From Pseudofrankia inefficax (GTDB lineage: Bacteria > Actinomycetota > Actinomycetes > Frankiales > Frankiaceae): a stretch of DNA of 64,000 nucleotides. A program made the position numbers and the translations under genes. The stretch covers positions 8,370,001 through 8,434,000 of the forward strand of contig NC_014666.1 of NCBI RefSeq assembly GCF_000166135.1, given 5' to 3'. Shown here piece after piece: positions 1 to 64,000 of this stretch (its first letter is position 1; each line of letters starts with the position of its first letter). Under the pieces are notes generated by a model. That model made no database searches. It was not told the origin of the DNA and saw only the letters and a program-made list of their open reading frames with translations.

Positions 1-431
1 CGAGAGCTCCCGACCGGCCGGTACCGAGGCCCGGCGGGTCGCCACCGCCGCGACACGAACCGGCGCCGCGTCATCTCCGGCTCGTCCGGCACGTCCGACG
101 CGTCAGTTCCCGCGATATTTTCCGGTCGCGGAAGCCTGCGCCCACATCCTTTCCAGGCCACTCCAACCGGGCGTCACAGGAGGATAGAATTCGCCGGATT
201 TTCCGCAGAAAGACCGGCCAGCCTGCTCGATGTTCTGGCGGCGTTGCCGGTGGCGGGCAGAATCTGGGTGCGTGCGGGCGCAAGGGCGGGTATATCCACG
301 GGTCGGGTTGCGGCGGCCGGCCGGCATGCAATAGTCATGGCGAAGGAAAAAGAATGCGGATCATGACTCCACTGGAAGGTCGCCGCGCGGCCCGGAGAAT
401 GATTTTCCAAATGTGATGGGCAGCGCTTGTC
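1..431. other. Region without a supported gene
   Basis: No reading frame here has a plausible start, ribosome-binding site and protein-like composition. Open frames on the minus strand run through into the antisense of the next gene and look like GC-driven shadows. The last 100 bases are less GC-rich and probably hold the promoter of the gene at 490. Confidence 0.5.
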
Positions 432-480
432 TATAGATTCTTTGGTGGAGCGTGACGCGCAACCTATCCCCGCCAGGAGG
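432..480 (+). promoter_or_regulatory. Candidate promoter and strong ribosome-binding site
   Basis: A -10-like TATAGA lies at 432-437 in a locally AT-rich stretch, and a perfect AGGAGG at 475-480 sits 9 bases before the ATG at 490. The ribosome-binding site fixes the start of the downstream gene. The promoter call is inference from one hexamer. Confidence 0.4.
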
Positions 481-489
481 TAACGAAGA

Positions 490-1131
490 ATGGCAAGGGT
501 TGTGGTGTTCGGCGCGTGCGGCAAGGTTGGCCAGTCCGTCGTCAACGAGGCGATCCGGCGCGGCCACAAGGTCACCGCGGTCGCTCGCGACGAGGCGAAG
601 CTCAGCAAGCTGTCCAGGAAGGCCAATGCCGCTGTCGGTGACGCCACTTCGCGCGACTCGGTGCACAGCCTCGCGGACGGTGCCGACGCGGTCGTCGTGG
701 CCGTCGCCGGCAACGACAAGAAGATCTGGGCGAACGCCGCCCGGACGATGATCGACGCGCTGAACAAGCAGGGCGACAGCGCGCCGCGCCTCATCCACGT
801 CGGCCACGGCGGCACCCTCGAGGACGGGCAGGGTGCCCGCATCCTCGACGACCCCGAGTTCGCGAACAACATGCGCAAGGACGCGCTCGGCCAGGCGGAG
901 GCCCTCGACGTGCTGCGCGCCTCCAAGGGCGTGCGGTGGACCGTGATCTGCCCGCCGCCGGTGCAGCTGGTGCAGGGCAAGCGCCGGGACACCTACCGCA
1001 CCGGCACCGACCAGCCGGTCCAGGACGGCCGCGGCAACATGGCGATGTCGACCGACGACCTCGCGGTGGCCATCATCGACGAGATCGACAAGGCCAAGCA
1101 CGTCAACCAGCGCTTCACCATCGGCTACTGA
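490..1131 (+). CDS. NAD(P)-binding SDR/NmrA-like oxidoreductase
   Basis: The 213-residue product begins with a Rossmann beta strand and the dinucleotide loop GACGKVG at residues 8-14, as in atypical short-chain dehydrogenases and NmrA-like proteins. A VVVAVAG strand follows near residue 75. No clear YxxxK catalytic pair is visible, so it may be a redox sensor or nucleotide-binding protein rather than a classical dehydrogenase. The ATG is preceded by AGGAGG at optimal spacing. It is monocistronic as far as can be seen; the next gene is on the opposite strand. The substrate cannot be told from the sequence. Confidence 0.85.
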   Translation: MARVVVFGACGKVGQSVVNEAIRRGHKVTAVARDEAKLSKLSRKANAAVGDATSRDSVHSLADGADAVVVAVAGNDKKIWANAARTMIDALNKQGDSAPRLIHVGHGGTLEDGQGARILDDPEFANNMRKDALGQAEALDVLRASKGVRWTVICPPPVQLVQGKRRDTYRTGTDQPVQDGRGNMAMSTDDLAVAIIDEIDKAKHVNQRFTIGY

Positions 1132-1459
1132 CCCACCAGATCGGCCATTGACCCACCAAGCCGGCGGATGAACGGCGGCCAGCGGGGACGGGGTTTCGCG
1201 GAGTTTCTCCGTCCACCGCCGGCCGTCGACCTCCCCGAAGGTCCGCGCGGCGCGCGCCGTTGACACGCGCGCCGCGCGGATACCTTTTCTCGTCGTTCCT
1301 CGGCGTCATCCCGAATCACGGACAGCGACGTCCGTAAATCCAGCGATGACCCGAAATTCCCACGCGGCGTCCGGACGCCGCCGCGGCTCGGTACGCGCAC
1401 ACGCCAGCGCCGACGTCAGTGTCGACCACGGACGCGGACGTGCGCCCGCCACCGCCGCC
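1132..1459. other. Convergent intergenic region
   Basis: This spacer separates two convergent genes. The only structure noted is a short direct repeat of TGACCCACCA just after the stop of the upstream gene. No gene is supported. Confidence 0.4.
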
Positions 1460-1500
1460 GCCCCCGGAAGTCCGCTCAATGCCGAGCGGCTTCCGGGGGC
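1460..1500 (-). terminator. Stem-loop terminator of the decarboxylase gene
   Basis: Arms at about 1460-1477 and 1484-1500 pair over 17 bp with one bulge around a 6-base loop. The hairpin lies 4 bases past the stop codon of the minus-strand decarboxylase. Like most actinobacterial terminators it has no U-tract. Confidence 0.75.
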
Positions 1501-1504
1501 TTCC

Positions 1505-2929
1505 TCACGTCACCGGTCCGGGATCGGCGAGCATTGTGTCGAGGATCAGCTCGGTGTCCTTCGGAGTCGTGCGCGGCGACACTATGGCGAACCGTGCGAG
1601 CGTCTCCCCGTCATGCACGGTGGGCGTGACGAAGGCCAGCCCGTCGCGCAGCAGCCGGTCGGACCAGGCGTGATACTGCGCCGGCGTCCAGCCGAGCCGC
1701 CGGAAGACCACGACGGAGAGTTCCGGCGCACCGACAAGCTCCAGACAGGGCCTGGCTCTGATCTGGTCGACGCACGCGGCCGTGGTACGCAGCGCGCTCT
1801 CGACCGCCTCGGCATAGGCACGCGTGCCGTGCACCGCGAGCGAGAACCAGAAGGGCAGCCCACGGGCCCGCCGGGACAGCCCGACCGCGAAATCCGACGG
1901 GTTCCAGTCGCCCGACCCCAGAACGTCCAGGTAGCCGGCCTGCTGCGTGTGCGCGGCCCGGGCCAGTACGGGGTCGCGGTAGATCAGCGCGCAGGCGTCG
2001 AACGGAGCGAACAGCCACTTGTGCGGGTCGACGATCAACGAGTCGGCCAGCTCGAGGCCGTCGAACCGGGCCCTCGCCGACGGCGCCGCGATCGCCGCCA
2101 ACCCGTACGCGCCATCGACGTGCAGCCAGAGCCCGCGCTCGCCGGCGGCCTCGGCCAGCCCGCGCAGATCGTCGACCAGGCCGAACTGGGTGCTTCCGGC
2201 CGTCGCGACGACGGCGAAGACGCCGGCCCGCTGGTCGCCCGTCAGACCGTCGAAGGCCGCGGCGAGTGCCGCGCCGGTGAACCGCCCGCTGGTGCCGGAG
2301 GGAGCGACGACGACGTCGACGTCCATCACCCGGGCCGCCTCGGCCAGCGAGGAGTGCGCCTCCTCGCCACAGACGAAGCTCCAGCGAGCGGGCGGGACCG
2401 ACGTGCTGTCCGCCGCCTCGGCTGCCCGCGCCGAGCGGCGGGCGCGCGCAGTGTGCCGGGCCGCGACCAGCGCGGAGAGGTTCCCGACGGTGCCGCCCGG
2501 GACGAAGACACCGCCGGCCGACCGCGGCAGACCGGCGAGGTCCGCGAGCCAGCGCAGCGCCTGGTTCTCCGCGTAGACCGCTCCGGCGCCTTCCAGCCAG
2601 CTGCCGCCGTAGATGGACGAGGCGCCGACGACCAGGTCGAACAGCACCGCGGCCCTGGTCGGCGCCGCCGGGATGAACGACAGGTAGCGCGGATGATCGG
2701 TGGAGATGCAGGCACGAGCCAGCACCTCGTCGAACAGCCGCAGCGCCTCGGCGCCACCGAGGCCATCAGGGGTGACCGTCTCGCCCGCGCGGGCGGCGAG
2801 CTCCGCCGGTGACAGCGGCGCGTCCAGCGGTGCCGGATCGAGCCGCAGGCGTTCCTGCGCGTAGGCGATGACCGCGCTGGCCAGCTCGGCCGTCTGGTCG
2901 TCGTACCGGTGCACGGTGCGCCTTTTCAT
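1505..2929 (-). CDS. Group II PLP-dependent decarboxylase (aromatic-L-amino-acid/glutamate decarboxylase family)
   Basis: The 474-residue protein has the layout of fold-type I group II decarboxylases: an N-terminal helical region, the PLP pocket with HVDGAYG, and the Schiff-base lysine in SLIVDPHKWLFAPFD. Enzymes of this family remove CO2 from aromatic amino acids, histidine, glutamate or 2,4-diaminobutyrate; which one cannot be read from the sequence. Length matches the family. The chosen ATG gives the usual N-terminus leading to an early hydrophobic helix. A strong hairpin follows the stop and a 29-residue peptide gene lies upstream on the same strand. Confidence 0.9.
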   Translation of the reverse strand: MKRRTVHRYDDQTAELASAVIAYAQERLRLDPAPLDAPLSPAELAARAGETVTPDGLGGAEALRLFDEVLARACISTDHPRYLSFIPAAPTRAAVLFDLVVGASSIYGGSWLEGAGAVYAENQALRWLADLAGLPRSAGGVFVPGGTVGNLSALVAARHTARARRSARAAEAADSTSVPPARWSFVCGEEAHSSLAEAARVMDVDVVVAPSGTSGRFTGAALAAAFDGLTGDQRAGVFAVVATAGSTQFGLVDDLRGLAEAAGERGLWLHVDGAYGLAAIAAPSARARFDGLELADSLIVDPHKWLFAPFDACALIYRDPVLARAAHTQQAGYLDVLGSGDWNPSDFAVGLSRRARGLPFWFSLAVHGTRAYAEAVESALRTTAACVDQIRARPCLELVGAPELSVVVFRRLGWTPAQYHAWSDRLLRDGLAFVTPTVHDGETLARFAIVSPRTTPKDTELILDTMLADPGPVT

Positions 2930-3077
2930 CCAACCGACGTCGGGCAGGCACGCGAGGTTCCGGCGGACGCTGAAAGGTCCGTCGTCTCGCGCCTTCTCCC
3001 GAGCGCTGGCCGACCGTCAGCTGGCCAAACGGCCCCGATCGGTCATCCACTCACCCAGTTGAGTTCTGCTCCAGCGA

Positions 3078-3107
3078 AACCGTCCGGGAAACCGATCCCG
3101 GACGGTT
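3078..3107 (-). terminator. Stem-loop terminator
   Basis: A perfect 12-bp inverted repeat (AACCGTCCGGGA and its complement) with a 6-base loop lies just downstream of the small minus-strand gene ending at 3113. It would separate that gene from the decarboxylase gene further along. Confidence 0.75.
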
Positions 3108-3112
3108 CTCGC

Positions 3113-3202
3113 TCAGGCCTCCTGCTTGCCCTTGCGCTGACGAAGGAAGAACCCGCCGGTGGCGAGGGCGACCAGCAGCACGACGATGCCGACACGCTTC
3201 AT
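3113..3202 (-). CDS. 29-residue single-pass membrane peptide
   Basis: The peptide starts MKRVGIVVLLVALATGG and ends with the basic tail RQRKGKQEA: one hydrophobic segment flanked by positive charge, consistent with a membrane-anchored micropeptide. GGAGG lies 6 bases before the ATG and a perfect hairpin follows the stop, so the unit has its own start and stop signals. A much longer open frame runs upstream in the same frame, but its composition is not protein-like. The function is unknown. Confidence 0.6.
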   Translation of the reverse strand: MKRVGIVVLLVALATGGFFLRQRKGKQEA

Positions 3203-4039
3203 GACAACCTCCGAAGAAGTACCTGTCGAAGACTCAGAACGGCGACAGTGAGCCGCCGTCGGCCGAACCGGGCGACGTCGTGACAGTTGTCGGTGGGAGG
3301 AACGTTCGACCGCGCGCCTCGCGGCACGTGGCCGGCGTCCTCGGCAGGGCTCCGACTGATTGTCACGGCGAGGTTTCCAACCGGCTGGGCCAGAGCATGC
3401 CACGCGTCGCCCGGCGACGGTGCGGCGGCACCGGCACGTGCCCGGCTTGCCCCAAACATCCGGCGAGCCGCCACGCCCACGACCAGCGCCGATTCGCGCC
3501 ACCCGGGCGACGGTACGACCCGATGTCACCACCATCACACCGCTACGGGACCTGGTTGGGCCGCCCGTTGCCTGGTTGTTCGACGCCCTTCGCCGGTTTG
3601 GGACCTGGCGGGCGCAGGCTCCGCGGCCGTCGCCTCGAAGCGAGTCCAACCGCCCCCTCAGACGCGTTTCTCGGTCAGATTCGCCCGAACAGCGGGGCCG
3701 GTCGGCGACCCACGCCAGGCTTCCACGATCGAAGATCGCGACCCGCGGCTCAGTCCAACTCACAGCGGCGGCTATTTCCCGCCGATCTGCGCATTCACGC
3801 GTCGCGATCGTCGTATTCGCGCTGGCCACGTTCGATGTCGCCCGAGAGCTCCGGTCCGGGTCCGTCTCACGGTCCGGGTGCGCCTCACGGTCCGGGTGCG
3901 TCTCACGGTCCGCGTGCGCCTGCCGTCCCACGGTCATATCTGGATCCCAGCCACGCCACAGCCTCAGCACAGCCAGCCTCGCCATGGTGGCCGCCACGGA
4001 TGGATCTCGACCATCCGACGACGCCCGCCTAGGAGGATC
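3203..4039. other. Long intergenic region with an 18-bp tandem repeat
   Basis: All three frames on both strands stay open over much of this 840-base stretch, but translations are Arg/Pro-rich without recognisable domains or starts. The left end holds the ribosome-binding site of the minus-strand peptide. The clearest structure is the tandem repeat at 3855-3926. Confidence 0.4.
3855..3926. repeat. 18-bp tandem repeat, four units
   Basis: Units starting at 3855, 3873, 3891 and 3909 follow the consensus TCCGGGTGCGYCTCACGG; the last unit is diverged. The array lies about 115 bases upstream of the lipoprotein gene. Confidence 0.85.
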
Positions 4040-4576
4040 ATGGACGGCCGCAGGATTGCCAGCCTGACGCGACGATGGCGCGCCCCTCGCGCGAAGGGCG
4101 GCCGCTGGCTGGCCGTCCCGGCCCTGGTGCTGGCTCTCGGTGCGTGCGGCACCAGCGGAACCAGCGCCGCGCAGTCAGGCAACGCGACCACCGCCGGCTC
4201 TGGCGCCTCCGCCGGTACCGCCAGCAGCGCCATGAGCGCCTACACCTCCTGCCTGGCCCAGAACGGCGTGACCCTGCCGACCCCGTCCGCCGGGCCGGGT
4301 GGCGGGGCCGGACAGGGTGGCACACCACCATCGGCGCAGGGCGGCACACGACCGCAGGGCGCTCGCCCATCGGGGTCGCCGCCCTCGGGGATGCCGAACG
4401 GCGGCCAGGACGCGGGCGCGCCGGGCGGAGGCGCGCCGGGCGGTGCCCTGTCGACCGCGGCGCCGGCCGGAGTCGACGCACAGACCTGGGCGAAGGCCCG
4501 CACCGCCTGCGCCTCACTCGCTCCGACACCACCAGCGGGCCAGACCGCGGCACCCAGCGCGCAGCCGACATCCTGA
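4040..4576 (+). CDS. Putative lipoprotein with two conserved cysteine motifs
   Basis: The 178-residue product has a basic N-terminus, a hydrophobic core and a lipobox LGAC, so the mature protein probably starts at that Cys. Two short conserved-looking segments, YTSCLAQNGVTLP and WAKARTACASL, are separated by a Gly/Pro/Ala-rich linker of about 80 residues. This two-Cys layout is seen in actinobacterial secreted proteins encoded near efflux systems, but no function can be assigned. AGGAGG lies 3 bases before the ATG at 4040. It is the last chromosomal gene before the integrated element. Confidence 0.75.
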   Translation: MDGRRIASLTRRWRAPRAKGGRWLAVPALVLALGACGTSGTSAAQSGNATTAGSGASAGTASSAMSAYTSCLAQNGVTLPTPSAGPGGGAGQGGTPPSAQGGTRPQGARPSGSPPSGMPNGGQDAGAPGGGAPGGALSTAAPAGVDAQTWAKARTACASLAPTPPAGQTAAPSAQPTS

Positions 4577-4695
4577 TCGGTGTGCCCACGGCCTGGACCC
4601 ACCCGCGGGACAGTCCTGGACATGCCACGGGCCGCGCCTGGCGGTGACAGCCAGGTCAGCGGCCCGTTAGAGATCTTCCATCGCGGATGATCAGA

Positions 4696-4750
4696 GCGGA
4701 GGACGGGGGATTCGAACCCCCGAGGGTGTGAACCCAACACGCTTTCCAAG
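4696..4750. repeat. attL core repeat (3' half of tRNA-Ser)
   Basis: This 55-bp sequence is identical to 18645-18699. It covers the T-arm, variable arm and 3' side of the anticodon stem of tRNA-Ser. Identity stops at 4751 in the anticodon loop, where tyrosine integrases commonly exchange strands. Confidence 0.93.
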
Positions 4751-5034
4751 TCGGCGCGCAGTGGTCCGGCGTGGTCCCACCCCGCTCGGATCGTGGTACC
4801 CGTGTGGTCTCGTCAGGCCGTCGGACGGGGCTTGATCGCGAGGAATGAGACCGGATCTGAGACCGGTCCACTGGGTGCGGCGTTCCGACGGGCGCGGGCG
4901 GGTGGCGGTCCGACGCGCCCGCCGAGCACGGCGCGCCAGCGCCGCGCGCAGGCGGCAGCGCGGCGGGCCGCCGGGTCCTGGCCGCGCACGGCGCGTGCGG
5001 CGCACCCTGCCCCCGACTCGGCCGGCGGTGCGGC
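4751..5034. other. Left end of the element upstream of the methyltransferase
   Basis: This stretch holds a putative integrase arm site (4844-4866). A plus-strand frame starting at GTG 4793 ends at 5038 with an ATGA overlap onto the methyltransferase start, but its 81-residue Ala/Arg-rich translation has no recognisable features and is not called. Confidence 0.4.
4844..4866 (+). promoter_or_regulatory. Putative integrase arm-type site (left)
   Basis: Two copies of TGAGACCGG occur with 12-bp periodicity (4846 and 4858). The 23-bp block matches 18561-18583 at 21 positions in the same orientation. In the circular form the two blocks would flank the attP core at 93 and 61 bp, as expected for arm sites of a tyrosine integrase. 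Confidence 0.6.
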
Positions 5035-6210
5035 ATGAGGGTGCTGTCGCTGTGCTCGGGTATCGGCGCGCTCGACCTCGGGTTGGAGCGCGCCGGCCTG
5101 ACGACGGTTGGTCAGGTCGAACGTGATCCCTTCTGCCAGCGGGTGCTGGCCCGACACTGGCCGGAGGTCCCGCGCCATGACGACGTCCTCACCACCACCG
5201 AATGGTGGACCGCCCAGCCTGACCGGCCCACGGTCGACGTCGTCGCGGGAGGCTTCCCCTGCCAGCCCGCCAGCGTCGCCGGCGCCCGACGCGGGTCCGC
5301 TGACGAACGCTGGCTGTGGCCCGGCGTCCACCACGTCATCGACACCCTCCGCCCCCGGTTCGTCGTCCTGGAGAACGTCCCCGGGCTGCTGTCCCTGCGT
5401 CCCGGTCGCCCGGCTGGAGGCGGGGAGCTGGGTGACGCCCCAGGCGTCCCTGTGGGGCTCGGAGCCGTTCTCGGCGACCTGGCCGCGAGCGGGTATGACG
5501 CTCGCTGGGACTGCATACCGGCTGCGGCCGTCGGCGCCCCTCACCGCCGAGACCGCTTCTGGCTCATCGCCGTCCTGGCCGATCCCAACGGCCAGCGCCG
5601 GGGAACGCGGTGGGCGGGGCGACCTGCACGCCCAGGCGACCACCGGGAAGACGTCGCGCCGGCGGGACTGGCCGACCCCGACCGCGAGCGACGCCACGTC
5701 CGGCCCGGGACACGCGGCCACCTCGCAGGGCAGCCCGAACCTGCGGACCGCCGTGACCCATTGGCCGACCCCGACGGCGAGTCTCGGGGACGCCCGCCGT
5801 GGGATGCCCTCGCCGGACGTGGCCCGGCGTCGGCTGGAGTCGGGCCGGCGCAACCTGGACGACGCGGTGATGTGGCCGACCCCGACGGCGCGGGACTCGA
5901 CCCGCGGGGCTGGCTGGGACGGGCCTGGCCGACCCCTGTCCGAGACGGCTGGTGGACGCCTGAACCCCGAATGGGTGGAACTGATGATGGGCCTGCCCCC
6001 GGGGTGGACCCAGGTCGACTGACCCCGGAGCCGTGGGAGCGCGGAACGCCCCGGCTCGCGACCGGCATCCCCCACCAGACCGAACGCCTGCGCGGCCTCG
6101 GGAACGCGGTCGTCCCGCAGGTCGCCGAGCACGTCGGCCGCATCCTGCTCGACCTCGCCACCCGGGTCGACGTGCCGGGTGGTCCAGTGATGGCGGCAGC
6201 GACCACATGA
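5035..6210 (+). CDS. DNA (cytosine-5-)methyltransferase
   Basis: The 391-residue enzyme carries C5-MTase motifs in order: motif I (LSLCSGIGALDLG, residues 4-16), the catalytic PCQ of motif IV (75-77), ENV of motif VI (113-115), motif VIII (GAPHRRDRFWLIAVL, about 167-181) and motif X (GLGNAVVPQVAEHVG, about 355-370). It transfers methyl from SAM to C5 of cytosine in a target set by the region between VIII and X. No restriction endonuclease is adjacent, so it is probably a solitary enzyme, perhaps protecting the element on entry into new hosts. The target-recognition region also reads as the family consensus in the +1 frame (5576-6020), so compensating frameshifts are possible. Confidence 0.9.
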   Translation: MRVLSLCSGIGALDLGLERAGLTTVGQVERDPFCQRVLARHWPEVPRHDDVLTTTEWWTAQPDRPTVDVVAGGFPCQPASVAGARRGSADERWLWPGVHHVIDTLRPRFVVLENVPGLLSLRPGRPAGGGELGDAPGVPVGLGAVLGDLAASGYDARWDCIPAAAVGAPHRRDRFWLIAVLADPNGQRRGTRWAGRPARPGDHREDVAPAGLADPDRERRHVRPGTRGHLAGQPEPADRRDPLADPDGESRGRPPWDALAGRGPASAGVGPAQPGRRGDVADPDGAGLDPRGWLGRAWPTPVRDGWWTPEPRMGGTDDGPAPGVDPGRLTPEPWERGTPRLATGIPHQTERLRGLGNAVVPQVAEHVGRILLDLATRVDVPGGPVMAAATT

Positions 6211-6264
6211 CCGTCACCGACGCGCCGAGCGTCCTGCCCGGCAGGCCCACGCGCAGGCGCGAGA

Positions 6265-6468
6265 ATGCTCGCCATGCCCCTGCTGCCCGGCCCGCGCCTT
6301 CGAGGCGCGGTCCTCGCCGCATTGGCGACCACGGCCGGAGCATGCGCCGGATACGACTCGACGCCGACGCGGTTCGAGCTGGTCATGCTGTCGATCTGCA
6401 TCGCGCTGACAGCGATCATCGCCTTCGACGCGGCAACACCCAAAAAAATCATGAACCTCACGTACTAA
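6265..6468 (+). CDS. Small putative membrane or secreted protein
   Basis: A 67-residue frame with two hydrophobic segments, one near the N-terminus (about residues 13-25) and one at about 38-54, followed by a short polar tail ending MNLTY. The ATG at 6265 has no strong ribosome-binding site; an alternative ATG at 6274 would give 64 residues. It follows the methyltransferase on the same strand. No family is recognised and the call is tentative. Confidence 0.35.
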   Translation: MLAMPLLPGPRLRGAVLAALATTAGACAGYDSTPTRFELVMLSICIALTAIIAFDAATPKKIMNLTY

Positions 6469-6529
6469 GTCCCTCGCCCTCATGGCTGGGGCAGAGCGTG
6501 ATCCCTCCGGAGAGCTGGCGGGCTTGCCC

Positions 6530-6625
6530 CTACCGCCGGGTTCTCGACCGTGCAAGATCCGCCAACGCTCCCCTCACCCGAACCTCAACCGTGCGGATCT
6601 TGCGCGGTCGGGGTTCCGGTGGTAG
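6530..6625. repeat. Imperfect inverted repeat, 33-base arms
   Basis: Arms at 6530-6562 and 6593-6625 pair at 27 of 33 positions around a 30-base loop; the innermost 11 bases (GCAAGATCCGC) are perfect. It lies in a gene-free part of the element cargo and could be a terminator, a protein-binding site or the remnant of a short transposable element. Confidence 0.8.
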
Positions 6626-6743
6626 CCCTCGGGCGCCAGATCTGCGGAGTGATCACGCGGACATGTACCCGTTCTTCCCTCCCCCTCTGGATCTGGCCGG
6701 GGGGTTCGGGGGGCAGCGCCCCCTGAGGTCTTCACCAGACGAC

Positions 6744-6779
6744 AACCGCCCCGTGCCGATCATCCGGCCCGGGGCGGTT
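6744..6779 (-). terminator. Stem-loop terminator
   Basis: A perfect 10-bp inverted repeat (AACCGCCCCG and its complement) has a 16-base loop. It lies between plus-strand cargo and the minus-strand gene ending at 6859 and could serve either strand. Confidence 0.6.
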
Positions 6780-6858
6780 CTGCTTGTCCGGCCGAAGGCC
6801 GGTCTTGAACAAGCAAGGAAAGTTGGCACACGCCACCTGATAGACGGACAGGGCCGCA

Positions 6859-7035
6859 CTAGTCCGACGGAGGGGGCATGTCCCGCACTTCTTGAACTCG
6901 CCGCTGGCGCTGCAGCTCGGCCTCTAGCGCGCCCCCGCCCTGCCTGGCTGCCGCGGCGAGATTCTCTTCGTCCCGCTTCCTCTCCACGAACTCTGTGGTG
7001 TGCCGAGCCATTTCCCGCTCGAAATCCTCGCCCAT
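6859..7035 (-). CDS. 58-residue charged protein of AICE cargo
   Basis: The product begins MGEDFEREMARHTTEF and is rich in Glu and Arg with heptad-like hydrophobics, consistent with a single amphipathic helix or short coiled coil. The tail ends MPPPSD. A strong GGAGG lies 4 bases before the ATG, which makes this a convincing gene despite its length. It lies in the lower-GC cargo next to the CutA1-like and XRE genes on the same strand. No family is recognised. Confidence 0.65.
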   Translation of the reverse strand: MGEDFEREMARHTTEFVERKRDEENLAAAARQGGGALEAELQRQRRVQEVRDMPPPSD

Positions 7036-7250
7036 AATTCCTCCCGTTGCAGCGGTTCACGATTGATGCACCCGAGGTCCACGAGAATAGGGTAGGTGCA
7101 TGCGTGGGTAGCTGCGGAGCAGGAGCCGGAAATATACAGGAAGGTGGACACGGTTCTTTTCTGTTACGAATTGCATGGAAAGTCCGGGTGCATCCCGCTC
7201 CGCTCCGATATGGGTCACAGCCCGGACCTCAGACACGCGCGTGGTCGTCG
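7036..7250. other. Lower-GC spacer
   Basis: This 215-base stretch between two minus-strand genes is visibly less GC-rich than the element core and holds no supported gene. It probably contains the promoter of the 58-residue protein gene. Confidence 0.4.
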
Positions 7251-7619
7251 CTAGCTAGGTTGCGGACCTGCGAAATCGGCGCCCACGACGGGCGAGCGGG
7301 TCGCACGGTAGATCCATTCCAGGTAGTCGGGAGGCCCATCCATGATTGGGAGGACGATCACGCCCGGCACCTCGAATGGGTGGCTCTCCCGGACGCGGTC
7401 GAGAATAGTGGACACTAGAGACCTGCGAGTGTGGAACGCTGCACGAGTTTCCTGTTCCTCGTGAACAACGTCGTCCCACCTGTAGATCGACGTGACAGGC
7501 ACAAACAGATGTGCCGCAGCGACAAGACGCTCTGCGACTAGGTGCCGGGCGAATTCACGCATCCATTCGATGCTGGGTGCAGTGATGACGACTTCGCAGA
7601 CATCTGGGGCGCCATTCAC
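7251..7619 (-). CDS. CutA1-like protein
   Basis: The 122-residue product matches the CutA1 fold along its whole length: the first strand EVVITAPS, a helix with LVAERLVAAAHLF, the hallmark TSIYRW, an E-E-ET segment, and the C-terminal HPFEVPGVIVLPI followed by DYLEWI. CutA1 forms very stable PII-like trimers linked to divalent-metal tolerance; its real role is uncertain. The GTG start at 7619 overlaps the TGA of the XRE gene (GTGA), so translation should be coupled. This start gives a normal CutA length. CutA1 is unusual as element cargo. Confidence 0.85.
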   Translation of the reverse strand: MNGAPDVCEVVITAPSIEWMREFARHLVAERLVAAAHLFVPVTSIYRWDDVVHEEQETRAAFHTRRSLVSTILDRVRESHPFEVPGVIVLPIMDGPPDYLEWIYRATRSPVVGADFAGPQPS

Positions 7620-8224
7620 ACTGGCGTCCCGCGCTGCTTCAAGGACTCGATTAGGGCGCGGGCCTCGGACTCGGTTTTCGCCGTTGCTGCCCAGCCGGTG
7701 ACGATCGGTCCGTCGTAGCTGAGGCCTACCCATCTGCCTTGCAGGTTGATGCCGTGGGGGTGGAGGGCGAAGTACATGGTGCCCTTCGAGGTGACCGAGC
7801 CGTCATCGGCCGCGTACCAGCCCATGAGGATGTGGTTGTCCCAGATCCGCAGTTCGCCGCGCCACAGGTAGCCGCCCTCTTCGAGGGTGACGTTCCCTCG
7901 ACTCAGGGCGTCCATGGTCATGTGATCGCCCAGGCGCTCGCCGATGCGGACCTCTTGGGACGTGATGACCTCCGCGCCGTCCTTGAAGGTCTGCCAGGCG
8001 GACCACCAGATCCCGGCCAGCCCGACGCTGGGAGACGGCCGCCCCGCCAGCTCGGCGGCCGACACACCGAGCGCCTCCGCGAGGGCCAGGCCGACGGACA
8101 GCAGCGGCTGTTGCTCATCGGCTTCGTACCGGCGGATCTGCCGGCGGTCGACACCGACCCGCTCCGCCAACTGCTGCTGAGACAGGCCCAGCTCTGCGCG
8201 TCGGCGCTTCATGACCTCGGACAT
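7616..8224 (-). CDS. XRE-family regulator with C-terminal sensor-like domain
   Basis: Residues 1-60 form a helix-turn-helix (LGLSQQQLAERVGVDRRQ, then YEADEQQP). The remaining 140 residues are a separate beta-rich domain with segments such as GGYLWRGELRIWDN and MYFALHPHGINLQGRWVGL, resembling sensor domains attached to XRE proteins. It probably controls itself and the coupled CutA1-like gene, and could act as the element's master repressor since no KorSA is present. The ATG at 8224 is preferred; a TTG at 8266 would add 14 residues. Direct repeats just upstream are likely operators. Confidence 0.8.
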   Translation of the reverse strand: MSEVMKRRRAELGLSQQQLAERVGVDRRQIRRYEADEQQPLLSVGLALAEALGVSAAELAGRPSPSVGLAGIWWSAWQTFKDGAEVITSQEVRIGERLGDHMTMDALSRGNVTLEEGGYLWRGELRIWDNHILMGWYAADDGSVTSKGTMYFALHPHGINLQGRWVGLSYDGPIVTGWAATAKTESEARALIESLKQRGTPV

Positions 8225-8242
8225 GCCCACCCGCCAATCCTT

Positions 8243-8307
8243 GGGGACGAGGACGCCCCTTGACAACGGACGTCTTAGTCCTCACCGTAGGGGACGAACT
8301 AGTCCTC
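8243..8307. promoter_or_regulatory. Divergent regulatory region with paired direct repeats
   Basis: TAGTCCTC occurs at 8276-8283 and 8300-8307 and GGGGACGA at 8243-8250 and 8290-8297. A TTGACA lies at 8260-8265 on the plus strand. The region separates the XRE gene from the WhiB-transfer operon, so XRE binding here could switch cargo and transfer genes. Confidence 0.5.
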
Positions 8308-8414
8308 TCCGGTGTCACGGCACCGCGGGTGACGGAAGACGGAAGCGGCCCCCGGCCGGTGCGTCAACACCGGACCGAGGGCCTGGGCACCAGACCGTTG
8401 GGGGTCAAGCGCCT

Positions 8415-9011
8415 GTGTTGGATTCTCTCTCGTCTGTTGGCTGGCGTGGGCGTGCTGCCTGCGTGGATGCCGATCCTGAGCTGTGGTTCCCGGTGGACGG
8501 TGCGCCGGCTGCCGTCGCGGTGCGGATCTGTCGTACCTGCCCGGTGCGCCGTGAGTGCATCGCCGACGATCTGGCGTTCCCGTTCCCGGCCGGGGTCCGT
8601 GCCGGTCTGGACGCGGACGTCCGGGAGCCGCTGAACGCCGCCTACGTCGACTACCGGACTGTCGTCGCGACCCGGTACGAGGTGCTGCGCCGCGCCGCGA
8701 CTCGTGCCAACGGTCTCGCGGTGCGGGTCCTCGCGGACGCGCTGGCGGCTGAGGCCGACGCGGTGGCCGGGTACGCCGTGGCGCTTGCGCTCACGGTTCC
8801 GCCCGCCGAGTGGACCGCAGCCCGTGACGCCTACACCGCGGCGATCGCCGCCCGCCGGTCCGCCGAGGCGGCTGCTGGTAGGTCGGCGGGTACGGCGCGG
8901 ATCGACCGGGCGTGGGTGCGGCTGCTCGCCGCCGCGCACCGCCTGGCCCTCATCACCACCGCGGCCCCGGCCGCGCTCGCTGTCCCGTCGTCGCTGGCAG
9001 GTGCGGCGTGA
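8415..9011 (+). CDS. WhiB-like iron-sulfur protein with C-terminal extension
   Basis: The N-terminal third has the four-cysteine WhiB arrangement: AACVDADP, then CRTCPVRREC, followed by a turn-like AGVRAGLD where WhiB proteins carry their G-W/V-G motif. WhiB proteins bind a 4Fe-4S cluster and act with sigma factors. About 120 Ala/Arg-rich residues follow the domain. The GTG at 8415 gives 198 residues; TTG at 8418 is an alternative. The TGA overlaps the next gene's start (GTGA), so this is the first gene of the coupled transfer operon and may activate it. Confidence 0.75.
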   Translation: MLDSLSSVGWRGRAACVDADPELWFPVDGAPAAVAVRICRTCPVRRECIADDLAFPFPAGVRAGLDADVREPLNAAYVDYRTVVATRYEVLRRAATRANGLAVRVLADALAAEADAVAGYAVALALTVPPAEWTAARDAYTAAIAARRSAEAAAGRSAGTARIDRAWVRLLAAAHRLALITTAAPAALAVPSSLAGAA

Positions 9012-9520
9012 TCCACGACCTGACGGCGGACGAGCTGGACGCGGCCCGCGTCGAACTGTTCCGCGTTGCCGGCGAGACCCCGGGCGGCGCCGACGATTTC
9101 CGCTGGGCCCGCCGCTACCGCGCGGCCCTGTCGAGGCTCGCCCACGCAGTGAACCTGCAACGGTCCTTCCCGGGCGACGACTGGCCCGAAGACCGGGTCC
9201 GTGAGGGCCTGGCCATGCACGCCGCGATCGACGCCGACGAACCCGGCCGGGTGTCACTGGCGATCTGGAGCTTCACCACCGAGCACACCGGCTACGGCAC
9301 CCCGGCCCAACGCCGCGCCCGCCTCGCCGAGCTGCGCGCCGCGAAGGCCGCCGACCTCGCCCGCGCCGAACACCACACCACCACCGCCCCCGACGACGAC
9401 GTCGCCAGCTTCTGGGCCGCCCGAGTCACGACCCTGGCCGGCGAGCTGGCCCGCATCGACACCACCCTGGCCACCGTCCCCAACTCGTCTGTCCCGTCGT
9501 TGCTGGAAGGTGCGGCATGA
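9008..9520 (+). CDS. Hypothetical AICE protein
   Basis: A 170-residue, mostly helical, Ala/Arg/Glu-rich protein with no recognised domain. It begins VIHDLTADELDAAR and has two helix-rich blocks with an Asp/Glu-rich break between. It is joined at both ends by 4-base overlaps (GTGA before, ATGA after) to the WhiB-like and DUF2637-like genes. Such coupling suggests a role in transfer or its control. Confidence 0.7.
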   Translation: MIHDLTADELDAARVELFRVAGETPGGADDFRWARRYRAALSRLAHAVNLQRSFPGDDWPEDRVREGLAMHAAIDADEPGRVSLAIWSFTTEHTGYGTPAQRRARLAELRAAKAADLARAEHHTTTAPDDDVASFWAARVTTLAGELARIDTTLATVPNSSVPSLLEGAA

Positions 9521-10680
9521 GCTGGACCGAGGACCGCCGCGCCGACCGCAACGCGGCCCGCGAGCAGGACCGCGCCGACCGCCGGGCGCACGATGAGCAG
9601 GCCCTCGCGCTGCGCCGGCTCGCCGGTGAGCAGGCCCTCGCCGCCGCCCGCCAGGCCGGCGACCTCGCCGCCCACAAGCAGGCCACCCGCGCGGCCGGTC
9701 GTCAGGCTCGCCGCGCCGAGGCCCGCAAGACCCGAGCCGCGGCCGCCGGCTGGCTCGCCGGTCATCTCGCCGAGCTGCTCGTCTACCCGCTCGCGCTGGT
9801 GTCCGCCGTGCTGGCGGTCCCGGCGATGGCCGCCTACGGCCGGACCCTTTACGGGCCGACCGGGTTCGCGCTCTCGATCCTCTCGGAGCTGGGCGGGTGG
9901 GCGTTCGCGTTCGCGGTCCAGGCGTCGCGGCATCGTCACCCCGACCGGCCGACCGGCATGCTGACCGCCGGTATCGGGGTCTTCGCGCTGGTGGGTGCGG
10001 CGCTGAACTTCGCCCACGGCTCGACCGTCCCGGGCGGGTCGCCCGTGCATGGCGTGGTGATGGCGGTCGTCTCGGTCGCCGGGATCGTGGCTCACCAGCT
10101 TGTCGTCGCCGCGCCGCCGCGGTCGCGCGCCGAGCGGGCCGCCGCCCGCCGGACCCGCCGTGAGGCCGATCGGATCGAGCGGGCGCAGCGCCTCGCGGCC
10201 CGCGCGTCGGTCATCGAGATCGACCCCGACGGCACCGCCCGGCTCGTCTACCCGGCCGGCGCCTACACCCTGCGCCGCCGGCTCACCCCCATCAGCACCC
10301 CGACCGCCCCGGCCGACCGGTCCCGGCGCCGTGGCTCCCGTACCAACCCGCCGGCCGCCGAGACCGTGGCTCCGGAGCCAGTCGCGGACGTGGCTCCGGT
10401 GCCGGCGGTCCCGTCCGCGCGCCGCCCGGCCGGGGCCACCCGGCCGGGCGGCTCCGGAGCCACCCGCCCCGACCGTGGCGCCGGTCGCCGTGAGATCGCC
10501 CGTCTCTACGCCGCCGTGCCCGCCGACGACACCCGCTCGGGCCGTCAGCTCGCCGCCGACCTCGCCGCCCAGGCGGGCCTGTCGACCGCGACCGCGCGCC
10601 GCTACATCGCCGACCTCCACAAGCCCACCCCCACCCCCGCCGAATCGTCTGTTCCCGCGACCGTGGGAGGTGCCTCATGA
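9517..10680 (+). CDS. DUF2637-like (Spd-type) membrane protein with C-terminal helix-turn-helix
   Basis: The 387-residue protein has a highly charged N-terminal helix (Ala/Arg/Asp/Glu, residues 1-75), four hydrophobic segments between about 80 and 200, then a basic Pro-rich linker and a C-terminal segment (EIARLYAAVPADD, later GLSTATARRYIADL) that looks like a small DNA-binding domain. DUF2637 proteins are typical of actinomycete plasmids and AICEs and are considered Spd-like, aiding spread of the element between mycelial compartments. ATGA overlaps join it to both neighbours. Confidence 0.8.
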   Translation: MSWTEDRRADRNAAREQDRADRRAHDEQALALRRLAGEQALAAARQAGDLAAHKQATRAAGRQARRAEARKTRAAAAGWLAGHLAELLVYPLALVSAVLAVPAMAAYGRTLYGPTGFALSILSELGGWAFAFAVQASRHRHPDRPTGMLTAGIGVFALVGAALNFAHGSTVPGGSPVHGVVMAVVSVAGIVAHQLVVAAPPRSRAERAAARRTRREADRIERAQRLAARASVIEIDPDGTARLVYPAGAYTLRRRLTPISTPTAPADRSRRRGSRTNPPAAETVAPEPVADVAPVPAVPSARRPAGATRPGGSGATRPDRGAGRREIARLYAAVPADDTRSGRQLAADLAAQAGLSTATARRYIADLHKPTPTPAESSVPATVGGAS

Positions 10681-12989
10681 CCGACCCCAACCAGACCCGC
10701 CACACCGACCCCACGACCCCGCCGACCGGCGTCGTCCTGCCCGGCCCCTGGACCCCCGAAGTCCCGACCGGCACCGACCCGACCACCCGTGACCGTGACA
10801 CCGCCGCCCCGCCGGCCGCCGAGCTTGACGACGACGCGGCACCGGGCGAGGTGCTGGAAGGCGACGTCCTCGGTTCGGCGGGGATGGAGGTCTACCGCCC
10901 CCGCGCGGTGGCGGTGTCCCGAGACGTGGCGTCGCGGACGTGGATCGTGGTGACCGGGGTGCGTACGGTCGCCACGCACCCGCAGACCAGGACCGGCGCG
11001 AAGCTGGTCGCCCGCAATCTGTGGTACCCGGTCGCCGGGGCCGGTGTGGCCTACGGCAGGTGGCGCGACACGCACGGGGCGTCGCGGTATGAGCGGCAGA
11101 TGCGCCGCGCGGAGATCGCGGGCGATCAGGAGAGCCTGCGCGAGTGGGAGGCCCGCGACGTCGCCGAGAAGCAGCGCCGCCACGACCGGGTGATGGACTG
11201 GGTCCGTTCGCCCGTCGACCTGCTGCGGGCCGCCGCGGCGGGCCTGGCCGGGTTCGCCGCGCTGTTGCTCGTGCTCGGTGTGGTTCTCGCGCTGGGCCAC
11301 CACGATCCCGGCTACGTGCTGGCCCCGATCGTCGGGGTGATCGCCCTGGTGACGTTCGTGTGCTGGTTCCTCGCCGCCTACGGCGCGCTCCTGCTGCTCG
11401 CCGCGACCGGCGGTGTCGGCGCGTGGCTGTGGCATCTGGGCCGTTCCCGTTCCGAGCTGCCCGCCTGGGTGTCGGCCACCACGCCCGACGGCGGTGGCGG
11501 CCGGGACGTGATCCCGGACGAGCGGGCGATCACGAACGCGCTGCGCAACCTCAACCTGCCGGCGCTGAACAAGAAGTTCCGCGAGGGCTGGACCCCGCGG
11601 TGGCTCGACGCGCCGGCCCACGACGGGAAGGGCTGGCACTCCCGGCTCCTGCTGCCCGAGGGCGTCACCGTGGAGATGATCGTCAACAGCAAGCGGGTGC
11701 TCGCGCACAACCTGCTGCGCCTGCCGGTGGAGGTGTGGCCGACCGAGCCCCGCGACAAGCCCGGCGTCCTGGACCTGTGGGTCGCCGACCAAGGCAGCCT
11801 GACCAAGCCCGTCGCGCCCTGGCCGCTGCTCACCACCGGCACCGCGGACTACTTCAAGGGCGTGCCGGTCGGGGTCGACCCGCGCGGGAACGTCGTGCTC
11901 GGCCGGCTGTTCCAGGCCAACTGGGGCGTCGCCGGGATGATGGGCTCCGGCAAATCCACCCTGATCATCACCGCCCTGTTGGGGGCGATCCTCGACCCGC
12001 TCGTCGAGATCGACGTCTACTGCATGGCCGTCAACGCCGACTACGACCCGCTGCGACCCCGGCTACGGACCCTGTTCGTCTCGGACGACCCGGACGAGAT
12101 CCCGACCGTCCTCGCCGCTTTGAAGCAGCTCATGTCCGAGCTGTCCGACCGCGGCCGCAAGCTCTCCGCGGCCGGGGAGCCGAAGCTCACCCGGCGTCTG
12201 GCCGAGGCCGATCCGAGCATGCGGCCCCGGGTCGTGGTGATCGACGAGTGCCAGGAACTGTTCGTCTCCGACGTCGGCGAGGAAGCCGCCGAACTCGTCG
12301 AGAAGATCGTCGCCAAGGCCCGCAAGTACGGCGTCACCCTGATCTTCGCCACACCCGTCCCGTCGGCGGACTCGCTGCCCCGCAAGGTCGCCAAGGTGCT
12401 GTCCAACCGGGCGTGCTTCGCGATCGGTGACCACCAGGGCAACGACGCGATCCTGGGCACCGGCAAGCACCGCGCCGGGATCTCCGCGACGACGCTGCGC
12501 CCGATGACCGTCGAGGCTGACGGCACCGTCGACCTCGGTGACCTCGGCACCGCGATGACCTCCGGGTTCACCCCCGCCGACGGCCTGTTGCGCTGCTTCT
12601 ACGTCCGCCGCGGCGACGGCATCGACGACGTCACCCCCGTCGTGGAGCGGGCCCTGGCCATGGTCGACAACCCACCAGCCCCCGCCGACGACGGGCCGGA
12701 GCAGGTCGAGCACGTCGACCCGCTCGCCGACATCGTCGCCGTGATCCGCGCCGCCGGACCGGACCCGATCATGCCCACCCTGGAAGTCCTCGCCGGCCTG
12801 GCCGCGCTGCGCCCGCAGCTCTACCGAGGGTGGACGTTCGAACGGCTCCGCGAGGAACTCCCCGACTCCGCCCGGCCCTACAAGACCCGCGGCCGGATGT
12901 CCGTCAACGCCGAGCGGGTCGCCGCCGCCATGGCCGACCGCGACACCGACCCCGCCGACGAAACAGCCGACGAGTTCGACACAGCGTGA
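10677..12989 (+). CDS. FtsK/SpoIIIE-type DNA translocase (TraB/TraSA conjugation protein)
   Basis: The 770-residue protein has two or three membrane segments between residues 180 and 255, an FtsK-like ATPase with Walker A GSGKST (about 423) and Walker B VVVIDECQELF (about 519), and a C-terminal region probably binding DNA. Proteins of this class form a hexameric pore that moves double-stranded DNA between mycelia and alone suffice for Streptomyces-type conjugation. It overlaps the Spd-like gene by ATGA and closes the coupled operon. Short GAGGGA repeats right after the stop may be its recognition locus. Confidence 0.93.
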   Translation: MTDPNQTRHTDPTTPPTGVVLPGPWTPEVPTGTDPTTRDRDTAAPPAAELDDDAAPGEVLEGDVLGSAGMEVYRPRAVAVSRDVASRTWIVVTGVRTVATHPQTRTGAKLVARNLWYPVAGAGVAYGRWRDTHGASRYERQMRRAEIAGDQESLREWEARDVAEKQRRHDRVMDWVRSPVDLLRAAAAGLAGFAALLLVLGVVLALGHHDPGYVLAPIVGVIALVTFVCWFLAAYGALLLLAATGGVGAWLWHLGRSRSELPAWVSATTPDGGGGRDVIPDERAITNALRNLNLPALNKKFREGWTPRWLDAPAHDGKGWHSRLLLPEGVTVEMIVNSKRVLAHNLLRLPVEVWPTEPRDKPGVLDLWVADQGSLTKPVAPWPLLTTGTADYFKGVPVGVDPRGNVVLGRLFQANWGVAGMMGSGKSTLIITALLGAILDPLVEIDVYCMAVNADYDPLRPRLRTLFVSDDPDEIPTVLAALKQLMSELSDRGRKLSAAGEPKLTRRLAEADPSMRPRVVVIDECQELFVSDVGEEAAELVEKIVAKARKYGVTLIFATPVPSADSLPRKVAKVLSNRACFAIGDHQGNDAILGTGKHRAGISATTLRPMTVEADGTVDLGDLGTAMTSGFTPADGLLRCFYVRRGDGIDDVTPVVERALAMVDNPPAPADDGPEQVEHVDPLADIVAVIRAAGPDPIMPTLEVLAGLAALRPQLYRGWTFERLREELPDSARPYKTRGRMSVNAERVAAAMADRDTDPADETADEFDTA

Positions 12990-12999
12990 CCAGCGGCGT

Positions 13000-13143
13000 G
13001 AGGGAACCCGCGAGGGAGGACCGAGGGACCGAGGGAGTTCTCCCTCGCCGAGTCCCTCGCCGCCTCCCCCGGCCTGGCACCGCCGTCTAGCAGCGCGAAC
13101 AGCCCCAGGCCACACCCCCAGGGGAGCCAAGGGACCCGAGGGA
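13000..13143. repeat. GAGGGA repeat cluster, candidate clt transfer locus
   Basis: GAGGGA occurs at 13000, 13012, 13023, 13031 and 13138, with inverted TCCCTC at 13041 and 13053. The units at 13023 and 13031 form an 8-bp tandem (CGAGGGAC). An 8-bp palindrome at 13030-13047 can fold into a hairpin. Location just past the translocase gene fits the clt loci bound by TraB in Streptomyces plasmids. Confidence 0.5.
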
Positions 13144-13266
13144 CCCGACCCCACAACCGGCCCACTCACACCCCGAAACCGGGATCGAGACGCCCTCCCG
13201 CGCCTCCCTCCCCTCCCCACCCACACCCACCCACCATCACACAGCGTGACAGAACGGAGAACCTCC

Positions 13267-13449
13267 ATGCGCCACCAGACCCGACTACGGCCCCGCGCCC
13301 GCTGGCCCTGGGCCCTCGCCGCCGCGGTCGGCCTGTTCCTCTGGGCCGCCGCGACCGCCCCGACGACGACAGCCGCCGACCTCGCCGTCGCCGGCCACGT
13401 CCTGACCCAGATCACCGCCGGCCTCGGCGAGTTCATCGCCGCCCTCTGA
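13267..13449 (+). CDS. Small single-pass membrane protein
   Basis: A 60-residue product with a basic start (MRHQTRLRPRARWPW), one hydrophobic segment (about 16-33) and a mild hydrophobic C-terminus. Membrane miniproteins of this kind are common beside Spd genes in actinomycete elements. The ATG at 13267 follows a purine-rich GGAG; an in-frame GTG at 13246 would add 7 residues. Confidence 0.55.
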   Translation: MRHQTRLRPRARWPWALAAAVGLFLWAAATAPTTTAADLAVAGHVLTQITAGLGEFIAAL

Positions 13450-13494
13450 GCGCCGCCGACAGGACCCGACCGCAACCCCCGAAAGGTCAAGACC

Positions 13495-13665
13495 ATGCAG
13501 TGCATCAACTGCGGCGCCGACGTCGTGGCCGGCACGTGCACCAACACGGCGTGTCCGCTGTCCCGGACCAACCCGAGGAACCGTCCGCAGAGCGCCTTCC
13601 AGGCAACGGCGCGGAGCGTGCTCGGCTTCGTCCTCGCGGGCAACGCCTGGCACGGCCATCGGTGA
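13495..13665 (+). CDS. 56-residue zinc-ribbon miniprotein
   Basis: The protein starts MQCINCGADVVAGTC and continues CTNTACPL: a CxxC followed by a CxxxxC pair fits a small zinc ribbon. The C-terminus is basic. The ATG follows GAAAGG. The stop overlaps the start of the next gene by GTGA, which supports real translation. The role is unknown; it is one of several zinc-binding miniproteins between the translocase and replication genes. Confidence 0.6.
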   Translation: MQCINCGADVVAGTCTNTACPLSRTNPRNRPQSAFQATARSVLGFVLAGNAWHGHR

Positions 13666-14093
13666 GCGCCGACCCGGCCACCTTCGCCACGCTCGCGGCG
13701 ACCGCCTACGCCGCGCACACCCTGGCCGATCACGTCCTCGGTCAGACCGACCGGCAGGCCGCGCTCAAAGCCACCGCCGGCCCCGCCGGCTGGGCCGCGC
13801 TCGCCCGCCACATCGGCGGCTACCACCTGATCCTGACCGCCATGTCCGCCGCCGCCGTCGCCGCGTTCGGCCTGCCGATCAGCCCGACCGGCGCCGCTGC
13901 CGGCCTCGCGCTCTCCGCCGCGACACACGCGCTGTGGGACCGGCGGACCCCGGTCCGCTGGGTCCTGGAACACACCGGCGCCCGCCAGTTCGCCCAGCTC
14001 GCCGACCACGGACTCAACGGCCTCTACCTGTCAGACCAGGCGCTGCACACCGCCTGCCTGTGGGCCGCGGCCCTCGCCACCGTCGCCCTCTGA
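13662..14093 (+). CDS. DUF3307-like membrane protein
   Basis: A 143-residue protein with four predicted hydrophobic segments and the motif AHTLADHVLGQTD near residue 18, similar to the H-LAD-LLQ-D signature of DUF3307 proteins in actinomycete elements. It starts at a GTG that overlaps the stop of the zinc-ribbon gene. The function is unknown, perhaps in transfer or membrane association of the element. Confidence 0.65.
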   Translation: MSADPATFATLAATAYAAHTLADHVLGQTDRQAALKATAGPAGWAALARHIGGYHLILTAMSAAAVAAFGLPISPTGAAAGLALSAATHALWDRRTPVRWVLEHTGARQFAQLADHGLNGLYLSDQALHTACLWAAALATVAL

Positions 14094-14132
14094 CCCCCGC
14101 GCCCCGCCCAACCCACCTCGAAGGGAAGCCAC

Positions 14133-14291
14133 ATGCCCCCGCCGACGACCGACACCCCGGCCTACGCCTGCGTGCCCTGCCGCACCTCGTTCACCACCCC
14201 AGCCCAGCTCGTGGCGCACGTGAAGGCCGTCCACGCCGCCACGCTCCAGCGTCCCCGGCCGACAACCCGCCGACCCGCCCGCCACCGCTAG
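14133..14291 (+). CDS. 52-residue C2H2 zinc-finger miniprotein
   Basis: The product contains YACVPC, twelve residues, then HVKAVH: a classical C-x2-C-x12-H-x4-H finger with the expected Phe and Leu in the core, followed by a basic Arg/Pro tail. AAGGGAAG lies upstream of the ATG. True C2H2 fingers are uncommon in bacteria but are known in small actinomycete element proteins. Probably a DNA-binding accessory factor. Confidence 0.65.
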   Translation: MPPPTTDTPAYACVPCRTSFTTPAQLVAHVKAVHAATLQRPRPTTRRPARHR

Positions 14292-14381
14292 ATCCGCCCG
14301 GGGCGCGACGCCACTCCGCCAAGAACGTCGCCGCGCCCCGGCCCCCACCACCCACACAAGGACAGCAAGGGAGTCCCCATC

Positions 14382-14679
14382 ATGGCGCACTACACGTGCC
14401 CCGACTGCCGCGTCACCTCCCAGAACGTCGCCACCCAGGCCGAGGCTGACCAGCTCCTCGCGACCCACCAGACCCACTTCTGCCGTCCCGCCCGCAAGAC
14501 CACTGCCCGCCGAGACGGTCACCCGGCCGTGCCGGGCCTGCCGCGGCCCCGTCCCCATTCCGGCCGCCGACGCCGGCCTGGTCGCCGCGGACGGCGGGCC
14601 GCTGTGCGAGTCCTGCACCCACCAGACCTCCCTGTTCGACGACATCCCACCCGCCGCCACCCACACCCCAAGGAGCTGA
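14382..14679 (+). pseudogene. Frameshifted zinc-binding miniprotein gene
   Basis: The first 34 residues (MAHYTCPDCRVTSQ to HQTHFC) form a zinc-binding half. The same frame then turns into Arg/Pro nonsense, while the +1 frame reads PCRACRGPVPIPAAD, then GGPLCESC, and stops at 14677-14679, just before the SSB ribosome-binding site. The second half has no start codon of its own. The best explanation is a single +1 frameshift between about 14485 and 14520, from decay, sequencing error or recoding. The intact protein would be about 98 residues with two CxxC pairs. Confidence 0.6.
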
Positions 14680-14685
14680 CCTGCC

Positions 14686-15111
14686 ATGGCCGGTGAAACC
14701 ACGATCACCGTCGTCGGGAACCTGACCGCCGACCCCGACTTCCGAGTGACCCCCAGCGGCGCCGCCGTCACCTCGTTCACCGTCGCGTCCACCCCCCGCA
14801 CGCTCGACCGGGCGACGAACGAGTGGAAGGACGGGGAGCCGCTGTTCCTGCGCTGCTCGATCTGGCGCCAGCCCGCCGAGCACGTCGCCGACTCCCTGGC
14901 CAAGGGCATGCGCGTCATCGTCACCGGCCGGCTGCGCCAGCGCTCCTACGAGAAGGACGGCGTGAAGCGCACCGCCTTCGAGCTTGACGTCGACGAGATC
15001 GGCCCGTCGCTGCGCTACGCCACCACGAAGGTCACCCGCGCCGCCCGGGGCACCGGCCGCCCCACCACCGCCGAGGACGTGTTCGACATCGACCCGGCCG
15101 CCGCCGCGTGA
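14686..15111 (+). CDS. ssb: Single-stranded DNA-binding protein
   Basis: The 141-residue protein has the SSB OB fold: [15 protein letters not shown], then [42 protein letters not shown] and the [15 protein letters not shown] strand. The C-terminus ends DIDPAAAA and lacks the classical DDDIPF tail, as is common for plasmid-borne SSBs. AAGGAG precedes the ATG. It sits just upstream of the replication initiator and would coat single strands produced by rolling-circle replication. Confidence 0.9.
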
Positions 15112-15416
15112 GCGCCCGGCCCTGTCAGATCTGCCGCGTCCCCGCCGTGGTCGTGCTCGCCGACTCGACCGGAGACCAGCTCGACGTGTGCGCCACCCAC
15201 CACCAGGACGCGCTACGCGCCTCCGACGGCGCGGTCCGCGGGATCGGCCTGACCACCACCATCCCCGCCCGCCTGCCTGCCTGCCACCGAGGCTGCCGCC
15301 CGCTGGCGCCGCACCTTCCGCACCGCCCGCTAACCGACCGCCCGCCCGCCGGCCCTGCCCCGCCGGCCCCACGCAACCACCGACCCGACGTGCAGGAGGT
15401 GACCGCCGCCCTATGA
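15108..15416 (+). CDS. Small CxxC protein between ssb and repSA
   Basis: The 102-residue product starts [14 protein letters not shown] and has DVCATHH about 20 residues later, a possible zinc-binding CxxC / CxxHH set, followed by a Pro-rich basic tail. Its GTG overlaps the ssb stop and its TGA overlaps the repSA ATG, so all three are translationally coupled. The function is unknown, possibly an accessory to replication. Confidence 0.6.
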
Positions 15417-16945
15417 CCACCGCCACGGCACCGCCTCCCGCCCTCACGCCCGAAACCGCCGCACGTCGCGCCGACGGCACCCTGGAAGCGTTCCGCGCCC
15501 AGCTCGACCGGGTCGCCGGCTGCACGCGACCCATCCGCCTGTCCGGCTGGAGCGGCCAGGCCGACACCCGCACCGGCGAGATCCGCCGCACCTTCGACTC
15601 GGCCACCCAACCCGACGGGACGATCCTGATCCCGTGCGGCAACCGCCGCGCGTCGGTCTGTCCGTCGTGCTCCTACACCTACGCGGGCGACGCCTGGCAG
15701 ATCGTCCACAGCGGTCTGACCGGCGGCCGGGGCGTCCCCGCTGAGGTCGCCGAGCATCCGGGGCTGTTCGTCACGGTCACCGCGCCGAGCTTCGGCATGG
15801 TCCACACCCGCAACGCGGGCAAGGGCCGTCCCGCGCGGACCTGCCACCGCCTGAGCGGGACCTGCCCGCACGGCCAACCGGTCGGCTGCTGGCGCACCCA
15901 CGACGACCCCGCCGACCCGCTACTGGGCCAGGCGCTGTGTCTGGCCTGCTACGACCTGACCGGCGCCGTGCTGTGGAACGCGACCGCGGCCCGGCTGTGG
16001 AAGCGGACCGTGGATCTCGCCTACCGGCGGATGGCCGCCCAGGTCGGCATGCCTGCGCTCGGCTACACCCGCCGCGACGGCACCCGCCGTGTCGGCCTGC
16101 GCGACCTGATCCGGATCTCGTATGTGAAGGTCGCCGAGGGCCAGCAACGCGCGCTGATCCATTACCACGCCGTCATGCGCCTCGACGGCTTCGACCGCGA
16201 CAACCCCGACGCCTGGCCCCCACCGCCCGCTTGGGCGACCGGGAAACTCCTCGCCGCCTGCTGGCGATGGGCCGTCGAGCGCGCCCGCGAGCCGTGCCCG
16301 TCGCCGACCGGGGCCGGTGCGCATGACGCCCGGTGGGGCGAACAGCACGATGAGCAGCACATCGCCGTGGACGGCGGCGCCGAACTCGACGGCGACACCA
16401 CGATGACGGGCCGCCGCCTGAGCCCGCAGGCCGTGGGGAACTACCTCGCGAAGTACACGACCAAGAGCGTCGCGGACGGCGGGGCCCTCGACCGGCCCAT
16501 CCGCAAGACCGCCGACCTGTTCGCGGTCCTGCCGTTCCTCAACCCTCACCAGGCCGCGATGGTCAAGACCGCCTGGACGCTCGGCGGCCGGCGCCACCTC
16601 GAAGCGCTGCGGCTGCGCGCGAACGCCCACCAGTACGGCTACCGCGGGCACTGGCTGACGAAGTCGCGCCGCTACTCGACCACGTTCGGCGCGTGCCGGC
16701 AGGAACGCCGCGACTGGAACCGCACCCACGACAGCGCCGGCAACCCGCGCACGCCGCTCGACGCCTGGAACCGCCCACTCGAGAACGACACCGGCGACGA
16801 AGTCATCGCACTCGGCTCCTGGCGCTTCGAGGGCGCCGGCTACCGGCTCGCTGGTGACGCCCAGTTGGCCGCGATGGCGGCCGACCTCGCCCGGTCGCGG
16901 CGGGAGGCAGCCCGCGACGCCCGCGACACCGCCCGCCCTTCCTAG
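15413..16945 (+). CDS. repSA: RepSA-type rolling-circle replication initiator
   Basis: The 510-residue protein has the HUH relaxase/Rep motifs: FVTVTAPSFG (about 117), the metal-binding HYH in ALIHYHAVMRLDG (about 249) and the catalytic tyrosine in VGNYLAKYTTKS (about 343). A Cys-rich block (PCGNRRASVCPSC and CYDLTGAV) suggests zinc binding in the N-terminal half. It nicks the element's double-strand origin and starts rolling-circle replication after excision, as RepSA does in pSAM2. The ATG overlaps the previous stop. Confidence 0.92.
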   Translation: MTTATAPPPALTPETAARRADGTLEAFRAQLDRVAGCTRPIRLSGWSGQADTRTGEIRRTFDSATQPDGTILIPCGNRRASVCPSCSYTYAGDAWQIVHSGLTGGRGVPAEVAEHPGLFVTVTAPSFGMVHTRNAGKGRPARTCHRLSGTCPHGQPVGCWRTHDDPADPLLGQALCLACYDLTGAVLWNATAARLWKRTVDLAYRRMAAQVGMPALGYTRRDGTRRVGLRDLIRISYVKVAEGQQRALIHYHAVMRLDGFDRDNPDAWPPPPAWATGKLLAACWRWAVERAREPCPSPTGAGAHDARWGEQHDEQHIAVDGGAELDGDTTMTGRRLSPQAVGNYLAKYTTKSVADGGALDRPIRKTADLFAVLPFLNPHQAAMVKTAWTLGGRRHLEALRLRANAHQYGYRGHWLTKSRRYSTTFGACRQERRDWNRTHDSAGNPRTPLDAWNRPLENDTGDEVIALGSWRFEGAGYRLAGDAQLAAMAADLARSRREAARDARDTARPS

Positions 16946-16989
16946 CCGCCGGGGCCACACCCCCCACCCGCCAAGCCGAAGGAGACCCC

Positions 16990-17334
16990 ATGACCGTGGT
17001 GGCGTTCAGTCCGGACCGGCCGCCGGTATCCGTGTCCGAGTCCGAGTTCGACGCGATACGCGCGGCCCTGCACGCCGCGCTGGCCCGCCTGGACGACCTC
17101 GCCGCGAACGCGCGGCCAGTCCCGCCGCCGAGCCCGGCCGGCGCGCCGGTCCTGCTGACCGTGGAGGAAGCCGCGCGCCTGCTGCGGATCAGCCGGACCG
17201 TGCTCTACGACCTGATCGGCGACGGCGAGATCCCCGCCGTCCGGATCGGTCGGCTGCGCCGGCTGCGCCTGGCCGACGTCGAGACGTTCGCCGAGCGCCG
17301 CGTCGAACCGGGTGGAGGCAACCGTGCCGCGTAG
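16990..17334 (+). CDS. xis: Excisionase (MerR-like helix-turn-helix, Xis)
   Basis: The 114-residue protein ends in the excisionase-type winged helix: LLTVEEAARLLRISRTVLYD followed by IPAVRIGRLRRLRLADVETF. The N-terminal 50 residues are a variable helix. GAAGGAG precedes the ATG. It overlaps the integrase start and would bend attachment-site DNA to drive excision. Confidence 0.88.
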   Translation: MTVVAFSPDRPPVSVSESEFDAIRAALHAALARLDDLAANARPVPPPSPAGAPVLLTVEEAARLLRISRTVLYDLIGDGEIPAVRIGRLRRLRLADVETFAERRVEPGGGNRAA

Positions 17335-18565
17335 GCGCCCTGAGGGCACCCGCGCGCCCAACGGCGCGTCCACGATCTACCTCGGCGCCGACGGGTCCTG
17401 GCACGGCCGGGTCACCGTCGGCGTCAAGGACAACGGCAAGCCCGACCGCCGCCACGTCCGCGGCAAGACCGAGACTGAGGCAATCGCGAAGGTCCGCAAG
17501 CTGGAGCGGGAGCGCGACAACGGCACCGTCCGCAAGCCCGGTCGACCCTGGACGGTCGCGCGCTGGCTGGAGCACTGGGTCGAGAACATCGCCGCCCCGT
17601 CGGTCAGCGAGAACACCATCGACGGCTACCGGGTCGCGGTCCGTGTCCACCTGGTGCCCGGCCTCGGCGCGCACCGGCTGGAGCGGCTGGAGCCTGAGCA
17701 CGTCGAGTCGCTGATGGCCCGGATGCAGACCTCGGGCAGCGCGCCGGCCACCGCACACCAGGCGCTGCGGACGCTGCGGACGGCGCTCGGCGAGGCGGTC
17801 CGCCGGGGCCACGTCGGGCGCAACGTGGCCTCGCTGGCCAAGCCACCGCGGCTGACCGAGGCGGAGGTCGAGCCGTACTCGGTCGCGGAGGTGCAGCAGC
17901 TGCTGATGGAGGCCGCGAAGCGGCGCAACAGCGCGCGGTGGGTGCTCGCGCTCGCGCTCGGTCTGCGCCAGGGCGAGGCGCTCGGCCTGCGCTGGGCGGA
18001 CGTCGATCTCGACGCCGGGGTCATCCGGGTGCGGCGCGGCCGGCTGCGCCCGAAGTACCGCCACGGCTGCGCGACCCCGTGCGGGCGCAAGGCCGGGTAC
18101 TGCCGGGACCGCGTGCAGATCCGGAAGGACACCAAGGACACGAAGTCGCGCGCCGGTACCCGCTCGATCGGGCTACCCGACGAGCTGATCGAGATCCTGC
18201 GGCGACACAAGGACCGGCAGGACAAGGAGCGCGCCGAGGCCGGGAACCTGTGGCAGGACGGCGGGTGGCTGTTCGCGTCCGAGACGGGCCGGTTGCTCAA
18301 CCCGAACACGGACTACCACGAGTGGAAGGCGCTGATCGCCGTCGCCGGCCTGCGCGACGCCCGGCTGCACGACGCGCGGCACACCGCGGCGACGGTGCTC
18401 CTACTGCTGGGCGTGCCCGACCGGACCGTGATGGGGATCATGGGCTGGTCGACGGACATGCGCCGCCGCTATCAGCACCTGACCGACCCCGTGCTGAAGG
18501 ACGCGGCGGGGCGGCTCAACCGACTGCTGTGGGAAGGCCCGACGTCCGAGGAAACGGCCCAATGA
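17324..18565 (+). CDS. int: Site-specific tyrosine integrase of the AICE
   Basis: The 413-residue protein has an N-terminal arm-binding domain, a core-binding SAM-like domain, and the catalytic domain with Arg in LGLRQGEALGLRW (about 213), HDARHTAA (H-x-x-R, about 348) and the nucleophilic Tyr in RRRYQHLTD (about 382). A Cys-containing insert (HGCATPCGRKAGYC) lies in the catalytic domain, as in other actinomycete integrases. The GTG at 17324 follows GGAGG and is preferred over GTG 17312. It recombines attP with tRNA-Ser(GGA), which begins 80 bp downstream. Confidence 0.93.
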   Translation: MPRRRPEGTRAPNGASTIYLGADGSWHGRVTVGVKDNGKPDRRHVRGKTETEAIAKVRKLERERDNGTVRKPGRPWTVARWLEHWVENIAAPSVSENTIDGYRVAVRVHLVPGLGAHRLERLEPEHVESLMARMQTSGSAPATAHQALRTLRTALGEAVRRGHVGRNVASLAKPPRLTEAEVEPYSVAEVQQLLMEAAKRRNSARWVLALALGLRQGEALGLRWADVDLDAGVIRVRRGRLRPKYRHGCATPCGRKAGYCRDRVQIRKDTKDTKSRAGTRSIGLPDELIEILRRHKDRQDKERAEAGNLWQDGGWLFASETGRLLNPNTDYHEWKALIAVAGLRDARLHDARHTAATVLLLLGVPDRTVMGIMGWSTDMRRRYQHLTDPVLKDAAGRLNRLLWEGPTSEETAQ

Positions 18566-18583
18566 GACCGGAACTGAGACCAG
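18561..18583 (+). promoter_or_regulatory. Putative integrase arm-type site (right)
   Basis: The block overlaps the integrase stop codon and repeats TGAGACC at 18563 and 18575. It matches the left block at 4844-4866 at 21 of 23 positions, same orientation, and lies 61 bp from the core. Confidence 0.6.
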
Positions 18584-18585
18584 AT

Positions 18586-18628
18586 GATCCACGGGCAGGT
18601 TCCGTGCTGCGGGCCTGCCCGTGGGATC
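18586..18628 (+). terminator. Integrase terminator hairpin
   Basis: Arms 18586-18599 and 18614-18628 pair over 14 bp with one bulge (GATCCACGGGCAGG against its complement). It lies 20 bases past the integrase stop. Confidence 0.75.
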
Positions 18629-18644
18629 AGCCTGGTACGCAAGG

Positions 18645-18699
18645 GCGGAGGACGGGGGATTCGAACCCCCGAGGGTGTGAACCCAACACGCTTTCCAAG
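18645..18699. repeat. attR core repeat
   Basis: Identical to 4696-4750. Here the repeat is part of the intact tRNA-Ser gene, so insertion preserved the host tRNA. Confidence 0.93.
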
Positions 18700-18730
18700 C
18701 GTGCGCCCTAGGCCACTAGGCGAGTCCTCC
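18647..18730 (-). tRNA. tRNA-Ser (anticodon GGA)
   Basis: The 84-nt gene has a 7-bp acceptor stem (GGAGGAC with GTCCTCC), an anticodon stem-loop CACGC-TTGGAAA-GCGTG with anticodon GGA, a long variable arm typical of tRNA-Ser, and the T-loop GGTTCGAATCC. CCA is not encoded. Its 3' half belongs to the attachment repeat. It reads UCC and UCU codons. Confidence 0.95.
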
Positions 18731-18921
18731 GCCGACGAGACTACCGGATCGCGGGAGTAACGGGGCCAGCGGGCGACCACAGTCCAGCGGGGCCTCTCCC
18801 GGCAGATCTCGCGCGAGCCAAGCGAGGTCCGAGCGCCACCGACGGCGGGCTGGCGAGATCAGCGCCAGGCCGTGCGCGACGCGCGGCGCCCGCTCCCCGT
18901 CTCGCTGGCCACCGCACCGAC

Positions 18922-19000
18922 CATGATCGCGGTTCGAGCCCTGGGACGGTCGCGGAAACGCCCTCGTCACGACCATCCCAGGGCCAGAACCGCGATCATG
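18922..19000. repeat. Dispersed palindromic element, copy 1
   Basis: Arms of 31 bases match at 28 positions; the outer 14 (CATGATCGCGGTTC) are perfect. It belongs to a family also found at 23790, 44058, 46199, 48535 and 51120. This copy is one of the most nearly perfect hairpins. Confidence 0.85.
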
Positions 19001-19251
19001 ACCACACGAGAGCGCCGACCCACGGGCGAGCACAGGTCTAGGCCAGCCAGGCCCGCCGAATAGGCCAGCAGGGTCCGCTGGAGGGCGAAAAGGACGATCT
19101 AGGGACGACTGGCCCACCGGAGGGCGGGGCGTTCGCCGGGCTACGGCCGGCCGGAGGGCCCTGGAGCCCAGACGCCGAGATCAGCGCTGGCGGATCTCCC
19201 GCGTACCAGCCGAGGGCCTGGGCCCCGGCGTCAAGATCGGCGCTGGCGGGC

Positions 19252-19257
19252 TATGCT
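19252..19257 (+). promoter_or_regulatory. -10 box of the SRP RNA gene
   Basis: TATGCT ends 4-6 bases before the predicted 5' end of the SRP RNA. The 60 bases upstream hold two diverged copies of AGATCNGCGCTGGCGG. Confidence 0.55.
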
Positions 19258-19261
19258 GCGT

Positions 19262-19358
19262 GGCAGACCCCTCGTGCGGCGTCATCCTCGTGAACCTCCC
19301 CAGGGCCGGAAGGCAGCAAGGATAAGCGGGCTCTGGCGGGTGTGCGGGGGGTCCTCTC
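19262..19358 (+). ncRNA. ffs: Small SRP RNA (4.5S-type)
   Basis: The hallmark domain IV apical segment GGGCCGGAAGGCAGCAAGG is present at about 19302-19320, and the ends pair (GACCCCTCGTGCG near the 5' end with GTGCGGGGGGTC near the 3' end) to give a single long hairpin. It binds Ffh and directs membrane-protein targeting. Its place just upstream of dnaX is conserved in actinobacteria. Confidence 0.9.
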
Positions 19359-19416
19359 GTTGACCGGCCGCCGGCCGGAAGGCCGGGCGAGTCCAGGCCT
19401 GCCTAGACTCGGCGCG

Positions 19417-19965
19417 GTGTTCGATTCGCCCGCTTCGTCCACCACGGCTGCTGGTGGCATCCAGTTGATGTTCCTGCTCAGCCCCGACGAGCTCGCGACG
19501 GCCGCCGCCTCGCGGATCCGGTCCCAGGTGCGGCGGATTCGCATCATCGCGGCAGTGGTCGTGCCCGTGGTTGTGCTGCTGGTCGGGGTATCGACGTCGC
19601 TTCCGGCCGCGATCGCCGTCGCCTTCGTGGGGGCGTTCTACTACTGCCTGATCTTCTGGCGGTTGTCGCCGCGGCGGGCCGGGCGGGCGGCGGTGCGCCG
19701 CCAGCTGGCCGACAACCCTTTCCTCACCGGCTCGTTCACGGTCGACGTCGAGCCTGCCGGAGTGCGGGTGCAGACCGCGACAAGCTCCGCGGCGTTCGCG
19801 TGGGCGCACTTCCCCTATCGGGCTCAGGCTGATGGCCTCATCCTGCTGCTGACCGGCCCCGGCCGGGGCGCCACGGGCCAGCCACTGCCGCTGCGGGCGG
19901 TCGCGGAGGCCCACCGGCCGCACCTGCTCGGCCTCCTGGCCGGACATACCCAGCTGATCAGCTGA
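19417..19965 (+). CDS. YcxB-like membrane protein
   Basis: The 182-residue protein has two hydrophobic segments (about 48-85) followed by a beta-rich soluble domain (SFTVDVEPAGVRVQT, then AFAWAHFPYRAQADGLIL) resembling the YcxB-like domain of bacterial membrane proteins. TAGACT at 19404-19409 sits 7 bases before the GTG, suggesting a leaderless mRNA starting at 19417. An ATG at 19468 would shorten it by 17 residues. The role is unknown. Confidence 0.65.
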   Translation: MFDSPASSTTAAGGIQLMFLLSPDELATAAASRIRSQVRRIRIIAAVVVPVVVLLVGVSTSLPAAIAVAFVGAFYYCLIFWRLSPRRAGRAAVRRQLADNPFLTGSFTVDVEPAGVRVQTATSSAAFAWAHFPYRAQADGLILLLTGPGRGATGQPLPLRAVAEAHRPHLLGLLAGHTQLIS

Positions 19966-20126
19966 CCGGGGCCGCGGGGGACCCAGGGTCGGACGCCGGG
20001 AGACCTCGGCGGCAGGGCTCGTAGTGGCCCGGACGGACGCCCGCGGCAGGAGGGGACAATGGGCACCGCTCGCGACGTAGGCGAGCTGGTTGGGCCAGCC
20101 GGGGAGACGGGCGGGGAGACGGGCCA

Positions 20127-22628
20127 GTGAGCACAGCGCTGTACAACCGGTACCGGCCCGCGACATTCAGCCAGGTCGTGGGCCAGGAGCACGTGACCTC
20201 CGCCCTCATGCAGGCGCTGCGGACCGGGCGGCTACACCACGCCTACCTGTTCAGCGGCCCGCGTGGCTGTGGGAAGACGTCGTCGGCCCGGATCCTCGCC
20301 GCGTCGCTGAACTGCGAGAAGGGGCCGACCCCGGATCCGTGCGGGGTCTGCGACCAGTGCGTGTCGATCCGCACCGGCTCGTCGATGGACGTCACCGAGA
20401 TCGACGCCGCCTCGCACGGTCTCGTCGACGACGCCCGTGACCTGCGCGAGAGGGCCTTCTTCGCGCCCGCGTCGGCCCGTTTCAAGATCTTCGTGGTGGA
20501 CGAGGCGCACATGGTCACGGCAGCCGCGTTCAACGCGCTGCTCAAGGTCGTCGAGGAGCCGCCGTCCTACCTGAAGTTCGTCTTCGCCACCACCGAGCCA
20601 GACAAGGTGATCGCCACCATCCGGTCCCGCACGCACCACTACGCGTTCCGGCTGGTGCCGCCGGGGGTGCTACGCGACCACCTGGCCTCGGTGGCCGCGC
20701 AGGAGGGCGTCGACGTCGACCCGGCGGTGCTGCCGCTGGTGGTCCGGGCCGGCGCCGGCTCGGTGCGCGACTCGCTGTCGGTGCTCGATCAGCTGCTCGC
20801 CGGCGCCGGCTCGGACGGGCTGCGTTACGACCGCGCGGTGGCCCTGCTCGGCATGACCGACGGCGTGCTGTTGGACGAGACCGTCGACGCGCTGGCGGCT
20901 CGGGACGGCGCGACCCTGTTCACCGTCGTCGACAAGGTCGTCGGCTCGGGGCACGACCCGCGTCGGTTCACCGCCGACCTGCTCGACCGGATGCGCGACC
21001 TGATCATGATCAAGGCGGTGCCGGACGCGGTCGAGCGGGGGCTGCTGGATGCATTCTCCGCCGACCAGATCGAGCGGATGAAGGCGCAGGCCGGCCGGGT
21101 CGGCCCGGCCGAGCTGTCCCGGACCGCGGACGTGCTGCACGCCGGCCTCGCGGAGATGCGAGGGACGGCCAGCCCGCGGCTGTTGCTCGAGCTGGTCGTG
21201 GCGCGGGCCCTCCTTCCCGCCGCCGCGGCAGGAGATCCGGCCGCCCTGCTGACCCGGCTGGAACGGCTGGAGCGCGGCCTCGCCGCCGGCCCGCCGCCGG
21301 CAGCCGCCGCGGCGCGGGCCGGGGGCCCGCTCACCCCCGCCGGGCCAGGTGCCCCGGACGTGCCGCCCGCCCCCGCGAGACCGCCCGCCCCCGCCGCCGA
21401 GCCTGCCGGGTCGCCCCGGCAGGACACGTCATGGGCGCAGCCCCCGGCGGCCCCGGCCGGACCGATGCCCGCGCCCGCGGCCCAGCCGTCCGCCGCCCAG
21501 CAGGCCGGCGGCTGGAGCGGCGGCCCGAGCACGTCACCCGGCCGGCCAGGTGGCCCGCCTCCCCCAGCCCCACAGACACCACCAGCCCCACAGGCGCCAG
21601 CCCCTCAGGCGCCAGCCGCCCAGCCGGCGGTCGCCCAGCCGGCCCCTGCCGCGGCCGGTGGCGAGGGCGCCGAGGCGGCCACCGTGCGGGCCGTGTGGGA
21701 CCAGGTGCTCGCGGCGACCCGGCGGCGTAAGCAGACGACGTTCGCCCTGCTCACCGAGTACGCCAGCGTCCTTGACGCCCGCGGCGGCGAGCTGTTCCTC
21801 GCCTTCTCGGCGCCGCGGATCGCGCAGATGTTCGGCCAGGGCAGCCATATCGACGTGCTCTGCGAGGCGCTCGCCGAGCAGCTCGGCGGTGGCTGGCGCG
21901 TGACGATCGGGGAGCCCGGCGGCGGCCGCCCGGCCGGCGGCTCCCGTGGCGGGCCGAACCGACCGCCGGTCGCACCATCCGGCGGTGGCTTCCCGTCGGC
22001 GTCCGGGGGCCGGCCCAACCCGACCCCGCCGCCGAACTCCACCCCCCGACCGCCGGCCGGATTCACTCCAGCCACGCCCGGCGGCGGTCTTGCCTCCCAG
22101 ACCTCAGGCGGCTTCGACACGGCCGCCTCGCTGGGCGGCGGTGCGCCGTCGGGGCTGGGCACCGGTGGGGCGGCGGCGCTGGGCGGGTACGGCAGCGGCG
22201 GGGGCCCGGGCGGCGGTCCGGTCTCGTCGGCTTCCGGCCCCGCCGTCGCCACCGCTGTCCGGGGGCCGCTCGGTCCAGGCCTGGACGCGTCCGCCGGCAG
22301 CCCGCACCAGGCCCAGGTCGCGCCTGGTGCTGGCCACCCGGGGATCGGGACGTCCGCCTATGCCCACCAGGCCGGCGCCAGCCTGGCGGGCGCGCCCTCC
22401 GGCGGCGGCATCGTCCCGCTCGGCGGCCACCTGGGCGGCGCAGCACCGGCCGCCGCCGACCTGGCCACCGCGGGGGTCGCCGCGCCGAGCACAGCCGACG
22501 AGCCCTCCCTGGACGACGACGACGCTCCCGCCCACGCGGGCTCGACGCTCTCGGGTGAGGCCGCCGCCATGGAGCTCCTGCGGGTCGGGCTAGGCGCCAC
22601 CGTCATGGAGCAGCGCGGCGCCAGCTGA
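20127..22628 (+). CDS. dnaX: DNA polymerase III subunit gamma/tau
   Basis: The 833-residue protein opens [18 protein letters not shown] and carries Walker [11 protein letters not shown] (about 44), the zinc module [17 protein letters not shown], Walker B VVDEAHMV and the clamp-loader arginine-finger region. The C-terminal half is a long Pro/Ala/Gly-rich linker with a tau-like segment around 490-560. It is the clamp-loader ATPase that loads the beta clamp and tethers polymerase and helicase. The GTG start follows GGGGAG. Confidence 0.95.
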
Positions 22629-22660
22629 ACGTGTCGTACCCGGGACGTAGGCTCATGGTC

Positions 22661-23110
22661 ATGTCGAGCCCAGGCGAGCCGTTCGGAAACACGTGGCCTG
22701 CTGGAAATTCGGGCCCTGCTGGAAATCCAGGGCCGGCCGGCGGGCTGGGCGACGGGATCGGCGGCTTCGGTGCGATCTTCGAGCAGGCGCAGAAGATGCA
22801 GGCCGCGATGGTCGCCGCGCAGCGCGAGCTGGCCGAGGCCCGGGTCGACGGCAGCGCCGGCGGCGGCCTCGTGACGGCGACGGTCAACGGCGGCGGCGAG
22901 CTGGTCGCGTTGACGATCAGTCCGAAGGCGGTAGACCCCGAGGACACCGAGACGCTGGCCGACCTGGTGCTGGCCGCCGTCCGGGACGCGACGACGAACG
23001 CCCACAAGCTGGCCGAGGAGAAGATGGCCGGCGTGACCGGCGGCCTCGGCGGCATGCTCGGCGGGGGGCTGCCGGGCCTGCCCGGTGGGATCCCCGGGCT
23101 CGGCGGCTGA
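22661..23110 (+). CDS. YbaB/EbfC nucleoid-associated protein
   Basis: The 149-residue product has the EbfC core [20 protein letters not shown], a [20 protein letters not shown] sheet and the C-terminal helix [16 protein letters not shown], framed by Gly/Pro-rich tails. EbfC dimers bind DNA and shape the nucleoid; the gene is conserved between dnaX and recR. TAGGCT at 22648-22653 lies 7 bases before the ATG at 22661, which suggests leaderless translation. GTG 22631 and ATG 22655 are alternatives. Confidence 0.88.
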
Positions 23111-23165
23111 GTGACGACCAGGCGTTGGACGACGGCGCCGACGGCGCGGGAACGGTAAGGCACAC

Positions 23166-23765
23166 GTGTACGAAGGCGTCGTCCAGGACCTGATCGACGA
23201 GCTCGGGGCGCTGCCCGGGATCGGCCCGAAGAGCGCGCAGCGCATCGCGTTCCACATCCTCGCGGCGGATCCGGCCGACGTCCGGCGGCTGGCCAAGGCG
23301 CTGCTCGAGGTGAAGGAGAAGGTCCAGTTCTGCCGGATCTGCTTCAACGTGGCCCAGGCCGAGCTGTGCCGGATCTGCGCTGACCCGCGTCGCGACACCA
23401 CGGTGATCTGCGTCGTCGAGGAGTCGAAGGACGTCGTCGCGGTCGAGCGCACCCGGGAGTTCCGCGGCAGGTATCACGTGCTCGGTGGGGCGATCAACCC
23501 GATCGGCGGGGTCGGCCCGGACGACCTGCACATCCGTGAACTGATCGCGCGGCTGGCGGATGGCACCGTCACGGAGCTGATCCTCGCGACCGACCCGAAC
23601 ACCGAGGGCGAGGTCACCGCGAGCTACCTGGCTCGTCAGATCGGCCCGATGGGCCTGACAGTGAGCCGGCTGGCCAGCGGTCTGCCGATGGGCGGCGACC
23701 TGGAGTGGGCCGACGAGGTCACCCTTGGCCGCGCCTTCGAGGGCCGCCGCGTCGTCGCCGGCTAG
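23166..23765 (+). CDS. recR: Recombination mediator RecR
   Basis: The 199-residue protein has the N-terminal HhH motif ([17 protein letters not shown]), the four-Cys zinc finger ([16 protein letters not shown]), a Toprim domain ([14 protein letters not shown] and [14 protein letters not shown]) and the C-terminal [16 protein letters not shown]. With RecO and RecF it loads RecA at gaps. Length is standard. It starts at GTG 23166 and ends the dnaX-ebfC-recR cluster. Confidence 0.96.
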
Positions 23766-23789
23766 CCAGCCCGCCTCCGCCGCCAGTCC

Positions 23790-23864
23790 TGATCGCCGTT
23801 TCGGCCCTCGGGTGGTCATGACCGGGCCCGTTCTGCAGCCATCAGAGGGCGAAAACGGCGATCT
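23790..23864. repeat. Dispersed palindromic element, copy 2
   Basis: Begins TGATCGCCGTTTCGGCCCTC and ends with the diverged complement AGGGCGAAAACGGCGATC. It lies 25 bases past recR and may also end its transcript. The bases after it resemble those after copy 4. Confidence 0.8.
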
Positions 23865-23918
23865 TGGCGACGGGCCGATCTTGCGGCCGGCCGTACTGGA
23901 GAATCCGGCGCGGCCGGG

Positions 23919-24671
23919 TCAGAAGCCGAGGATGGGCGCGTACGTCGAGCTGGGCAGGGACGCCAGGGTCGCGAGGACGACGCTGACGTCGAGCTCGTCG
24001 GCGCCAGGCTCGAAGTGGCCGAGCATGCCACGGGTCAGGTAGACCGGGCGGTCGCCGCGGCTGACCCGGACGCCGAAGACGCCGGTCGCCCGCAGCCACC
24101 AGACCCGGTCGCCGGCGCGGATGCGGACCTGCCGGTTACCCCGGCGCAGGCCGGTCGTCGCCCTGGTCAGCCGGCCCGCGTCGGCCGGCGGGCGGGCCGG
24201 CTGGTCGAGACTTCCGACGATGTCCCGGTCCGGGGCGCGTACGACCAGCCGGGCCGGGGTGTCCGCCAGCTCGATCAGTGGGCTCTCCCGAGAGACCTCC
24301 GAGCCGGCCGGCCACACCGTCGCCGGCCACACCCCCTCGCCGGCCAGCACGCGGGCACCGAGCCGGCCGGCCGCCGGGTGGCCCGGCGGCAGGAGCGCCC
24401 CGACCACGGCGCCGACCCCGTCGAGCTGCCAGGCGACCGAGACGACCGCGCCGGCGGGCAGGCCCGTCGGCCCGTGCTCGCCGCGGGCCAGACCGTCGGC
24501 GCAGCGCAGGGGCAACATCCGCACCAGCCGGGCCGGGGACGCCTCGTCGCCGGACAGCGCGGGAGCGAGGCACGCACCGCGCGGGCCCGGCGCGCCGGCG
24601 AGCCGCCGTAACCCGGCGGAGAACTGGCCCAGCGTCAGGGGGCGGGGTTCCCCGCCGGTCAGACTGACCAT
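23919..24671 (-). CDS. Hypothetical protein
   Basis: The 250-residue protein begins MVSLTGGEPRPLTLGQF, is Ala/Gly/Arg-rich, and has a beta-rich C-terminal half (VWWLRATGVFGVRV, then RPVYLTRGMLGHFEPGA). No domain is recognised; it looks like a soluble cytoplasmic protein. AAGGAGG lies 10 bases before the ATG at 24671. An ATG at 24710 with its own GGGAGG would add 13 residues. It stands alone between recR and a divergent gene. Confidence 0.65.
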   Translation of the reverse strand: MVSLTGGEPRPLTLGQFSAGLRRLAGAPGPRGACLAPALSGDEASPARLVRMLPLRCADGLARGEHGPTGLPAGAVVSVAWQLDGVGAVVGALLPPGHPAAGRLGARVLAGEGVWPATVWPAGSEVSRESPLIELADTPARLVVRAPDRDIVGSLDQPARPPADAGRLTRATTGLRRGNRQVRIRAGDRVWWLRATGVFGVRVSRGDRPVYLTRGMLGHFEPGADELDVSVVLATLASLPSSTYAPILGF

Positions 24672-24992
24672 GTCGCTGGCGCCTCCTTCGGCCGTCACCG
24701 GCGCGGGCATGGGGGCCCTCCCCCCAGTGGTCCGGCCGAACGGTCCTAGCCGACGCACGCTCCGTCGGACCGGGTCGACAGTCTGCCATCCGCCCCTTAC
24801 AGAATGCAATACCTCCTATGTCGGCGGCAGGTTCTGGCCGGAGACGGACATCGGAGCTCCTCGATCCGCGAACTCGGAATGACGATCTCGGCCCGCGGGG
24901 GCCAGCCCCACCCCGGTGGTCGTCCGCGAAGGGACGAGTGGCAGCGTGGAGTGCGCGGCCACGCGGAGCCGTCACGTCAGGAGCTGGACCAG
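24672..24992. other. Divergent promoter region
   Basis: The region separates a minus-strand and a plus-strand gene. An AT-richer stretch near 24800-24830 (CAGAATGCAATACCTCC) probably holds promoter elements. No gene is supported. Confidence 0.4.
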
Positions 24993-25493
24993 ATGATCAT
25001 CAGTTCGCACGTCGGGGCGGGCGCCTTCGTCGGCATGGCCGTCCGCCGGCCGGGAGCGGCGCTCGCCGCCGGCTTCCTGTCGCACCTCGTGATGGACGCG
25101 CTGCCGCACTGGGGCCTCGGGCCGAACACCGAGGACGAGTGGATGCCGATCGCGAAGGTGGACGGCATCGCGGGGCTGTCCGCGATGGCGCTGCTCACGG
25201 CGTCGGCGCCGGCCGAGGTCCGGCTGGCCGTGCTGGCCGGGATGACCGGCGCCTGCCTGCCGGACACGGACAAGGTCGGCCGGTTCTTCTTCGGCCAGAG
25301 CCCGTGGCCGGCCAAGTTCGACCGGTTCCACGAGCTGATCCAGAACGAGGCCCGTCACCGTCTGCCCCGCGAGGTCGTCACCGCCGCGGCGCTGACCGCC
25401 CTCGGCACGGCGGCCCTGCGGGCCTGGAAGGCGCGTGCCGCGCGGCTGGCGCCCAGCGAGCTGGAGCCCACCGAGGCGCTGGCCACGGCCTGA
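24993..25493 (+). CDS. Membrane-associated metal-dependent hydrolase-like protein
   Basis: The 166-residue product begins MIISSHVGAGAFVGMAVRRP and carries FLSHLVMDALPHWG, the H-x3-D-x3-H arrangement seen in the YdjM/DUF457 type of predicted membrane hydrolases. Two to three hydrophobic stretches follow. A second polar motif, DTDKVGRFFF, may contribute ligands. A CAGGAG lies upstream of the ATG. The substrate is unknown. Confidence 0.6.
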   Translation: MIISSHVGAGAFVGMAVRRPGAALAAGFLSHLVMDALPHWGLGPNTEDEWMPIAKVDGIAGLSAMALLTASAPAEVRLAVLAGMTGACLPDTDKVGRFFFGQSPWPAKFDRFHELIQNEARHRLPREVVTAAALTALGTAALRAWKARAARLAPSELEPTEALATA

Positions 25494-25500
25494 CCGCCGG

Positions 25501-26547
25501 TCAGCTGGCCGGATCGGGGAAGAGAACGGCGGCGCCGGTGACCCGGTCGGCCGCGAGGTCGGTCAGCGCCTGGTCGGCGGCCGCCAGCGGGTAGGCCGCG
25601 ACCGTGACCGCCAGTCGGTGCCGGGCCGCGATCTCGAGGAACTCCCGGCCGTCGGCCCTGGTGTTGGCCGTCGTGCTGCGCACCGAGCGCTCCTGGAACA
25701 GCTGCCGCTGATAGTTGAGCGTCGGGACGTCCGAGAGGTGGATCCCGGCGATGGAGAGCGTTCCGCCCCGGTCGAGCGCCTCCAGCGCGACCGGCACCAG
25801 CTCCCCCACCGGGGCGAACAGCACGGCCGCGTCCAGTGGCTCCGGCGGGGCGTCGTAGGCGCCGGTCACCGACGCGGCGCCCAGCTCGGTCGCGAGCCGC
25901 TGGGCGTCCGCGGACCGGGTCATCACATGCACGGTCGCGCCCTCGGCGAGCGCCACCTGCGCGGCGAGGTGAGCGGACGCGCCGAAGCCGTAGATCCCCA
26001 GCCTGCCGCCCGGCGGCAACTGGGCCCGGCGAAGCGCGCGGTAGCCGACGATCCCGGCGCACAGCAGCGGGGCCAACTCGCCGTCGCCGTAGCCGCTGGG
26101 CAACCGGTAGGCGTAGCCGGCGCTCACGACGGCGTACTCGGCGTAACCACCATCGACGTCCCACCCGGTGTAGGTGGACGCCGGGCAGAGATTCTCGTGG
26201 CCCCGACGGCAGTACCGGCAGCTCCCATCGGTCCCGGCCAGCCAGGCGATGCCGAGCCGGCCGTCCGGGCCGAGGCCGGGCCACAGCGCTGCCGCGTCCA
26301 CCCCCGGCCCGACGGCGTCGAGCCGGCCGACGACCTCGTGCCCCGGGATCGTGAACGGCCGGTGCGGCGCCAGATCCCCCTCGGCCAGATGCAGGTCGGT
26401 CCGGCACACCCCGCAGGCCAACACCCGCACCCGCACCTGGCCCGGCCCCGGCTCGGGCACAGGCACCTCAACCCGCCGCAGCGGCCCGCCCGCCGCCGGC
26501 CCCGGAGCCGCCACCTGCCACCCGCTCATCACGGGCCCCGCCGTCAT
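25501..26547 (-). CDS. Zinc-dependent alcohol dehydrogenase
   Basis: The 348-residue medium-chain dehydrogenase has the catalytic zinc ligands in CGVCRTDLH and GHE ([18 protein letters not shown]), a structural-zinc loop with spaced cysteines ([12 protein letters not shown]) and a Rossmann motif GIYGFGASA for NAD(P). It resembles AdhA-type broad-specificity alcohol dehydrogenases. The ATG at 26547 follows GAAGG; an upstream ATG would add 7 residues. It is convergent with the gene ending at 25493. Confidence 0.9.
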
Positions 26548-26573
26548 GCCTTCAGGCTCCCACCACAAGCAAA

Positions 26574-26601
26574 GGGGTGCCCGCCATCAGGCAGACACCC
26601 C
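26574..26601 (-). terminator. Stem-loop terminator of terD
   Basis: Arms GGGGTGCCCGCC and GGCAGACACCCC pair at 10 of 12 positions around ATCA. It lies 24 bases past the terD stop. Confidence 0.6.
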
Positions 26602-26624
26602 CGCTCAGAAAGACCTTCGTGGTG

Positions 26625-27209
26625 CTAGACGTTCACGCCGTAGTCGCGGGCGAGGCCGGCGAGGTCGTTGTGGCCCTGGCCGACGGCCCGGAACTTCCAC
26701 TCGGCGCCGTTGCGGTAGACCTCGCCGAAGATGACGACGGTCTCGGTCGAGTAGTCCTCGGACAGGTCGTAACGGACCAGCTCGGTGCCGGTCTGGTCGG
26801 CGACCCGGATGTAGGCGTTGCGGACCTGGCCGAAGTTCTGGGCCCGGTTCACGGCGTCGTAGATGGACACCGGAATCACAATCTTGGTGATGTCCGCCGG
26901 AACGCTGCCCAGGGTGATGACGATCGACTCGTCGTCGCCCTCGCCCTCGCCGGTCCGGTTGTCGCCGGACAGCACGATCGCGTCCTCCGGCGACTTCAGG
27001 TTGTTGAAGAAGATGAAGTGCCCGTCGGAGAACACCTTGTCGCTCGCGTTGACGCCGATCGCCGAGGCGTCGAGGTCGAACTCGGTTCCGGTGGTCGTGC
27101 GGGCATCCCAGCCCAGACCGACGGTCAGCGAGGTGAGTGCCCCGGTGCCGGCCTCCGCCGCGGTCTTCGTCAGGCTGACGTTGCCGCCCTTGGCGAGACT
27201 GATGGCCAT
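26625..27209 (-). CDS. TerD-family protein
   Basis: The 194-residue product is a full TerD domain: MAISLAKGGNVSLTK, GLGWDARTTTG, the calcium-binding FDLDASAIGV, then FFNNLKSPEDAIVLSGDN, the acidic GEGEGDDESI loop and FGEVYRNGAEWKFRAVGQG. TerD proteins bind Ca2+ and appear in tellurite/phage/stress response clusters; single copies are common in actinobacteria. The ATG follows a purine-rich GGAAGGA. Confidence 0.93.
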   Translation of the reverse strand: MAISLAKGGNVSLTKTAAEAGTGALTSLTVGLGWDARTTTGTEFDLDASAIGVNASDKVFSDGHFIFFNNLKSPEDAIVLSGDNRTGEGEGDDESIVITLGSVPADITKIVIPVSIYDAVNRAQNFGQVRNAYIRVADQTGTELVRYDLSEDYSTETVVIFGEVYRNGAEWKFRAVGQGHNDLAGLARDYGVNV

Positions 27210-27265
27210 GTTGACGTCCTTCCTGGCCGATCCCCACAAACGTCGCCGGCCATGACGAGAAGCAG

Positions 27266-27295
27266 CTACTGGGCAGTAGATGAGTACTAGGCAGT
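27266..27295 (-). promoter_or_regulatory. Palindromic operator-like site upstream of terD
   Basis: CTACTGGGCAGTAG (27266-27279) is a perfect 6-bp palindrome, followed after four bases by the partial copy TACTAGGCAGTG. It lies 57 bases upstream of the terD start. Confidence 0.4.
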
Positions 27296-27607
27296 GGCGA
27301 ACACTCTGGCACAGGCGGTCGGGCGACCCGTGTGCTCGTCGCCCGCCAGACACGCGCCGCCAGGCCGCCTGGGCCGTCTCAACCCAGAACCGCGAGATAT
27401 CACGAAAGCAGCCAAACGCAACCGTACCGAAAGAGCAACGAAACATCTCCCATGGCCCACCGACACGCCGCATCCCGTTCCGACTCCGCGCCCAGGGCGG
27501 TCGGCCACCGGCCCGAGCGGATCAGTCGGCACCAATGACGGATGTCATCCCGAGGTCGTGACGGTCATGACTGACCTTGGTACGGGTCGAAACGGCACTC
27601 TGCTGAC
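27296..27607. other. Divergent intergenic region
   Basis: Less GC-rich than its surroundings and without a supported gene. It should carry the promoter of the ABC exporter operon; no clear -10 box was identified. Confidence 0.4.
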
Positions 27608-28645
27608 ATGCCCAGCGACCACCTGTCACCACAGCCCGACCGCCGCCGGCGGGCCCCGTCCGCCACGACCTTGACCGCCGCGCCCGCACCGATCGCCCTG
27701 AGCGGCGTGCGGCGCAGCTACGGCGCCACGAAGGCGGTGGACGGCGTCAGCCTGACGGTCCCGGCCGGCCAGGTCATCGCCCTCCTCGGGCCGAACGGCG
27801 CCGGCAAGTCCACCACGATCGACATGCTGCTCGGCCTGACCCGCCCGGACGCCGGCACGGTCAGCCTCTTCGGGCGCTCGCCCCGGCAGGCCTGCGCGGA
27901 CGGCCTCGTCGCGGCGATGCTGCAGAACGGCGGCCTGCTGCCGTTCGTCACCGTCCGGACGATGCTCGACGCGCTGCGCGGGCTGTACCCCCGCCCGCTG
28001 ACCGTCGCCGAGGCACTGCGCCGGGCCGGCGCGACCGAGCTCGCCGAGTCGCGTACCGAGAAACTGTCCGGCGGCCAGCGCCAGCGGGTGCGGTTCGCCG
28101 TCGCGCTGCTGCCCGACCCGGCCCTCCTGGTGCTCGACGAGCCGACCGCCGCGATGGACGTCTCGGCTCGCCAGGCGTTCTGGGCCTCGACACGGGCCTG
28201 GGCCGCCGAGGGGCGCACGGTGCTGTTCGCGACGCACTACCTGGCCGAGGCGGATGACTTCGCCGACCGGATCGTGCTGCTGCGCTCCGGCCGGGTCGTC
28301 GCCGACGGGCCGACGACCGAGGTCAAGGCGCTGGTCGGCGGCCGGACGATCCGGGCCACCCTGCCAGGCGTCGACGACGGCGGGATCGCCACGCTCGGCG
28401 GCCTGCCGGGCGTCACCCGGGCCGCCCGCCGCGGCGACACGATCGAGCTGCGCTGTTCCGACAGTGACGTGGCCCTGCGGGCGCTGCTCGACGCGGCCCC
28501 CACGGTCCGCGACCTGGAGATCTCCGGCGCCGGCCTGGAGGACGCGTTCCTCGCCCTGACCTCTGACCAGCCGACGGCGCTGCCCACCCCCGCTTCACCG
28601 ACCGGCGCGGACACCGACGCCGCCGCGAAGGAGACCGCCCGATGA
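27608..28645 (+). CDS. ABC exporter ATP-binding protein
   Basis: The 345-residue protein has Walker A LLGPNGAGKST (about 60), signature LSGGQRQRVRFA (about 155), Walker B LLVLDEPTAAMDV and the H-loop ATHYLAEAD, in the DrrA/CcmA subgroup of multidrug/ABC-2 exporters. The C-terminal 100 residues form the subgroup-specific domain. It overlaps the permease start (ATGA). With the two-component system downstream it probably forms a drug- or envelope-stress-responsive exporter. Confidence 0.93.
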   Translation: MPSDHLSPQPDRRRRAPSATTLTAAPAPIALSGVRRSYGATKAVDGVSLTVPAGQVIALLGPNGAGKSTTIDMLLGLTRPDAGTVSLFGRSPRQACADGLVAAMLQNGGLLPFVTVRTMLDALRGLYPRPLTVAEALRRAGATELAESRTEKLSGGQRQRVRFAVALLPDPALLVLDEPTAAMDVSARQAFWASTRAWAAEGRTVLFATHYLAEADDFADRIVLLRSGRVVADGPTTEVKALVGGRTIRATLPGVDDGGIATLGGLPGVTRAARRGDTIELRCSDSDVALRALLDAAPTVRDLEISGAGLEDAFLALTSDQPTALPTPASPTGADTDAAAKETAR

Positions 28646-29388
28646 ACGGCGCGCTGCTGATCGCCCGCTACACCCGGTTCGAGATGGGCCGCATCCTGCG
28701 CAACCCCCGGTTCCTCATCTTCAGCATGGCCCTACCGGTGATCATGTTCGCCGCGTTCACGGCGACGGACCCGACCGACACGCTCGGCCCGATCACCGTC
28801 GGGCCCTACATCATGATCAGCATGGCCAGCTTCGGCGCCATGATGGCCGTCGTCGCCATCGGCACCCGGATCGCGCTGGAGCGGGCCGGCGGCTGGAGCC
28901 GCCAGCTGCGGCTGACCGCGCTCACCGGCCCGCAGTACCTGGTCTGCAAGGTGCTCGGCGGCTTCACCCTCGCGCTGCCCGCGCTGATCGCGGTGTTCAT
29001 CGAGGCGGTCGTCCTCGGCCGGGCGCACCTCTCGGTCGGCACGTACGTCGAGGCCGGGATCTGGGTGATGATCGGCATGGTGCCGCTCGCGGCACTCGGC
29101 ATCCTGCTCGGCTACCTGGTCCGGGCCGACAACGCGGGCCAGCTCATCGGCGGCATGACCTCGCTGATGGCGTTGGCCGGCGGCATCTGGGTGCCGGTGG
29201 AGCAGTTCCCGCGCTGGCTCGCCGACGTCGTCAAGATGCTGCCGATCTACTGGTCGGCGGACGCCGGCCGGGCCGTCATCGCCGGCTCCTGGATCGGCTG
29301 GCACGGGCTGCTGGTGCTGGCTCTCTGGACCGCGCTGCTGAGCCGGCTGGCGGTCCGCTTCTACTCCCGCGACCAGCTGCGCGCCTAG
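28642..29388 (+). CDS. ABC-2 type permease
   Basis: The 248-residue protein has six predicted membrane segments and the N-terminal amphipathic ARYTRFEMGRILRNPRFLIF typical of ABC-2 permeases. It pairs with the ATPase encoded just upstream. The stop TAG is part of TAGTCT, a possible -10 box for the next gene. Confidence 0.9.
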   Translation: MNGALLIARYTRFEMGRILRNPRFLIFSMALPVIMFAAFTATDPTDTLGPITVGPYIMISMASFGAMMAVVAIGTRIALERAGGWSRQLRLTALTGPQYLVCKVLGGFTLALPALIAVFIEAVVLGRAHLSVGTYVEAGIWVMIGMVPLAALGILLGYLVRADNAGQLIGGMTSLMALAGGIWVPVEQFPRWLADVVKMLPIYWSADAGRAVIAGSWIGWHGLLVLALWTALLSRLAVRFYSRDQLRA

Positions 29389-29399
29389 TCTGGAACCCG

Positions 29400-30731
29400 A
29401 TGGTGGCGACGACGATGACAACGAACGAGAGCACGCAGGACGAGAGCACACAGAACGAGAGCACGCAGGACAGCCCCGACGGGCTGGCCCGGTTCCGCAA
29501 GTACATGTTCGAGCCGATCCGGGGCGAGAACGCGCTCGGCCGCCAGGCCGGCATCACCCGCTGGCGGCGCACCGCCGGGATCTGGCTGGTCTACCTCTGG
29601 TACGCGGCGGCCGACCTGGTCGGCGACAGTCCGCGGCGCATCGTGCTCGGGACCCTGCTGCTCGCCGCGTTCTGCTGGCTGTACATCGTCCCGTTGCCTC
29701 GCGGCATGTTCTCGGGGCCGCTCAAGGACCGGGTGACGGTGCTGGTCGGCGGCCCACTCATCGCCGTGCTGTACCTGACCCTCGTCGGGCGCGGCGGGCT
29801 GGTCTTCCCGACCTTCCTTTCGGTCGCCTTCGCGCTGCTGCTCGTCCCCGCGGTGAGCCTGCCGATCATCGCGACGATGGCCGCCACGGTGATCTGGCTG
29901 CCGCAGTTCATCCCGTCCTGGCACGTGCACGGACCGCAGTGGTCGACGGCCGCCCCCATCGCCCTCGTGGTCTTCGCGCTCTACGCCATGCGGGCCGGCG
30001 CCCGCAACCAGATCGAGCTGCACCGGGCCCGTCAGGAGATCGAGCGGCTGGCCCAGGAGCAGGAGCGGCTGCGGATCAGCCGTGACCTGCACGACCTGCT
30101 CGGCCACGCGCTGACGACGATCACCGTCAAGGCCGAGCTCGCGTCCCGGCTCGCGACCCGCGACCCGGAGCGGGCGGCGGCTGAGATGGCCGAGGTCGCG
30201 GCGCTCGGCCGAGAGGGACTGGCGGACGTGCGCGCGACGGTCGCCGGCTACCGAAGCGTCAGCCTGGTCACGGAGCTCGCGACCGCCCGCGAGGTGCTGT
30301 CCGCCGCGGGCATCCGGGCCGAGCTGCCGGCCGCCGTCGAGGACGTCCCGGTCGAGCTGCGCGAGCTGTTCGGCTGGGTGCTGCGCGAGGCGGTGACGAA
30401 CGTGGTCCGGCACAGCGGGGCGTCGTCCGTCCGGGTACTCGTCACGAAACGGTCGATCGAGATCGTCGACGACGGGACCGGCGGCCCGGCCGGCGACGGC
30501 GAGCCGGCGCACTCCCGCTGGCGACCGGGAGCGACGACGCGGCCCGGTGCCGGCGGTGGCAACGGGCTCGTGGGCCTCGCCGAACGGGTCGCGGCTGCCG
30601 GCGGCCGGTTGGAGGCCGGCCCGGCCCACTCGCCTCGAACCGGCGACGAAGCCCTCGCGCCGTCGCGCAGGCCGGGCCCGGCGCCTGCCTCGGGTCTCGG
30701 CTTCCGGTTGCGGGCGGCCGTCCCGGCCTAG
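29400..30731 (+). CDS. Sensor histidine kinase (NarL/DesK type)
   Basis: The 443-residue protein has about five membrane segments (60-205), a dimerisation region with the phospho-acceptor His in RDLHDLLGHALTTI (about 236) and an HATPase domain with REAVTNVVRHSGA and GNGLVGLAERV. The N-terminus carries a triple five-residue repeat (NESTQ, DESTQ, NESTQ). It phosphorylates the LuxR-type regulator encoded next and probably senses membrane stress or the exporter substrate, as DesK/LiaS-like systems do. Confidence 0.92.
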   Translation: MVATTMTTNESTQDESTQNESTQDSPDGLARFRKYMFEPIRGENALGRQAGITRWRRTAGIWLVYLWYAAADLVGDSPRRIVLGTLLLAAFCWLYIVPLPRGMFSGPLKDRVTVLVGGPLIAVLYLTLVGRGGLVFPTFLSVAFALLLVPAVSLPIIATMAATVIWLPQFIPSWHVHGPQWSTAAPIALVVFALYAMRAGARNQIELHRARQEIERLAQEQERLRISRDLHDLLGHALTTITVKAELASRLATRDPERAAAEMAEVAALGREGLADVRATVAGYRSVSLVTELATAREVLSAAGIRAELPAAVEDVPVELRELFGWVLREAVTNVVRHSGASSVRVLVTKRSIEIVDDGTGGPAGDGEPAHSRWRPGATTRPGAGGGNGLVGLAERVAAAGGRLEAGPAHSPRTGDEALAPSRRPGPAPASGLGFRLRAAVPA

Positions 30732-30762
30732 CCACGCACCGGGCCGGTGGGATCATGGCCGG

Positions 30763-31374
30763 GTGCCGTCGATCCGTGTGCTGCTCGCCGACGATCAGCA
30801 TCTCGTGCGTGGGGCGCTTGCCGCGTTGCTGTCCCTGGAGGACGACATCGAGGTCGTCGGCCAGGTCAGCCGGGGCGACGAGGTGGTCGCGGCGGTCGTG
30901 ACGGCCACGCCCGACGTGGTGCTGATGGACGTCGAGATGCCCGGGATCGACGGGCTGGCCGCGGCGGCGGCGGTCCAGGCCACCCGTCCGGCGACGAAGG
31001 TGCTCATCCTCACCACCTTCGGCCGCGCCGGCTACCTGCGCCGGGCGATGGAGGCGGGAGCGCTCGGCTTCGTCGTCAAGGACGCCCCGGCCGACGCGCT
31101 CGCGGACGCCGTCCGTCGGGTCTCCCGCGGCGAGCGCGTCGTCGACCCGACCCTGGCCGCGAGCACCCTGGCCAGCGGGCCGAGCCCACTCACCGGCCGG
31201 GAGCGCGACGTCCTGGTCGCCGCCCGGGACGGCGCCACCGTCGCCGACATCGCCGGGCGCCTGTTCCTGTCCGAGGGCACCGTGCGCAACTACCTCTCCG
31301 CCGCCATCGCCAAGACCGGCGCCCGCAACCGCCTGGAAGCCCTGCGCACAGCGGAGGAGTCCGGCTGGCTGTAA
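30763..31374 (+). CDS. LuxR/NarL-type response regulator
   Basis: The 203-residue protein has a receiver domain (VLLADDQHLVRGAL, phospho-Asp in VVLMDVEMPG near residue 53) and a C-terminal helix-turn-helix (LTGRERDVLVAARDGATVAD, then LFLSEGTVRNYLSA). It starts at GTG 30763, 31 bases after the kinase. It likely controls the ABC exporter operon. Confidence 0.93.
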   Translation: MPSIRVLLADDQHLVRGALAALLSLEDDIEVVGQVSRGDEVVAAVVTATPDVVLMDVEMPGIDGLAAAAAVQATRPATKVLILTTFGRAGYLRRAMEAGALGFVVKDAPADALADAVRRVSRGERVVDPTLAASTLASGPSPLTGRERDVLVAARDGATVADIAGRLFLSEGTVRNYLSAAIAKTGARNRLEALRTAEESGWL

Positions 31375-31630
31375 GGCGATCGGCCGGAACCGGGCGCGGA
31401 GCGCCCTTCGCGGACCTCCCAGATCGACTTCGTCGATCCGGCAGGAACCCCGGCTCCGCCTGTCGGGTGCTGAGCGCCCTCCCGGCCCCTGATGTCTCGA
31501 GGCGTGGATGTCGAGGGCTGCGCCATCAGTGGTCGGAATCTTGGCTAGGTTGCGCTGTGACGTGGACGCCGCCCGCGTGCGGGCCCAATAACGAATCGGC
31601 TCCTGGGCCCTGGCTCGGTAGCCTGTGAGC
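31375..31630 (+). promoter_or_regulatory. Upstream region of aspartokinase
   Basis: A TAGCCT at 31619-31624 sits 6 bases before the ATG at 31631, suggesting a leaderless transcript. A GATCGACTTCGTCGATC palindrome near 31430 may end the upstream transcript. No gene or riboswitch is seen. Confidence 0.45.
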
Positions 31631-32899
<1,269 letters not shown>

Positions 32900-32961
32900 C
32901 CCGCCGCTCGACCCGCACGACACCGTCCCCGAGGCGGTGGTTATGGAGAGGAACTTCGGCC

Positions 32962-34107
32962 GTGGCCGACCATCCGCATGTCCCCAATGACCCGTCGCGG
33001 CCGGCCGGTGGCCAGGCCGCCGCTGCCCAGTCCGCCGCCGCTTCCGCGCCGGGCCGACCCACCCTCGCCATCGTCGGCGCGACCGGCGCCGTCGGCACGG
33101 TCATGCTGTCGTTGCTCGACGAGCGCCCGGACGTCTGGGGCGAGATCCGGCTGATCGCGTCGGCCCGCTCGGCCGGCCGGACACTGCGCGTACGTGGCGA
33201 GGACGTCGTCGTCCAGGCGCTCGCGCCGGAGGTGTTCGACGGCGTCGACATCGCCATGTTCGACGTGCCGGACGAGATCTCCGCGATCTGGGCACCGGTC
33301 GCCGCCGAGCACGGCGCGATCGCCGTGGACAACTCGGGCGCGTTCCGGCTGGACCCGGACGTCCCGCTGGTCGTCCCCGAGGTGAACCCGGACGCGCTGG
33401 CCGACATCCCGCGCGGCATCATCGCGAACCCCAACTGCACGACGCTGTCGATGATCGTCGCGGTCGGCGCGCTGCACCGCGAGTTCGGCCTCGAGTCGTT
33501 GTTCGCCACGTCCTACCAGGCGGCGAGCGGCGCCGGGCAGGTCGGCATCGACACCCTGTACGACCAGTTGGCCGCGGTCGGCGGACGCCGCGACCTCGGA
33601 CAGACCGCGGGCGACGTGCGCAAGACGATCGGCGACGACGGCTTCGGGCCGTTCCCAGCGCCGCTCGCGCTCAACGTGGTGCCCTGGGCCGGCTCGCTGA
33701 AGGACGGCGGCTGGTCGAGCGAGGAACTAAAGATCCGCAACGAGTCCCGCAAGATCCTTGGGCTGCCGTCGCTGCGGATCTCGGCGACCTGCGTGCGGGT
33801 CCCGGTCATCACGACGCACGCCGTCGCGGTGCACGCACGGTTCGGCCGGCCCGTGACCGGGGCCGAGGCCCGCGCGGTGCTGACCAACGCGCCGGGGGTG
33901 GCGGTCCTGGACGACCCGGCGAACGGCGAGTTCCCGACGCCGGCTGACGTCGTCGGCACCGACCCGACCTGGGTCGGGCGGATCCGCCAGTCCCCGGACG
34001 ACCCGCACGAGGTGGCACTTTTTGTTTGCGGCGACAACCTTCGCAAGGGCGCCGCACTGAACACGTTGCAGATCGCCGAGACACTCGTCGCGCGCGGTCT
34101 GCGCTAG
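32962..34107 (+). CDS. asd: Aspartate-semialdehyde dehydrogenase
   Basis: The 381-residue enzyme has the NADP loop VGATGAVGTVML, the catalytic cysteine in NPNCTTLSMI and the active-site block CVRVPVITTHAVAVH. It reduces aspartyl phosphate to the semialdehyde, the second step of the aspartate pathway. About 30 extra Ala/Pro-rich residues precede the domain. The GTG start follows GGAGAGG. It is co-transcribed with ask. Confidence 0.95.
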   Translation: MADHPHVPNDPSRPAGGQAAAAQSAAASAPGRPTLAIVGATGAVGTVMLSLLDERPDVWGEIRLIASARSAGRTLRVRGEDVVVQALAPEVFDGVDIAMFDVPDEISAIWAPVAAEHGAIAVDNSGAFRLDPDVPLVVPEVNPDALADIPRGIIANPNCTTLSMIVAVGALHREFGLESLFATSYQAASGAGQVGIDTLYDQLAAVGGRRDLGQTAGDVRKTIGDDGFGPFPAPLALNVVPWAGSLKDGGWSSEELKIRNESRKILGLPSLRISATCVRVPVITTHAVAVHARFGRPVTGAEARAVLTNAPGVAVLDDPANGEFPTPADVVGTDPTWVGRIRQSPDDPHEVALFVCGDNLRKGAALNTLQIAETLVARGLR

Positions 34108-34419
34108 TCGATCTAAAAGAGTTCACCGAACAGTAGGCACAATACAAATACCGGCCGCGATCGCGGGAGCCTCGAACAAGCCAGGGATCGAACCCGGTTG
34201 CTCAATCGGCGATCAGTGAAACAGACGGCGGACGTCGGGCCCACGGCTGACTGCGTTAGCGGCAGCCGGGCGCTCGACATTCCGCGCGCCCGGCGATAGT
34301 CCGGTCCCGGCCCTGCCAGGGCGGCAGCACCGACAGAACAACGATCAACACCGCGTCGCCACGGCGGGCGTCGGGTCGTCGGGGAGCCAGCCTCGTCGAG
34401 GACGGAGAGAACGCAGGAC
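34108..34419. other. Convergent intergenic region
   Basis: No gene is supported. Near 34184-34200 the minus strand has a T-arm-like hairpin (CCGGGTTCGATCCCTGG) without the rest of a tRNA. Confidence 0.4.
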
Positions 34420-34464
34420 GGGCCACTCGGGAGCCGCTCGAAGAGCGGCCGGCCCGAGTGGCCC
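34420..34464 (-). terminator. Terminator of the cold-shock gene
   Basis: A perfect 12-bp outer stem (GGGCCACTCGGG with its complement) encloses a second inner hairpin. It lies 19 bases past the stop of the minus-strand gene. Confidence 0.8.
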
Positions 34465-34482
34465 GTGAGGTCTGCTGGTGGC

Positions 34483-34686
34483 TCAGATGGCGCGGACGCC
34501 GTCGGCCTGCGGCCCCTTCTGACCCTGGGTCACCTGGAACTCGACCCGCTGGCCCTCCTCGAGGGACTTGTAGCCGTCCATATCGATAGCGCTGTAGTGG
34601 ACGAAGACGTCGGAGCCGCCGCCATCCACGGAGATGAAGCCGAAGCCCTTCTCCGAGTTGAACCACTTGACCGTGCCCTGAGCCAC
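34483..34686 (-). CDS. Cold-shock protein CspA family
   Basis: The 67-residue protein is one cold-shock domain with RNP1 [10 protein letters not shown] and RNP2 VFVHYSAI. It binds single-stranded RNA/DNA as a chaperone. It starts at GTG 34686 after AGGGAG. The long upstream non-coding stretch is consistent with a structured 5' leader, common in csp genes. Confidence 0.95.
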
Positions 34687-35192
34687 GTGCCGTTCTCCCT
34701 GCTGGTGCAGTCAGGGCCCGCACCGCGCGGACCCCGGGCCTAATGCCGGTGCCGCATTTCCATCACCGGCTCAGTTCCACAGCGTCCCGGTTGAGACACG
34801 GATCGAACTGCAGCCAGGCACGACGGTACACGGCGAGGGGCGCAGACGGGAGTCCTCGCGGTAACGAAGTCCACTTCATCCGGCGTTAACAGCGGGAGAC
34901 GCGCCCACGCATCGGTTGCCTATATCTCATCCGACCCAATCGGTCGAGACCGTCCCGCGGACATGCCGAAACGACACCGCTCGCCGCAAACCAGCCACAC
35001 TCCGAAAGGTGAGACAAGTCACGGACGATAGCCATCCATCACCCAATGCGCGCGAGAACTCGCGGCCCGTCGCGAGCCCTCGACGGCCAGGGCCAGCTCG
35101 GGCCGGGCCGGTCGGCCGGCTCCGGCGCCGCGGCCGGATGGCGCAACAGGCATCGGCCAGCCGGCCCGACGGTGCCAGCCGGGGCCAGGACC
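34687..35192. other. Region upstream of the cold-shock gene
   Basis: About 500 bases without a supported gene. The part next to the cold-shock gene probably forms its promoter and leader; the far part is very GC-rich with overlapping inverted repeats. A weak hairpin at 35193-35212 overlaps the stop of the CYTH-CHAD gene. Confidence 0.45.
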
Positions 35193-35210
35193 AACGCTGG
35201 CCAACCAGCG

Positions 35211-37217
35211 CTAGACCTTGAGCCAGCGGCGGTGCTCGGGGGCGGACAGGGCCGGCCAGGCGTCGAAGAAGTCCCGCTCGGCGGTGCGCGCCCGCAGCTC
35301 CTCCAGACCCAGCAACAGACCGTAGGTGAACGCCGTCGCGTCCCCCGCCTGCTGCGCCGCCACCCCCCACGACCTCAGCAGCCCCGCCGCCACCGTCGCG
35401 TCCTGGTGAGTGCCGAGCAGCTCCTGCGCCTCACCCGACAGTTTGGCGAGCGTGCGGGCGTCCGCCCCGAAGATCGGTGTCAGCGCCTCGCCGGCGTACC
35501 GCAGCCGCTTCGCCTGCTTGCGCGCCGAATGCAGCAGCTCGTCGCGGTCATGGCCGGCCGGTGTCGCCGCCGCGGTCGCCACCTTGCGGGCGAATCGGCG
35601 GTCGGCCTCCCGCACCAGCCGGGGCAGCTCGGTCGCCGCGGGACGCCGCGCCCGCGCGGACAGCGGGGCCCGGGACAGCTCGGCGAGGTCCACCACCAGG
35701 ACGAGGTAACGCTCACCCCGCAGCGCCGCGAGGGCCGTGTCCCGGCCCGCCGCCATGCCTGCGCTCAGATGGCCGCTGAGGCTCTCCTCGATCGGTCCGC
35801 GGACCAGGTCCGACGGCAGCGCCGCGAGCCGGCTGTCGAAGTAGGCCAGCTGCACCTCGCTGTCCCTGGCGCCGGACAGCGCGCCCGCGAGGTCGCCGAG
35901 CTCCACGTCCAGGTGGGCGACGAGATCGGCCGGGAAGAGCGCGGCGAACGTGCGCAGCGTGCTGCGCATCCGCCGGGTCGCCACCCGCATCTTGTGCACG
36001 GCGTCCGGCTCGTCCATCCGCACCCGCGGGTCGACGGCGAGCAGCGCCGCCACCTGCTCGGCCAGGTAGGCGCGCAGCACCTCGCCGGCCGTGTCCCCAC
36101 GGCCGGGACGCCGCGGCCGCTCGGCCGGCTCGGCGGCCGGCTCCGGCGGCGCGGTGTGCGCCAGGCTGAGCAGGTGCGCGAGCTTGGAGCCGTGCGGGGC
36201 GTCCGACGCCCCGGCCGCTCGCAGGACCGCCTCCACGGCGTCCAGCAGCCGGGTGCCAACCGGACCCGCCTGGGCACCGTCAGGACCCGCGTCCGCGCCC
36301 TTGGCGGCTCGCCGCTCGGTCGCCTTGGCATCGGTCGCCTTGCCGCCGGACGTCTTGCCCGCGGAGGCCTTGCCGGCGTCCGCCGCCGTCTTTCCAGGGG
36401 CCGCCGCCTTGCCGAGGGTCGAGCCCTTGCCGCCGGCGGCCTTGCCGCTCGCGGTTGCCTTGCCGCCCGCGGCGGCCGCCGTCTTGTCGGTGGCCCCACT
36501 CTTGGCACCCGCGGTCGCCTTGCCGTCGCCAGCCGCCTTACCCCCCGCCGCGGCCTTGCCATCGGCCACCGCTTTGCCGGTGCCCACCACCTTGCCGTTG
36601 GCCGCCGCCTTGCCGTTGGCCGCCGCCTTGCCGCTTACCGCCTCGCCGCCGGCCTTGGCCGCGGTCCCGGCCGGTCCGGCGACGGCCGCGTCGAGCAGCT
36701 CGACCTCCACCTCGCGCCACTGGGTCAGGACGGTCTGCTCACCCAGCGTCTGCGCGTGCACGTGGTCGTCGACGATCTCCACGAGGCCCGCACCCGCCGC
36801 GTCCAGCAGCCGGGTGGCCGTCCGAGTGGTGACCAGCCGAGCGACCGGGCTGACCCGGGCGCCGCGCAGCACCAGGAAGACGATGTCCAGCAGGTCAGCG
36901 GGCGGCGCGCAGTTGGCCACGCCGCGCTCGTCGGGCTCGCCGGCGTCCAGCGCACGGTGGATCTCCTCGCGGGCGCCCGTGCCGGCCGGCAGCTTCAGGT
37001 GCCAGCCGTCGTCGGTCCCACCGGTCCGGCGGCGCAGTGTGATCTTGGCGCGAGCCAGCCGCAGGTCCTCGGAGTCGTAGTACACGGCCTCCTGGGTGAA
37101 CGTCTCCGGCGTGCCGACCGCGGCGACACCCACGTCCCGGCCGGCGTCAACCAGGCTGGGCAGCGCGAACCCCGGCTCAACCGCGAACTTGCGCTCGATC
37201 TCCACCCGGCCGCCCAC
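35211..37217 (-). CDS. CYTH and CHAD domain protein
   Basis: The 668-residue protein opens with a CYTH domain: the ExExK signature in VEIERKFAVEPG, then a charged-strand barrel (AKITLRRRTGG, WHLKLPAG). After a linker of about 140 residues built from GKAA/GKAT-like units, a C-terminal CHAD domain follows (HKMRVATRRMRSTLRTF and HSARKQAKRLRYAGEAL). CYTH domains hydrolyse triphosphates, and CHAD domains bind inorganic polyphosphate, so a polyphosphate-associated role is likely. The GTG at 37217 follows AAAGGGG. The Lys-rich linker resembles tails of actinobacterial histone-like proteins. Confidence 0.88.
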   Translation of the reverse strand: MGGRVEIERKFAVEPGFALPSLVDAGRDVGVAAVGTPETFTQEAVYYDSEDLRLARAKITLRRRTGGTDDGWHLKLPAGTGAREEIHRALDAGEPDERGVANCAPPADLLDIVFLVLRGARVSPVARLVTTRTATRLLDAAGAGLVEIVDDHVHAQTLGEQTVLTQWREVEVELLDAAVAGPAGTAAKAGGEAVSGKAAANGKAAANGKVVGTGKAVADGKAAAGGKAAGDGKATAGAKSGATDKTAAAAGGKATASGKAAGGKGSTLGKAAAPGKTAADAGKASAGKTSGGKATDAKATERRAAKGADAGPDGAQAGPVGTRLLDAVEAVLRAAGASDAPHGSKLAHLLSLAHTAPPEPAAEPAERPRRPGRGDTAGEVLRAYLAEQVAALLAVDPRVRMDEPDAVHKMRVATRRMRSTLRTFAALFPADLVAHLDVELGDLAGALSGARDSEVQLAYFDSRLAALPSDLVRGPIEESLSGHLSAGMAAGRDTALAALRGERYLVLVVDLAELSRAPLSARARRPAATELPRLVREADRRFARKVATAAATPAGHDRDELLHSARKQAKRLRYAGEALTPIFGADARTLAKLSGEAQELLGTHQDATVAAGLLRSWGVAAQQAGDATAFTYGLLLGLEELRARTAERDFFDAWPALSAPEHRRWLKV

Positions 37218-37399
37218 TACGTCCCCTTTCGGAGCTTCCGCTCCAGGTCGCCGCCTCCGACCCCCACCGCACGCGGCCGAGGGGCCCGAGGGCCGACCGA
37301 CGCGCGACGCTCGACCCCACCGGGGGCCGACGGGGAACCGCCCATACCGGGCCAACCCTCCGGGACGACACCCCCGGTTCGCCTTCTGTTCCCCTATTG

Positions 37400-38485
37400 T
37401 TATCCGGAAGTTGGCAGCCAGGAAACCGATCCAGCCAACGCCACATAACCGACGAACGCAACCGAGTCGATCAGGGTGTGCGCCACGATCATCGGCACTA
37501 CCCGGCCGCGCCGCTGGAAGAGCCAGCCGAACAGCACGCCCATCGCCAGGTTCCCGAAAAAGCCGCCCAGACCCTGGTAGAGGTGGTAGGAGCCACGAAG
37601 CACGGCGCTCGCGGCGAGCGCCCGCCGGTCTCCCCAGCCGAGCTCGCGCAGCCGGGCCAGCAGGTAGCCCCCGACAATGACCTCCTCGGTCACCGCGTTC
37701 TGCAGCGCCGAGAGCAGGAGCACCGGGATTCGCCACCACACGGCCGGCAGTCCGGATGGCGCCACGGTCAGGCTCGCGCCGCTGTGCCAGGCCAGCAGGT
37801 ACAGGCCAAGACCGATACCGCCGACGCCGGCCGCGATCGCGGCACCCATCCCCAGGTCAGCCCCGAGGGCGCGGCCATCGAACCCGATCATCGCGCGGCC
37901 ACGCCGCAGCCCGTAAGAGATCTCGGGGACCTCCTCGGGACGACGCCCGAAGGCCCCGGAACCGGGCCACCTCGCCCAGCGCAGGACGGACCGCGAACTC
38001 GCGGCGGTGGATTGCCCCAGGACCGGCGACCGAAGGCGGGCCGGCCGCGAAGCCAGGAAAGGCGCGCAGTGCCGGGCCAGCAGGTGAATCGCCAGGAAGG
38101 CGGGCGCCACGTCTGCCAAAAGCCCGGCGAGCTGCAACGAAAGATCCAGCCACGGGCGTCCCGGCGCGGCCGAGCCGTTGAGCAGGGCCACCTGGCCGCG
38201 CAGCGGGCCGCGGGTGACGGCTCCGATATAGCGGATAAGCGCGAACAGCCCGGACATGCCCAGCGATACCGCGAGCAGCAGCCAGATCTCGGTGGTCAGA
38301 TCCCGCCGCCCGAGCGCCTCGCCCGCCGCCGGCACGGGGCCGCGTGCCGGCGTCACCACGCGTACCGCCGGCCCGGCCAAATCGGCACCCGACGGCTGTG
38401 CGAGCACTGGCCCGACCACGTCACCACCAGCTGTCCCCGTGCTACCGGACGTTCCCGCGCTGTCGGTCGTCGCGCTGTCCGTCAT
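37400..38485 (-). CDS. CPBP-family intramembrane protease
   Basis: The 361-residue protein has about eight membrane segments and CPBP (Abi/CAAX protease-like) motifs: NAVTEEVIVGGYLLARL, LRGSYHLYQG, FFGNLAMGVLFGWLF and AHTLIDSVAF. The usual EExxxR is EEVIVGG, so the Arg is absent, which occurs in some members. The first 60 residues are polar and low-complexity. The physiological substrate is unknown. Confidence 0.85.
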   Translation of the reverse strand: MTDSATTDSAGTSGSTGTAGGDVVGPVLAQPSGADLAGPAVRVVTPARGPVPAAGEALGRRDLTTEIWLLLAVSLGMSGLFALIRYIGAVTRGPLRGQVALLNGSAAPGRPWLDLSLQLAGLLADVAPAFLAIHLLARHCAPFLASRPARLRSPVLGQSTAASSRSVLRWARWPGSGAFGRRPEEVPEISYGLRRGRAMIGFDGRALGADLGMGAAIAAGVGGIGLGLYLLAWHSGASLTVAPSGLPAVWWRIPVLLLSALQNAVTEEVIVGGYLLARLRELGWGDRRALAASAVLRGSYHLYQGLGGFFGNLAMGVLFGWLFQRRGRVVPMIVAHTLIDSVAFVGYVALAGSVSWLPTSG

Positions 38486-38683
38486 CGCGGCGACGTCCCT
38501 CGCTCCGGGGCTGTCGACCGTTCCGGCGCCGTCGATCGTCCGAGGACGCGTGCCTGCCGCATGCCCGGACGGTAGCCCAGACTCCTGAGCCGGGAGTTAA
38601 CGATCCTCGCGCCCGCCAGGCCGGCGCGCAGGACGGTGGCCGGCTCAGCCCGGTCAAGTAATTGGTTCGCCAGCGCACGATCT

Positions 38684-38700
38684 TCTACGCGGCGTAAAAT
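38684..38700 (+). promoter_or_regulatory. Promoter and dyad upstream of the BlaI-like gene
   Basis: TAAAAT at 38695-38700 is 7 bases before the ATG at 38708. It overlaps the dyad TACGCGGCGTA (38686-38696), a position suited to autorepression. Confidence 0.5.
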
Positions 38701-38707
38701 TATGATC

Positions 38708-39175
38708 ATGGCGCGGCTGGGAGACCTTGAACGCTCGGTTATGGACGTGTTGTGGGACTCCGTCGGCTGGCTGACCGCGCGCGAGGTCGCCGCCCGGCTT
38801 CACCATGAGCGCGACCTCGCCTACACGACCGTGCTAACCGTGCTCGAACGGCTGGAGCGCAAGGGCTTCGTGCAGCGCCAGCGGGCAGCCCGGGCGCACC
38901 GGTACAAGGCGGCCGACGCCCGTGAGGCGGTCGTCGCCGACGCGATGCTGGAGGCGCTGGGCACCGCCGACGACCGTGGTTCCGCCCTGGTCCGCTTCGT
39001 CGGCGCCGTTTCGGCCGAGGAGGCCGAGATCCTGCGCCGGGCGCTCGCGTTGCCCTCCGGGGTCGAGCCCACAGAGCCTGGCGCGGCCGAGGTCATCGCG
39101 ACCGCTGGCCTGGCCGACGCCGCCGACGACGCAGCCCCGTCGGCGGCCACCACTGACAGTGACGACCTGGGCTGA
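38708..39175 (+). CDS. BlaI/MecI-family transcriptional repressor
   Basis: The 155-residue protein has the BlaI winged helix: LGDLERSVMDVLWDS, LTAREVAARL, TTVLTVLERLERKGFVQR, then a C-terminal dimer region with LVRFVGAVSAEEAEILRRAL. Repressors of this family are cleaved after signalling by a paired M56 membrane protease, which is encoded next. ATG 38702 is an in-frame alternative. Confidence 0.9.
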   Translation: MARLGDLERSVMDVLWDSVGWLTAREVAARLHHERDLAYTTVLTVLERLERKGFVQRQRAARAHRYKAADAREAVVADAMLEALGTADDRGSALVRFVGAVSAEEAEILRRALALPSGVEPTEPGAAEVIATAGLADAADDAAPSAATTDSDDLG

Positions 39176-39247
39176 CGCCGTGCGACCTCACCGACGCGAT
39201 TCCGCATCGTCGCCCGATAAGGCTGATGGCGGTAGCGTTGCGTCGAC

Positions 39248-40369
39248 ATGACGACGGCGGCCGCTCTCACGCTGTTCGCCGCGGTGCTGGCGTGGCCGGT
39301 GCCGCGGCTACTGGCCGGTGCTCGCTGGACGCATGGCTGTCCCCGCGCGGCGATCGTGCTGTGGCAGGCGATCGGGCTCGCCGGAGGGGTCTGCGCGCTG
39401 CTGGCAGCGGTGGCGTTCACGGTCGCCCCGCTGTCCGGCTCGACGCCGCGGGGAATCACCCACCACGTTCATAACCTCGCCAAGGGCCAGCCGCTCTCGG
39501 GGCTGGACTGGCTGAGCGTCGTCGGCCTCGGTCTGGTCGCGGCCCTGGCCAGCCGGCTGTTCGGCGTGCTCGCCTCGTCGACCTTCGCCACGCTGCGCCG
39601 CCGCAGCCACCACCGCAATCTCGTCGACCTGACCGGCGACGACCACACGGACGACTGCCGAGCAGCCGCCGATCTTCCTGCCAGCGCACCCCGGCCCCGC
39701 CATCACCGCATCCAGGACTGGACACCGCTCGCCTCGATCCGGCACGGCTACCACGCCCGCGGCGCGGACGGCTGCGAGCTGTGCGGGCACGTCGGGCTGC
39801 GGATCCTCGACCATCCGGTGGCCGTCGCCTACTGCGTCCCCGGAGTCCGGCACGCCCGGGTGGTCGTGTCCCGCGGCCTGCTGACCACGCTCGGGCCGCG
39901 TGAGCTGCGGGCTGTCCTCGCGCACGAGGACGCGCACGTCACCGGCCGCCACGACCTGGTGATCCAGCCGTTCATCGCCTGGCAGCAGACCTTCCCGTTC
40001 CTGCGGCCGGCCTGGGAGGCGACCGCGGCGGTGTCGCTGCTGGTGGAGATGCTCGCCGACGACGCGGCGGCCCGCCGGACCAGCGGCAGCACGCTCGCAC
40101 GGGCCCTCGCCCAGCTGGGCGTCACCCGCTCCCTCATCCCCGCGGGCACGCTCGGCGTCACCGGGAGCCCAGACGCCCCCGGAGCGGGCTCGCCGACGAC
40201 GGGCGCCTGCGCCGAGCCGGGAGGCGCCGAGCCGCCGTCCCGCTCCCCGGTGATCGCCCGTATCGTCCGGCTGCTCGACCCGCCCGCCGTCCCGTGGTGG
40301 CAGCCCGCCGCCGCCTACGCCGCCGCGGCCGTCATCCTCGCCGCGCCGTTCCTGCTGCTCGCCGTATAG
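39248..40369 (+). CDS. M56-family (BlaR1-like) membrane metallopeptidase
   Basis: The 373-residue protein has three N-terminal membrane segments, a zinc motif HEDAH in RAVLAHEDAHVTGRHD (about 220), a possible third ligand in VEMLADDAAARR, and a final membrane helix. There is no penicillin-binding sensor domain, unlike true BlaR1, so the signal is not obviously a beta-lactam. Together with the BlaI-like gene 72 bases upstream it forms the typical actinobacterial BlaI-M56 pair. Confidence 0.88.
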   Translation: MTTAAALTLFAAVLAWPVPRLLAGARWTHGCPRAAIVLWQAIGLAGGVCALLAAVAFTVAPLSGSTPRGITHHVHNLAKGQPLSGLDWLSVVGLGLVAALASRLFGVLASSTFATLRRRSHHRNLVDLTGDDHTDDCRAAADLPASAPRPRHHRIQDWTPLASIRHGYHARGADGCELCGHVGLRILDHPVAVAYCVPGVRHARVVVSRGLLTTLGPRELRAVLAHEDAHVTGRHDLVIQPFIAWQQTFPFLRPAWEATAAVSLLVEMLADDAAARRTSGSTLARALAQLGVTRSLIPAGTLGVTGSPDAPGAGSPTTGACAEPGGAEPPSRSPVIARIVRLLDPPAVPWWQPAAAYAAAAVILAAPFLLLAV

Positions 40370-40635
40370 CGCCACGGTCGCGGCGAGGCAACGGTCTTCG
40401 GCGAGGCTCACGTCCGCGCCGACGTCACCGGGCGGTACCAGGGTCTTCAGACGTTCGAGGCGTCACGTTTCCTGGTCGGGACACCGAACCGGGAGGACGA
40501 TCCGGGCAGACGGACCGCCGAGCACGTCGCGTGTACGTCTGAACCGATGAGCCCATCTCCGCCCCTGGGTCCGTGCCGGACGCCCGGCCCGCGGCGACGA
40601 TGGCAAGGCAGGCTCACGGCCGTGGACGGAGGACG
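40370..40635. other. Intergenic region
   Basis: No gene is supported. The last bases carry GGAGG for the amidotransferase gene. Confidence 0.4.
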
Positions 40636-41460
40636 ATGACAACGGCGATCGGCCCGGACACGGCCGAGCACGGCGACTACGACGACCATCGCCGCGGACG
40701 GCCGGGTGACGGCCAGGACGACGAAGCCCCCGGCCACCACCGCCGCCGGGACGGTGCCGAGGCGATCATCGTCGTCCACGACGTGAGCGGCGTCGCGGCG
40801 GCGGGCGAACTCGGCACGATCGCGGACCGCATGACCCAGCACGGCATCCGCTTCGACCTGGTGACCGCGGGCGAGCGGCCGTTCCCGGATCCGGCCCCGC
40901 TCGACCTCATCGTGATCATGGGTTCGGAACGGTCGGCGTTCGACGACACGATCCCGTGGCTGGCCGGTGAGCTGGCGTTCCTGCGGGAGGCGGTCCGCGT
41001 CGGCACGCCCGTGCTGGGGATCTGCTTCGGCGGCCAGTTGCTGGCCCGGGCGCTGGGCGGCTCGGTGCGCCGGGCCGAGCGACCCGAGCTGGGCTGGTAC
41101 TCGGCGACGACCACCGACCAGGCGGAGCTGCCGACCGGCCCGTGGATGGAGGCCCACTGGGACACGTTCACGGTGCCGCCGGGGGCCCAGCGGCTTGCCT
41201 GGACGCCGGACGCCGAGCAGGCGTTTCGTTTCGGCCCGCATCTCGGGGTCCAGTTCCACCCCGAGATCACCCCGACCGTGTTCGAGACCTGGGCCGGTGT
41301 CTGGCAGGCGACCGGATTCGACCGCGAGCTGGCCCGCAGCGGTGTGCGGCTGTCCACGTTGCGCGAGGAGATCGTCCGGCACTCCGACACGTCGCGGGCG
41401 GCGTCCTACACCCTGTTCGACGCCTTCTGGGCCCGCGCCCGCGCCGTCACACGGGCCTGA
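40636..41460 (+). CDS. Class I glutamine amidotransferase-like protein
   Basis: The 274-residue protein has the GATase1 nucleophile elbow GICFGGQLLARAL (Cys about 133) and the catalytic QFHPEI (about 203). The N-terminal 45 residues are low-complexity and His/Asp-rich. No synthetase domain is fused, so it belongs to the stand-alone GMP-synthase-like amidotransferases, whose acceptors are mostly unknown. GGAGG lies 5 bases before the ATG at 40636. Confidence 0.88.
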   Translation: MTTAIGPDTAEHGDYDDHRRGRPGDGQDDEAPGHHRRRDGAEAIIVVHDVSGVAAAGELGTIADRMTQHGIRFDLVTAGERPFPDPAPLDLIVIMGSERSAFDDTIPWLAGELAFLREAVRVGTPVLGICFGGQLLARALGGSVRRAERPELGWYSATTTDQAELPTGPWMEAHWDTFTVPPGAQRLAWTPDAEQAFRFGPHLGVQFHPEITPTVFETWAGVWQATGFDRELARSGVRLSTLREEIVRHSDTSRAASYTLFDAFWARARAVTRA

Positions 41461-41541
41461 GCTCCGCTACCCGAGCCGGGCAACTCGGAGCCAGGCCAGC
41501 GCTCCCCGTCCTCTCGCTGGCCGGGACCGCGCCAACCGCCA

Positions 41542-42093
41542 TCACCAGGACTCCAGCGCCGCCGTCAGGCGATCGAGCGTCGCGAGGTCGGCGGGAGGCA
41601 GCGCGGCCAGGGCCGGCGGCGGGTCGCTGAGAATCCGGTCCGCCTCGCGGGCCGCGTCCTCACCGGCGGCCGTGAGCGAGACCTGCCGGCAGCGGCGGTC
41701 GTTCGGGTGGACGGTACGAGCGACCAGCCCGCGCCGTTCCAGCTCGTCGATGACGACGGTGGCGTACGGACGGTCGATCGCGAGCTCGGTGGCCAGGTCA
41801 CGCATGGTGCGCGGCCCCGGGCGCAGCTTGAGCAGCGCCTTCACCCGGATGAAGCTGAGGTCCAGCGCCTCGCAGACCTCGCGCCGGCGCTCGTTGCGAC
41901 CCAGCACCAGCTCCCGCATCCGCCGCCAGACCCGCGCCGCGGCGTCGTCGGCGGCAGGACGCGGTTCGGCGCCTGGCACCTCGGGGCCCGCGGTACCCAA
42001 CACCTCCGCGGCCTGCGGCGCAGGTGGCCCAGCGGCCGGCGTGGTAGTCCCCATGACCGTCGCGGCCTGAGACGCGGGCGTTCCGGCGGTCAT
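41542..42093 (-). CDS. MarR-family regulator
   Basis: The 183-residue protein has a 50-residue Ala/Pro-rich N-terminus and a MarR winged helix: TMRDLATELAIDRPYATVVI, ELERRGLVARTVHPNDRR and VSLTAAGEDAAREA. Its ATG overlaps the stop of the MFS gene (ATGA), so the two are co-translated. It probably represses the efflux operon through the upstream palindrome. Confidence 0.9.
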   Translation of the reverse strand: MTAGTPASQAATVMGTTTPAAGPPAPQAAEVLGTAGPEVPGAEPRPAADDAAARVWRRMRELVLGRNERRREVCEALDLSFIRVKALLKLRPGPRTMRDLATELAIDRPYATVVIDELERRGLVARTVHPNDRRCRQVSLTAAGEDAAREADRILSDPPPALAALPPADLATLDRLTAALESW

Positions 42094-43751
42094 GACGCCC
42101 GTCGGTCCGCGACGGCGAGCGCCGCGCTCGGCTCGGTCCGCGCCGGTTGGGCGCTGAACAGCGCCGCGGTCCGCTCGGCGGTCCCGCGAGCCCACGCGCC
42201 GGTCGTCAGGACGCCCAGCACCCCGATGGCCGCGCCGCAGCCAACCATGATCCACCAGGCGGGGGCGCTGGTGGGGTCGATGGCGGCCCGGCCGACCTGG
42301 CCGGCCGCACTGTGCGCGGCCACCGAGCCGAGGATGGCCACGCCGAGCGCGGACCCGATCTGCCGGCTGGTCGAGGCCACCGCCGCCGCCACTCCGGCCT
42401 GGGTCACCGGCATCCCGGAGACCGCCGTGTTGGTGATCGGCGCGTTGACCATCCCGAACCCGATGCCGAACAGCACGTAGGCAGAGATCAGCAGGACCAG
42501 ACTGGTGTGCGGCCCGAGGAACGTCAGCAGCAGCCCGCTGGCGGGCAGCGCGATCCCGGCGACGATCAGCGACGGCCGCGGCCCACGGCTACCGACGAGC
42601 CGGCCGGAGATCGGCGGCATGATCGCGGCGAACGCCGCCATCGGGAGCGTCAGGAGGCCGGCGTGCAGCGCCGAGTAGCCCCGCACGTTCTGCAGGTACA
42701 GCGTGTTCAGGAACAGGAAGCCGCCCAGGGCCGCGAACGCGCAGACAGCGATCCCGGTCGCGCCCGAGAACGGCACACTGCGGAAGAACCGCATGTCCAG
42801 CAAGGCTTCCTCGCGACGTGTCTCGACGATGACGAGGCCGACGAGCGCGACGGCGGCGATCACGAACATCACGATCGTCTGAGTGGACGCCCAGCCGGCC
42901 GACGGCGCCTCGATGATCCCATAGGTGAGCGTGCCGAGCGTCGCGGCGACCAGCAACTGGCCCGCGGGGTCGAAGCGGCGCGCCCGTGGCGCCTTCGACT
43001 CCGGCACGAACAGCCCGGTCAGCACCATCGCGGCCAGCCCGATCGGAACGTTGATCCAGAAGATGGACCGCCAGCCGATGCCATCCACCAGCACGCCGCC
43101 GAGTACCGGGCCAAGCGCCATGCTCAGACCGATCACCGCGCCCCAGACACCGATGGCGCGGGCCCGCTCACGTCGCTCGGTGAAGGTGTTCGTGATGATG
43201 GCCATGGCGACCGGGTTGAGCATCGAGCCGCCGACCGCCTGGATCATCCGGAACGCGATCAACCAGCCGAGGCCCGGCGCGAGGCTGCACAGCAGGGAGC
43301 CCGCGGAGAACAGGATCAGCCCGGTCCGGAACACCCGCTTGCGCCCGAAGCGGTCCCCCATCGAGCCGGAGAAGAGGAGCAGGCTCGCGATCACCAGCCC
43401 GTAGGCGTCGATCGTCCACTGCAGGCCGGAGTCGGGCGCGTGCAGGTCATGCTTCAGTGACGGCAGACCGACGTTGAGGATCGTCGTGTCCAGCCCGACG
43501 ATGAACAGGCTCGAGCAGCAGATCGCCAGCACCAGATAACGCCGGCCCCTGCTCAGCGACTCACCCGCCGGCCCCCCTCCCGGCCGCGATCCCGCCTGCC
43601 CCGGCCGCCCAACCGCCGAGGCGCCGGCATCCGCTGCCTGGTCCGCGCTCCCGCCTGGCGGATCCGCGCTCGCTGACGAACCAGTGCCCGCCTCGGGACC
43701 GGTGAGTGAGGAACTTGTGGTCACAGGGCCCCCGAGATCGTTATAGATCAT
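42090..43751 (-). CDS. MFS drug efflux transporter (DHA2/EmrB-QacA family)
   Basis: The 553-residue protein has 14 predicted membrane segments, motif A GDRFGRKRVF, motif D1 GLDTTILNVGLPSL and a motif C-like GPVLGGVLVDGIGW. About 60 polar residues precede the first helix. DHA2 transporters export cationic drugs by proton antiport. The ATG at 43751 is chosen; an in-frame GTG lies nine codons in. Confidence 0.93.
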   Translation of the reverse strand: MIYNDLGGPVTTSSSLTGPEAGTGSSASADPPGGSADQAADAGASAVGRPGQAGSRPGGGPAGESLSRGRRYLVLAICCSSLFIVGLDTTILNVGLPSLKHDLHAPDSGLQWTIDAYGLVIASLLLFSGSMGDRFGRKRVFRTGLILFSAGSLLCSLAPGLGWLIAFRMIQAVGGSMLNPVAMAIITNTFTERRERARAIGVWGAVIGLSMALGPVLGGVLVDGIGWRSIFWINVPIGLAAMVLTGLFVPESKAPRARRFDPAGQLLVAATLGTLTYGIIEAPSAGWASTQTIVMFVIAAVALVGLVIVETRREEALLDMRFFRSVPFSGATGIAVCAFAALGGFLFLNTLYLQNVRGYSALHAGLLTLPMAAFAAIMPPISGRLVGSRGPRPSLIVAGIALPASGLLLTFLGPHTSLVLLISAYVLFGIGFGMVNAPITNTAVSGMPVTQAGVAAAVASTSRQIGSALGVAILGSVAAHSAAGQVGRAAIDPTSAPAWWIMVGCGAAIGVLGVLTTGAWARGTAERTAALFSAQPARTEPSAALAVADRRAS

Positions 43752-43754
43752 TAA

Positions 43755-43774
43755 TAGTTACCAGACTACAACTA
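43755..43774 (-). promoter_or_regulatory. Operator-like palindrome of the MFS-MarR operon
   Basis: TAGTT-N10-AACTA lies in a strikingly AT-rich stretch 4 bases before the MFS ATG; TAACTA on the minus strand may also be the -10 box. Size and place fit a MarR binding site. Confidence 0.55.
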
Positions 43775-43848
43775 ATTCGAGCCCCAGCGATTCCCCCGCC
43801 TTGATGTGACGACCGCCGCGCACCGACCCCGAGGGCCGCAGAGCCGAC

Positions 43849-43890
43849 GGCGGATGGCGGATGGCGGATGGCGGATGGCGGATGGCGGAC
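43849..43890. repeat. Heptanucleotide tandem repeat
   Basis: Five perfect copies of GGCGGAT (43849-43883) are followed by one GGCGGAC. The array is intergenic. Confidence 0.92.
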
Positions 43891-44016
43891 GGCTACGGCG
43901 GTGACGGGCGGATCGCAAGTGGCGGACGGCGGGCGGCGGAAGCACCCGGCAGCCGCGGCTCGAGCCCTCTACTGGCGACAGAAAGGCCGCCGGGACGTCC
44001 GCACGCCGGCCAAGGA

Positions 44017-44165
44017 AGTGCCGCCTCCGACAACGGCTGCCCGCTCCGAACCCCAAACATGATCGCCGTCTTGGCCCTCGGCTGGTTGCGAGACGACCCG
44101 ATTCACGACCACTTGAGGGCGAAAGCGGCGATCACTCCGCCAGGCCTGCCGTCGCGGCGACGGCG
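44017..44165. repeat. Dispersed palindromic element, copy 3 with conserved flanks
   Basis: The hairpin core spans 44058-44134 (CATGATCGCCGTCTTGGCCC outward to GCGGCGATCA). A 41-base leader (44017-44057) matches the leader of copy 5 at 36 positions, and about 30 bases after the core match too. The full unit is therefore about 145-150 bp. Confidence 0.85.
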
Positions 44166-44175
44166 CCAGGCCGTT

Positions 44176-44784
44176 TCAGCTGTCGGCGAACAGGTCGTCG
44201 AAGAGAGTTGGGGCCGGCGCGGGCAGCGCGCCTTCGATGCGAAGGATCCGCTGTTTCGTCGCGGCACCGCCGGGGGCGGAGAACCCGCCGAGCGCGCCAC
44301 CGGCGGCCAGCACCCGATGGCACGGAACGATGATCGGCACCGGGTTGCGGCCCAGCGCCTGGCCGACCGCCTGCGCCGCGCCCGGCATGCCGAGCCGGGC
44401 CGCGACCTCGCCGTAGGTCAGGGTCGACCCGGGCGGAATCGCCCGCGTCACCTCGTACACCCGCCGGTGGAAGTCAGGCATACCGTCAAGATCGACGCGG
44501 ATGTCGGCCAGGTCGATCGGCTCACCGGCGAGGAGCGCGATCATGCCGTCGATCGCCGCCGCCACCGCGGGCGGGGGTTCACCTTCCACGAAGTCCGGAT
44601 GCTCGGCCGCCAGCGAGGCCCGGGTGGCCGCGTGACCCGCGATCTCGTCGGCTCCGTCGGGCCGGGCCGGCAACGCCACGCCGACGATTACCTCGTCACG
44701 CCAGGCGACGCCGCAGCAGCCGACCGCCGTGCCGAACAGTGCGAACCCGACTCCCGCGAACCCGGTCCCAACCATGAGACCCAT
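44176..44784 (-). CDS. ogt: Methylated-DNA--protein-cysteine methyltransferase
   Basis: The 202-residue protein has the AGT/Ogt active site PVPIIVPCHRVLAAGGALGG with the acceptor Cys, the helix-turn-helix TYGEVAARLGMPGAAQAVGQ, and an N-terminal RNase H-like domain. It repairs O6-alkylguanine by irreversible self-alkylation. The ATG at 44784 is chosen; ATG 44775 is equally possible. Alone, without an Ada or AlkA partner in view. Confidence 0.92.
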   Translation of the reverse strand: MGLMVGTGFAGVGFALFGTAVGCCGVAWRDEVIVGVALPARPDGADEIAGHAATRASLAAEHPDFVEGEPPPAVAAAIDGMIALLAGEPIDLADIRVDLDGMPDFHRRVYEVTRAIPPGSTLTYGEVAARLGMPGAAQAVGQALGRNPVPIIVPCHRVLAAGGALGGFSAPGGAATKQRILRIEGALPAPAPTLFDDLFADS

Positions 44785-45106
44785 CGTGCCCGCCGGCACC
44801 GACAAATTCGGCACTGGCCACGGTCGCCCCGGGGCGCCACCCGTAGGCGTGGACCCGGCCGACTGTCGCAGGCGCGGGCCCGGCCACCCATTCGAAGAGG
44901 CGATCGACGGGCCGGCGAGACCGGTGGGCAGCAGGCGCAATGCCGCGGGCTGGCCGGCAAGGAGGGGGCCGTCGGTGGCGGCGTGCCAGCCGGGTGGCGG
45001 CGTCGAACGCGGCCGCGGGGTCGAGGCGGGCAGTGTGGGTGTGGTGGGTGTGGTGGCCGGTGTGGCGCCGATCGCCGGCGGCCCCTGGGGTCCGGACCGG
45101 GTCCGG
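44785..45106. other. Intergenic region between two minus-strand genes
   Basis: About 320 bases, very GC-rich with GGTGTGGTGGGTGTGG-like runs. No start codon with a ribosome-binding site or recognisable domain was found. Confidence 0.4.
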
Positions 45107-45754
45107 CTACTCGTGCTCGCCGCCGGCCGTGTACTGGGGTTTGACGCCGTCCGGGCGGTAGGTCTTGACGGGCGCCCCGGACGGGTCGGTGCCGAGCGTG
45201 TTGCCGCATTTCGTCGAGAACCAGTGCGTCGGGCCGGCGGTCGGCCGCCAGCTCTCGATATCGAAGGTGTCGCCGGTGGCGTAGCCCTTGCCGCCGCCGA
45301 GCGCTGGAACGAGCGCGAGCGACTCGTGGCAGCGCAACTGGTCCTGCAGGCTGGCCCCGACGGCGCCGTCCAAACCGGTGAAGCCGGCGGACGGAGTCAG
45401 GCAGCGCCGGATCGCCTGCCACATCACGTTGGTGGCCGCATCCCTGTCGCTCGCGTGCCGGCCGTCCGAGGTGGGCCGCAACGAGACCCGGAAGTCCCCG
45501 TTCGACCACTTCTCAACGGTGATCTCCGCGACGTACTGGCTCGCACCGCAGTAAGGCGCGCCATCGGCACGCGCGGCGGAGCCCGGACTGGCCAGGGGTG
45601 CCGCCGAGGGCGTCGGCGACGGGGTGTGCGAGCGGTCGGCGGCGGTGGACTCGGTCGAGGTGGCCGGCCCACAGGCCGTGGCGACCGCGGCGGTCAGCGC
45701 CAGCAATGCAACCGTCCGGATGCTGACCAGTCTGCCCGTCGACAAGCACCGCAC
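45107..45754 (-). CDS. DUF2599-domain lipoprotein
   Basis: The 215-residue protein has a signal sequence (SIRTVALLALTAAVATAC) with a lipobox-like ATAC, a Ser/Thr/Pro linker, and a DUF2599-type domain: EITVEKWSNGDFRVSLRPT, a paired-Cys segment around QAIRRCL and DQLRCHES, and DTFDIESWRPTAGP. The function of this secreted family is unknown. TAGGCT on the minus strand (45767-45762) lies 7 bases before the GTG at 45754, suggesting a leaderless start. Confidence 0.75.
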   Translation of the reverse strand: MRCLSTGRLVSIRTVALLALTAAVATACGPATSTESTAADRSHTPSPTPSAAPLASPGSAARADGAPYCGASQYVAEITVEKWSNGDFRVSLRPTSDGRHASDRDAATNVMWQAIRRCLTPSAGFTGLDGAVGASLQDQLRCHESLALVPALGGGKGYATGDTFDIESWRPTAGPTHWFSTKCGNTLGTDPSGAPVKTYRPDGVKPQYTAGGEHE

Positions 45755-45878
45755 GGCCCCGAGCCTATGGCGAGGCCACCGGTTGCGCCGCCAGGTGCCA
45801 CGCGTGACCTGCGCCCGCCTCGACCCGATCCACCGGAGTCGCCGGATTTGTCGGACGATCAGCGGGTAGGGCGGGATC

Positions 45879-46025
45879 ATGCTTGCACTCGCCGCCGCCC
45901 TTTGTTTCCTACTCGCCGCCTTCGGGGTCGACTCCTCCGATGTCAACCTCGTCTGGCTCGGACTCGCCTTCCTCGCCGCCGACTTCGCGTTCCCGTATCG
46001 CTTCAGCCAGTTCAGACGCCGGTAG
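45879..46025 (+). CDS. 48-residue two-helix membrane protein
   Basis: The product starts MLALAAALCFLLAAFGV, has a short polar turn (DSSDVN), a second helix LVWLGLAFLAADFAF and a basic tail FRRR. Miniproteins with exactly this pattern are widespread in actinobacteria. A GGCGGGA lies before the ATG and a strong hairpin follows the stop. Confidence 0.6.
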   Translation: MLALAAALCFLLAAFGVDSSDVNLVWLGLAFLAADFAFPYRFSQFRRR

Positions 46026-46059
46026 TCAGGACGGTCCCAACTCCCTGCCTCATGAGGCC

Positions 46060-46095
46060 GCCGTGCGACCTGGCCTTACCGGCGGGTCGCACGGC
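46060..46095 (+). terminator. Stem-loop terminator
   Basis: A perfect 11-bp stem (GCCGTGCGACC and its complement) with a 14-base loop lies 35 bases past the small membrane protein gene. Confidence 0.7.
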
Positions 46096-46198
46096 GCCTC
46101 AGCGCCAGGCTTTCTGGCTCCCTCGGCCCAGCGGACCAATCGCCTTTTGCCCTCCAATGCCGCCTCCGACAAGCCTCGCCCGTTCCGGGCATCCCCTT

Positions 46199-46272
46199 CA
46201 TCGCCGTTTCGGCCCTCCGGCGGCCGCTACCGGGTCTGTCTCATGGCCACCAGCGGGCGAAAACCACGATCA
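46199..46272. repeat. Dispersed palindromic element, copy 4
   Basis: Begins CATCGCCGTTTCGGCCCTCC and ends with the complement-like GGGCGAAAACCACGATC. A diverged leader (TGCCGCCTCCGACAAGCC, about 46158) links it to copies 3 and 5. Confidence 0.75.
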
Positions 46273-46306
46273 AGGCGACGTGCGGACCGTGCCGGTCACA
46301 GCGCTA

Positions 46307-46364
46307 ATGGTCGCGAATCGAGCCTGATCGCGGCCATTGGAGGGTCAGATTCGCGGTCATGATC
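46307..46364. repeat. Short variant of the palindromic element
   Basis: GGTCGCGAATC and its near complement GATTCGCGGTC frame a shorter hairpin ending CATGATC. It follows copy 4 by 35 bases and looks like a shortened family member. Confidence 0.5.
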
Positions 46365-46499
46365 TGGCCACCGAGGCAGGGCTTGGCGATGGGATCGAAA
46401 CCCGACCAAACGCCGAGCCGTGGCTGCGCATGCCGAGTCGGGGTCGAGGCCCCGACCCGGAACCCCCTACCGCGATCCGCGGGAGGCGTCAGCCGTTCC

Positions 46500-47063
46500 T
46501 TACTTGGCGGCGGCCTTCATGGCCTTTTTGAAGTCTCGGACCTGGCTGCGGGTCTCGGGGCTGGTGATGTCGGCGACCGAGCGGAGGCTGCCTACCTCGC
46601 CAAAGGGAGCGCTTGCCTCGCGCCAGCCGGCCGGCGTGACCCCAAGCTGCTTACCGAGCAGAGCAACGAAAATCTTGGCCTTCTGCTCGCCGAAGCCGGG
46701 CAGCTTGCCGATCCGGCGCAGCAGGTCCTTTCCATCGGCAGCCGTCGTCCACACCGAAGCTGCGTCACCGCCGTACTGGTCGACGAGGAGTTGGCACAGC
46801 GCCTGGACCCGCTTGGCCATCGAACCGGGGAACCGGTGCAACGCCGGCACCTGCGCGAAGACCGCGCCCAGCTCGTCCGGATCGAACGAGGCCAGCTCCG
46901 CGACGTCCAGCGACCGGCCAAGCCGCTTGGTCAGCTCCAGCGGGGCCGCGAATGCTCGCTCCAGCGGGATCTGCTGGTCGAGCACCATCCCGATCAGCAG
47001 CGCCAACGGGTCGTTCGTCAGCAGTTCGTCAGCTTCGTCTATCTGGCTCAGGTGCAGTCCCAC
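46500..47063 (-). CDS. HhH-GPD base-excision DNA glycosylase
   Basis: The 187-residue protein has the N-terminal NDPLALLIGMVLDQQIPLER and the hairpin-helix-hairpin with GPD-like loop KLPGFGEQKAKIFVALLGK. In this family the catalytic Asp usually follows the HhH; here the region reads GVTPAGWREAS without a clear Asp, so activity is uncertain. Short for the superfamily but typical of the actinobacterial HhH-GPD subgroup. Confidence 0.82.
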   Translation of the reverse strand: MGLHLSQIDEADELLTNDPLALLIGMVLDQQIPLERAFAAPLELTKRLGRSLDVAELASFDPDELGAVFAQVPALHRFPGSMAKRVQALCQLLVDQYGGDAASVWTTAADGKDLLRRIGKLPGFGEQKAKIFVALLGKQLGVTPAGWREASAPFGEVGSLRSVADITSPETRSQVRDFKKAMKAAAK

Positions 47064-47329
47064 ATCGTTACGGTAGCCGACCGTCTCGCGACCACCGCTC
47101 GACCTTCGATCAGGTCACCGTGTCGTCGGTGTACTCCCGACGGGAGCCGAGGCCGGATCCCTGGGCTACCCTGACGGTAGGGCGTGATCCACGCCTAACC
47201 TCGGAGGGTCGTCCCAGCGCGACCACGGTGAGAGGCAAAGGGGCTCCGGCCTCGGATCGTCGTCATAGGTCCGCTCGTCTCGAACGTCGACGGCCGCTGG
47301 GTGCTCGACGTCGGGACGCGGGAGAGCCG
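47064..47329. other. Divergent intergenic region
   Basis: No gene is supported. The end carries GGGAGAG, the ribosome-binding site for the ATG at 47330. Confidence 0.4.
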
Positions 47330-48312
47330 ATGACGGCGAACAAGGCGTTCAAGCAGCGCGTGCGCGAACGAGCGCGCAGGACGGGCGAGTCCTACACCGC
47401 CGCGCTTCGGCACTTCCGGCAGCCCTCCGAAGGAATCGCCGTGCCGAACACCAATCCCTTCCGGATTTCGGTCGCCCAGCTCGACGCACCCACGGATCCT
47501 CGTGATGCCGCCGCGTTTCACCGGGTGGGCCACGATGTGCGCCGCCTGATGACCGAGGCCCGCGATCAAGGCGCTCGCCTCATTCATTTCTGCGAGGGGG
47601 CACTCTTTGCTCGCCGAACAAGCGGATCCTGTCCAGCGATCCGACCACCATGGCGGACGCCGACTGGAGCCGCTTCGACTGGGCGGCTCAGCGCGACCAG
47701 CTTGCGGCGATCAGGAAACACGCCGCGGCATTGCGTCTGTGGACAGTCGTGGGAGCAGTTCACCAACTCACCGAGCCGCATCGTCCGCACAACAGCCTTT
47801 ACGTGATCGACGACCACGGCCGTATCATCACCCGCTACGACGAACGGATGCTGTCCAACACCAAGGTTAGCTATTTGTACACTCCCGGCACCACGCCGGT
47901 CACCTTCGACGTCGACGAGGTGCGGTTCGGGTGCGCGCTCGGGATGGAAAGCCAGTATCCGGAGCTGTTCGCCGAGTACGAGCGAGCTGACGTTCACTGC
48001 GTGCTGCTCTCCACCATGGACAATGGCACCGTCTTCGGCCTGCAGACACAGGCGCACGCCAGCACCAACAGCTACTGGGTCAGCTATGCCACGGTCGCCG
48101 CCGACGCTGCCGCCGCGCCATCCGGAGTCGCCGGGCCTGACGGCCGCTGGGCGACCCGATGCGGACCGGACGCCACCACGGCCCTCGCCACCGTCGACAT
48201 GGACCGCGAACATGAAGGCCTCGCGCGTCCCTGGCGGCGGACGGCCCGCGCCGGCAGGTACGCCAGCGCGGTCGTCGACGACGATCCTCGAGCACAACGA
48301 AGCTCGCTCTGA
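47330..48312 (+). pseudogene. Frameshifted carbon-nitrogen hydrolase (nitrilase family) with N-terminal leader
   Basis: The first frame encodes a 30-residue leader (MTANKAFKQRVRERARRTGE onward), then nitrilase strands (FRISVAQLDAPTD) and the catalytic Glu in HFCEGAL. At about 47610 the homology moves to another frame: SPNKRILSSDP, HNSLYVIDDHGRIITRYDER, the nucleophile Cys in FGCALGMESQ, and ARPWRRTARAGRY at the end. One missing or two extra bases explain it. The catalytic Lys expected in YDKR is Glu (YDER). The frameshift plus the lost Lys point to a decaying gene. Confidence 0.75.
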
Positions 48313-48389
48313 CGCCAAGGACGCTACGGGCGCCCGGAGCGTTCGCCCATCCCGGGTAGACGCTCCGGAGCATCCACCCGCGCTACCGG

Positions 48390-48701
48390 TTAGATCAGCA
48401 GGTAGTCAGTGTCGTCGCGGTAGGCCTCGTAGGCGTCGCCATCCAGGTAGTGGCACCACGGAAGCTGCGAATCAGAGAAGCCCGCCGATAACTAGTGCCG
48501 CCTCGGACAACGTCTACTCGCTCCGATCCCCAAACATGATCGCCGCTTCAGCCCTAAGACGGTTGTGACCAGGGCCGATACACGACCACCTGAGAGCGAA
48601 AACGGCGATCGCTCCGCCAGGCCGGCCTTCGCCGTCACGGCACTGGACGCCTTACCGGCGGCGGGCCTCTCGACCTTCGCGAGATCGCTGAAAGTTCCCA
48701 C
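48390..48701 (-). pseudogene. Gene remnant interrupted by a palindromic element
   Basis: On the minus strand a GTG at 48701 (preceded by TACTGT) opens VGTFSDLAKVERPAAGKASS. The frame then enters repeat copy 5. On the far side a startless fragment reads SDSQLPWCHYLDGD, AYEAYRDDTDYLLI and a stop at 48390. The fragment ends within 3 bases of the repeat boundary. The two pieces may be one gene split by the repeat, or two unrelated scraps. No family is recognised. Confidence 0.4.
48494..48642. repeat. Dispersed palindromic element, copy 5 with conserved flanks
   Basis: Leader 48494-48534, hairpin core 48535-48610 (CATGATCGCCGCTTCAGCCC outward to AAAACGGCGATC) and a trailer beginning CTCCGCCAGGCC shared with copy 3. 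Confidence 0.85.
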
Positions 48702-48796
48702 CCCTTGGGGATACAGTAGCGTCGTCGCACCGGATACCGGCCGTCTGTCCAGGACGGGCGGTCGACTCGGCGCGCGACAAAGGCGATTGATCGGCC

Positions 48797-49846
48797 GTGA
48801 TCCGTCATCTTCGTCGGCAGGAACAGGCAACAGACGTGGGCGAGTTACTGGTGACGCCGTGGCGCCGGTTTGGGCACGACCGGCTTTACGTGAATCTTCC
48901 GGACGGACAGAGTGCCGCGTGGTTCGACCTGCGCACCGGTCAGACCACCATCCTGCTGGACGCATATCGGGACGCGGCGCACGACGCGCTTGCCTCCTAC
49001 CTGGAAAAATCTTCGGAGCCCGCGGGCTACCCACTGCCGCCGCCACCCACGCGGTCGTCACCACCACCCGTGTCTCCGCCGGCACCGCTAACGGGATGGA
49101 CACCGGAGGTACCGGAGCCAACAGGCTCCTGGCCCGTGCCGGAGCAGCCTGCGTCGCAGCCCGGTTCGCCGCCCGCGCGGCCCCCAGCCGCCCGCAGCCC
49201 GGTCCGTGCGGCAGGCGGTCCCACGGACGACCTCGCCGCCAATCTGCCCGGCGCCGCGCTCCGCGCGAAGATCGAGGAGTTGACGCCGGGTTTCTGGCGG
49301 GCCCTGCTCAACCGTTTACTCCACCGGCCGGCGGAGACCGACGGATGGAGCAAGGGGCTGATCGGAGAGGAGATGGCGGGTGCCGAACTGGCCCGGCTCA
49401 CCACATGGGGCTGGCTGGTGCTGCATTCGATACCGCTGCCCCGGGACGTGGACATCGATCACCTGCTGATCGGCCCCGGCGGTGTGTTCACCATCAACAC
49501 GAAGCACCACGTCGGCGCCAGAGTCTGGGTGGGTGACCACGCGGTGAAAGTCGGTGGCCAGTCGCATCAATACCCGCGCAAGGCCCGCGCCGAGGCCAGT
49601 CGAGCGTCAGCCGCGCTGAGCCGGGCCTGCGGATTTGATGTGCCGGTGGAGGCAGTGCTGGCGTTCGTCGCACCGGAGAAGCTGACTTCATCTCCTCCGC
49701 GCGCGGAGGGTGATCTCATCCGTCTACATGCCATCCGTCACAGCCAGTTCATCACCTTCAAGGATTTCCCCACGGTATGGGACCGGCACCAGGTCGAACA
49801 GATCCACGCCGCGGCGCGCGACCGTCAGAACTGGCTGGACGCCTGA
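48797..49846 (+). CDS. NERD-domain protein
   Basis: The 349-residue protein has an N-terminal domain of about 75 residues (WRRFGHDRLYVNLPDG, AAWFDLRTGQTTI), a Pro-rich linker, and a NERD (nuclease-related) domain: GEEMAGAELARLTTWGWLVL, DVDIDHLLIGPGGVFTINTK with the D and K of a restriction-like fold, and VEAVLAFVAPEKL. A role in DNA processing or defence is possible but unproven. It starts at GTG 48797 without a strong ribosome-binding site. Confidence 0.82.
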   Translation: MIRHLRRQEQATDVGELLVTPWRRFGHDRLYVNLPDGQSAAWFDLRTGQTTILLDAYRDAAHDALASYLEKSSEPAGYPLPPPPTRSSPPPVSPPAPLTGWTPEVPEPTGSWPVPEQPASQPGSPPARPPAARSPVRAAGGPTDDLAANLPGAALRAKIEELTPGFWRALLNRLLHRPAETDGWSKGLIGEEMAGAELARLTTWGWLVLHSIPLPRDVDIDHLLIGPGGVFTINTKHHVGARVWVGDHAVKVGGQSHQYPRKARAEASRASAALSRACGFDVPVEAVLAFVAPEKLTSSPPRAEGDLIRLHAIRHSQFITFKDFPTVWDRHQVEQIHAAARDRQNWLDA

Positions 49847-49967
49847 GCTGGACCTGCCGGTCACCCAGTTCCCGACGGCGACCGGCAGGACGGGGCCCAG
49901 GCTCACCCGGATGCCTTCCGCTGACGCGACACATCGGCCGGGCATCCAGCCATCCGGGCGGTGGCGC

Positions 49968-50135
49968 TCACCCGAGGCACGCCGCGAACACGCGAATCTC
50001 CCGGGCGACGGCGACCGGACGCTCCTGATGCACCATGTGGCCGGCCTTCTCGATGATCACGGGCCCGGCGGGTATAGGGCCGGCGGGCGCCAGGGCAGCG
50101 AGCGTCTCGGCGACGTGGACTGGTACAACGGAGGA
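49968..50135 (-). pseudogene. C-terminal fragment of an alpha/beta hydrolase
   Basis: The minus strand reads DSSVVPVHVAETLAALAPAG, then PVIIEKAGHMVHQERP and VAREIRVF, then stops at 49968. This is the last part of an alpha/beta hydrolase, with the catalytic His in AGHM. The frame has no start; homology ends within a few bases of the LysR start at 50141. The N-terminal part is absent, so it is a truncated remnant. Confidence 0.7.
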
Positions 50136-50140
50136 ATCGC

Positions 50141-51079
50141 GTGGAGCTGCGCCAGCTGCGGTACTTCGTCGCGGTCGCCGAGCATCGTCATTTCGGGCGG
50201 GCGGCGCAGCAACTGCACATCGTGCAACCGGCGGTAAGCCAGCAGGTCCAGCGGCTGGAACGCGAGCTGGGCCTGCCGCTGCTGGACCGGACGACCCGCC
50301 GCGTCGCGCTGACCAGCGCGGGTGAACGCTTCCTGGACCACGCCCGCGAGGTGATCGATGCCGCCGACCGGGCCCAGGCGGCGATGCGGCTGCTGCGCGC
50401 CGAGGCGCCGGCGGAGCTGCGCCTTGGCACCACGACCGGCCTCGGCGGACACCTCGCCCGCGCCCTCGACGAGTTCGCGCGACGCCGGCCCGGCGTCCGG
50501 GTGGAGCTGTCGCGGCTGCCCGAGGAGGAACGTCTGGCCCGGGTGTCCGACGGAGACCTGCATGCCGCGTTCGTCCGGCGGCGAGCCGACGCGGCGGTCC
50601 CTCGCGGGCTCGTGATGGCCGATGTGCTGACAGACCCGCTGGTGGCCGCTCTCCCGCAGGACGCCACGACTCCCCGTCGCCGGACGGTCCGGCTCGCGGA
50701 GCTCGCGCCGTTGTCGATCCGGCTGCCCGAGCGGCAGGCGAACCCCCTGCTCGTCGACGCCGTCACGCAGGCGTGCCGGCAGGCCGGCTTCGAGCCGAGG
50801 TTCGCCCCGGCCGGTGACGATCAGGACACGCTGGCGCTGATCGCGGCGGGCCGGTCGAGCTGGACGGTGTTCTTCTCCCCCAAGGCCGAGCTGCTGGAGC
50901 GCCAGGGCCTGCCCGGTGTCGCGTTCCGACGGATCGCCGCGCCGCGCATCACGATCGTCACCGCCCTCGTCTATCGCCGCGCGGGCGGGCATCCCGCGGT
51001 CGGCGACCTCGCCGACGCCGTGCGCGCCACCTGCCCGCCGCTCACGTCCTCGGACCTGGCCCGCCCCGCGTTGAGCTAG
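50141..51079 (+). CDS. LysR-family transcriptional regulator
   Basis: The 312-residue protein has the LysR helix-turn-helix (MELRQLRYFVAVAEHRHFGR, VQPAVSQQVQRLERELG) and a periplasmic-binding-like effector domain (RLGTTTGLGGHLARAL). The GTG follows GGAGG. LysR genes usually control a divergent neighbour; here the divergent gene is only a hydrolase fragment, so its original target may be lost. Confidence 0.93.
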   Translation: MELRQLRYFVAVAEHRHFGRAAQQLHIVQPAVSQQVQRLERELGLPLLDRTTRRVALTSAGERFLDHAREVIDAADRAQAAMRLLRAEAPAELRLGTTTGLGGHLARALDEFARRRPGVRVELSRLPEEERLARVSDGDLHAAFVRRRADAAVPRGLVMADVLTDPLVAALPQDATTPRRRTVRLAELAPLSIRLPERQANPLLVDAVTQACRQAGFEPRFAPAGDDQDTLALIAAGRSSWTVFFSPKAELLERQGLPGVAFRRIAAPRITIVTALVYRRAGGHPAVGDLADAVRATCPPLTSSDLARPALS

Positions 51080-51119
51080 GGCCGGGCCCGCGAAGGTCGG
51101 CCCGCGCCGCACCTCGGAC

Positions 51120-51196
51120 CATGATCGCGAGTTTGGCCCCGAAATGGTTGCGACCAGTGCCGATTCACGACCACCAGAGGGCCAAAACGGCGATCA
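51120..51196. repeat. Dispersed palindromic element, copy 6
   Basis: Begins CATGATCGCGAGTTTGGCCC and ends AGGGCCAAAACGGCGATC, with CGATTCACGACCACC in the right arm as in copy 3. It lies 40 bases after the LysR gene. Confidence 0.85.
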
Positions 51197-51274
51197 AGTC
51201 CGCTGTTCCAGGTCGAGCTGGCGGTCCGTATTCCCGTCTATGTTCCCCCGGCCGGTGCTGCGACGATCAGGCGC

Positions 51275-51787
51275 ATGACGAGCCTGGATCTGGTCACCGC
51301 CCGTCTGATCCTGCGTCCGGTCACGGCCGCCGACGTGGCGGATGTGGTCGCCACCTCCTGGGCGGCCGGCCGGCCGGACCACTGGGCCGACGACTACCCG
51401 GAAGACGGCGACCAGGGCATCGCCGAGCTGCTCAACCAGCGGCCGGAACTGCTCGGCCCCCGTGGCCACCGCCAGATCATCGAACAAGGCCGCGGCCTTG
51501 TCGTCGGAGGCATCGGGCTGTTCTGGCCGCCGGTCGACGGGCGGATCGAGATCGGCTACGGCGTGGTGCCATCCCGGCGAGGCCTCGGCTACGCCACCGA
51601 AGCCACCCTCGCGCTGGTCGAGTTCGCGTTCACGCTCCCGGGCGTGCGCACGATCTACGCCGACGTCGACCGGCTGAACCGACCGTCGATCCGGGTCCTG
51701 GTCAAGGCCGACTTCCTGCACGGCGAGACCAACGGCGACATGGCCCGCTTCCACCGCGACGCCCCGGCCGCCGAAACCACCGGCTGA
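51275..51787 (+). CDS. GNAT-family N-acetyltransferase
   Basis: The 170-residue protein has the RimJ/RimL-like layout: LVTARLILRPVTAADV, IEIGYGVVPSRRGLGYATEA (acetyl-CoA loop RRGLGYA) and RPSIRVLVKADFL. It transfers an acetyl group from acetyl-CoA to an unknown amine. Confidence 0.9.
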   Translation: MTSLDLVTARLILRPVTAADVADVVATSWAAGRPDHWADDYPEDGDQGIAELLNQRPELLGPRGHRQIIEQGRGLVVGGIGLFWPPVDGRIEIGYGVVPSRRGLGYATEATLALVEFAFTLPGVRTIYADVDRLNRPSIRVLVKADFLHGETNGDMARFHRDAPAAETTG

Positions 51788-51842
51788 CCGGGACGCGCGG
51801 CAGGACCGGCCGCGGTGGAACGGGCCGCGCGGCGGGACGGGC

Positions 51843-52427
51843 TTAGGCCGCGGTCACCTCCCAACGGGCGGCGAGCTCGTCGAACAGCGCGTCGTCCTCG
51901 TCGGGCGCCGCCGAACCGAGCCCCAGGCACAGAACTGCCTCGCCGGTGTGCACGAGGTACTCACGGACGGCCCAGACCCGGCCCGCGTCCCGACGGACGC
52001 AGTCAATCCGCGCGCCGGGCCGGCTGGCCACGGTCGTCTCGGTGAGCTCGAACTCGGCGAAGCCGGCGCTGGTCAGCGACTCACGGATCGACTCCGCATG
52101 CTCCAGCGGCGTCTGGCTCCGAAACACAGGGTTGCGGAAGACGATGACGCTGTGACGCCGATCGTCTGGCTCGGCGAACCGGGCCGTCTCCCACGGGCTG
52201 TTCTTCAGATTCGGCGGCCGCTCGGCCCAGTGCGAGGGAACCCAGACGGAGTACCCGTACTCAGGCTTCTCGACCTGCCGCCACGGGGTCTCGGGGACGT
52301 TCGGATCTGTCATCGCATGCTCCTCGGCGGGGCTGCGTCGCAGCTGCCGGAGGGCGGCGGTATAGGACTCGCCGGTACGCGACATCCGTGCTCGAACGAG
52401 TCGCTTGAGATTCTTGTTCGCCGTCAT
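51843..52427 (-). CDS. PsbP/LpqN-like protein with mobile N-terminal leader
   Basis: The 194-residue product begins with the leader MTANKNLKRLVRARMSRTGE, SYTAALRQLRR, nearly identical to the leader of the gene at 47330. The rest resembles the PsbP/LpqN-type fold: YGYSVWVPSHWAERPP, RHSVIVFRNPVF, then a helix and RVWAVREYLVHTGEAVLCLG. No signal peptide is present. AGAGG precedes the ATG at 52427. An internal ATG at the leader junction has its own GAGGAG, so a leaderless form may be made. Confidence 0.65.
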   Translation of the reverse strand: MTANKNLKRLVRARMSRTGESYTAALRQLRRSPAEEHAMTDPNVPETPWRQVEKPEYGYSVWVPSHWAERPPNLKNSPWETARFAEPDDRRHSVIVFRNPVFRSQTPLEHAESIRESLTSAGFAEFELTETTVASRPGARIDCVRRDAGRVWAVREYLVHTGEAVLCLGLGSAAPDEDDALFDELAARWEVTAA

Positions 52428-52632
52428 CCGACCTCTGCCACCGCGGGCACCGCCCCCCAGCGACACCGCCCACGGCGGGCGGATGGACAGCGATCCGAGG
52501 ACAGAGTCCCCTTTGCCTCCGCCGAGTGGCGCTGCTGGGGCGAGCCAAGGGAGGTTGGGCGGTAGATCAACGCCGAGACCTATTTTCCCCAGGCCCGCGA
52601 GTGGCCGTCAAGCGGCCTGGGCCCCGCCGCGG

Positions 52633-52908
52633 TCAGGAGGCCCAGGCGTGGGTGCGCAGCGCCACGATGCGGGGGTGGCGTTCCTCGACGCAGTAGCCGT
52701 ACTCGACGCGGCGGCGCCAGACCGTGAGCCGGCAGGAGCCGCCCTCGACCGTCCAGGTGCGCCGGCCGACGCGGTCCTCGATCTGCACCGGCTGCGGAGT
52801 GAGCGGCTCGGCGGAGCGCCGGTGCGCCCAGGTGTGCGCGGCCTCCCATTCCGGGAAGCTGCCAACCAGTTCGCCGTCGCCGTCGAACACGAGGTAGGGG
52901 CGGGTCAT
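52633..52908 (-). CDS. Small hypothetical protein
   Basis: A 91-residue product starting MTRPYLVFDGDGELVGSFPE, with WEAAHTWAHRR and a beta-rich C-terminus rich in Trp and Arg (RLTVWRRRVEYGYCVEERHP). The pattern suggests a small alpha/beta fold. GGAAAGG lies 9 bases before the ATG. No family is recognised. Confidence 0.6.
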   Translation of the reverse strand: MTRPYLVFDGDGELVGSFPEWEAAHTWAHRRSAEPLTPQPVQIEDRVGRRTWTVEGGSCRLTVWRRRVEYGYCVEERHPRIVALRTHAWAS

Positions 52909-53119
52909 CGTCGTCACGCCTTTCCAGGAGGCGGCGCGGGTTTCCCGATCGTCCTGGCGCTGGCGCCGTGTTCGGATCCCGGTCGCACGAGGCGGTCGGG
53001 GCTTTCCGGCCACGGACGTCCCGCCGACCGCCACGCTGCGGTCGGCACCCGGACGACGAAAGCGGCGCCGAAACGGACGCGGCCGGCGGCACTGACCGGT
53101 CGCGCGTCGAAGGTGGCCG

Positions 53120-53425
53120 TCAGGCCCGCGGCAACCCGGTGGGCGCCAGGAATGACAGTGGCGCGATCAGGTAGTCCACGAACGCGTTGTCGGCCGCGTA
53201 GGCCGCGGCCTCCAGCGGGGTGTCGAACGCCAGCACGACGCGGCGGGCCCGCCACGGGCCGCCCTCGAAGACGATCACGCCGAACTTCTCGGTCGCGTCG
53301 TCCGGCATCGGGCGCCGGGGCGGCGCAGGATCGGCGGGCGCGACGGCGGCCGGGCGATCGGCCGGCCGGATGCGCGCCCGCGGGGCGAAACCACCGCAGG
53401 TGCGCGTACGTAGCTGGGAAGCCAT
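53120..53425 (-). CDS. Small hypothetical protein
   Basis: A 101-residue product with a variable Ala/Pro/Arg-rich half and a conserved-looking C-terminal half (KFGVIVFEGGPWRARRVVLA, AAAYAADNAFVDYLIAP). The size and strand-helix pattern resemble the neighbouring 91-residue protein and the two may be related. CTGGAG precedes the ATG. Confidence 0.5.
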   Translation of the reverse strand: MASQLRTRTCGGFAPRARIRPADRPAAVAPADPAPPRRPMPDDATEKFGVIVFEGGPWRARRVVLAFDTPLEAAAYAADNAFVDYLIAPLSFLAPTGLPRA

Positions 53426-54342
53426 GGGTACTCCAGGAGACGTCGTGCGCCGGAACGGCGGCCACCGCGGGTGTCCGCGTTTCCGTCAGCCCAATGCACC
53501 GGCCGGCTCGGCACGCGGGCCGCGGCCGCGTCGACGAGCGGGGCCGGGCCGGATCGGCGAGCGGGGAGGCCGGCGTTCCGGGAGACCAGCGGCCTGGGAA
53601 GCCGGCAGCGAGGCCTGCTGGGATGTCGCAGCTCGCGCTCATCGCCCGCACTCCCCCCTGCATCGCTGCGGCCAACCTCTCACGCTGAGATGCGGACCTG
53701 CCACTCAAGGTGAGGACAGACCGGAAGCATGGCGCCCGCCGGACGCATATGCAAGAGCTTCTGTAAGGGTTTTGCTACGGGATGCTTCGACGCATGCGAG
53801 GACGGTGGCGGACCGGTGGCGAGATGGAACTACGAGTCGGACTCGACCGACTCAGTACGGACGAACCCGCGACCTGCGCGGCGACGCGTTCCGGCGCGTC
53901 CGGACCCGAGTCAGCGGGACTTGGGCGACGGCTCGGCCGGCCCCGCCGCCCGTATTTCGGAGACCACCCATGGACCCACCACCACCGGCGAGCCAGCACG
54001 GTGTCTCTGCGTAGCCGCGGTCACGATGCCACCCAAGGCCGGAGGTCGCGTGACATTTGCGCCACCGGAATCGGGCTGGCCGGCCGAGACCAACCACTCT
54101 TGGCCCCTTACGTCGATGGCACGATCAGCGGCACCATTGACCGCGAAAACATCGACAACGGCGGCTAACGCGCCAAAGCGGGTGGCGAGCCGACGGGGGT
54201 GGCGGCCGTGACGGCACCGAAGGCTCGCCCGTCGGCGGCCGGCCGCCGGGCGGAACCGGGCCGGCCCGAAGGTGGGTCCGCGACCGCGCCGGGCGGTGGG
54301 CCCGAGCGCCAGCCCGGCGCGCCCGACGGAGGGGAGACGATC
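53426..54342. other. Gene-poor region
   Basis: Several overlapping frames are open on both strands, but none has a protein-like composition together with a start signal. An AT-richer stretch at about 53755-53790 may be a promoter relic. GGAGGGG at the end is the ribosome-binding site of the XRE gene. Confidence 0.5.
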
Positions 54343-55203
54343 ATGGCGACCAGCGGCGGTCCGACGGTGCGCAGGCGCCGCCTCGGCTCCGAGCTGCGCC
54401 GGCTGCGGGAGGCCGCGGGCGTCTCCGTCGACCAGGTGTGTGACCTGCTGCGCTGCTCGGTCTCGAAGGTGAGCCGGCTGGAGAACGGCCGGGTCCCGGT
54501 GCGGACCCGGGACGTGCAGGACCTGCTGAGCCTGTACGGCGTGCACGACGACGAACGCCGGGAGGCCCTGCTGGCGCTGGCCCGCGAGTCCCGCCGGCAC
54601 GGGTGGTGGCACGACTACCACGACGTCGTCCCGGCCTGGTTCGAGATCTACATCGGGCTGGAGGAGGACGCCGCCTCGATCAGCGTCTACGAGTCCCAGC
54701 TGGTGCACGGACTGCTGCAGACGGCCGACTACGCCCGGCACGTGATCCGCGCCGAGGCGCCGGAGAGCCCGGACGACGAGGTGGAGCGAAAGGTCGCGCT
54801 GCGGCTGGACCGCCAGGGCCGGCTGACCGGGGAGAACCCCCCGCGGCTGTGGGTGATCCTCGACGAGGCGGTGCTGCGCCGCCCGGTCGGCGGCCCCGTC
54901 GTCATGCGTGGTCAACTGGAATGGCTACGCAAACAGGCGGAGCTCCCCAACGTGACGATCCAGGCCCTCCCGTTCGCGGTCGGCGCACACGCCGGACTAG
55001 GTAGCACATTCTCCATTTTGGGCTTTCCGGACTCCGGCGACCACGACGTGGTCTATATCGAAGAGGCGGCCGGAAGCCTCTACCTGGAACGCGCTTCGGA
55101 AATCCGACGCTATAGAGTGAAGCTCGACTACCTGATGGCCTCTGCGCTGAGTCCGGAGGAGTCGATTCAGATGATTTCATCCATAGCGGAGGAAATGAAG
55201 TGA
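54343..55203 (+). CDS. XRE-family regulator with DUF5753 domain (Scr1-type)
   Basis: The 286-residue protein has a helix-turn-helix (ELRRLREAAGVSVDQVCDLL, SVSKVSRLENGR) and the actinobacterial DUF5753 ligand-binding region (YESQLVHGLLQTADYARHVI, VWVILDEAVLRRPVGG, LPFAVGAHAGL). These regulators are nearly always paired with a small DUF397 protein, as here, with a GTGA overlap. Such pairs influence development and antibiotic production in Streptomyces and have toxin-antitoxin-like logic. GGAGG lies upstream of the ATG. Confidence 0.93.
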   Translation: MATSGGPTVRRRRLGSELRRLREAAGVSVDQVCDLLRCSVSKVSRLENGRVPVRTRDVQDLLSLYGVHDDERREALLALARESRRHGWWHDYHDVVPAWFEIYIGLEEDAASISVYESQLVHGLLQTADYARHVIRAEAPESPDDEVERKVALRLDRQGRLTGENPPRLWVILDEAVLRRPVGGPVVMRGQLEWLRKQAELPNVTIQALPFAVGAHAGLGSTFSILGFPDSGDHDVVYIEEAAGSLYLERASEIRRYRVKLDYLMASALSPEESIQMISSIAEEMK

Positions 55204-55445
55204 ACAAATACGAGAAGCCGTCTCTCGCCGGTGTGGAGACCGCCCGGCTGGGCTGGCGGACCAGCAGCTACAGCAATGGTGCCGGCGGCATGTGCGTCGA
55301 GGTGGCACCGCTCGGCCACGGCATGGTGGTGCGGGACTCGAAGAACCCAGCGGGCGCGGTCCTGGCGTTCTCGGCCGCCGAGTGGGACGCGTTCCTCGCC
55401 GGCGCTCGCGACGGCGAGTTCGACCTGCGTTCGGTGACCGCCTGA
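55200..55445 (+). CDS. DUF397-domain protein
   Basis: The 81-residue product shows the whole DUF397 domain: WRTSSYSNGAGGMCVEVAPL, MVVRDSKNPAGAVLAFSAAE, WDAFLAGARDGEFDL. It is the partner of the XRE/DUF5753 regulator and probably modulates or is neutralised by it. The GTG start overlaps the regulator stop. Confidence 0.95.
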   Translation: MNKYEKPSLAGVETARLGWRTSSYSNGAGGMCVEVAPLGHGMVVRDSKNPAGAVLAFSAAEWDAFLAGARDGEFDLRSVTA

Positions 55446-56508
55446 CGCGACGCCTCCCCGCACGCGGGTGTGGCCCGCGCAGAGGAAGCCCCGTACCAGG
55501 AAGGCCGACGACGCTCCCGGTGAGAACACCGCCGTGGCCGCCGTCTCCTTCCCGCCCGCACGAGTGATCCAGCCGGCATGGACCCGCCAGCGCGGCCGGC
55601 TGAAGAGGCGCCCGGCCTGGCCGGCCAGCCGTTCCCGGCTGCCGGCCAGGGCACGGCCGCCGACCACCGCGACCCGCCGCGGCACCGAACGCGCGGTCCG
55701 GCCCCGGACGAGTTGGCCGTGAGACGCCTGAACGTACGCCCGCGGCCCCACCCAGAAGCCGGTCAACCCGCCCGCGCCGCGCAATTCCACGCAGCGGAGC
55801 AGCAGGGCGTCGAGAAGGCGCAAAGCGCCTGACGGCCGGCCGCCAGCGTTCGCCGCATCCGTCCTTCCTCGACCGACTGGTCCCGATCCCGTCGGCCCCG
55901 ATGTCCCTGCGTGACGGGGTGTTGTCGGAACGGCGTGGTAGGGCGGGGAACGAAGCCGCCGTGTCGAACGTCCCAACACGGCCGTTTTGGCTCTTGCATG
56001 ACCGGCAAACGTCACGCACTCTTGTAGAGGTTCGGTCGGGCTGCGTTGATCTGACGTTCACCCGGTTGCGCCAGTCGGTGTGTCTGTGTCAGTCGGCGTG
56101 TCACGGAGCGGTCAGCCGCCCCCGTCGGCGGCGGCACACCGCCCTGGCGGCCCACCGGACCGGCACGGGCGTGAGAAGGCGGGACCCCCGCCGGCAGATG
56201 ACAGGAGCAGGCAGCCGTGATCGCCATCCGGACCCACCCGGCCGCGGGGCCGCGGCTGGCTCCGGCGCGCGGTCGGGTAGCCGCGGCGTTGGGCCAGGCT
56301 CGGTCCGCCGCACCGATCATCGGTCCGCAGGCCGCGCCCCCCTCATAGCGGCGCCCCGGACCTCCTCGCACCCGCACCCCCGCGGCGGCCCCGGTGCCGC
56401 CACCCCGCTCGCAGCGTCGCGACGGCCCCCGTCCACCTTTGCCAGCTCCGCGACCTGTCAGCTCTCCTGAAGTTCCCCACTTGTCCCCGGTACCGGGAGG
56501 TGATCGCC
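55446..56508. other. Gene-poor region of about 1 kb
   Basis: Two tiny plus-strand frames are conceivable but unsupported by homology: 55578-55832 (84 residues, Pro/Arg-rich) and GTG 56218 to 56349 (43 residues after AGGAG). A stretch near 55970-56000 resembles half of the dispersed palindrome. Otherwise nothing is seen. Confidence 0.4.
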
Positions 56509-56667
56509 GTGGCCACTGCCACGACAAACCTGCTCAACACCCCGCTCGAGGACCCGCGCGCCGAGCGCGTCCGACGGGCCGCGCTGTCCGCGTACGTGGA
56601 TGGAAAGATCACCTACGCCCAGGCGAACTCCCGCGTCCGCAAGGCCATCGAGCGGTTCCACGCCTGA
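56509..56667 (+). CDS. 52-residue hypothetical protein
   Basis: The product starts VATATTNLLNTPLEDPRAER and continues VRRAALSAYVDGKITYAQAN, SRVRKAIERFHA: two charged helices with a helix-turn-helix-like break. GGGAGG lies 8 bases before the GTG; an in-frame GTG at 56500 overlaps that site. Composition is clearly protein-like. The function is unknown. Confidence 0.55.
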   Translation: MATATTNLLNTPLEDPRAERVRRAALSAYVDGKITYAQANSRVRKAIERFHA

Positions 56668-56688
56668 TCGGGCGGCGCCGGCCCGGCG

Positions 56689-57636
56689 CTAGAGCAGCAG
56701 CAGGCCGCGGCCGGCGACGCCGACCGACAGACGCTGACCCCAGGACAGCCGGATCGCGTCACTTTCGATCCCGTCGCCGAACACGACCATGCGCTCGGAC
56801 TCGACGGTGAGCTCCAGCCGGGCCGCGCCGGCCAGGAAGCCGTCCGTATAGGCGGTGCCCGTCATCGGTGACGGCCACGCCTCGCGGACGAACCAGAGCA
56901 GCTGCCCGGACGCGGGTCCCGGAGGCGGAGGCGGGTCACGCCGCTCCCGTCGAAGGGATCCGCACCAGCCGGTGGCGCCGGTCCCGGTGCCGACCAGCAC
57001 CCCGGACGACGCCTGCCGCTCGGCCGTCGGCGCCCGGCCGCGATCCGGCGGGACGGTCTGGCTCTCGGCCGGAACCGTCAGCACATACCGGGCCGTCTGG
57101 TGGCTGACGTCGCCGACGAAGACCTCGTTGAGCGCGACGAGCCGCTGCCCGTCGTCCGCCACGGCCTCGACCATGGTCAACGGCGCCGGCCCGGCCCGCC
57201 CGGCGCCGGGCGGGAGCAGCCGGGCCGCGTCCGCGAGCAGACCCGCTGCCTGCCCCGGTTCGTGGCGGACCAGCACCCCCGGGTTGCGGCCCGGCTCCGG
57301 GTTGATCCCGACGACCGGCTGATGCTCGACGTACTTCGCGACGTTGGCGACCAGGCCGTCCTGGCCGACGCAGACGACGATGTCCTCCGGGCCGAACAGG
57401 AAACGGTCCAGGTCGACCCGTTCGACCTCGCCGCGCCGCCAGGCCGGCGGGACCGCCGCCGCGACGGCCCGCCGGGCGGCGAGCTGCGCCTCGTGCCTGC
57501 TCACGACGTCGGCGAGGTCCCGGCCGCGGCCGGCGAGGAAGAACGCTGCCTGGCCCGCGGTGCCGTGCCGGTCGAGCAGCTCGTCGTACTCGGACCGGCG
57601 GTGGACGACCACCACCCGCGGCGGCAGCGTGCTCAC
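56689..57636 (-). CDS. Atypical NAD-kinase-like protein
   Basis: The 315-residue protein keeps the layout of the NAD/diacylglycerol kinase superfamily. The GGDG motif is GQDG (VCVGQDGLVANVAKY), followed by VVGINPEPGRNPGVL, the NE motif in ALNEVFVGDVSH, and SSGVLVGTGTGATGW in place of the TPTGSTAY-type motif. The altered motifs may mean a different substrate or a regulatory role. Its start overlaps the stop of the SPFH gene (GTGA). Confidence 0.8.
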   Translation of the reverse strand: MSTLPPRVVVVHRRSEYDELLDRHGTAGQAAFFLAGRGRDLADVVSRHEAQLAARRAVAAAVPPAWRRGEVERVDLDRFLFGPEDIVVCVGQDGLVANVAKYVEHQPVVGINPEPGRNPGVLVRHEPGQAAGLLADAARLLPPGAGRAGPAPLTMVEAVADDGQRLVALNEVFVGDVSHQTARYVLTVPAESQTVPPDRGRAPTAERQASSGVLVGTGTGATGWCGSLRRERRDPPPPPGPASGQLLWFVREAWPSPMTGTAYTDGFLAGAARLELTVESERMVVFGDGIESDAIRLSWGQRLSVGVAGRGLLLL

Positions 57637-58685
57637 GCGGCGCCGCCGCCCGGCCCGGCGGCGCCGGCGAGCTTGCCGATCGCCTGGGTCAGCAGGTCCG
57701 GGGTGATGGTCAGCGCGCCGATCTCGGGAAGGTTCGCGGCGAGCTCCCGGACCGCCAGCACGACCAGCGTCGCCTGGTCCAGGCCACGCAGCGCCTCGAC
57801 CCGGGCGGCCTCGGCCGCGCCCTCGGCGGCACCGACGACGCGCAGAGCGTCCGCGCGCGCTGCGGCATCGGTGCGCACCCGTTCCGCGTCGAGGGTCGCC
57901 GTGAGCCGCTTGCGCTCACCCTCCGCGTCGGCGCTGATCCGCGCGACGGCGGCCTCCTCGGTCATCCGCCGCTGGTCGTTCGCGCCGCGCTGGATGACGA
58001 GCTGCTCCTCGCGCTTGGCCAGCTCGATCTGGTTCTGCAGCTCGTTCTCGGCGATCCGGCGTTCCTGTTCGACGGCCAGGGCGCGGCGGCTGTAGGTCGC
58101 GCGGTCGGCGTCGGTCTGGACCTGCTCCCGGGTCGGGGTGCGCAGCGCCTTCTCCAGCTCCGGCTCGGGCCGGATCGCGACCACCCGCACGCCGACGACG
58201 GCGAGCCCGGTCTGGGCCAGCCGCGGGTCCCCGACGAGCCCGGCGCCGACCCGCTCGCGGACCGCGCCGACACCGTCGACCAGCGCCCAGGTCAGCGGCT
58301 CGCGGGCGAGCAGCTCGGCGGCATACTGCTGGGCGGTCTCGGTGATCATGCCGGCTACCTGCTCCAGCACACCGGTACGCCAGCCGCCGCGGTCGGGGTC
58401 GATGTCGAACGGCAGCCGGGTGGCGGCCAGGCCTGGGTCGGCGACCCGGTAGGTGATCGTCGCCTGGACGGCGACGTCCTGGAAGTCGGCGGTGCGGGCG
58501 TGGAACAGCAGCGGCAGCTCCCGGTCGTCGACCGGCACCTCCGACAGGACAGCGGTGCGCGGCCGGTACCAGAACGACTGCCCGACGCCCTCCCGACGCA
58601 CGGAGCCGCCGCGCACGAAGCGCACATAGGTGGTCGGCGTGCCCCGCAGGTGGTTCAGAAACGGTCGCCGGCTGATGTCGGCCAT
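57633..58685 (-). CDS. SPFH/Band-7 domain protein
   Basis: The 350-residue protein has a Band-7 domain (residues 20-180: SFWYRPRTAVLSEVPVDDRE, VQATITYRVADPG, LVGDPRLAQTGLAVVGVRV) and a long Ala/Glu/Arg-rich coiled coil (190-300), as in flotillins. No N-terminal membrane helix is visible, so it may be a cytoplasmic or peripheral assembly. AAAAGGGGTGA precedes the ATG at 58685. It is co-translated with the NAD-kinase-like gene and divergent from the Nudix regulator. Confidence 0.88.
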   Translation of the reverse strand: MADISRRPFLNHLRGTPTTYVRFVRGGSVRREGVGQSFWYRPRTAVLSEVPVDDRELPLLFHARTADFQDVAVQATITYRVADPGLAATRLPFDIDPDRGGWRTGVLEQVAGMITETAQQYAAELLAREPLTWALVDGVGAVRERVGAGLVGDPRLAQTGLAVVGVRVVAIRPEPELEKALRTPTREQVQTDADRATYSRRALAVEQERRIAENELQNQIELAKREEQLVIQRGANDQRRMTEEAAVARISADAEGERKRLTATLDAERVRTDAAARADALRVVGAAEGAAEAARVEALRGLDQATLVVLAVRELAANLPEIGALTITPDLLTQAIGKLAGAAGPGGGAA

Positions 58686-58709
58686 CTGGTCACCCCTTTT
58701 CGTCATGAC

Positions 58710-58738
58710 GACGATAACCAGGTTTGTCCGTTATCGTC
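58710..58738. promoter_or_regulatory. Operator-like inverted repeat between SPFH and Nudix genes
   Basis: GACGATAAC (58710-58718) and GTTATCGTC (58730-58738) form a perfect 9-bp inverted repeat with an 11-bp spacer. The right arm overlaps the -35 region of the Nudix gene, whose -10 TAGGGT is at 58759-58764. It is a likely binding site of the Nudix regulator and could control both directions. Confidence 0.65.
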
Positions 58739-58771
58739 AAGGTGACGAGATGAGGCGGTAGGGTCGGTTCC

Positions 58772-59506
58772 ATGACAGTGCAGCCTCCGGCACCGGTGGT
58801 GTTGGCGGTCGACCTCGTCGTGCTGACCCTGCGGGACGACGAGCTGTGCACCCTGCTCGTCCGGCGCGCGTACCCGCCCTTCGCGGGTCGGCTGGCCCTG
58901 CCCGGCGGGTTCGTCGGCCCGGACGAGCAGCTGCGCGAGGCCGCGACCCGGGAGCTCGCCGAGGAGACCGGGGTCCGTCAGCAGCCCGGCCATCTGGAGC
59001 AGCTCGCGACCTACGCCGACCCGGGCCGCGACCCGCGCGGCCGGGTGGTGTCGGTGGCGTTCCTGGCGCTCGCGCCCGACCTGCCCGACCCGGTGGCCGG
59101 CACGGACGCGGCCGCGAGCCACTGGGCCCCGGTCCGCCCGCTGCTCGCGGGCGGCCCGCTCGCCGGCGACCAGCCCGACGCGCTGGCGTTCGACCATCTG
59201 GAGATCCTGCGGGACGGGGTGGAGCGAGCCCGCGCCAAGATCGAGTACAGCCCGGTGGCCACCGCGTTCTGCCCGCCGGAGTTCACCGTCGCCCAGCTGC
59301 GCCGGGTCTACGAGCTGGTCTGGGACACCCGCCTGGACCCACGCAACTTCCACCGCAAGGTGACGTCGTCGGCCGGGTTTCTCGTCCCCACCGGCCAGAC
59401 CAGCCGGGTGGACGGCGGCCGGCCAGCCGAGCTGTTCCGCCCCGGCGCCGCGCCGCTGCTACATCCGGCGATGCTGCGCCCGGCACCGCACCGGCAGCGG
59501 GGGTAA
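58772..59506 (+). CDS. NrtR-like Nudix transcriptional regulator
   Basis: The 244-residue protein has a complete Nudix box (GGFVGPDEQLREAATRELAE, ETGV) and the NrtR C-terminal winged helix: SPVATAFCPPEFTVAQLRRV, RLDPRNFHRKVTSS and GFLVPTG. NrtR proteins repress NAD metabolism genes and sense ADP-ribose. The intact box means it may also hydrolyse a nucleotide-sugar. The ATG is 7 bases after TAGGGT, so the mRNA is probably leaderless. Confidence 0.88.
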   Translation: MTVQPPAPVVLAVDLVVLTLRDDELCTLLVRRAYPPFAGRLALPGGFVGPDEQLREAATRELAEETGVRQQPGHLEQLATYADPGRDPRGRVVSVAFLALAPDLPDPVAGTDAAASHWAPVRPLLAGGPLAGDQPDALAFDHLEILRDGVERARAKIEYSPVATAFCPPEFTVAQLRRVYELVWDTRLDPRNFHRKVTSSAGFLVPTGQTSRVDGGRPAELFRPGAAPLLHPAMLRPAPHRQRG

Positions 59507-59622
59507 GAGACGGTGGGGTAACAGACGGCGGGGCAGCAGCTGGACGGCCGGGCGCCCGGGCGATCGGGGGGTGAACCCGGGCGGCCGGCCTGAACCATTG
59601 ATAACAGTAAGCACACGGGCGG
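59507..59622. other. Convergent intergenic region
   Basis: Short G-rich spacer between convergent genes; no clear terminator was identified. Confidence 0.3.
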
Positions 59623-60603
59623 TCACGCTTTGGTGGCCGGCGTGCCATCTGCGCGACGGGTGCCCCCAGGGCGCGGCATACCGGCCGATTGTCCGTCACC
59701 CTCGGCCACGGCGGCCACCCTGTCCCGCGCGAGGCCCGCGATCCCGGCGGCGATGAGCACCAGCGCGGCGACGAAGGCGACGAGGTGCGGGCCGGTCGGG
59801 ACCGGCTCGTCGAACAGCGTCAGGCCCAGCACCACCGGCAGGAAGGCGGAGATGCCGCTGGTCACCGGGAAGGCGATCACCGCGGCCTGCCCCTGCAGGC
59901 CGCGCTGCTCCAGGCCGATCGCCAGCACGGAGAACACGATCAGCAGGTAGAAGGCCGGCCCGCTCAGCAGATCGAACACGTAGGAGGCGATGGGATCCCC
60001 GCTGGAACGACGCTCGTCGAGGGCCAGTCCGAACTGGCGGGTCGCGAGCGTCGCGATCGCGTAGGCGACCCCGGCCGCGACGCCGAACAGGAACGCGGCG
60101 GTCGCCACCCGTCCCCCGAGGGCGGCGCGGTTCGCGCCGAGCGCGGCCAGCAGCGCGAAGACCAGCCCGGTGGACAGGAACAGCAACAGGACCTTCGTGC
60201 TGGCCATCGACCCGACCCCGCCGTGGCGCGCGAACGCGTAGGCGAGGAGCGCGACCCCCGCGACCATCAGGCAGATCGCCGCCGCCCCTGCGTGGCTGAG
60301 GTGCTCGCGCAGCGCGTGACCGGCCAGCAGGGTGAAGACGATCATGTCGAGCGCCATCACCGGGCCGACGAGCGCCACCGGCGCGACCGACAGTGCGTAC
60401 ACCTCCAGCAGGAAGGCCGCCGTCTCCACCGCGAGGCCGGCCAGCCACAGCGGCCGACGGACGAGCCGGGCCAGCAGGCCGAGCCCGAGGCCGCGGCCGG
60501 CGTCCTCGCGGCGAGCCGCCTTCGCCTGCACCAACGGCGCGACCCCGTACAACGCCGCCGAACCGATCGTCGCCGGCAGCCCGTACCCGATTGCCGCGCT
60601 CAC
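59623..60603 (-). CDS. DMT-superfamily membrane transporter
   Basis: The 326-residue protein has nine or ten membrane segments arranged as two EamA-like halves (YALSVAPVALVGPVMALDMI and AVIAFPVTSGISAFLPVVLG, each ending near a conserved Pro). It has a polar C-terminal tail of 30 residues. The substrate is unknown. The GTG at 60603 lies 34 bases after the glycosyltransferase stop, so it is probably the last gene of the operon. Confidence 0.85.
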   Translation of the reverse strand: MSAAIGYGLPATIGSAALYGVAPLVQAKAARREDAGRGLGLGLLARLVRRPLWLAGLAVETAAFLLEVYALSVAPVALVGPVMALDMIVFTLLAGHALREHLSHAGAAAICLMVAGVALLAYAFARHGGVGSMASTKVLLLFLSTGLVFALLAALGANRAALGGRVATAAFLFGVAAGVAYAIATLATRQFGLALDERRSSGDPIASYVFDLLSGPAFYLLIVFSVLAIGLEQRGLQGQAAVIAFPVTSGISAFLPVVLGLTLFDEPVPTGPHLVAFVAALVLIAAGIAGLARDRVAAVAEGDGQSAGMPRPGGTRRADGTPATKA

Positions 60604-60637
60604 CGACCTCCCCCGCCGAGCCTTCGAGAAGCGTCGG

Positions 60638-61939
60638 TCACCGACCAGGGGTCAGGCCGACGAGGGCCAACGCCTTGCCAAAGGCGTCTTCCCACTCCCG
60701 GGGACCGCGGGTGACCCGAGTGGTCGGCGGCCGCACCCCGTCGAGCGCGGCCAGCACCGAGCGGGTGAGCGCGCGCGGGTCGCGGCCGGCGATCTCGGCA
60801 CCGCCCTTCTCCAGCTCCCCCTGCAGGTTGTCCCGGCCGTGGCCCGGCACGACGTCCAGCAGCAGCAGGTCGCGACCGACGACCCGCGCCTCGCTGCACG
60901 TGTCGCCGGACGAGGTCACGACCAGGTCGGCGGCGGCCATGAGCTGGGGAATCCGGTCGGTGAAGCCAAACGGGATCACCCGGTGCTCGCGCTCGGCCAG
61001 CGCCGCGAGCCGGCGGGCCAGCTTGGCGTTGTGCCCGGCGACGGCGAAGACCCACACGCCTGCCGCCGCCATCGCCTCGGCCGCCGCGACCAGCGGGCCG
61101 AGGCCCCAGGCACCGGACATCAACAGCACGCAGCGCGCCTCCAGCGGGATGCCGAAGGCGAGCCGGGCGTCCCGCTGCGTCGGCGCCTCGTAGAACGGGG
61201 CCCGCACCGGCGTCGGGACGACAGCGATCTCGGCACGCGGGTGGAACCGGCGGACGTAGCGCATCGCGGTCGGCGAGGTGACCAGGTAGAGGTCGGTGTT
61301 CTGATGCACCCACAGCCGGTGCGGGCAGACGTCCGTGCAGAACACCACCGTGACCAGGCCGGGGAAGTCGGCCTTGACCCGGCTGGCGGCGGCCGCGCCG
61401 GTGGCGAAGACGGAGATGACCACGCTCACCGGTTCCCGGGTCAGCTCGTCGCGCATCCGCGGCACCAGGAAGCGGCTGGACAGGGCGTCGATCGCGGTCG
61501 CGATCCGGCCGCCGGTCCGCAGCTGGTTGAAGTGGAACGCGTCGTAGAGGCCGGGGACCTCCAGCATCCCGCGGAACACCGCCTCGCCGAGGCGCCCACC
61601 GGGCCCGCCGAGCATCCGCAGGCTGTCCAGCGTGCGGACCCGCATCTGCCGGGCCTCCAGCGAGGAGGCACAGGCCTGGGCCATCACGTGGTGCCCCATG
61701 CCGAGCGAGCCGGTCAGCAGCAGGGCACCCCCGCTCGGGCGCGGGCGCGCGAACGGGACGTCGAACCCGCGCATCCCTGGGTACGGGCCGCCGGCCGACC
61801 GGGCCTGTCTCGCCTGCCCGGGTGAGGTTCCCGAGTCGGGCAGGGTCGGCACGTCCTCGGGCCGGAACGGGACCGTCGGGACCTGAGCCGGATCCCCGAT
61901 CCGGGCGCCACGGGCGGGCCAGGCGGACTCGGCCGCCAT
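60638..61939 (-). CDS. Glycosyltransferase of the MGDG-synthase/GT28 type
   Basis: The 433-residue protein has an N-terminal acceptor domain like MGDG synthase/MurG relatives (TGSLGMGHHVMAQACASSLE) and a C-terminal GT28 donor domain (MAAADLVVTSSGDTCSEARV, LLLDVVPGHGRDNLQGELEK). About 80 residues precede the domain. It probably transfers a sugar from a nucleotide donor to a lipid or envelope acceptor. The ATG overlaps the stop of the epimerase gene. Confidence 0.85.
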   Translation of the reverse strand: MAAESAWPARGARIGDPAQVPTVPFRPEDVPTLPDSGTSPGQARQARSAGGPYPGMRGFDVPFARPRPSGGALLLTGSLGMGHHVMAQACASSLEARQMRVRTLDSLRMLGGPGGRLGEAVFRGMLEVPGLYDAFHFNQLRTGGRIATAIDALSSRFLVPRMRDELTREPVSVVISVFATGAAAASRVKADFPGLVTVVFCTDVCPHRLWVHQNTDLYLVTSPTAMRYVRRFHPRAEIAVVPTPVRAPFYEAPTQRDARLAFGIPLEARCVLLMSGAWGLGPLVAAAEAMAAAGVWVFAVAGHNAKLARRLAALAEREHRVIPFGFTDRIPQLMAAADLVVTSSGDTCSEARVVGRDLLLLDVVPGHGRDNLQGELEKGGAEIAGRDPRALTRSVLAALDGVRPPTTRVTRGPREWEDAFGKALALVGLTPGR

Positions 61940-63072
61940 CACCGCTCCACCGGGCTCGCCGCCAGGCCGGCGCGGCGCGCCGACGGCGTGGCCGGCGCGC
62001 CGTCCTGCCGGCTGGGCTCGCGGGCGGTCGCGTCGTCGGCCGGCGCTGCCGGGACAGCCGGCCTGCGCGGCCGCCCGGCCGGCGACCCGTCGACGCCCGC
62101 CTGATCCGCCCGCTTGCCACTCTTCCCGTCGGCCCTGTTGGCGCGGTACCACTCGACGTACTGGCGCACCCCGTCGTGGAACGTCGTCGTCGGCCGCCAG
62201 TCGAGCAGCCGGGCGGCCCGCTCGGCGGACACCTCACGGCCGCGGTAGTCGCCGGGCCGGGCCGGCACGTGCTCGATCTCCACGCCAGGGAAGTGGGCCC
62301 GCACGGCCTCGGCCATGTCGAGGACGCTGATGCGCTCGGCGCCCTCCAGCGCGATCGTCTCGTTCTCGGCGGCGGGCGCGGTCAACGCGCGGACATGCGC
62401 GTCGGCCAGGTCACGGACGTACACGTACCGGCGGAACTGGCGACCGTCACCGGCGACCGTGAGCGGCTCGCCGGCGACCGCGCGGGCGACGAAGCGGGCC
62501 AGCACCAGCTCGTCGCGCATCCCGGGACCGTACGGGATCCCGTAGCGCAGGATCGTGAACGGCAGGCCGTAGGTCTCCCGGTAGCTGTGCAGCAGCAGCT
62601 CGGCCGCCAGCTTGGTGGACGTGTAGATATGACCGGCCCGGCCGAGCTCGATGACGGAGTCCTCCGTCAGGCTCTCGCCGCCCGCCGCCCCGACCTCGGG
62701 CCTCCCGTCGGCGTCGGGCACGGCGCCATAGACCCAGACGGTGCTGGCGAACAGCACCCGGCGCACGCCGGTCCGGCGGGCGGCCTCGCAGACGTTGCCG
62801 GTGCCCTCGACGTTGAGCCGCACGGTGCCGACCGGGTCGGCGAAGGCCAGGTCGACGTTCGACATGCCGGCGATGTGGAAGACCGCGTCGCAGCCGTCGA
62901 ACGCGCCGGCCACGGCCTCGAGGTCGAGGACGTCGACCACCCGGTGATCGGCCCGCGTGTCGGCGCCGTTCACGGCCAGGTCCAGCGCGCGGACCTCGTG
63001 GCCCGCGTCGAGCAGCCGGTCGACCACGTGCGCGCCGATGAAGCCGGAACCGCCAGTAACAGCAACTCGCAT
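61939..63072 (-). CDS. NAD-dependent epimerase/dehydratase
   Basis: The 377-residue extended SDR has the NAD loop VTGGSGFIGAHVVD, the FHIAGMSNVD strand, the Ser of the catalytic triad in LFASTVWVYG and YTSTK as the YxxxK pair, then RYGIPYGPGMRDE. About 60 extra low-complexity residues follow the domain. It would epimerise or dehydrate a nucleotide sugar. It overlaps the downstream glycosyltransferase by 1 base and follows an aminotransferase, consistent with deoxyamino-sugar or envelope glycan synthesis. Confidence 0.9.
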   Translation of the reverse strand: MRVAVTGGSGFIGAHVVDRLLDAGHEVRALDLAVNGADTRADHRVVDVLDLEAVAGAFDGCDAVFHIAGMSNVDLAFADPVGTVRLNVEGTGNVCEAARRTGVRRVLFASTVWVYGAVPDADGRPEVGAAGGESLTEDSVIELGRAGHIYTSTKLAAELLLHSYRETYGLPFTILRYGIPYGPGMRDELVLARFVARAVAGEPLTVAGDGRQFRRYVYVRDLADAHVRALTAPAAENETIALEGAERISVLDMAEAVRAHFPGVEIEHVPARPGDYRGREVSAERAARLLDWRPTTTFHDGVRQYVEWYRANRADGKSGKRADQAGVDGSPAGRPRRPAVPAAPADDATAREPSRQDGAPATPSARRAGLAASPVER

Positions 63073-63238
63073 GTCAGTGCTCCAAACGGGGGAACCTCCG
63101 CCGGGACGGCCGGACGAGAACGACCGCGACGGCGACGGCTCGCGGATCTGCGCGGGAGACGGGAGAAGTCCGGCTCGCGACGGCCGAGGACGTGCGTCAC
63201 GCGTCGAGCCGCCGGTCGGCAGTCTGCCCGGACTTTCC

Positions 63239-64000
63239 TCAGCCGGTCAGCAACTGCGCTCTCAGCGCCCCGGAGAGGCCGGTCAGAACGTGGTCGGCCT
63301 CGGCGTCCGTCATATCCGAATGGATGGGCAGGCAGATATGCCGGGCGCAGACGTCCTCGGCGACGGGAAGCGTCCCCGCGGCGAGGCTCTCGAAGACCGG
63401 CTGCTGGTGCAGCGGGGCCTCGTAGACCTCGCCGGCAAGACCCACCCCATGCTTTTCCTTGAGCTCCTTGCGCAGAGATGTCCGGTCGACACCGGAACTC
63501 GGCAGCACTATGTACTTGTAGTAGTTGTTCACGTCGGCGGGCGGCGTCCGCGGCCGTTCCAGACCGGGGTTGGCGTCGATCGCCGCGTCGTAGCGCGCGG
63601 CGATCCGAGCCCGGACCGCGAGAAACTCCGGCAATCGGCGCAGATGTACGAGCCCGGTGACGGCATGGATCTCACTCATCCGCCACGCGTAACCCTGCCG
63701 AATGTGGACGTTGCCCAGGAAACCTGCTTTCCCCTGGTCCCGGTAAAGAAGCGCCTCATCCCGGATCCGGTCGTCGGAGGTGACGATCATGCCGCCCTCG
63801 CCGCTGGTGATGACCTTCGTCGGGTAGAAGGAGAAGGCCGCGGCGACGCCGAACTGGCCGGCGTACCGGCCGGCGCGCTGGGAGCCGTGCGCGTGCGCTG
63901 CGTCCTCGACGAGGGCCAGTCCACGCTTGTCACACAGCGCCCGCAGCGCGCTGACGCCGGCCGGGATGAGCCCGCCGACATGGACGACGACGACGGCCTT
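63239..64000 (-). CDS. DegT/DnrJ/EryC1/StrS-family sugar aminotransferase (5' end outside window)
   Basis: The visible C-terminal 253 residues carry the PLP pocket VEDAAHAHGSQ, the Schiff-base lysine in FSFYPTKVITSGEGGM, then the YAWRMSEIHAVTG region and a family-typical VYEAPLHQQPVF. The frame is open to the window edge, so the start lies beyond 64000. It transaminates a keto-sugar nucleotide and heads the operon with the epimerase, glycosyltransferase and transporter. Confidence 0.93.
   Translation of the reverse strand, partial: KAVVVVHVGGLIPAGVSALRALCDKRGLALVEDAAHAHGSQRAGRYAGQFGVAAAFSFYPTKVITSGEGGMIVTSDDRIRDEALLYRDQGKAGFLGNVHIRQGYAWRMSEIHAVTGLVHLRRLPEFLAVRARIAARYDAAIDANPGLERPRTPPADVNNYYKYIVLPSSGVDRTSLRKELKEKHGVGLAGEVYEAPLHQQPVFESLAAGTLPVAEDVCARHICLPIHSDMTDAEADHVLTGLSGALRAQLLTG

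What the first reader, a model, noticed from the sequence alone, without database searches (positions are those of the whole stretch)
18922..51196. Family of dispersed 75-80 bp intergenic palindromes
Six copies (18922, 23790, 44058, 46199, 48535, 51120) and a short variant (46307) share the arm consensus TGATCGCCGTTTTGGCCCTC and its complement. All lie between genes and none lies inside the AICE. Copies 3 and 5 share a 41-base leader (36 matches) and a trailer, giving a unit of about 150 bp; copies 2 and 4 share another trailer. This looks like a non-autonomous mobile or REP-like family, possibly moved by a transposase elsewhere or acting as terminators.
Basis: seen in the sequence. Interest (0 to 1): 0.7.

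Follow-up and report, generated by a model that had tools for sequence, protein, structure and literature searches.

The report
Palindromic mobile repeats, targets for transposons
The repeated palindromes between genes are copies of a small non-coding mobile element of a genus of soil actinobacteria, and their arms are landing sites for a second kind of transposon, some copies of which carry the same palindrome inside them.

Summary
All six copies are real, 79-83 bp, intergenic and homologous; the short variant near 46307 is a different palindrome. Evenly spaced samples give 45 sites in 1.2 Mb, about 330 per genome. Seven of eight congeneric genomes carry the family; 0 of 11 other genomes of the bacterial family do. 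It is mobile: species comparison shows occupied and empty sites (the copy at 51120 is absent in a relative; the reverse occurs near 56671). Many copies are the centre of a ~150-bp, palindromic, MITE-like unit (M1) with CTAG edges. The copy at 18922 differs: it is cargo of another element (M2A) with the ends of IS1182-family insertion sequences, lying inside an older palindrome. In relatives, ~150-bp IS1182-type MITEs, and one complete IS1182-family IS, sit at nearly the same arm position, mostly with 6-bp duplications. The palindrome is thus target, and sometimes cargo, of IS1182-type elements. REP/RAYT mobilisation is contradicted: the transposase domain was not found in the seven carrier genomes. 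M1's transposase is unknown, and 29 of 50 sampled copies show no recognised vehicle. Selection as a terminator is not supported by base-pair changes, but was not tested with RNA.

The parts
18922..19000 (+). P1 palindrome, inner (cargo) copy inside a truncated M2A element; lies between a tRNA gene (18646-18730, - strand) and the SRP RNA gene (19263-19359, + strand)
19056..19075 (-). right terminal inverted repeat of the M2A element (CCGAATAGGCCAGCAGGGTC), IS1182-type end; the left part of the element is missing in this genome
19076..19099 (+). target bases (CGCTGG) and remnant of the right arm of the older, outer P1 that was the target; relative G001 has an uninterrupted palindrome here (seen by eye)
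23762..23868 (+). P1 palindrome (23786-23868) preceded by CTAG at the stop of the upstream gene; shared with G001 and G002, so older than their split
44018..44169 (+). M1 unit, B type, with P1 at 44056-44138; G002 has what looks like a degraded remnant of this B unit plus an A-type palindrome at the orthologous place
46157..46307 (+). M1 unit, D type, with P1 at 46194-46276; shared with G002, no P1 called in G001, G004 and G006
48492..48646 (+). M1 unit, B type, left edge CTAG, P1 at 48533-48615; its two flanks match different places in relatives
51076..51221 (+). M1-like unit with P1 at 51118-51200, left edge CTAG at the stop codon of the upstream gene; empty site in G002 (GGTCGAGCTAG once; here TTGAGCTAG, insert, TCGAGCTGG)
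56660..56690 (.). site without a palindrome in this genome where relative G002 carries a P1 in about 134 extra bp

Best explanation
The palindromes (P1) are copies of a genus-specific, non-autonomous transposable element. SHOWN: they are homologous, number about 330, are almost confined to intergenic space, and differ in presence between related species at orthologous sites. SHOWN: a part of them (at least 19 of 50 sampled) are the centre of a ~150-bp MITE-like unit, M1, whose consensus is one long imperfect palindrome with edges CTAG-YGCCG..CGGCR-CTAG; in the three cases that could be read the CTAG was there before insertion, twice as a stop codon. SHOWN: P1 arms are a target for elements with IS1182-family ends (GAYCCTGCTGG..CCAGCAGGRTC). 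Short MITEs (M2) in G001 and a complete IS1182-family IS in G005 lie at nearly the same arm position (between CGAC and AGGG), mostly with 6-bp duplications. SHOWN: a variant, M2A, carries its own P1 and is inserted in P1s that are uninterrupted in a sister species. INFERRED: an IS1182-type transposase moved M2 and M2A in trans; an unknown transposase moved M1; M2A hitch-hiking spreads P1 to loci that already had one, so a target is delivered for each target destroyed; the 3'-end location results from the CTAG preference plus loss of insertions in promoter regions. A matching transposase was not found in this genome, so the family is probably inactive there now.
For: Copy number and distribution: capped; 45 sites in evenly spaced stretches covering 13.6% of the genome; 7 of 8 genus genomes; 0 of 11 others of the family. 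Intergenic: 49 of 50, against 16% of random 83-mers. Empty or filled orthologous sites: w51120 empty in G002; L041:5619 and 7837 unoccupied in G001; L041:16242 empty in G001 and G002; w46199 present in G002, absent in G001; window ~56671 empty here, occupied in G002. M1 edges: (CTAG at both edges in L288 and L298), fold of the consensus -78.6 kcal/mol; CTAG already in the unoccupied relative in 3 of 3 sites where an M1 edge could be read (L041:7837, w51120, L079/L179). M2: 15 two-ended copies in G001, 12 of 15 with exact 6-bp duplications; flanks joined without the insert match P1 at 27.8 bits or more in 8 of 15; all 12 matching junctions lie at P1 columns 24-29 or 55-62. Complete IS1182-family IS in G005 inside a P1: duplication ACCGGA, joined flanks 33.1 bits, E 1.3e-10; transposase over the NF033551 cut-off, 276.6 vs 270. 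M2A filled in G002 and uninterrupted P1 in G000 at three loci; at the 18922 locus G001 has a bare palindrome, G002 an M2A in one orientation, G000 an M2A remnant in the other.
Against: 29 of 50 sampled copies have no recognisable M1 or M2A flank, so other routes of spread are open; that test is strict and misses decayed flanks. A relative of the L210 transposase was found only in G005 of 8 genus genomes, so activity in this genome is not shown. M1's transposase is not identified. 3 of 15 M2 copies have no P1 match in their joined flanks and 4 match only weakly, 8.1-14.6 bits. Of the three G002 M2A insertions only one (L122:3738) has an exact 6-bp duplication by eye; the other two are decayed. 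L210, the first IS found, has no duplication at its ends. CTAG enrichment near palindromes as a whole is modest (11 of 5,961 positions against 198 of 201,688), and w46199 against G001 could not be read to the base. The bare palindrome of G001 at the 18922 locus is recognised by eye; the P1 HMM did not call it at E 1e-4. The relatives are unnamed and mostly drafts; G002 is scored 6% contaminated.
Confidence: 0.77

Rival explanations
1. P1 is itself the mobile unit (a bare ~80-bp hairpin that moves on its own), and the M1 and M2A flanks were picked up secondarily in some subfamilies.
For: 29 of 50 copies show no recognised flank. P1 length is nearly constant, 82-84 bp in 43 of 45 sampled hits, while flanks differ among subfamilies. 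The G002 insertion at the site near window 56671 has no CTAG edge.
Against: Where edges can be read they lie 25-45 bp outside P1 (CTAG edges) or at M2A ends. Among the sites read base by base none breaks exactly at the P1 edge. No Y1 transposase found in the carriers.
Confidence: 0.14
2. The hairpins are kept by selection as transcription terminators or mRNA 3'-end protectors.
For: 19 of 49 lie between convergent genes and 2 of 49 between divergent ones, against 12.6% and 34.7% of intergenic bases and 21% and 26% of CTAG sites. Very stable fold. An IS1182-family element is known to hit terminator hairpins (PMC4923244, passages).
Against: Presence or absence differs between close species. In 12 ortholog comparisons at 10 loci, 12 pairs changed on both sides (6.6 expected), 4 of them still paired, about one third as by chance; one-sided changes broke 35 pairs and kept 31 (small data). 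Covariation in the family is only slightly above shuffles. No T-run follows (by eye). Single copies may still have been co-opted.
Confidence: 0.1
3. Classical REP or REPIN family mobilised by a RAYT (TnpA-REP) of the IS200/IS605 type.
For: High copy number, palindromic, extragenic.
Against: PF01797 not found in G000-G006; found only in G007, the one genus genome without P1 matches. The unit is 79-83 bp, not 20-40. The arm ends are TGATCGCC, not GTAG or CGTC. CTAG edges and 6-bp duplications point to DDE transposition.
Confidence: 0.03

Closest known systems
QMITE2 of Coxiella burnetii with IS1111 (review PMC10969869, passages seen)
   Same: A MITE whose palindrome is the target of an insertion sequence.
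   Different: Different IS family (IS1111 against IS1182); two target copies described in the passage against a family of about 330 here; the passage does not speak of the inserting element carrying the same palindrome.
REPs as IS targets: ISPsy8, ISPa11, ISPpu9, ISPpu10, ISRm19, ISRm22 (PMC1525189, abstract seen)
   Same: Site-specific insertion of IS elements into a dispersed extragenic palindrome.
   Different: Those are REPs of Pseudomonas and Sinorhizobium; here the palindrome is the core of a MITE-like unit in an actinobacterium, the inserting elements are mostly IS1182-type MITEs, and some carry the target.
IS1272 / TnSha1 of staphylococci, IS1182 family (PMC4923244, passages seen)
   Same: IS1182-family element that prefers hairpins, several of them terminators.
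   Different: IS1272 makes no target duplication and showed no primary sequence preference; the elements here mostly make 6-bp duplications and use one conserved position of P1.
Bacterial MITE families such as RUP, ERIC, Chunjie (named in PMC10969869 passages) and NEMIS (recalled)
   Same: Short, mostly intergenic, inverted ends, multi-copy, moved in trans.
   Different: M1 has CTAG edges and is palindromic over its whole length; no partner IS known.

Membership tests
MITE (the M1 unit holding P1) | Short, non-coding, multi-copy unit with inverted ends | tested here: met
   ~150 bp, consensus of 11 B-type copies folds on itself, edges CTAG-YGCCG / CGGCR-CTAG; about 330 P1 in all, 19 of 50 sampled with M1 flanks
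MITE (the M1 unit holding P1) | Empty sites in relatives, at a target that becomes duplicated | tested here: met
   Empty sites; CTAG present in the empty relative in 3 of 3 readable sites; CTAG on both sides in e.g. L288, L298, but decayed on one or both sides in many copies
MITE (the M1 unit holding P1) | Autonomous partner with the same ends | tested here: inconclusive
   PF13358 (IS630 type) not found in this genome; other transposase families were not searched
IS1182-derived MITE (M2) | Ends shared with an IS1182-family IS | tested here: met
   GAYCCTGCTGG ends in M2 and in 1.8-1.9-kb elements L210, L194, L264; transposases of L210 and L264 pass NF033551
IS1182-derived MITE (M2) | Constant target duplication | tested here: met
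   6 bp exact in 12 of 15 copies
IS1182-derived MITE (M2) | Transposase of the family in the same genome | tested here: not met
   Relative of the L210 transposase in 1 of 8 genus genomes (G005), not in G000, G001, G002
REP / REPIN with RAYT | Y1 (PF01797) transposase in the genome | tested here: not met
   No match in G000-G006
REP / REPIN with RAYT | 20-40 bp length, GTAG or CGTC at one end (PMC3733652, title and start of abstract seen) | tested here: not met
   79-83 bp, consensus ends CATGATCGCC / GCGATCAAG
Known RNA family (Rfam 15) | Match above gathering score | tested here: not met
   Only SRP RNA and one tRNA in the window
Intrinsic terminator | Terminates transcription in vivo | not testable with these tools
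   No RNA data; position bias only

The most novel reading that the evidence does not exclude
M2A is a mobile element that carries its own landing site. P1 and IS1182-type MITEs would then form a two-part selfish system in which the target palindrome spreads both by its own vehicle (M1, at CTAG) and as cargo of the element that hunts it.
Probability: 0.5. Interest if true: 0.72.

Novelty: new variant of a known kind. Interest (0 to 1): 0.56.

Why it matters
Why short palindromic repeats spread in bacterial genomes without a recognisable transposase is a long-standing question, and most answers that I know of concern RAYT-linked REPs. Here a REP-looking family resolves, at least in part, into the core of a MITE-like unit plus a target and cargo of IS1182-type elements, with filled and empty sites in relatives that make the order of events readable. 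It offers a non-pathogenic system, with a complete IS in one relative, to test hairpin or sequence targeting by an IS1182 transposase and whether an element that carries its own target behaves differently in a genome. The inverted gene bounded by two palindromes (L041) also suggests that these repeats shape gene order.

Tried and rejected
REP/RAYT origin: PF01797 search, rejected. IS630 (Tc1-like, TA target) as vehicle of M1, suggested by the CTAG edges: PF13358 not found in this genome. RNA function by covariation: little above shuffles and no clear compensatory pattern in orthologs. Rfam: nothing at the palindromes. An autonomous copy of M2 near the single-ended hits of G001 (L172, L173): no second end found and no transposase recognised by eye among the predicted genes (no family search was run on them). 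First reading of the M2 duplication as 4 bp (and the joined-flank test of 14 copies) was corrected to 6 bp with ends GAYCC/GGRTC (15 copies). Control of random joins: 37 of 1000 reach 20 bits, maximum 50.3, because the control loci themselves hold P1, so it is a weak control. A chi-square test failed on rounding after the counts were printed; binomial values are. The class-level hit in G025 (best E 5.3e-6, 16 matches) was not followed up. Of the 45 sampled hits, L066:4422 (53 bp) was left out of the context count and; L086:18280 (77 bp) was kept. Some further M2 ends of G001 without a partner end (e.g. L157:1347, L166, L172, L173) were left out of the 15. Literature: searches; among the papers listed (at most 20 each, of up to 100,207 holding the terms) none was on this family or on MITEs of Frankia. 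Seen beyond listings: passages of PMC4923244, PMC12306157 and PMC10969869, and abstract and outline of PMC1525189.
Full report
Identity of the genome. The window is part of a single 8,815,781-base contig with 72.5% G+C in the window. I recall that this size is that of Pseudofrankia inefficax EuI1c; no call proves the name, and only shows that the species exists in Frankiaceae.

Observation. The six window copies are real. They align with one another and with 20 further copies over 83 columns with almost no gaps. The model from that alignment finds them at E 4.2e-22 to 2.6e-13 on the better strand. Window copies were in the training set, so the independent evidence is the rest of the genome: BLAST with one copy gives 55 matches at E up to 1e-3, some on both strands of one place, with 40 of 136 candidates scored. 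The arm pattern with up to 2 mismatches occurs 260 + 270 times, against 0 + 1 for the reversed control. Sixty evenly spaced 20-kb stretches (1.2 Mb) hold 45 distinct sites with E of 5e-5 or better, which scales to about 330 per genome; two more hits at E 0.045 and 0.063 were not counted. The 'short variant' at 46307 scores 13.6 bits, E 0.39 and is a different palindrome.

Distribution. In the search of relatives the family is found in 7 of 8 genomes of the genus, in 0 of 11 other genomes of the family, and weakly (best E 5.3e-6, 16 matches, not followed up) in 1 of 12 more distant ones (at most 147 candidates scored per genome). Using a simple codon-based gene finder of my own, 49 of 50 sampled copies (44 from the stretches, 6 from the window) are intergenic, against 16% of random 83-mers. 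Of 49, 19 lie between convergent genes, 28 between tandem genes and 2 between divergent genes. Intergenic bases are divided 12.6 / 52.8 / 34.7%, and CTAG sites outside ORFs or at stops 21 / 52 / 26% (binomial p for divergent 7e-5 against CTAG sites).

Anatomy. P1 is an imperfect hairpin with a two-base mismatch at a fixed place and some further frequent mismatches. Around P1 there are subfamilies of shared flanks. B, C and D types belong to a unit of about 150 bp with edges CTAG-YGCCG and CGGCR-CTAG, often decayed. The consensus of 11 B-type copies as a whole folds into one hairpin of -78.6 kcal/mol. I call this unit M1. Of 50 copies, 19 have M1 flanks above the 99% level of random flanks, 2 have M2A flanks, and 29 have neither; the test is strict and will miss decayed flanks.

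Mobility. Orthologous sites were compared with G001, G002 and others. w51120: G002 has GGGTCGAGCTAG-CGG once; G000 has TTGAGCTAG, the insert, then TCGAGCTGG-CGG. L041:5619 and L041:7837 are both unoccupied in G001 (gaps of 11 and 56 bases), and the one junction preserved in G002 is unoccupied too. The gene between them (L041:5761-7801) is inverted in G000 relative to both. L041:16242 is empty in G001 and G002. w46199 is shared with G002 but absent in G001. w23790 is shared by G000, G001 and G002. In the other direction, the site near window 56671 is empty here and holds a P1 in about 134 extra bases in G002, and L079:776-870 is empty here where G002 has a unit ending at the same CTAG. In the three cases where an M1 edge could be read against an unoccupied relative (L041:7837, w51120, L079/L179) the CTAG is already there; w46199 against G001 could not be read to the base.

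The second element. In G001, 15 two-ended copies, most of them nearly identical, of a ~150-bp element (M2) end in GAYCCTGCTGG..CCAGCAGGRTC. Read with these ends, 12 of 15 have an exact 6-bp duplication. When the insert and one duplicate are left out, the joined flanks match the P1 profile with 27.8 bits or more in 8 of 15, with 8.1-14.6 bits in 4 and not in 3 (L153, L156, L164). All 12 junctions lie at P1 columns 24-29 or 55-62, which are, within 2 columns, mirror images of one position between CGAC and AGGG. A collection scan with the end sequence (73 loci, many in unrelated genomes and probably chance) led to 1.9-kb elements with such ends at both sides in a Pseudonocardia and a Pseudonocardiales record: L210, without a duplication, and L194, with duplication CGGGGA. 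The L210 transposase is IS1182 family (NF033551, 284 bits, cut-off 270; Pfam PF13751 and PF05598). A relative of it occurs in 1 of 8 genus genomes, G005. There a complete element (L264, 1,836 bp, duplication ACCGGA, transposase 276.6 bits against a cut-off of 270) lies in a P1: the joined flanks score 33.1 bits, E 1.3e-10. It sits about one base off the M2 position.

Target and cargo. Some P1 copies of G000 and G002 sit inside a larger element, M2A, with the same kind of ends. In G002, M2A with an inner P1 (70-75 bits) interrupts palindromes that are uninterrupted in G000 at three loci: L096:7102 vs L122:5868, L096:9024 vs L122:3738, and L049:18509 vs L180:3597; the target duplication is exact by eye at the second and decayed at the other two. 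The window copy at 18922 is such an inner P1: in G001 the place between the tRNA and SRP RNA genes holds a bare palindrome (seen by eye; the P1 HMM at E 1e-4 did not call it). In G002 the palindrome is interrupted by an M2A with CACTGG and CGCTGG at its sides, and in G000 by an M2A in the opposite orientation whose left part is missing. So the same target was hit twice, or the insert was flipped.

Function. The stem is not visibly kept by selection. Over 12 comparisons of orthologous copies (10 loci, one of them in three species) there are 90 stem substitutions; 12 pairs changed on both sides (6.6 expected from independent hits), 4 of them still paired, which is about the third expected by chance; one-sided changes kept 31 and broke 35 pairs. 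The comparison is small. The 3'-end bias can be explained in part by the CTAG target, since 124 of 1,017 predicted genes end in CTAG, and by loss of promoter insertions; a role in ending transcripts at single loci is not excluded.

Mechanism, in steps. Shown: homologous family, occupied and empty sites, M1 edges at CTAG, insertion of IS1182-type elements at one position of the P1 arm, M2A carrying P1. Inferred: transposase in trans for M2 and M2A; unknown transposase for M1; that hitch-hiking in M2A raised the number of P1; that inversions such as the one in L041 arose by recombination between palindromes. Not shown: present activity in this genome, where no such transposase was found.

Comparison. 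IS1182-family elements are reported to use hairpins: IS1272/TnSha1 inserts at hairpins, several of them terminators, without duplications or primary sequence preference, and that paper cites a review that some IS1182 members target palindromes (PMC4923244, passages). REPs are known IS targets (PMC1525189, abstract). IS1111 used a palindrome within QMITE2 of Coxiella (PMC10969869, passages). The RepRanger survey does not mention Frankia in its main text (PMC12306157, find). Among the papers listed in the searches I saw none on this family or on an element carrying its own palindromic target; most subscription journals are not in that library. I rate it a new variant of a known kind.

The number of loci was corrected to 10, the missing duplication of L210 and the decayed duplications of two M2A insertions were added, and the odds of the main reading were lowered by 0.01 in favour of the bare-hairpin rival.

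Noticed in passing
L041:5761-7801 (G000:C1:171761-173801): A ~2-kb gene segment is inverted relative to G001 and G002, with a palindrome unit at each breakpoint; G001 lacks both palindromes, and the one junction preserved in G002 lacks it too.
   Followed up: partly
window 46965-47141: A ~100-170-bp stretch matches several places in G001, G004, G005 and G006, often several times in one region: another repeat or repeated gene part.
   Followed up: no
window 44905-45092: This stretch matches a second place in this genome (4479634-4479828, 75%) and one in G002; nature unknown.
   Followed up: no
L041:11916-12033: A ~50-100-bp piece gives many 76-96% matches in G001, G003 and G006, probably a further dispersed repeat family of the genus.
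   Followed up: no
window 46309-46359: Short separate palindrome next to the D-type unit, partly conserved in G002; resembles the far left part of M2A leaders by eye.
   Followed up: partly
L158:1207-1519 (G001): Two M2 elements almost in contact within one palindrome: repeated hits on one target.
   Followed up: no
G025: 16 weak model matches (best E 5.3e-6) in a genome of another family of the class; may be an unrelated hairpin family.
   Followed up: no
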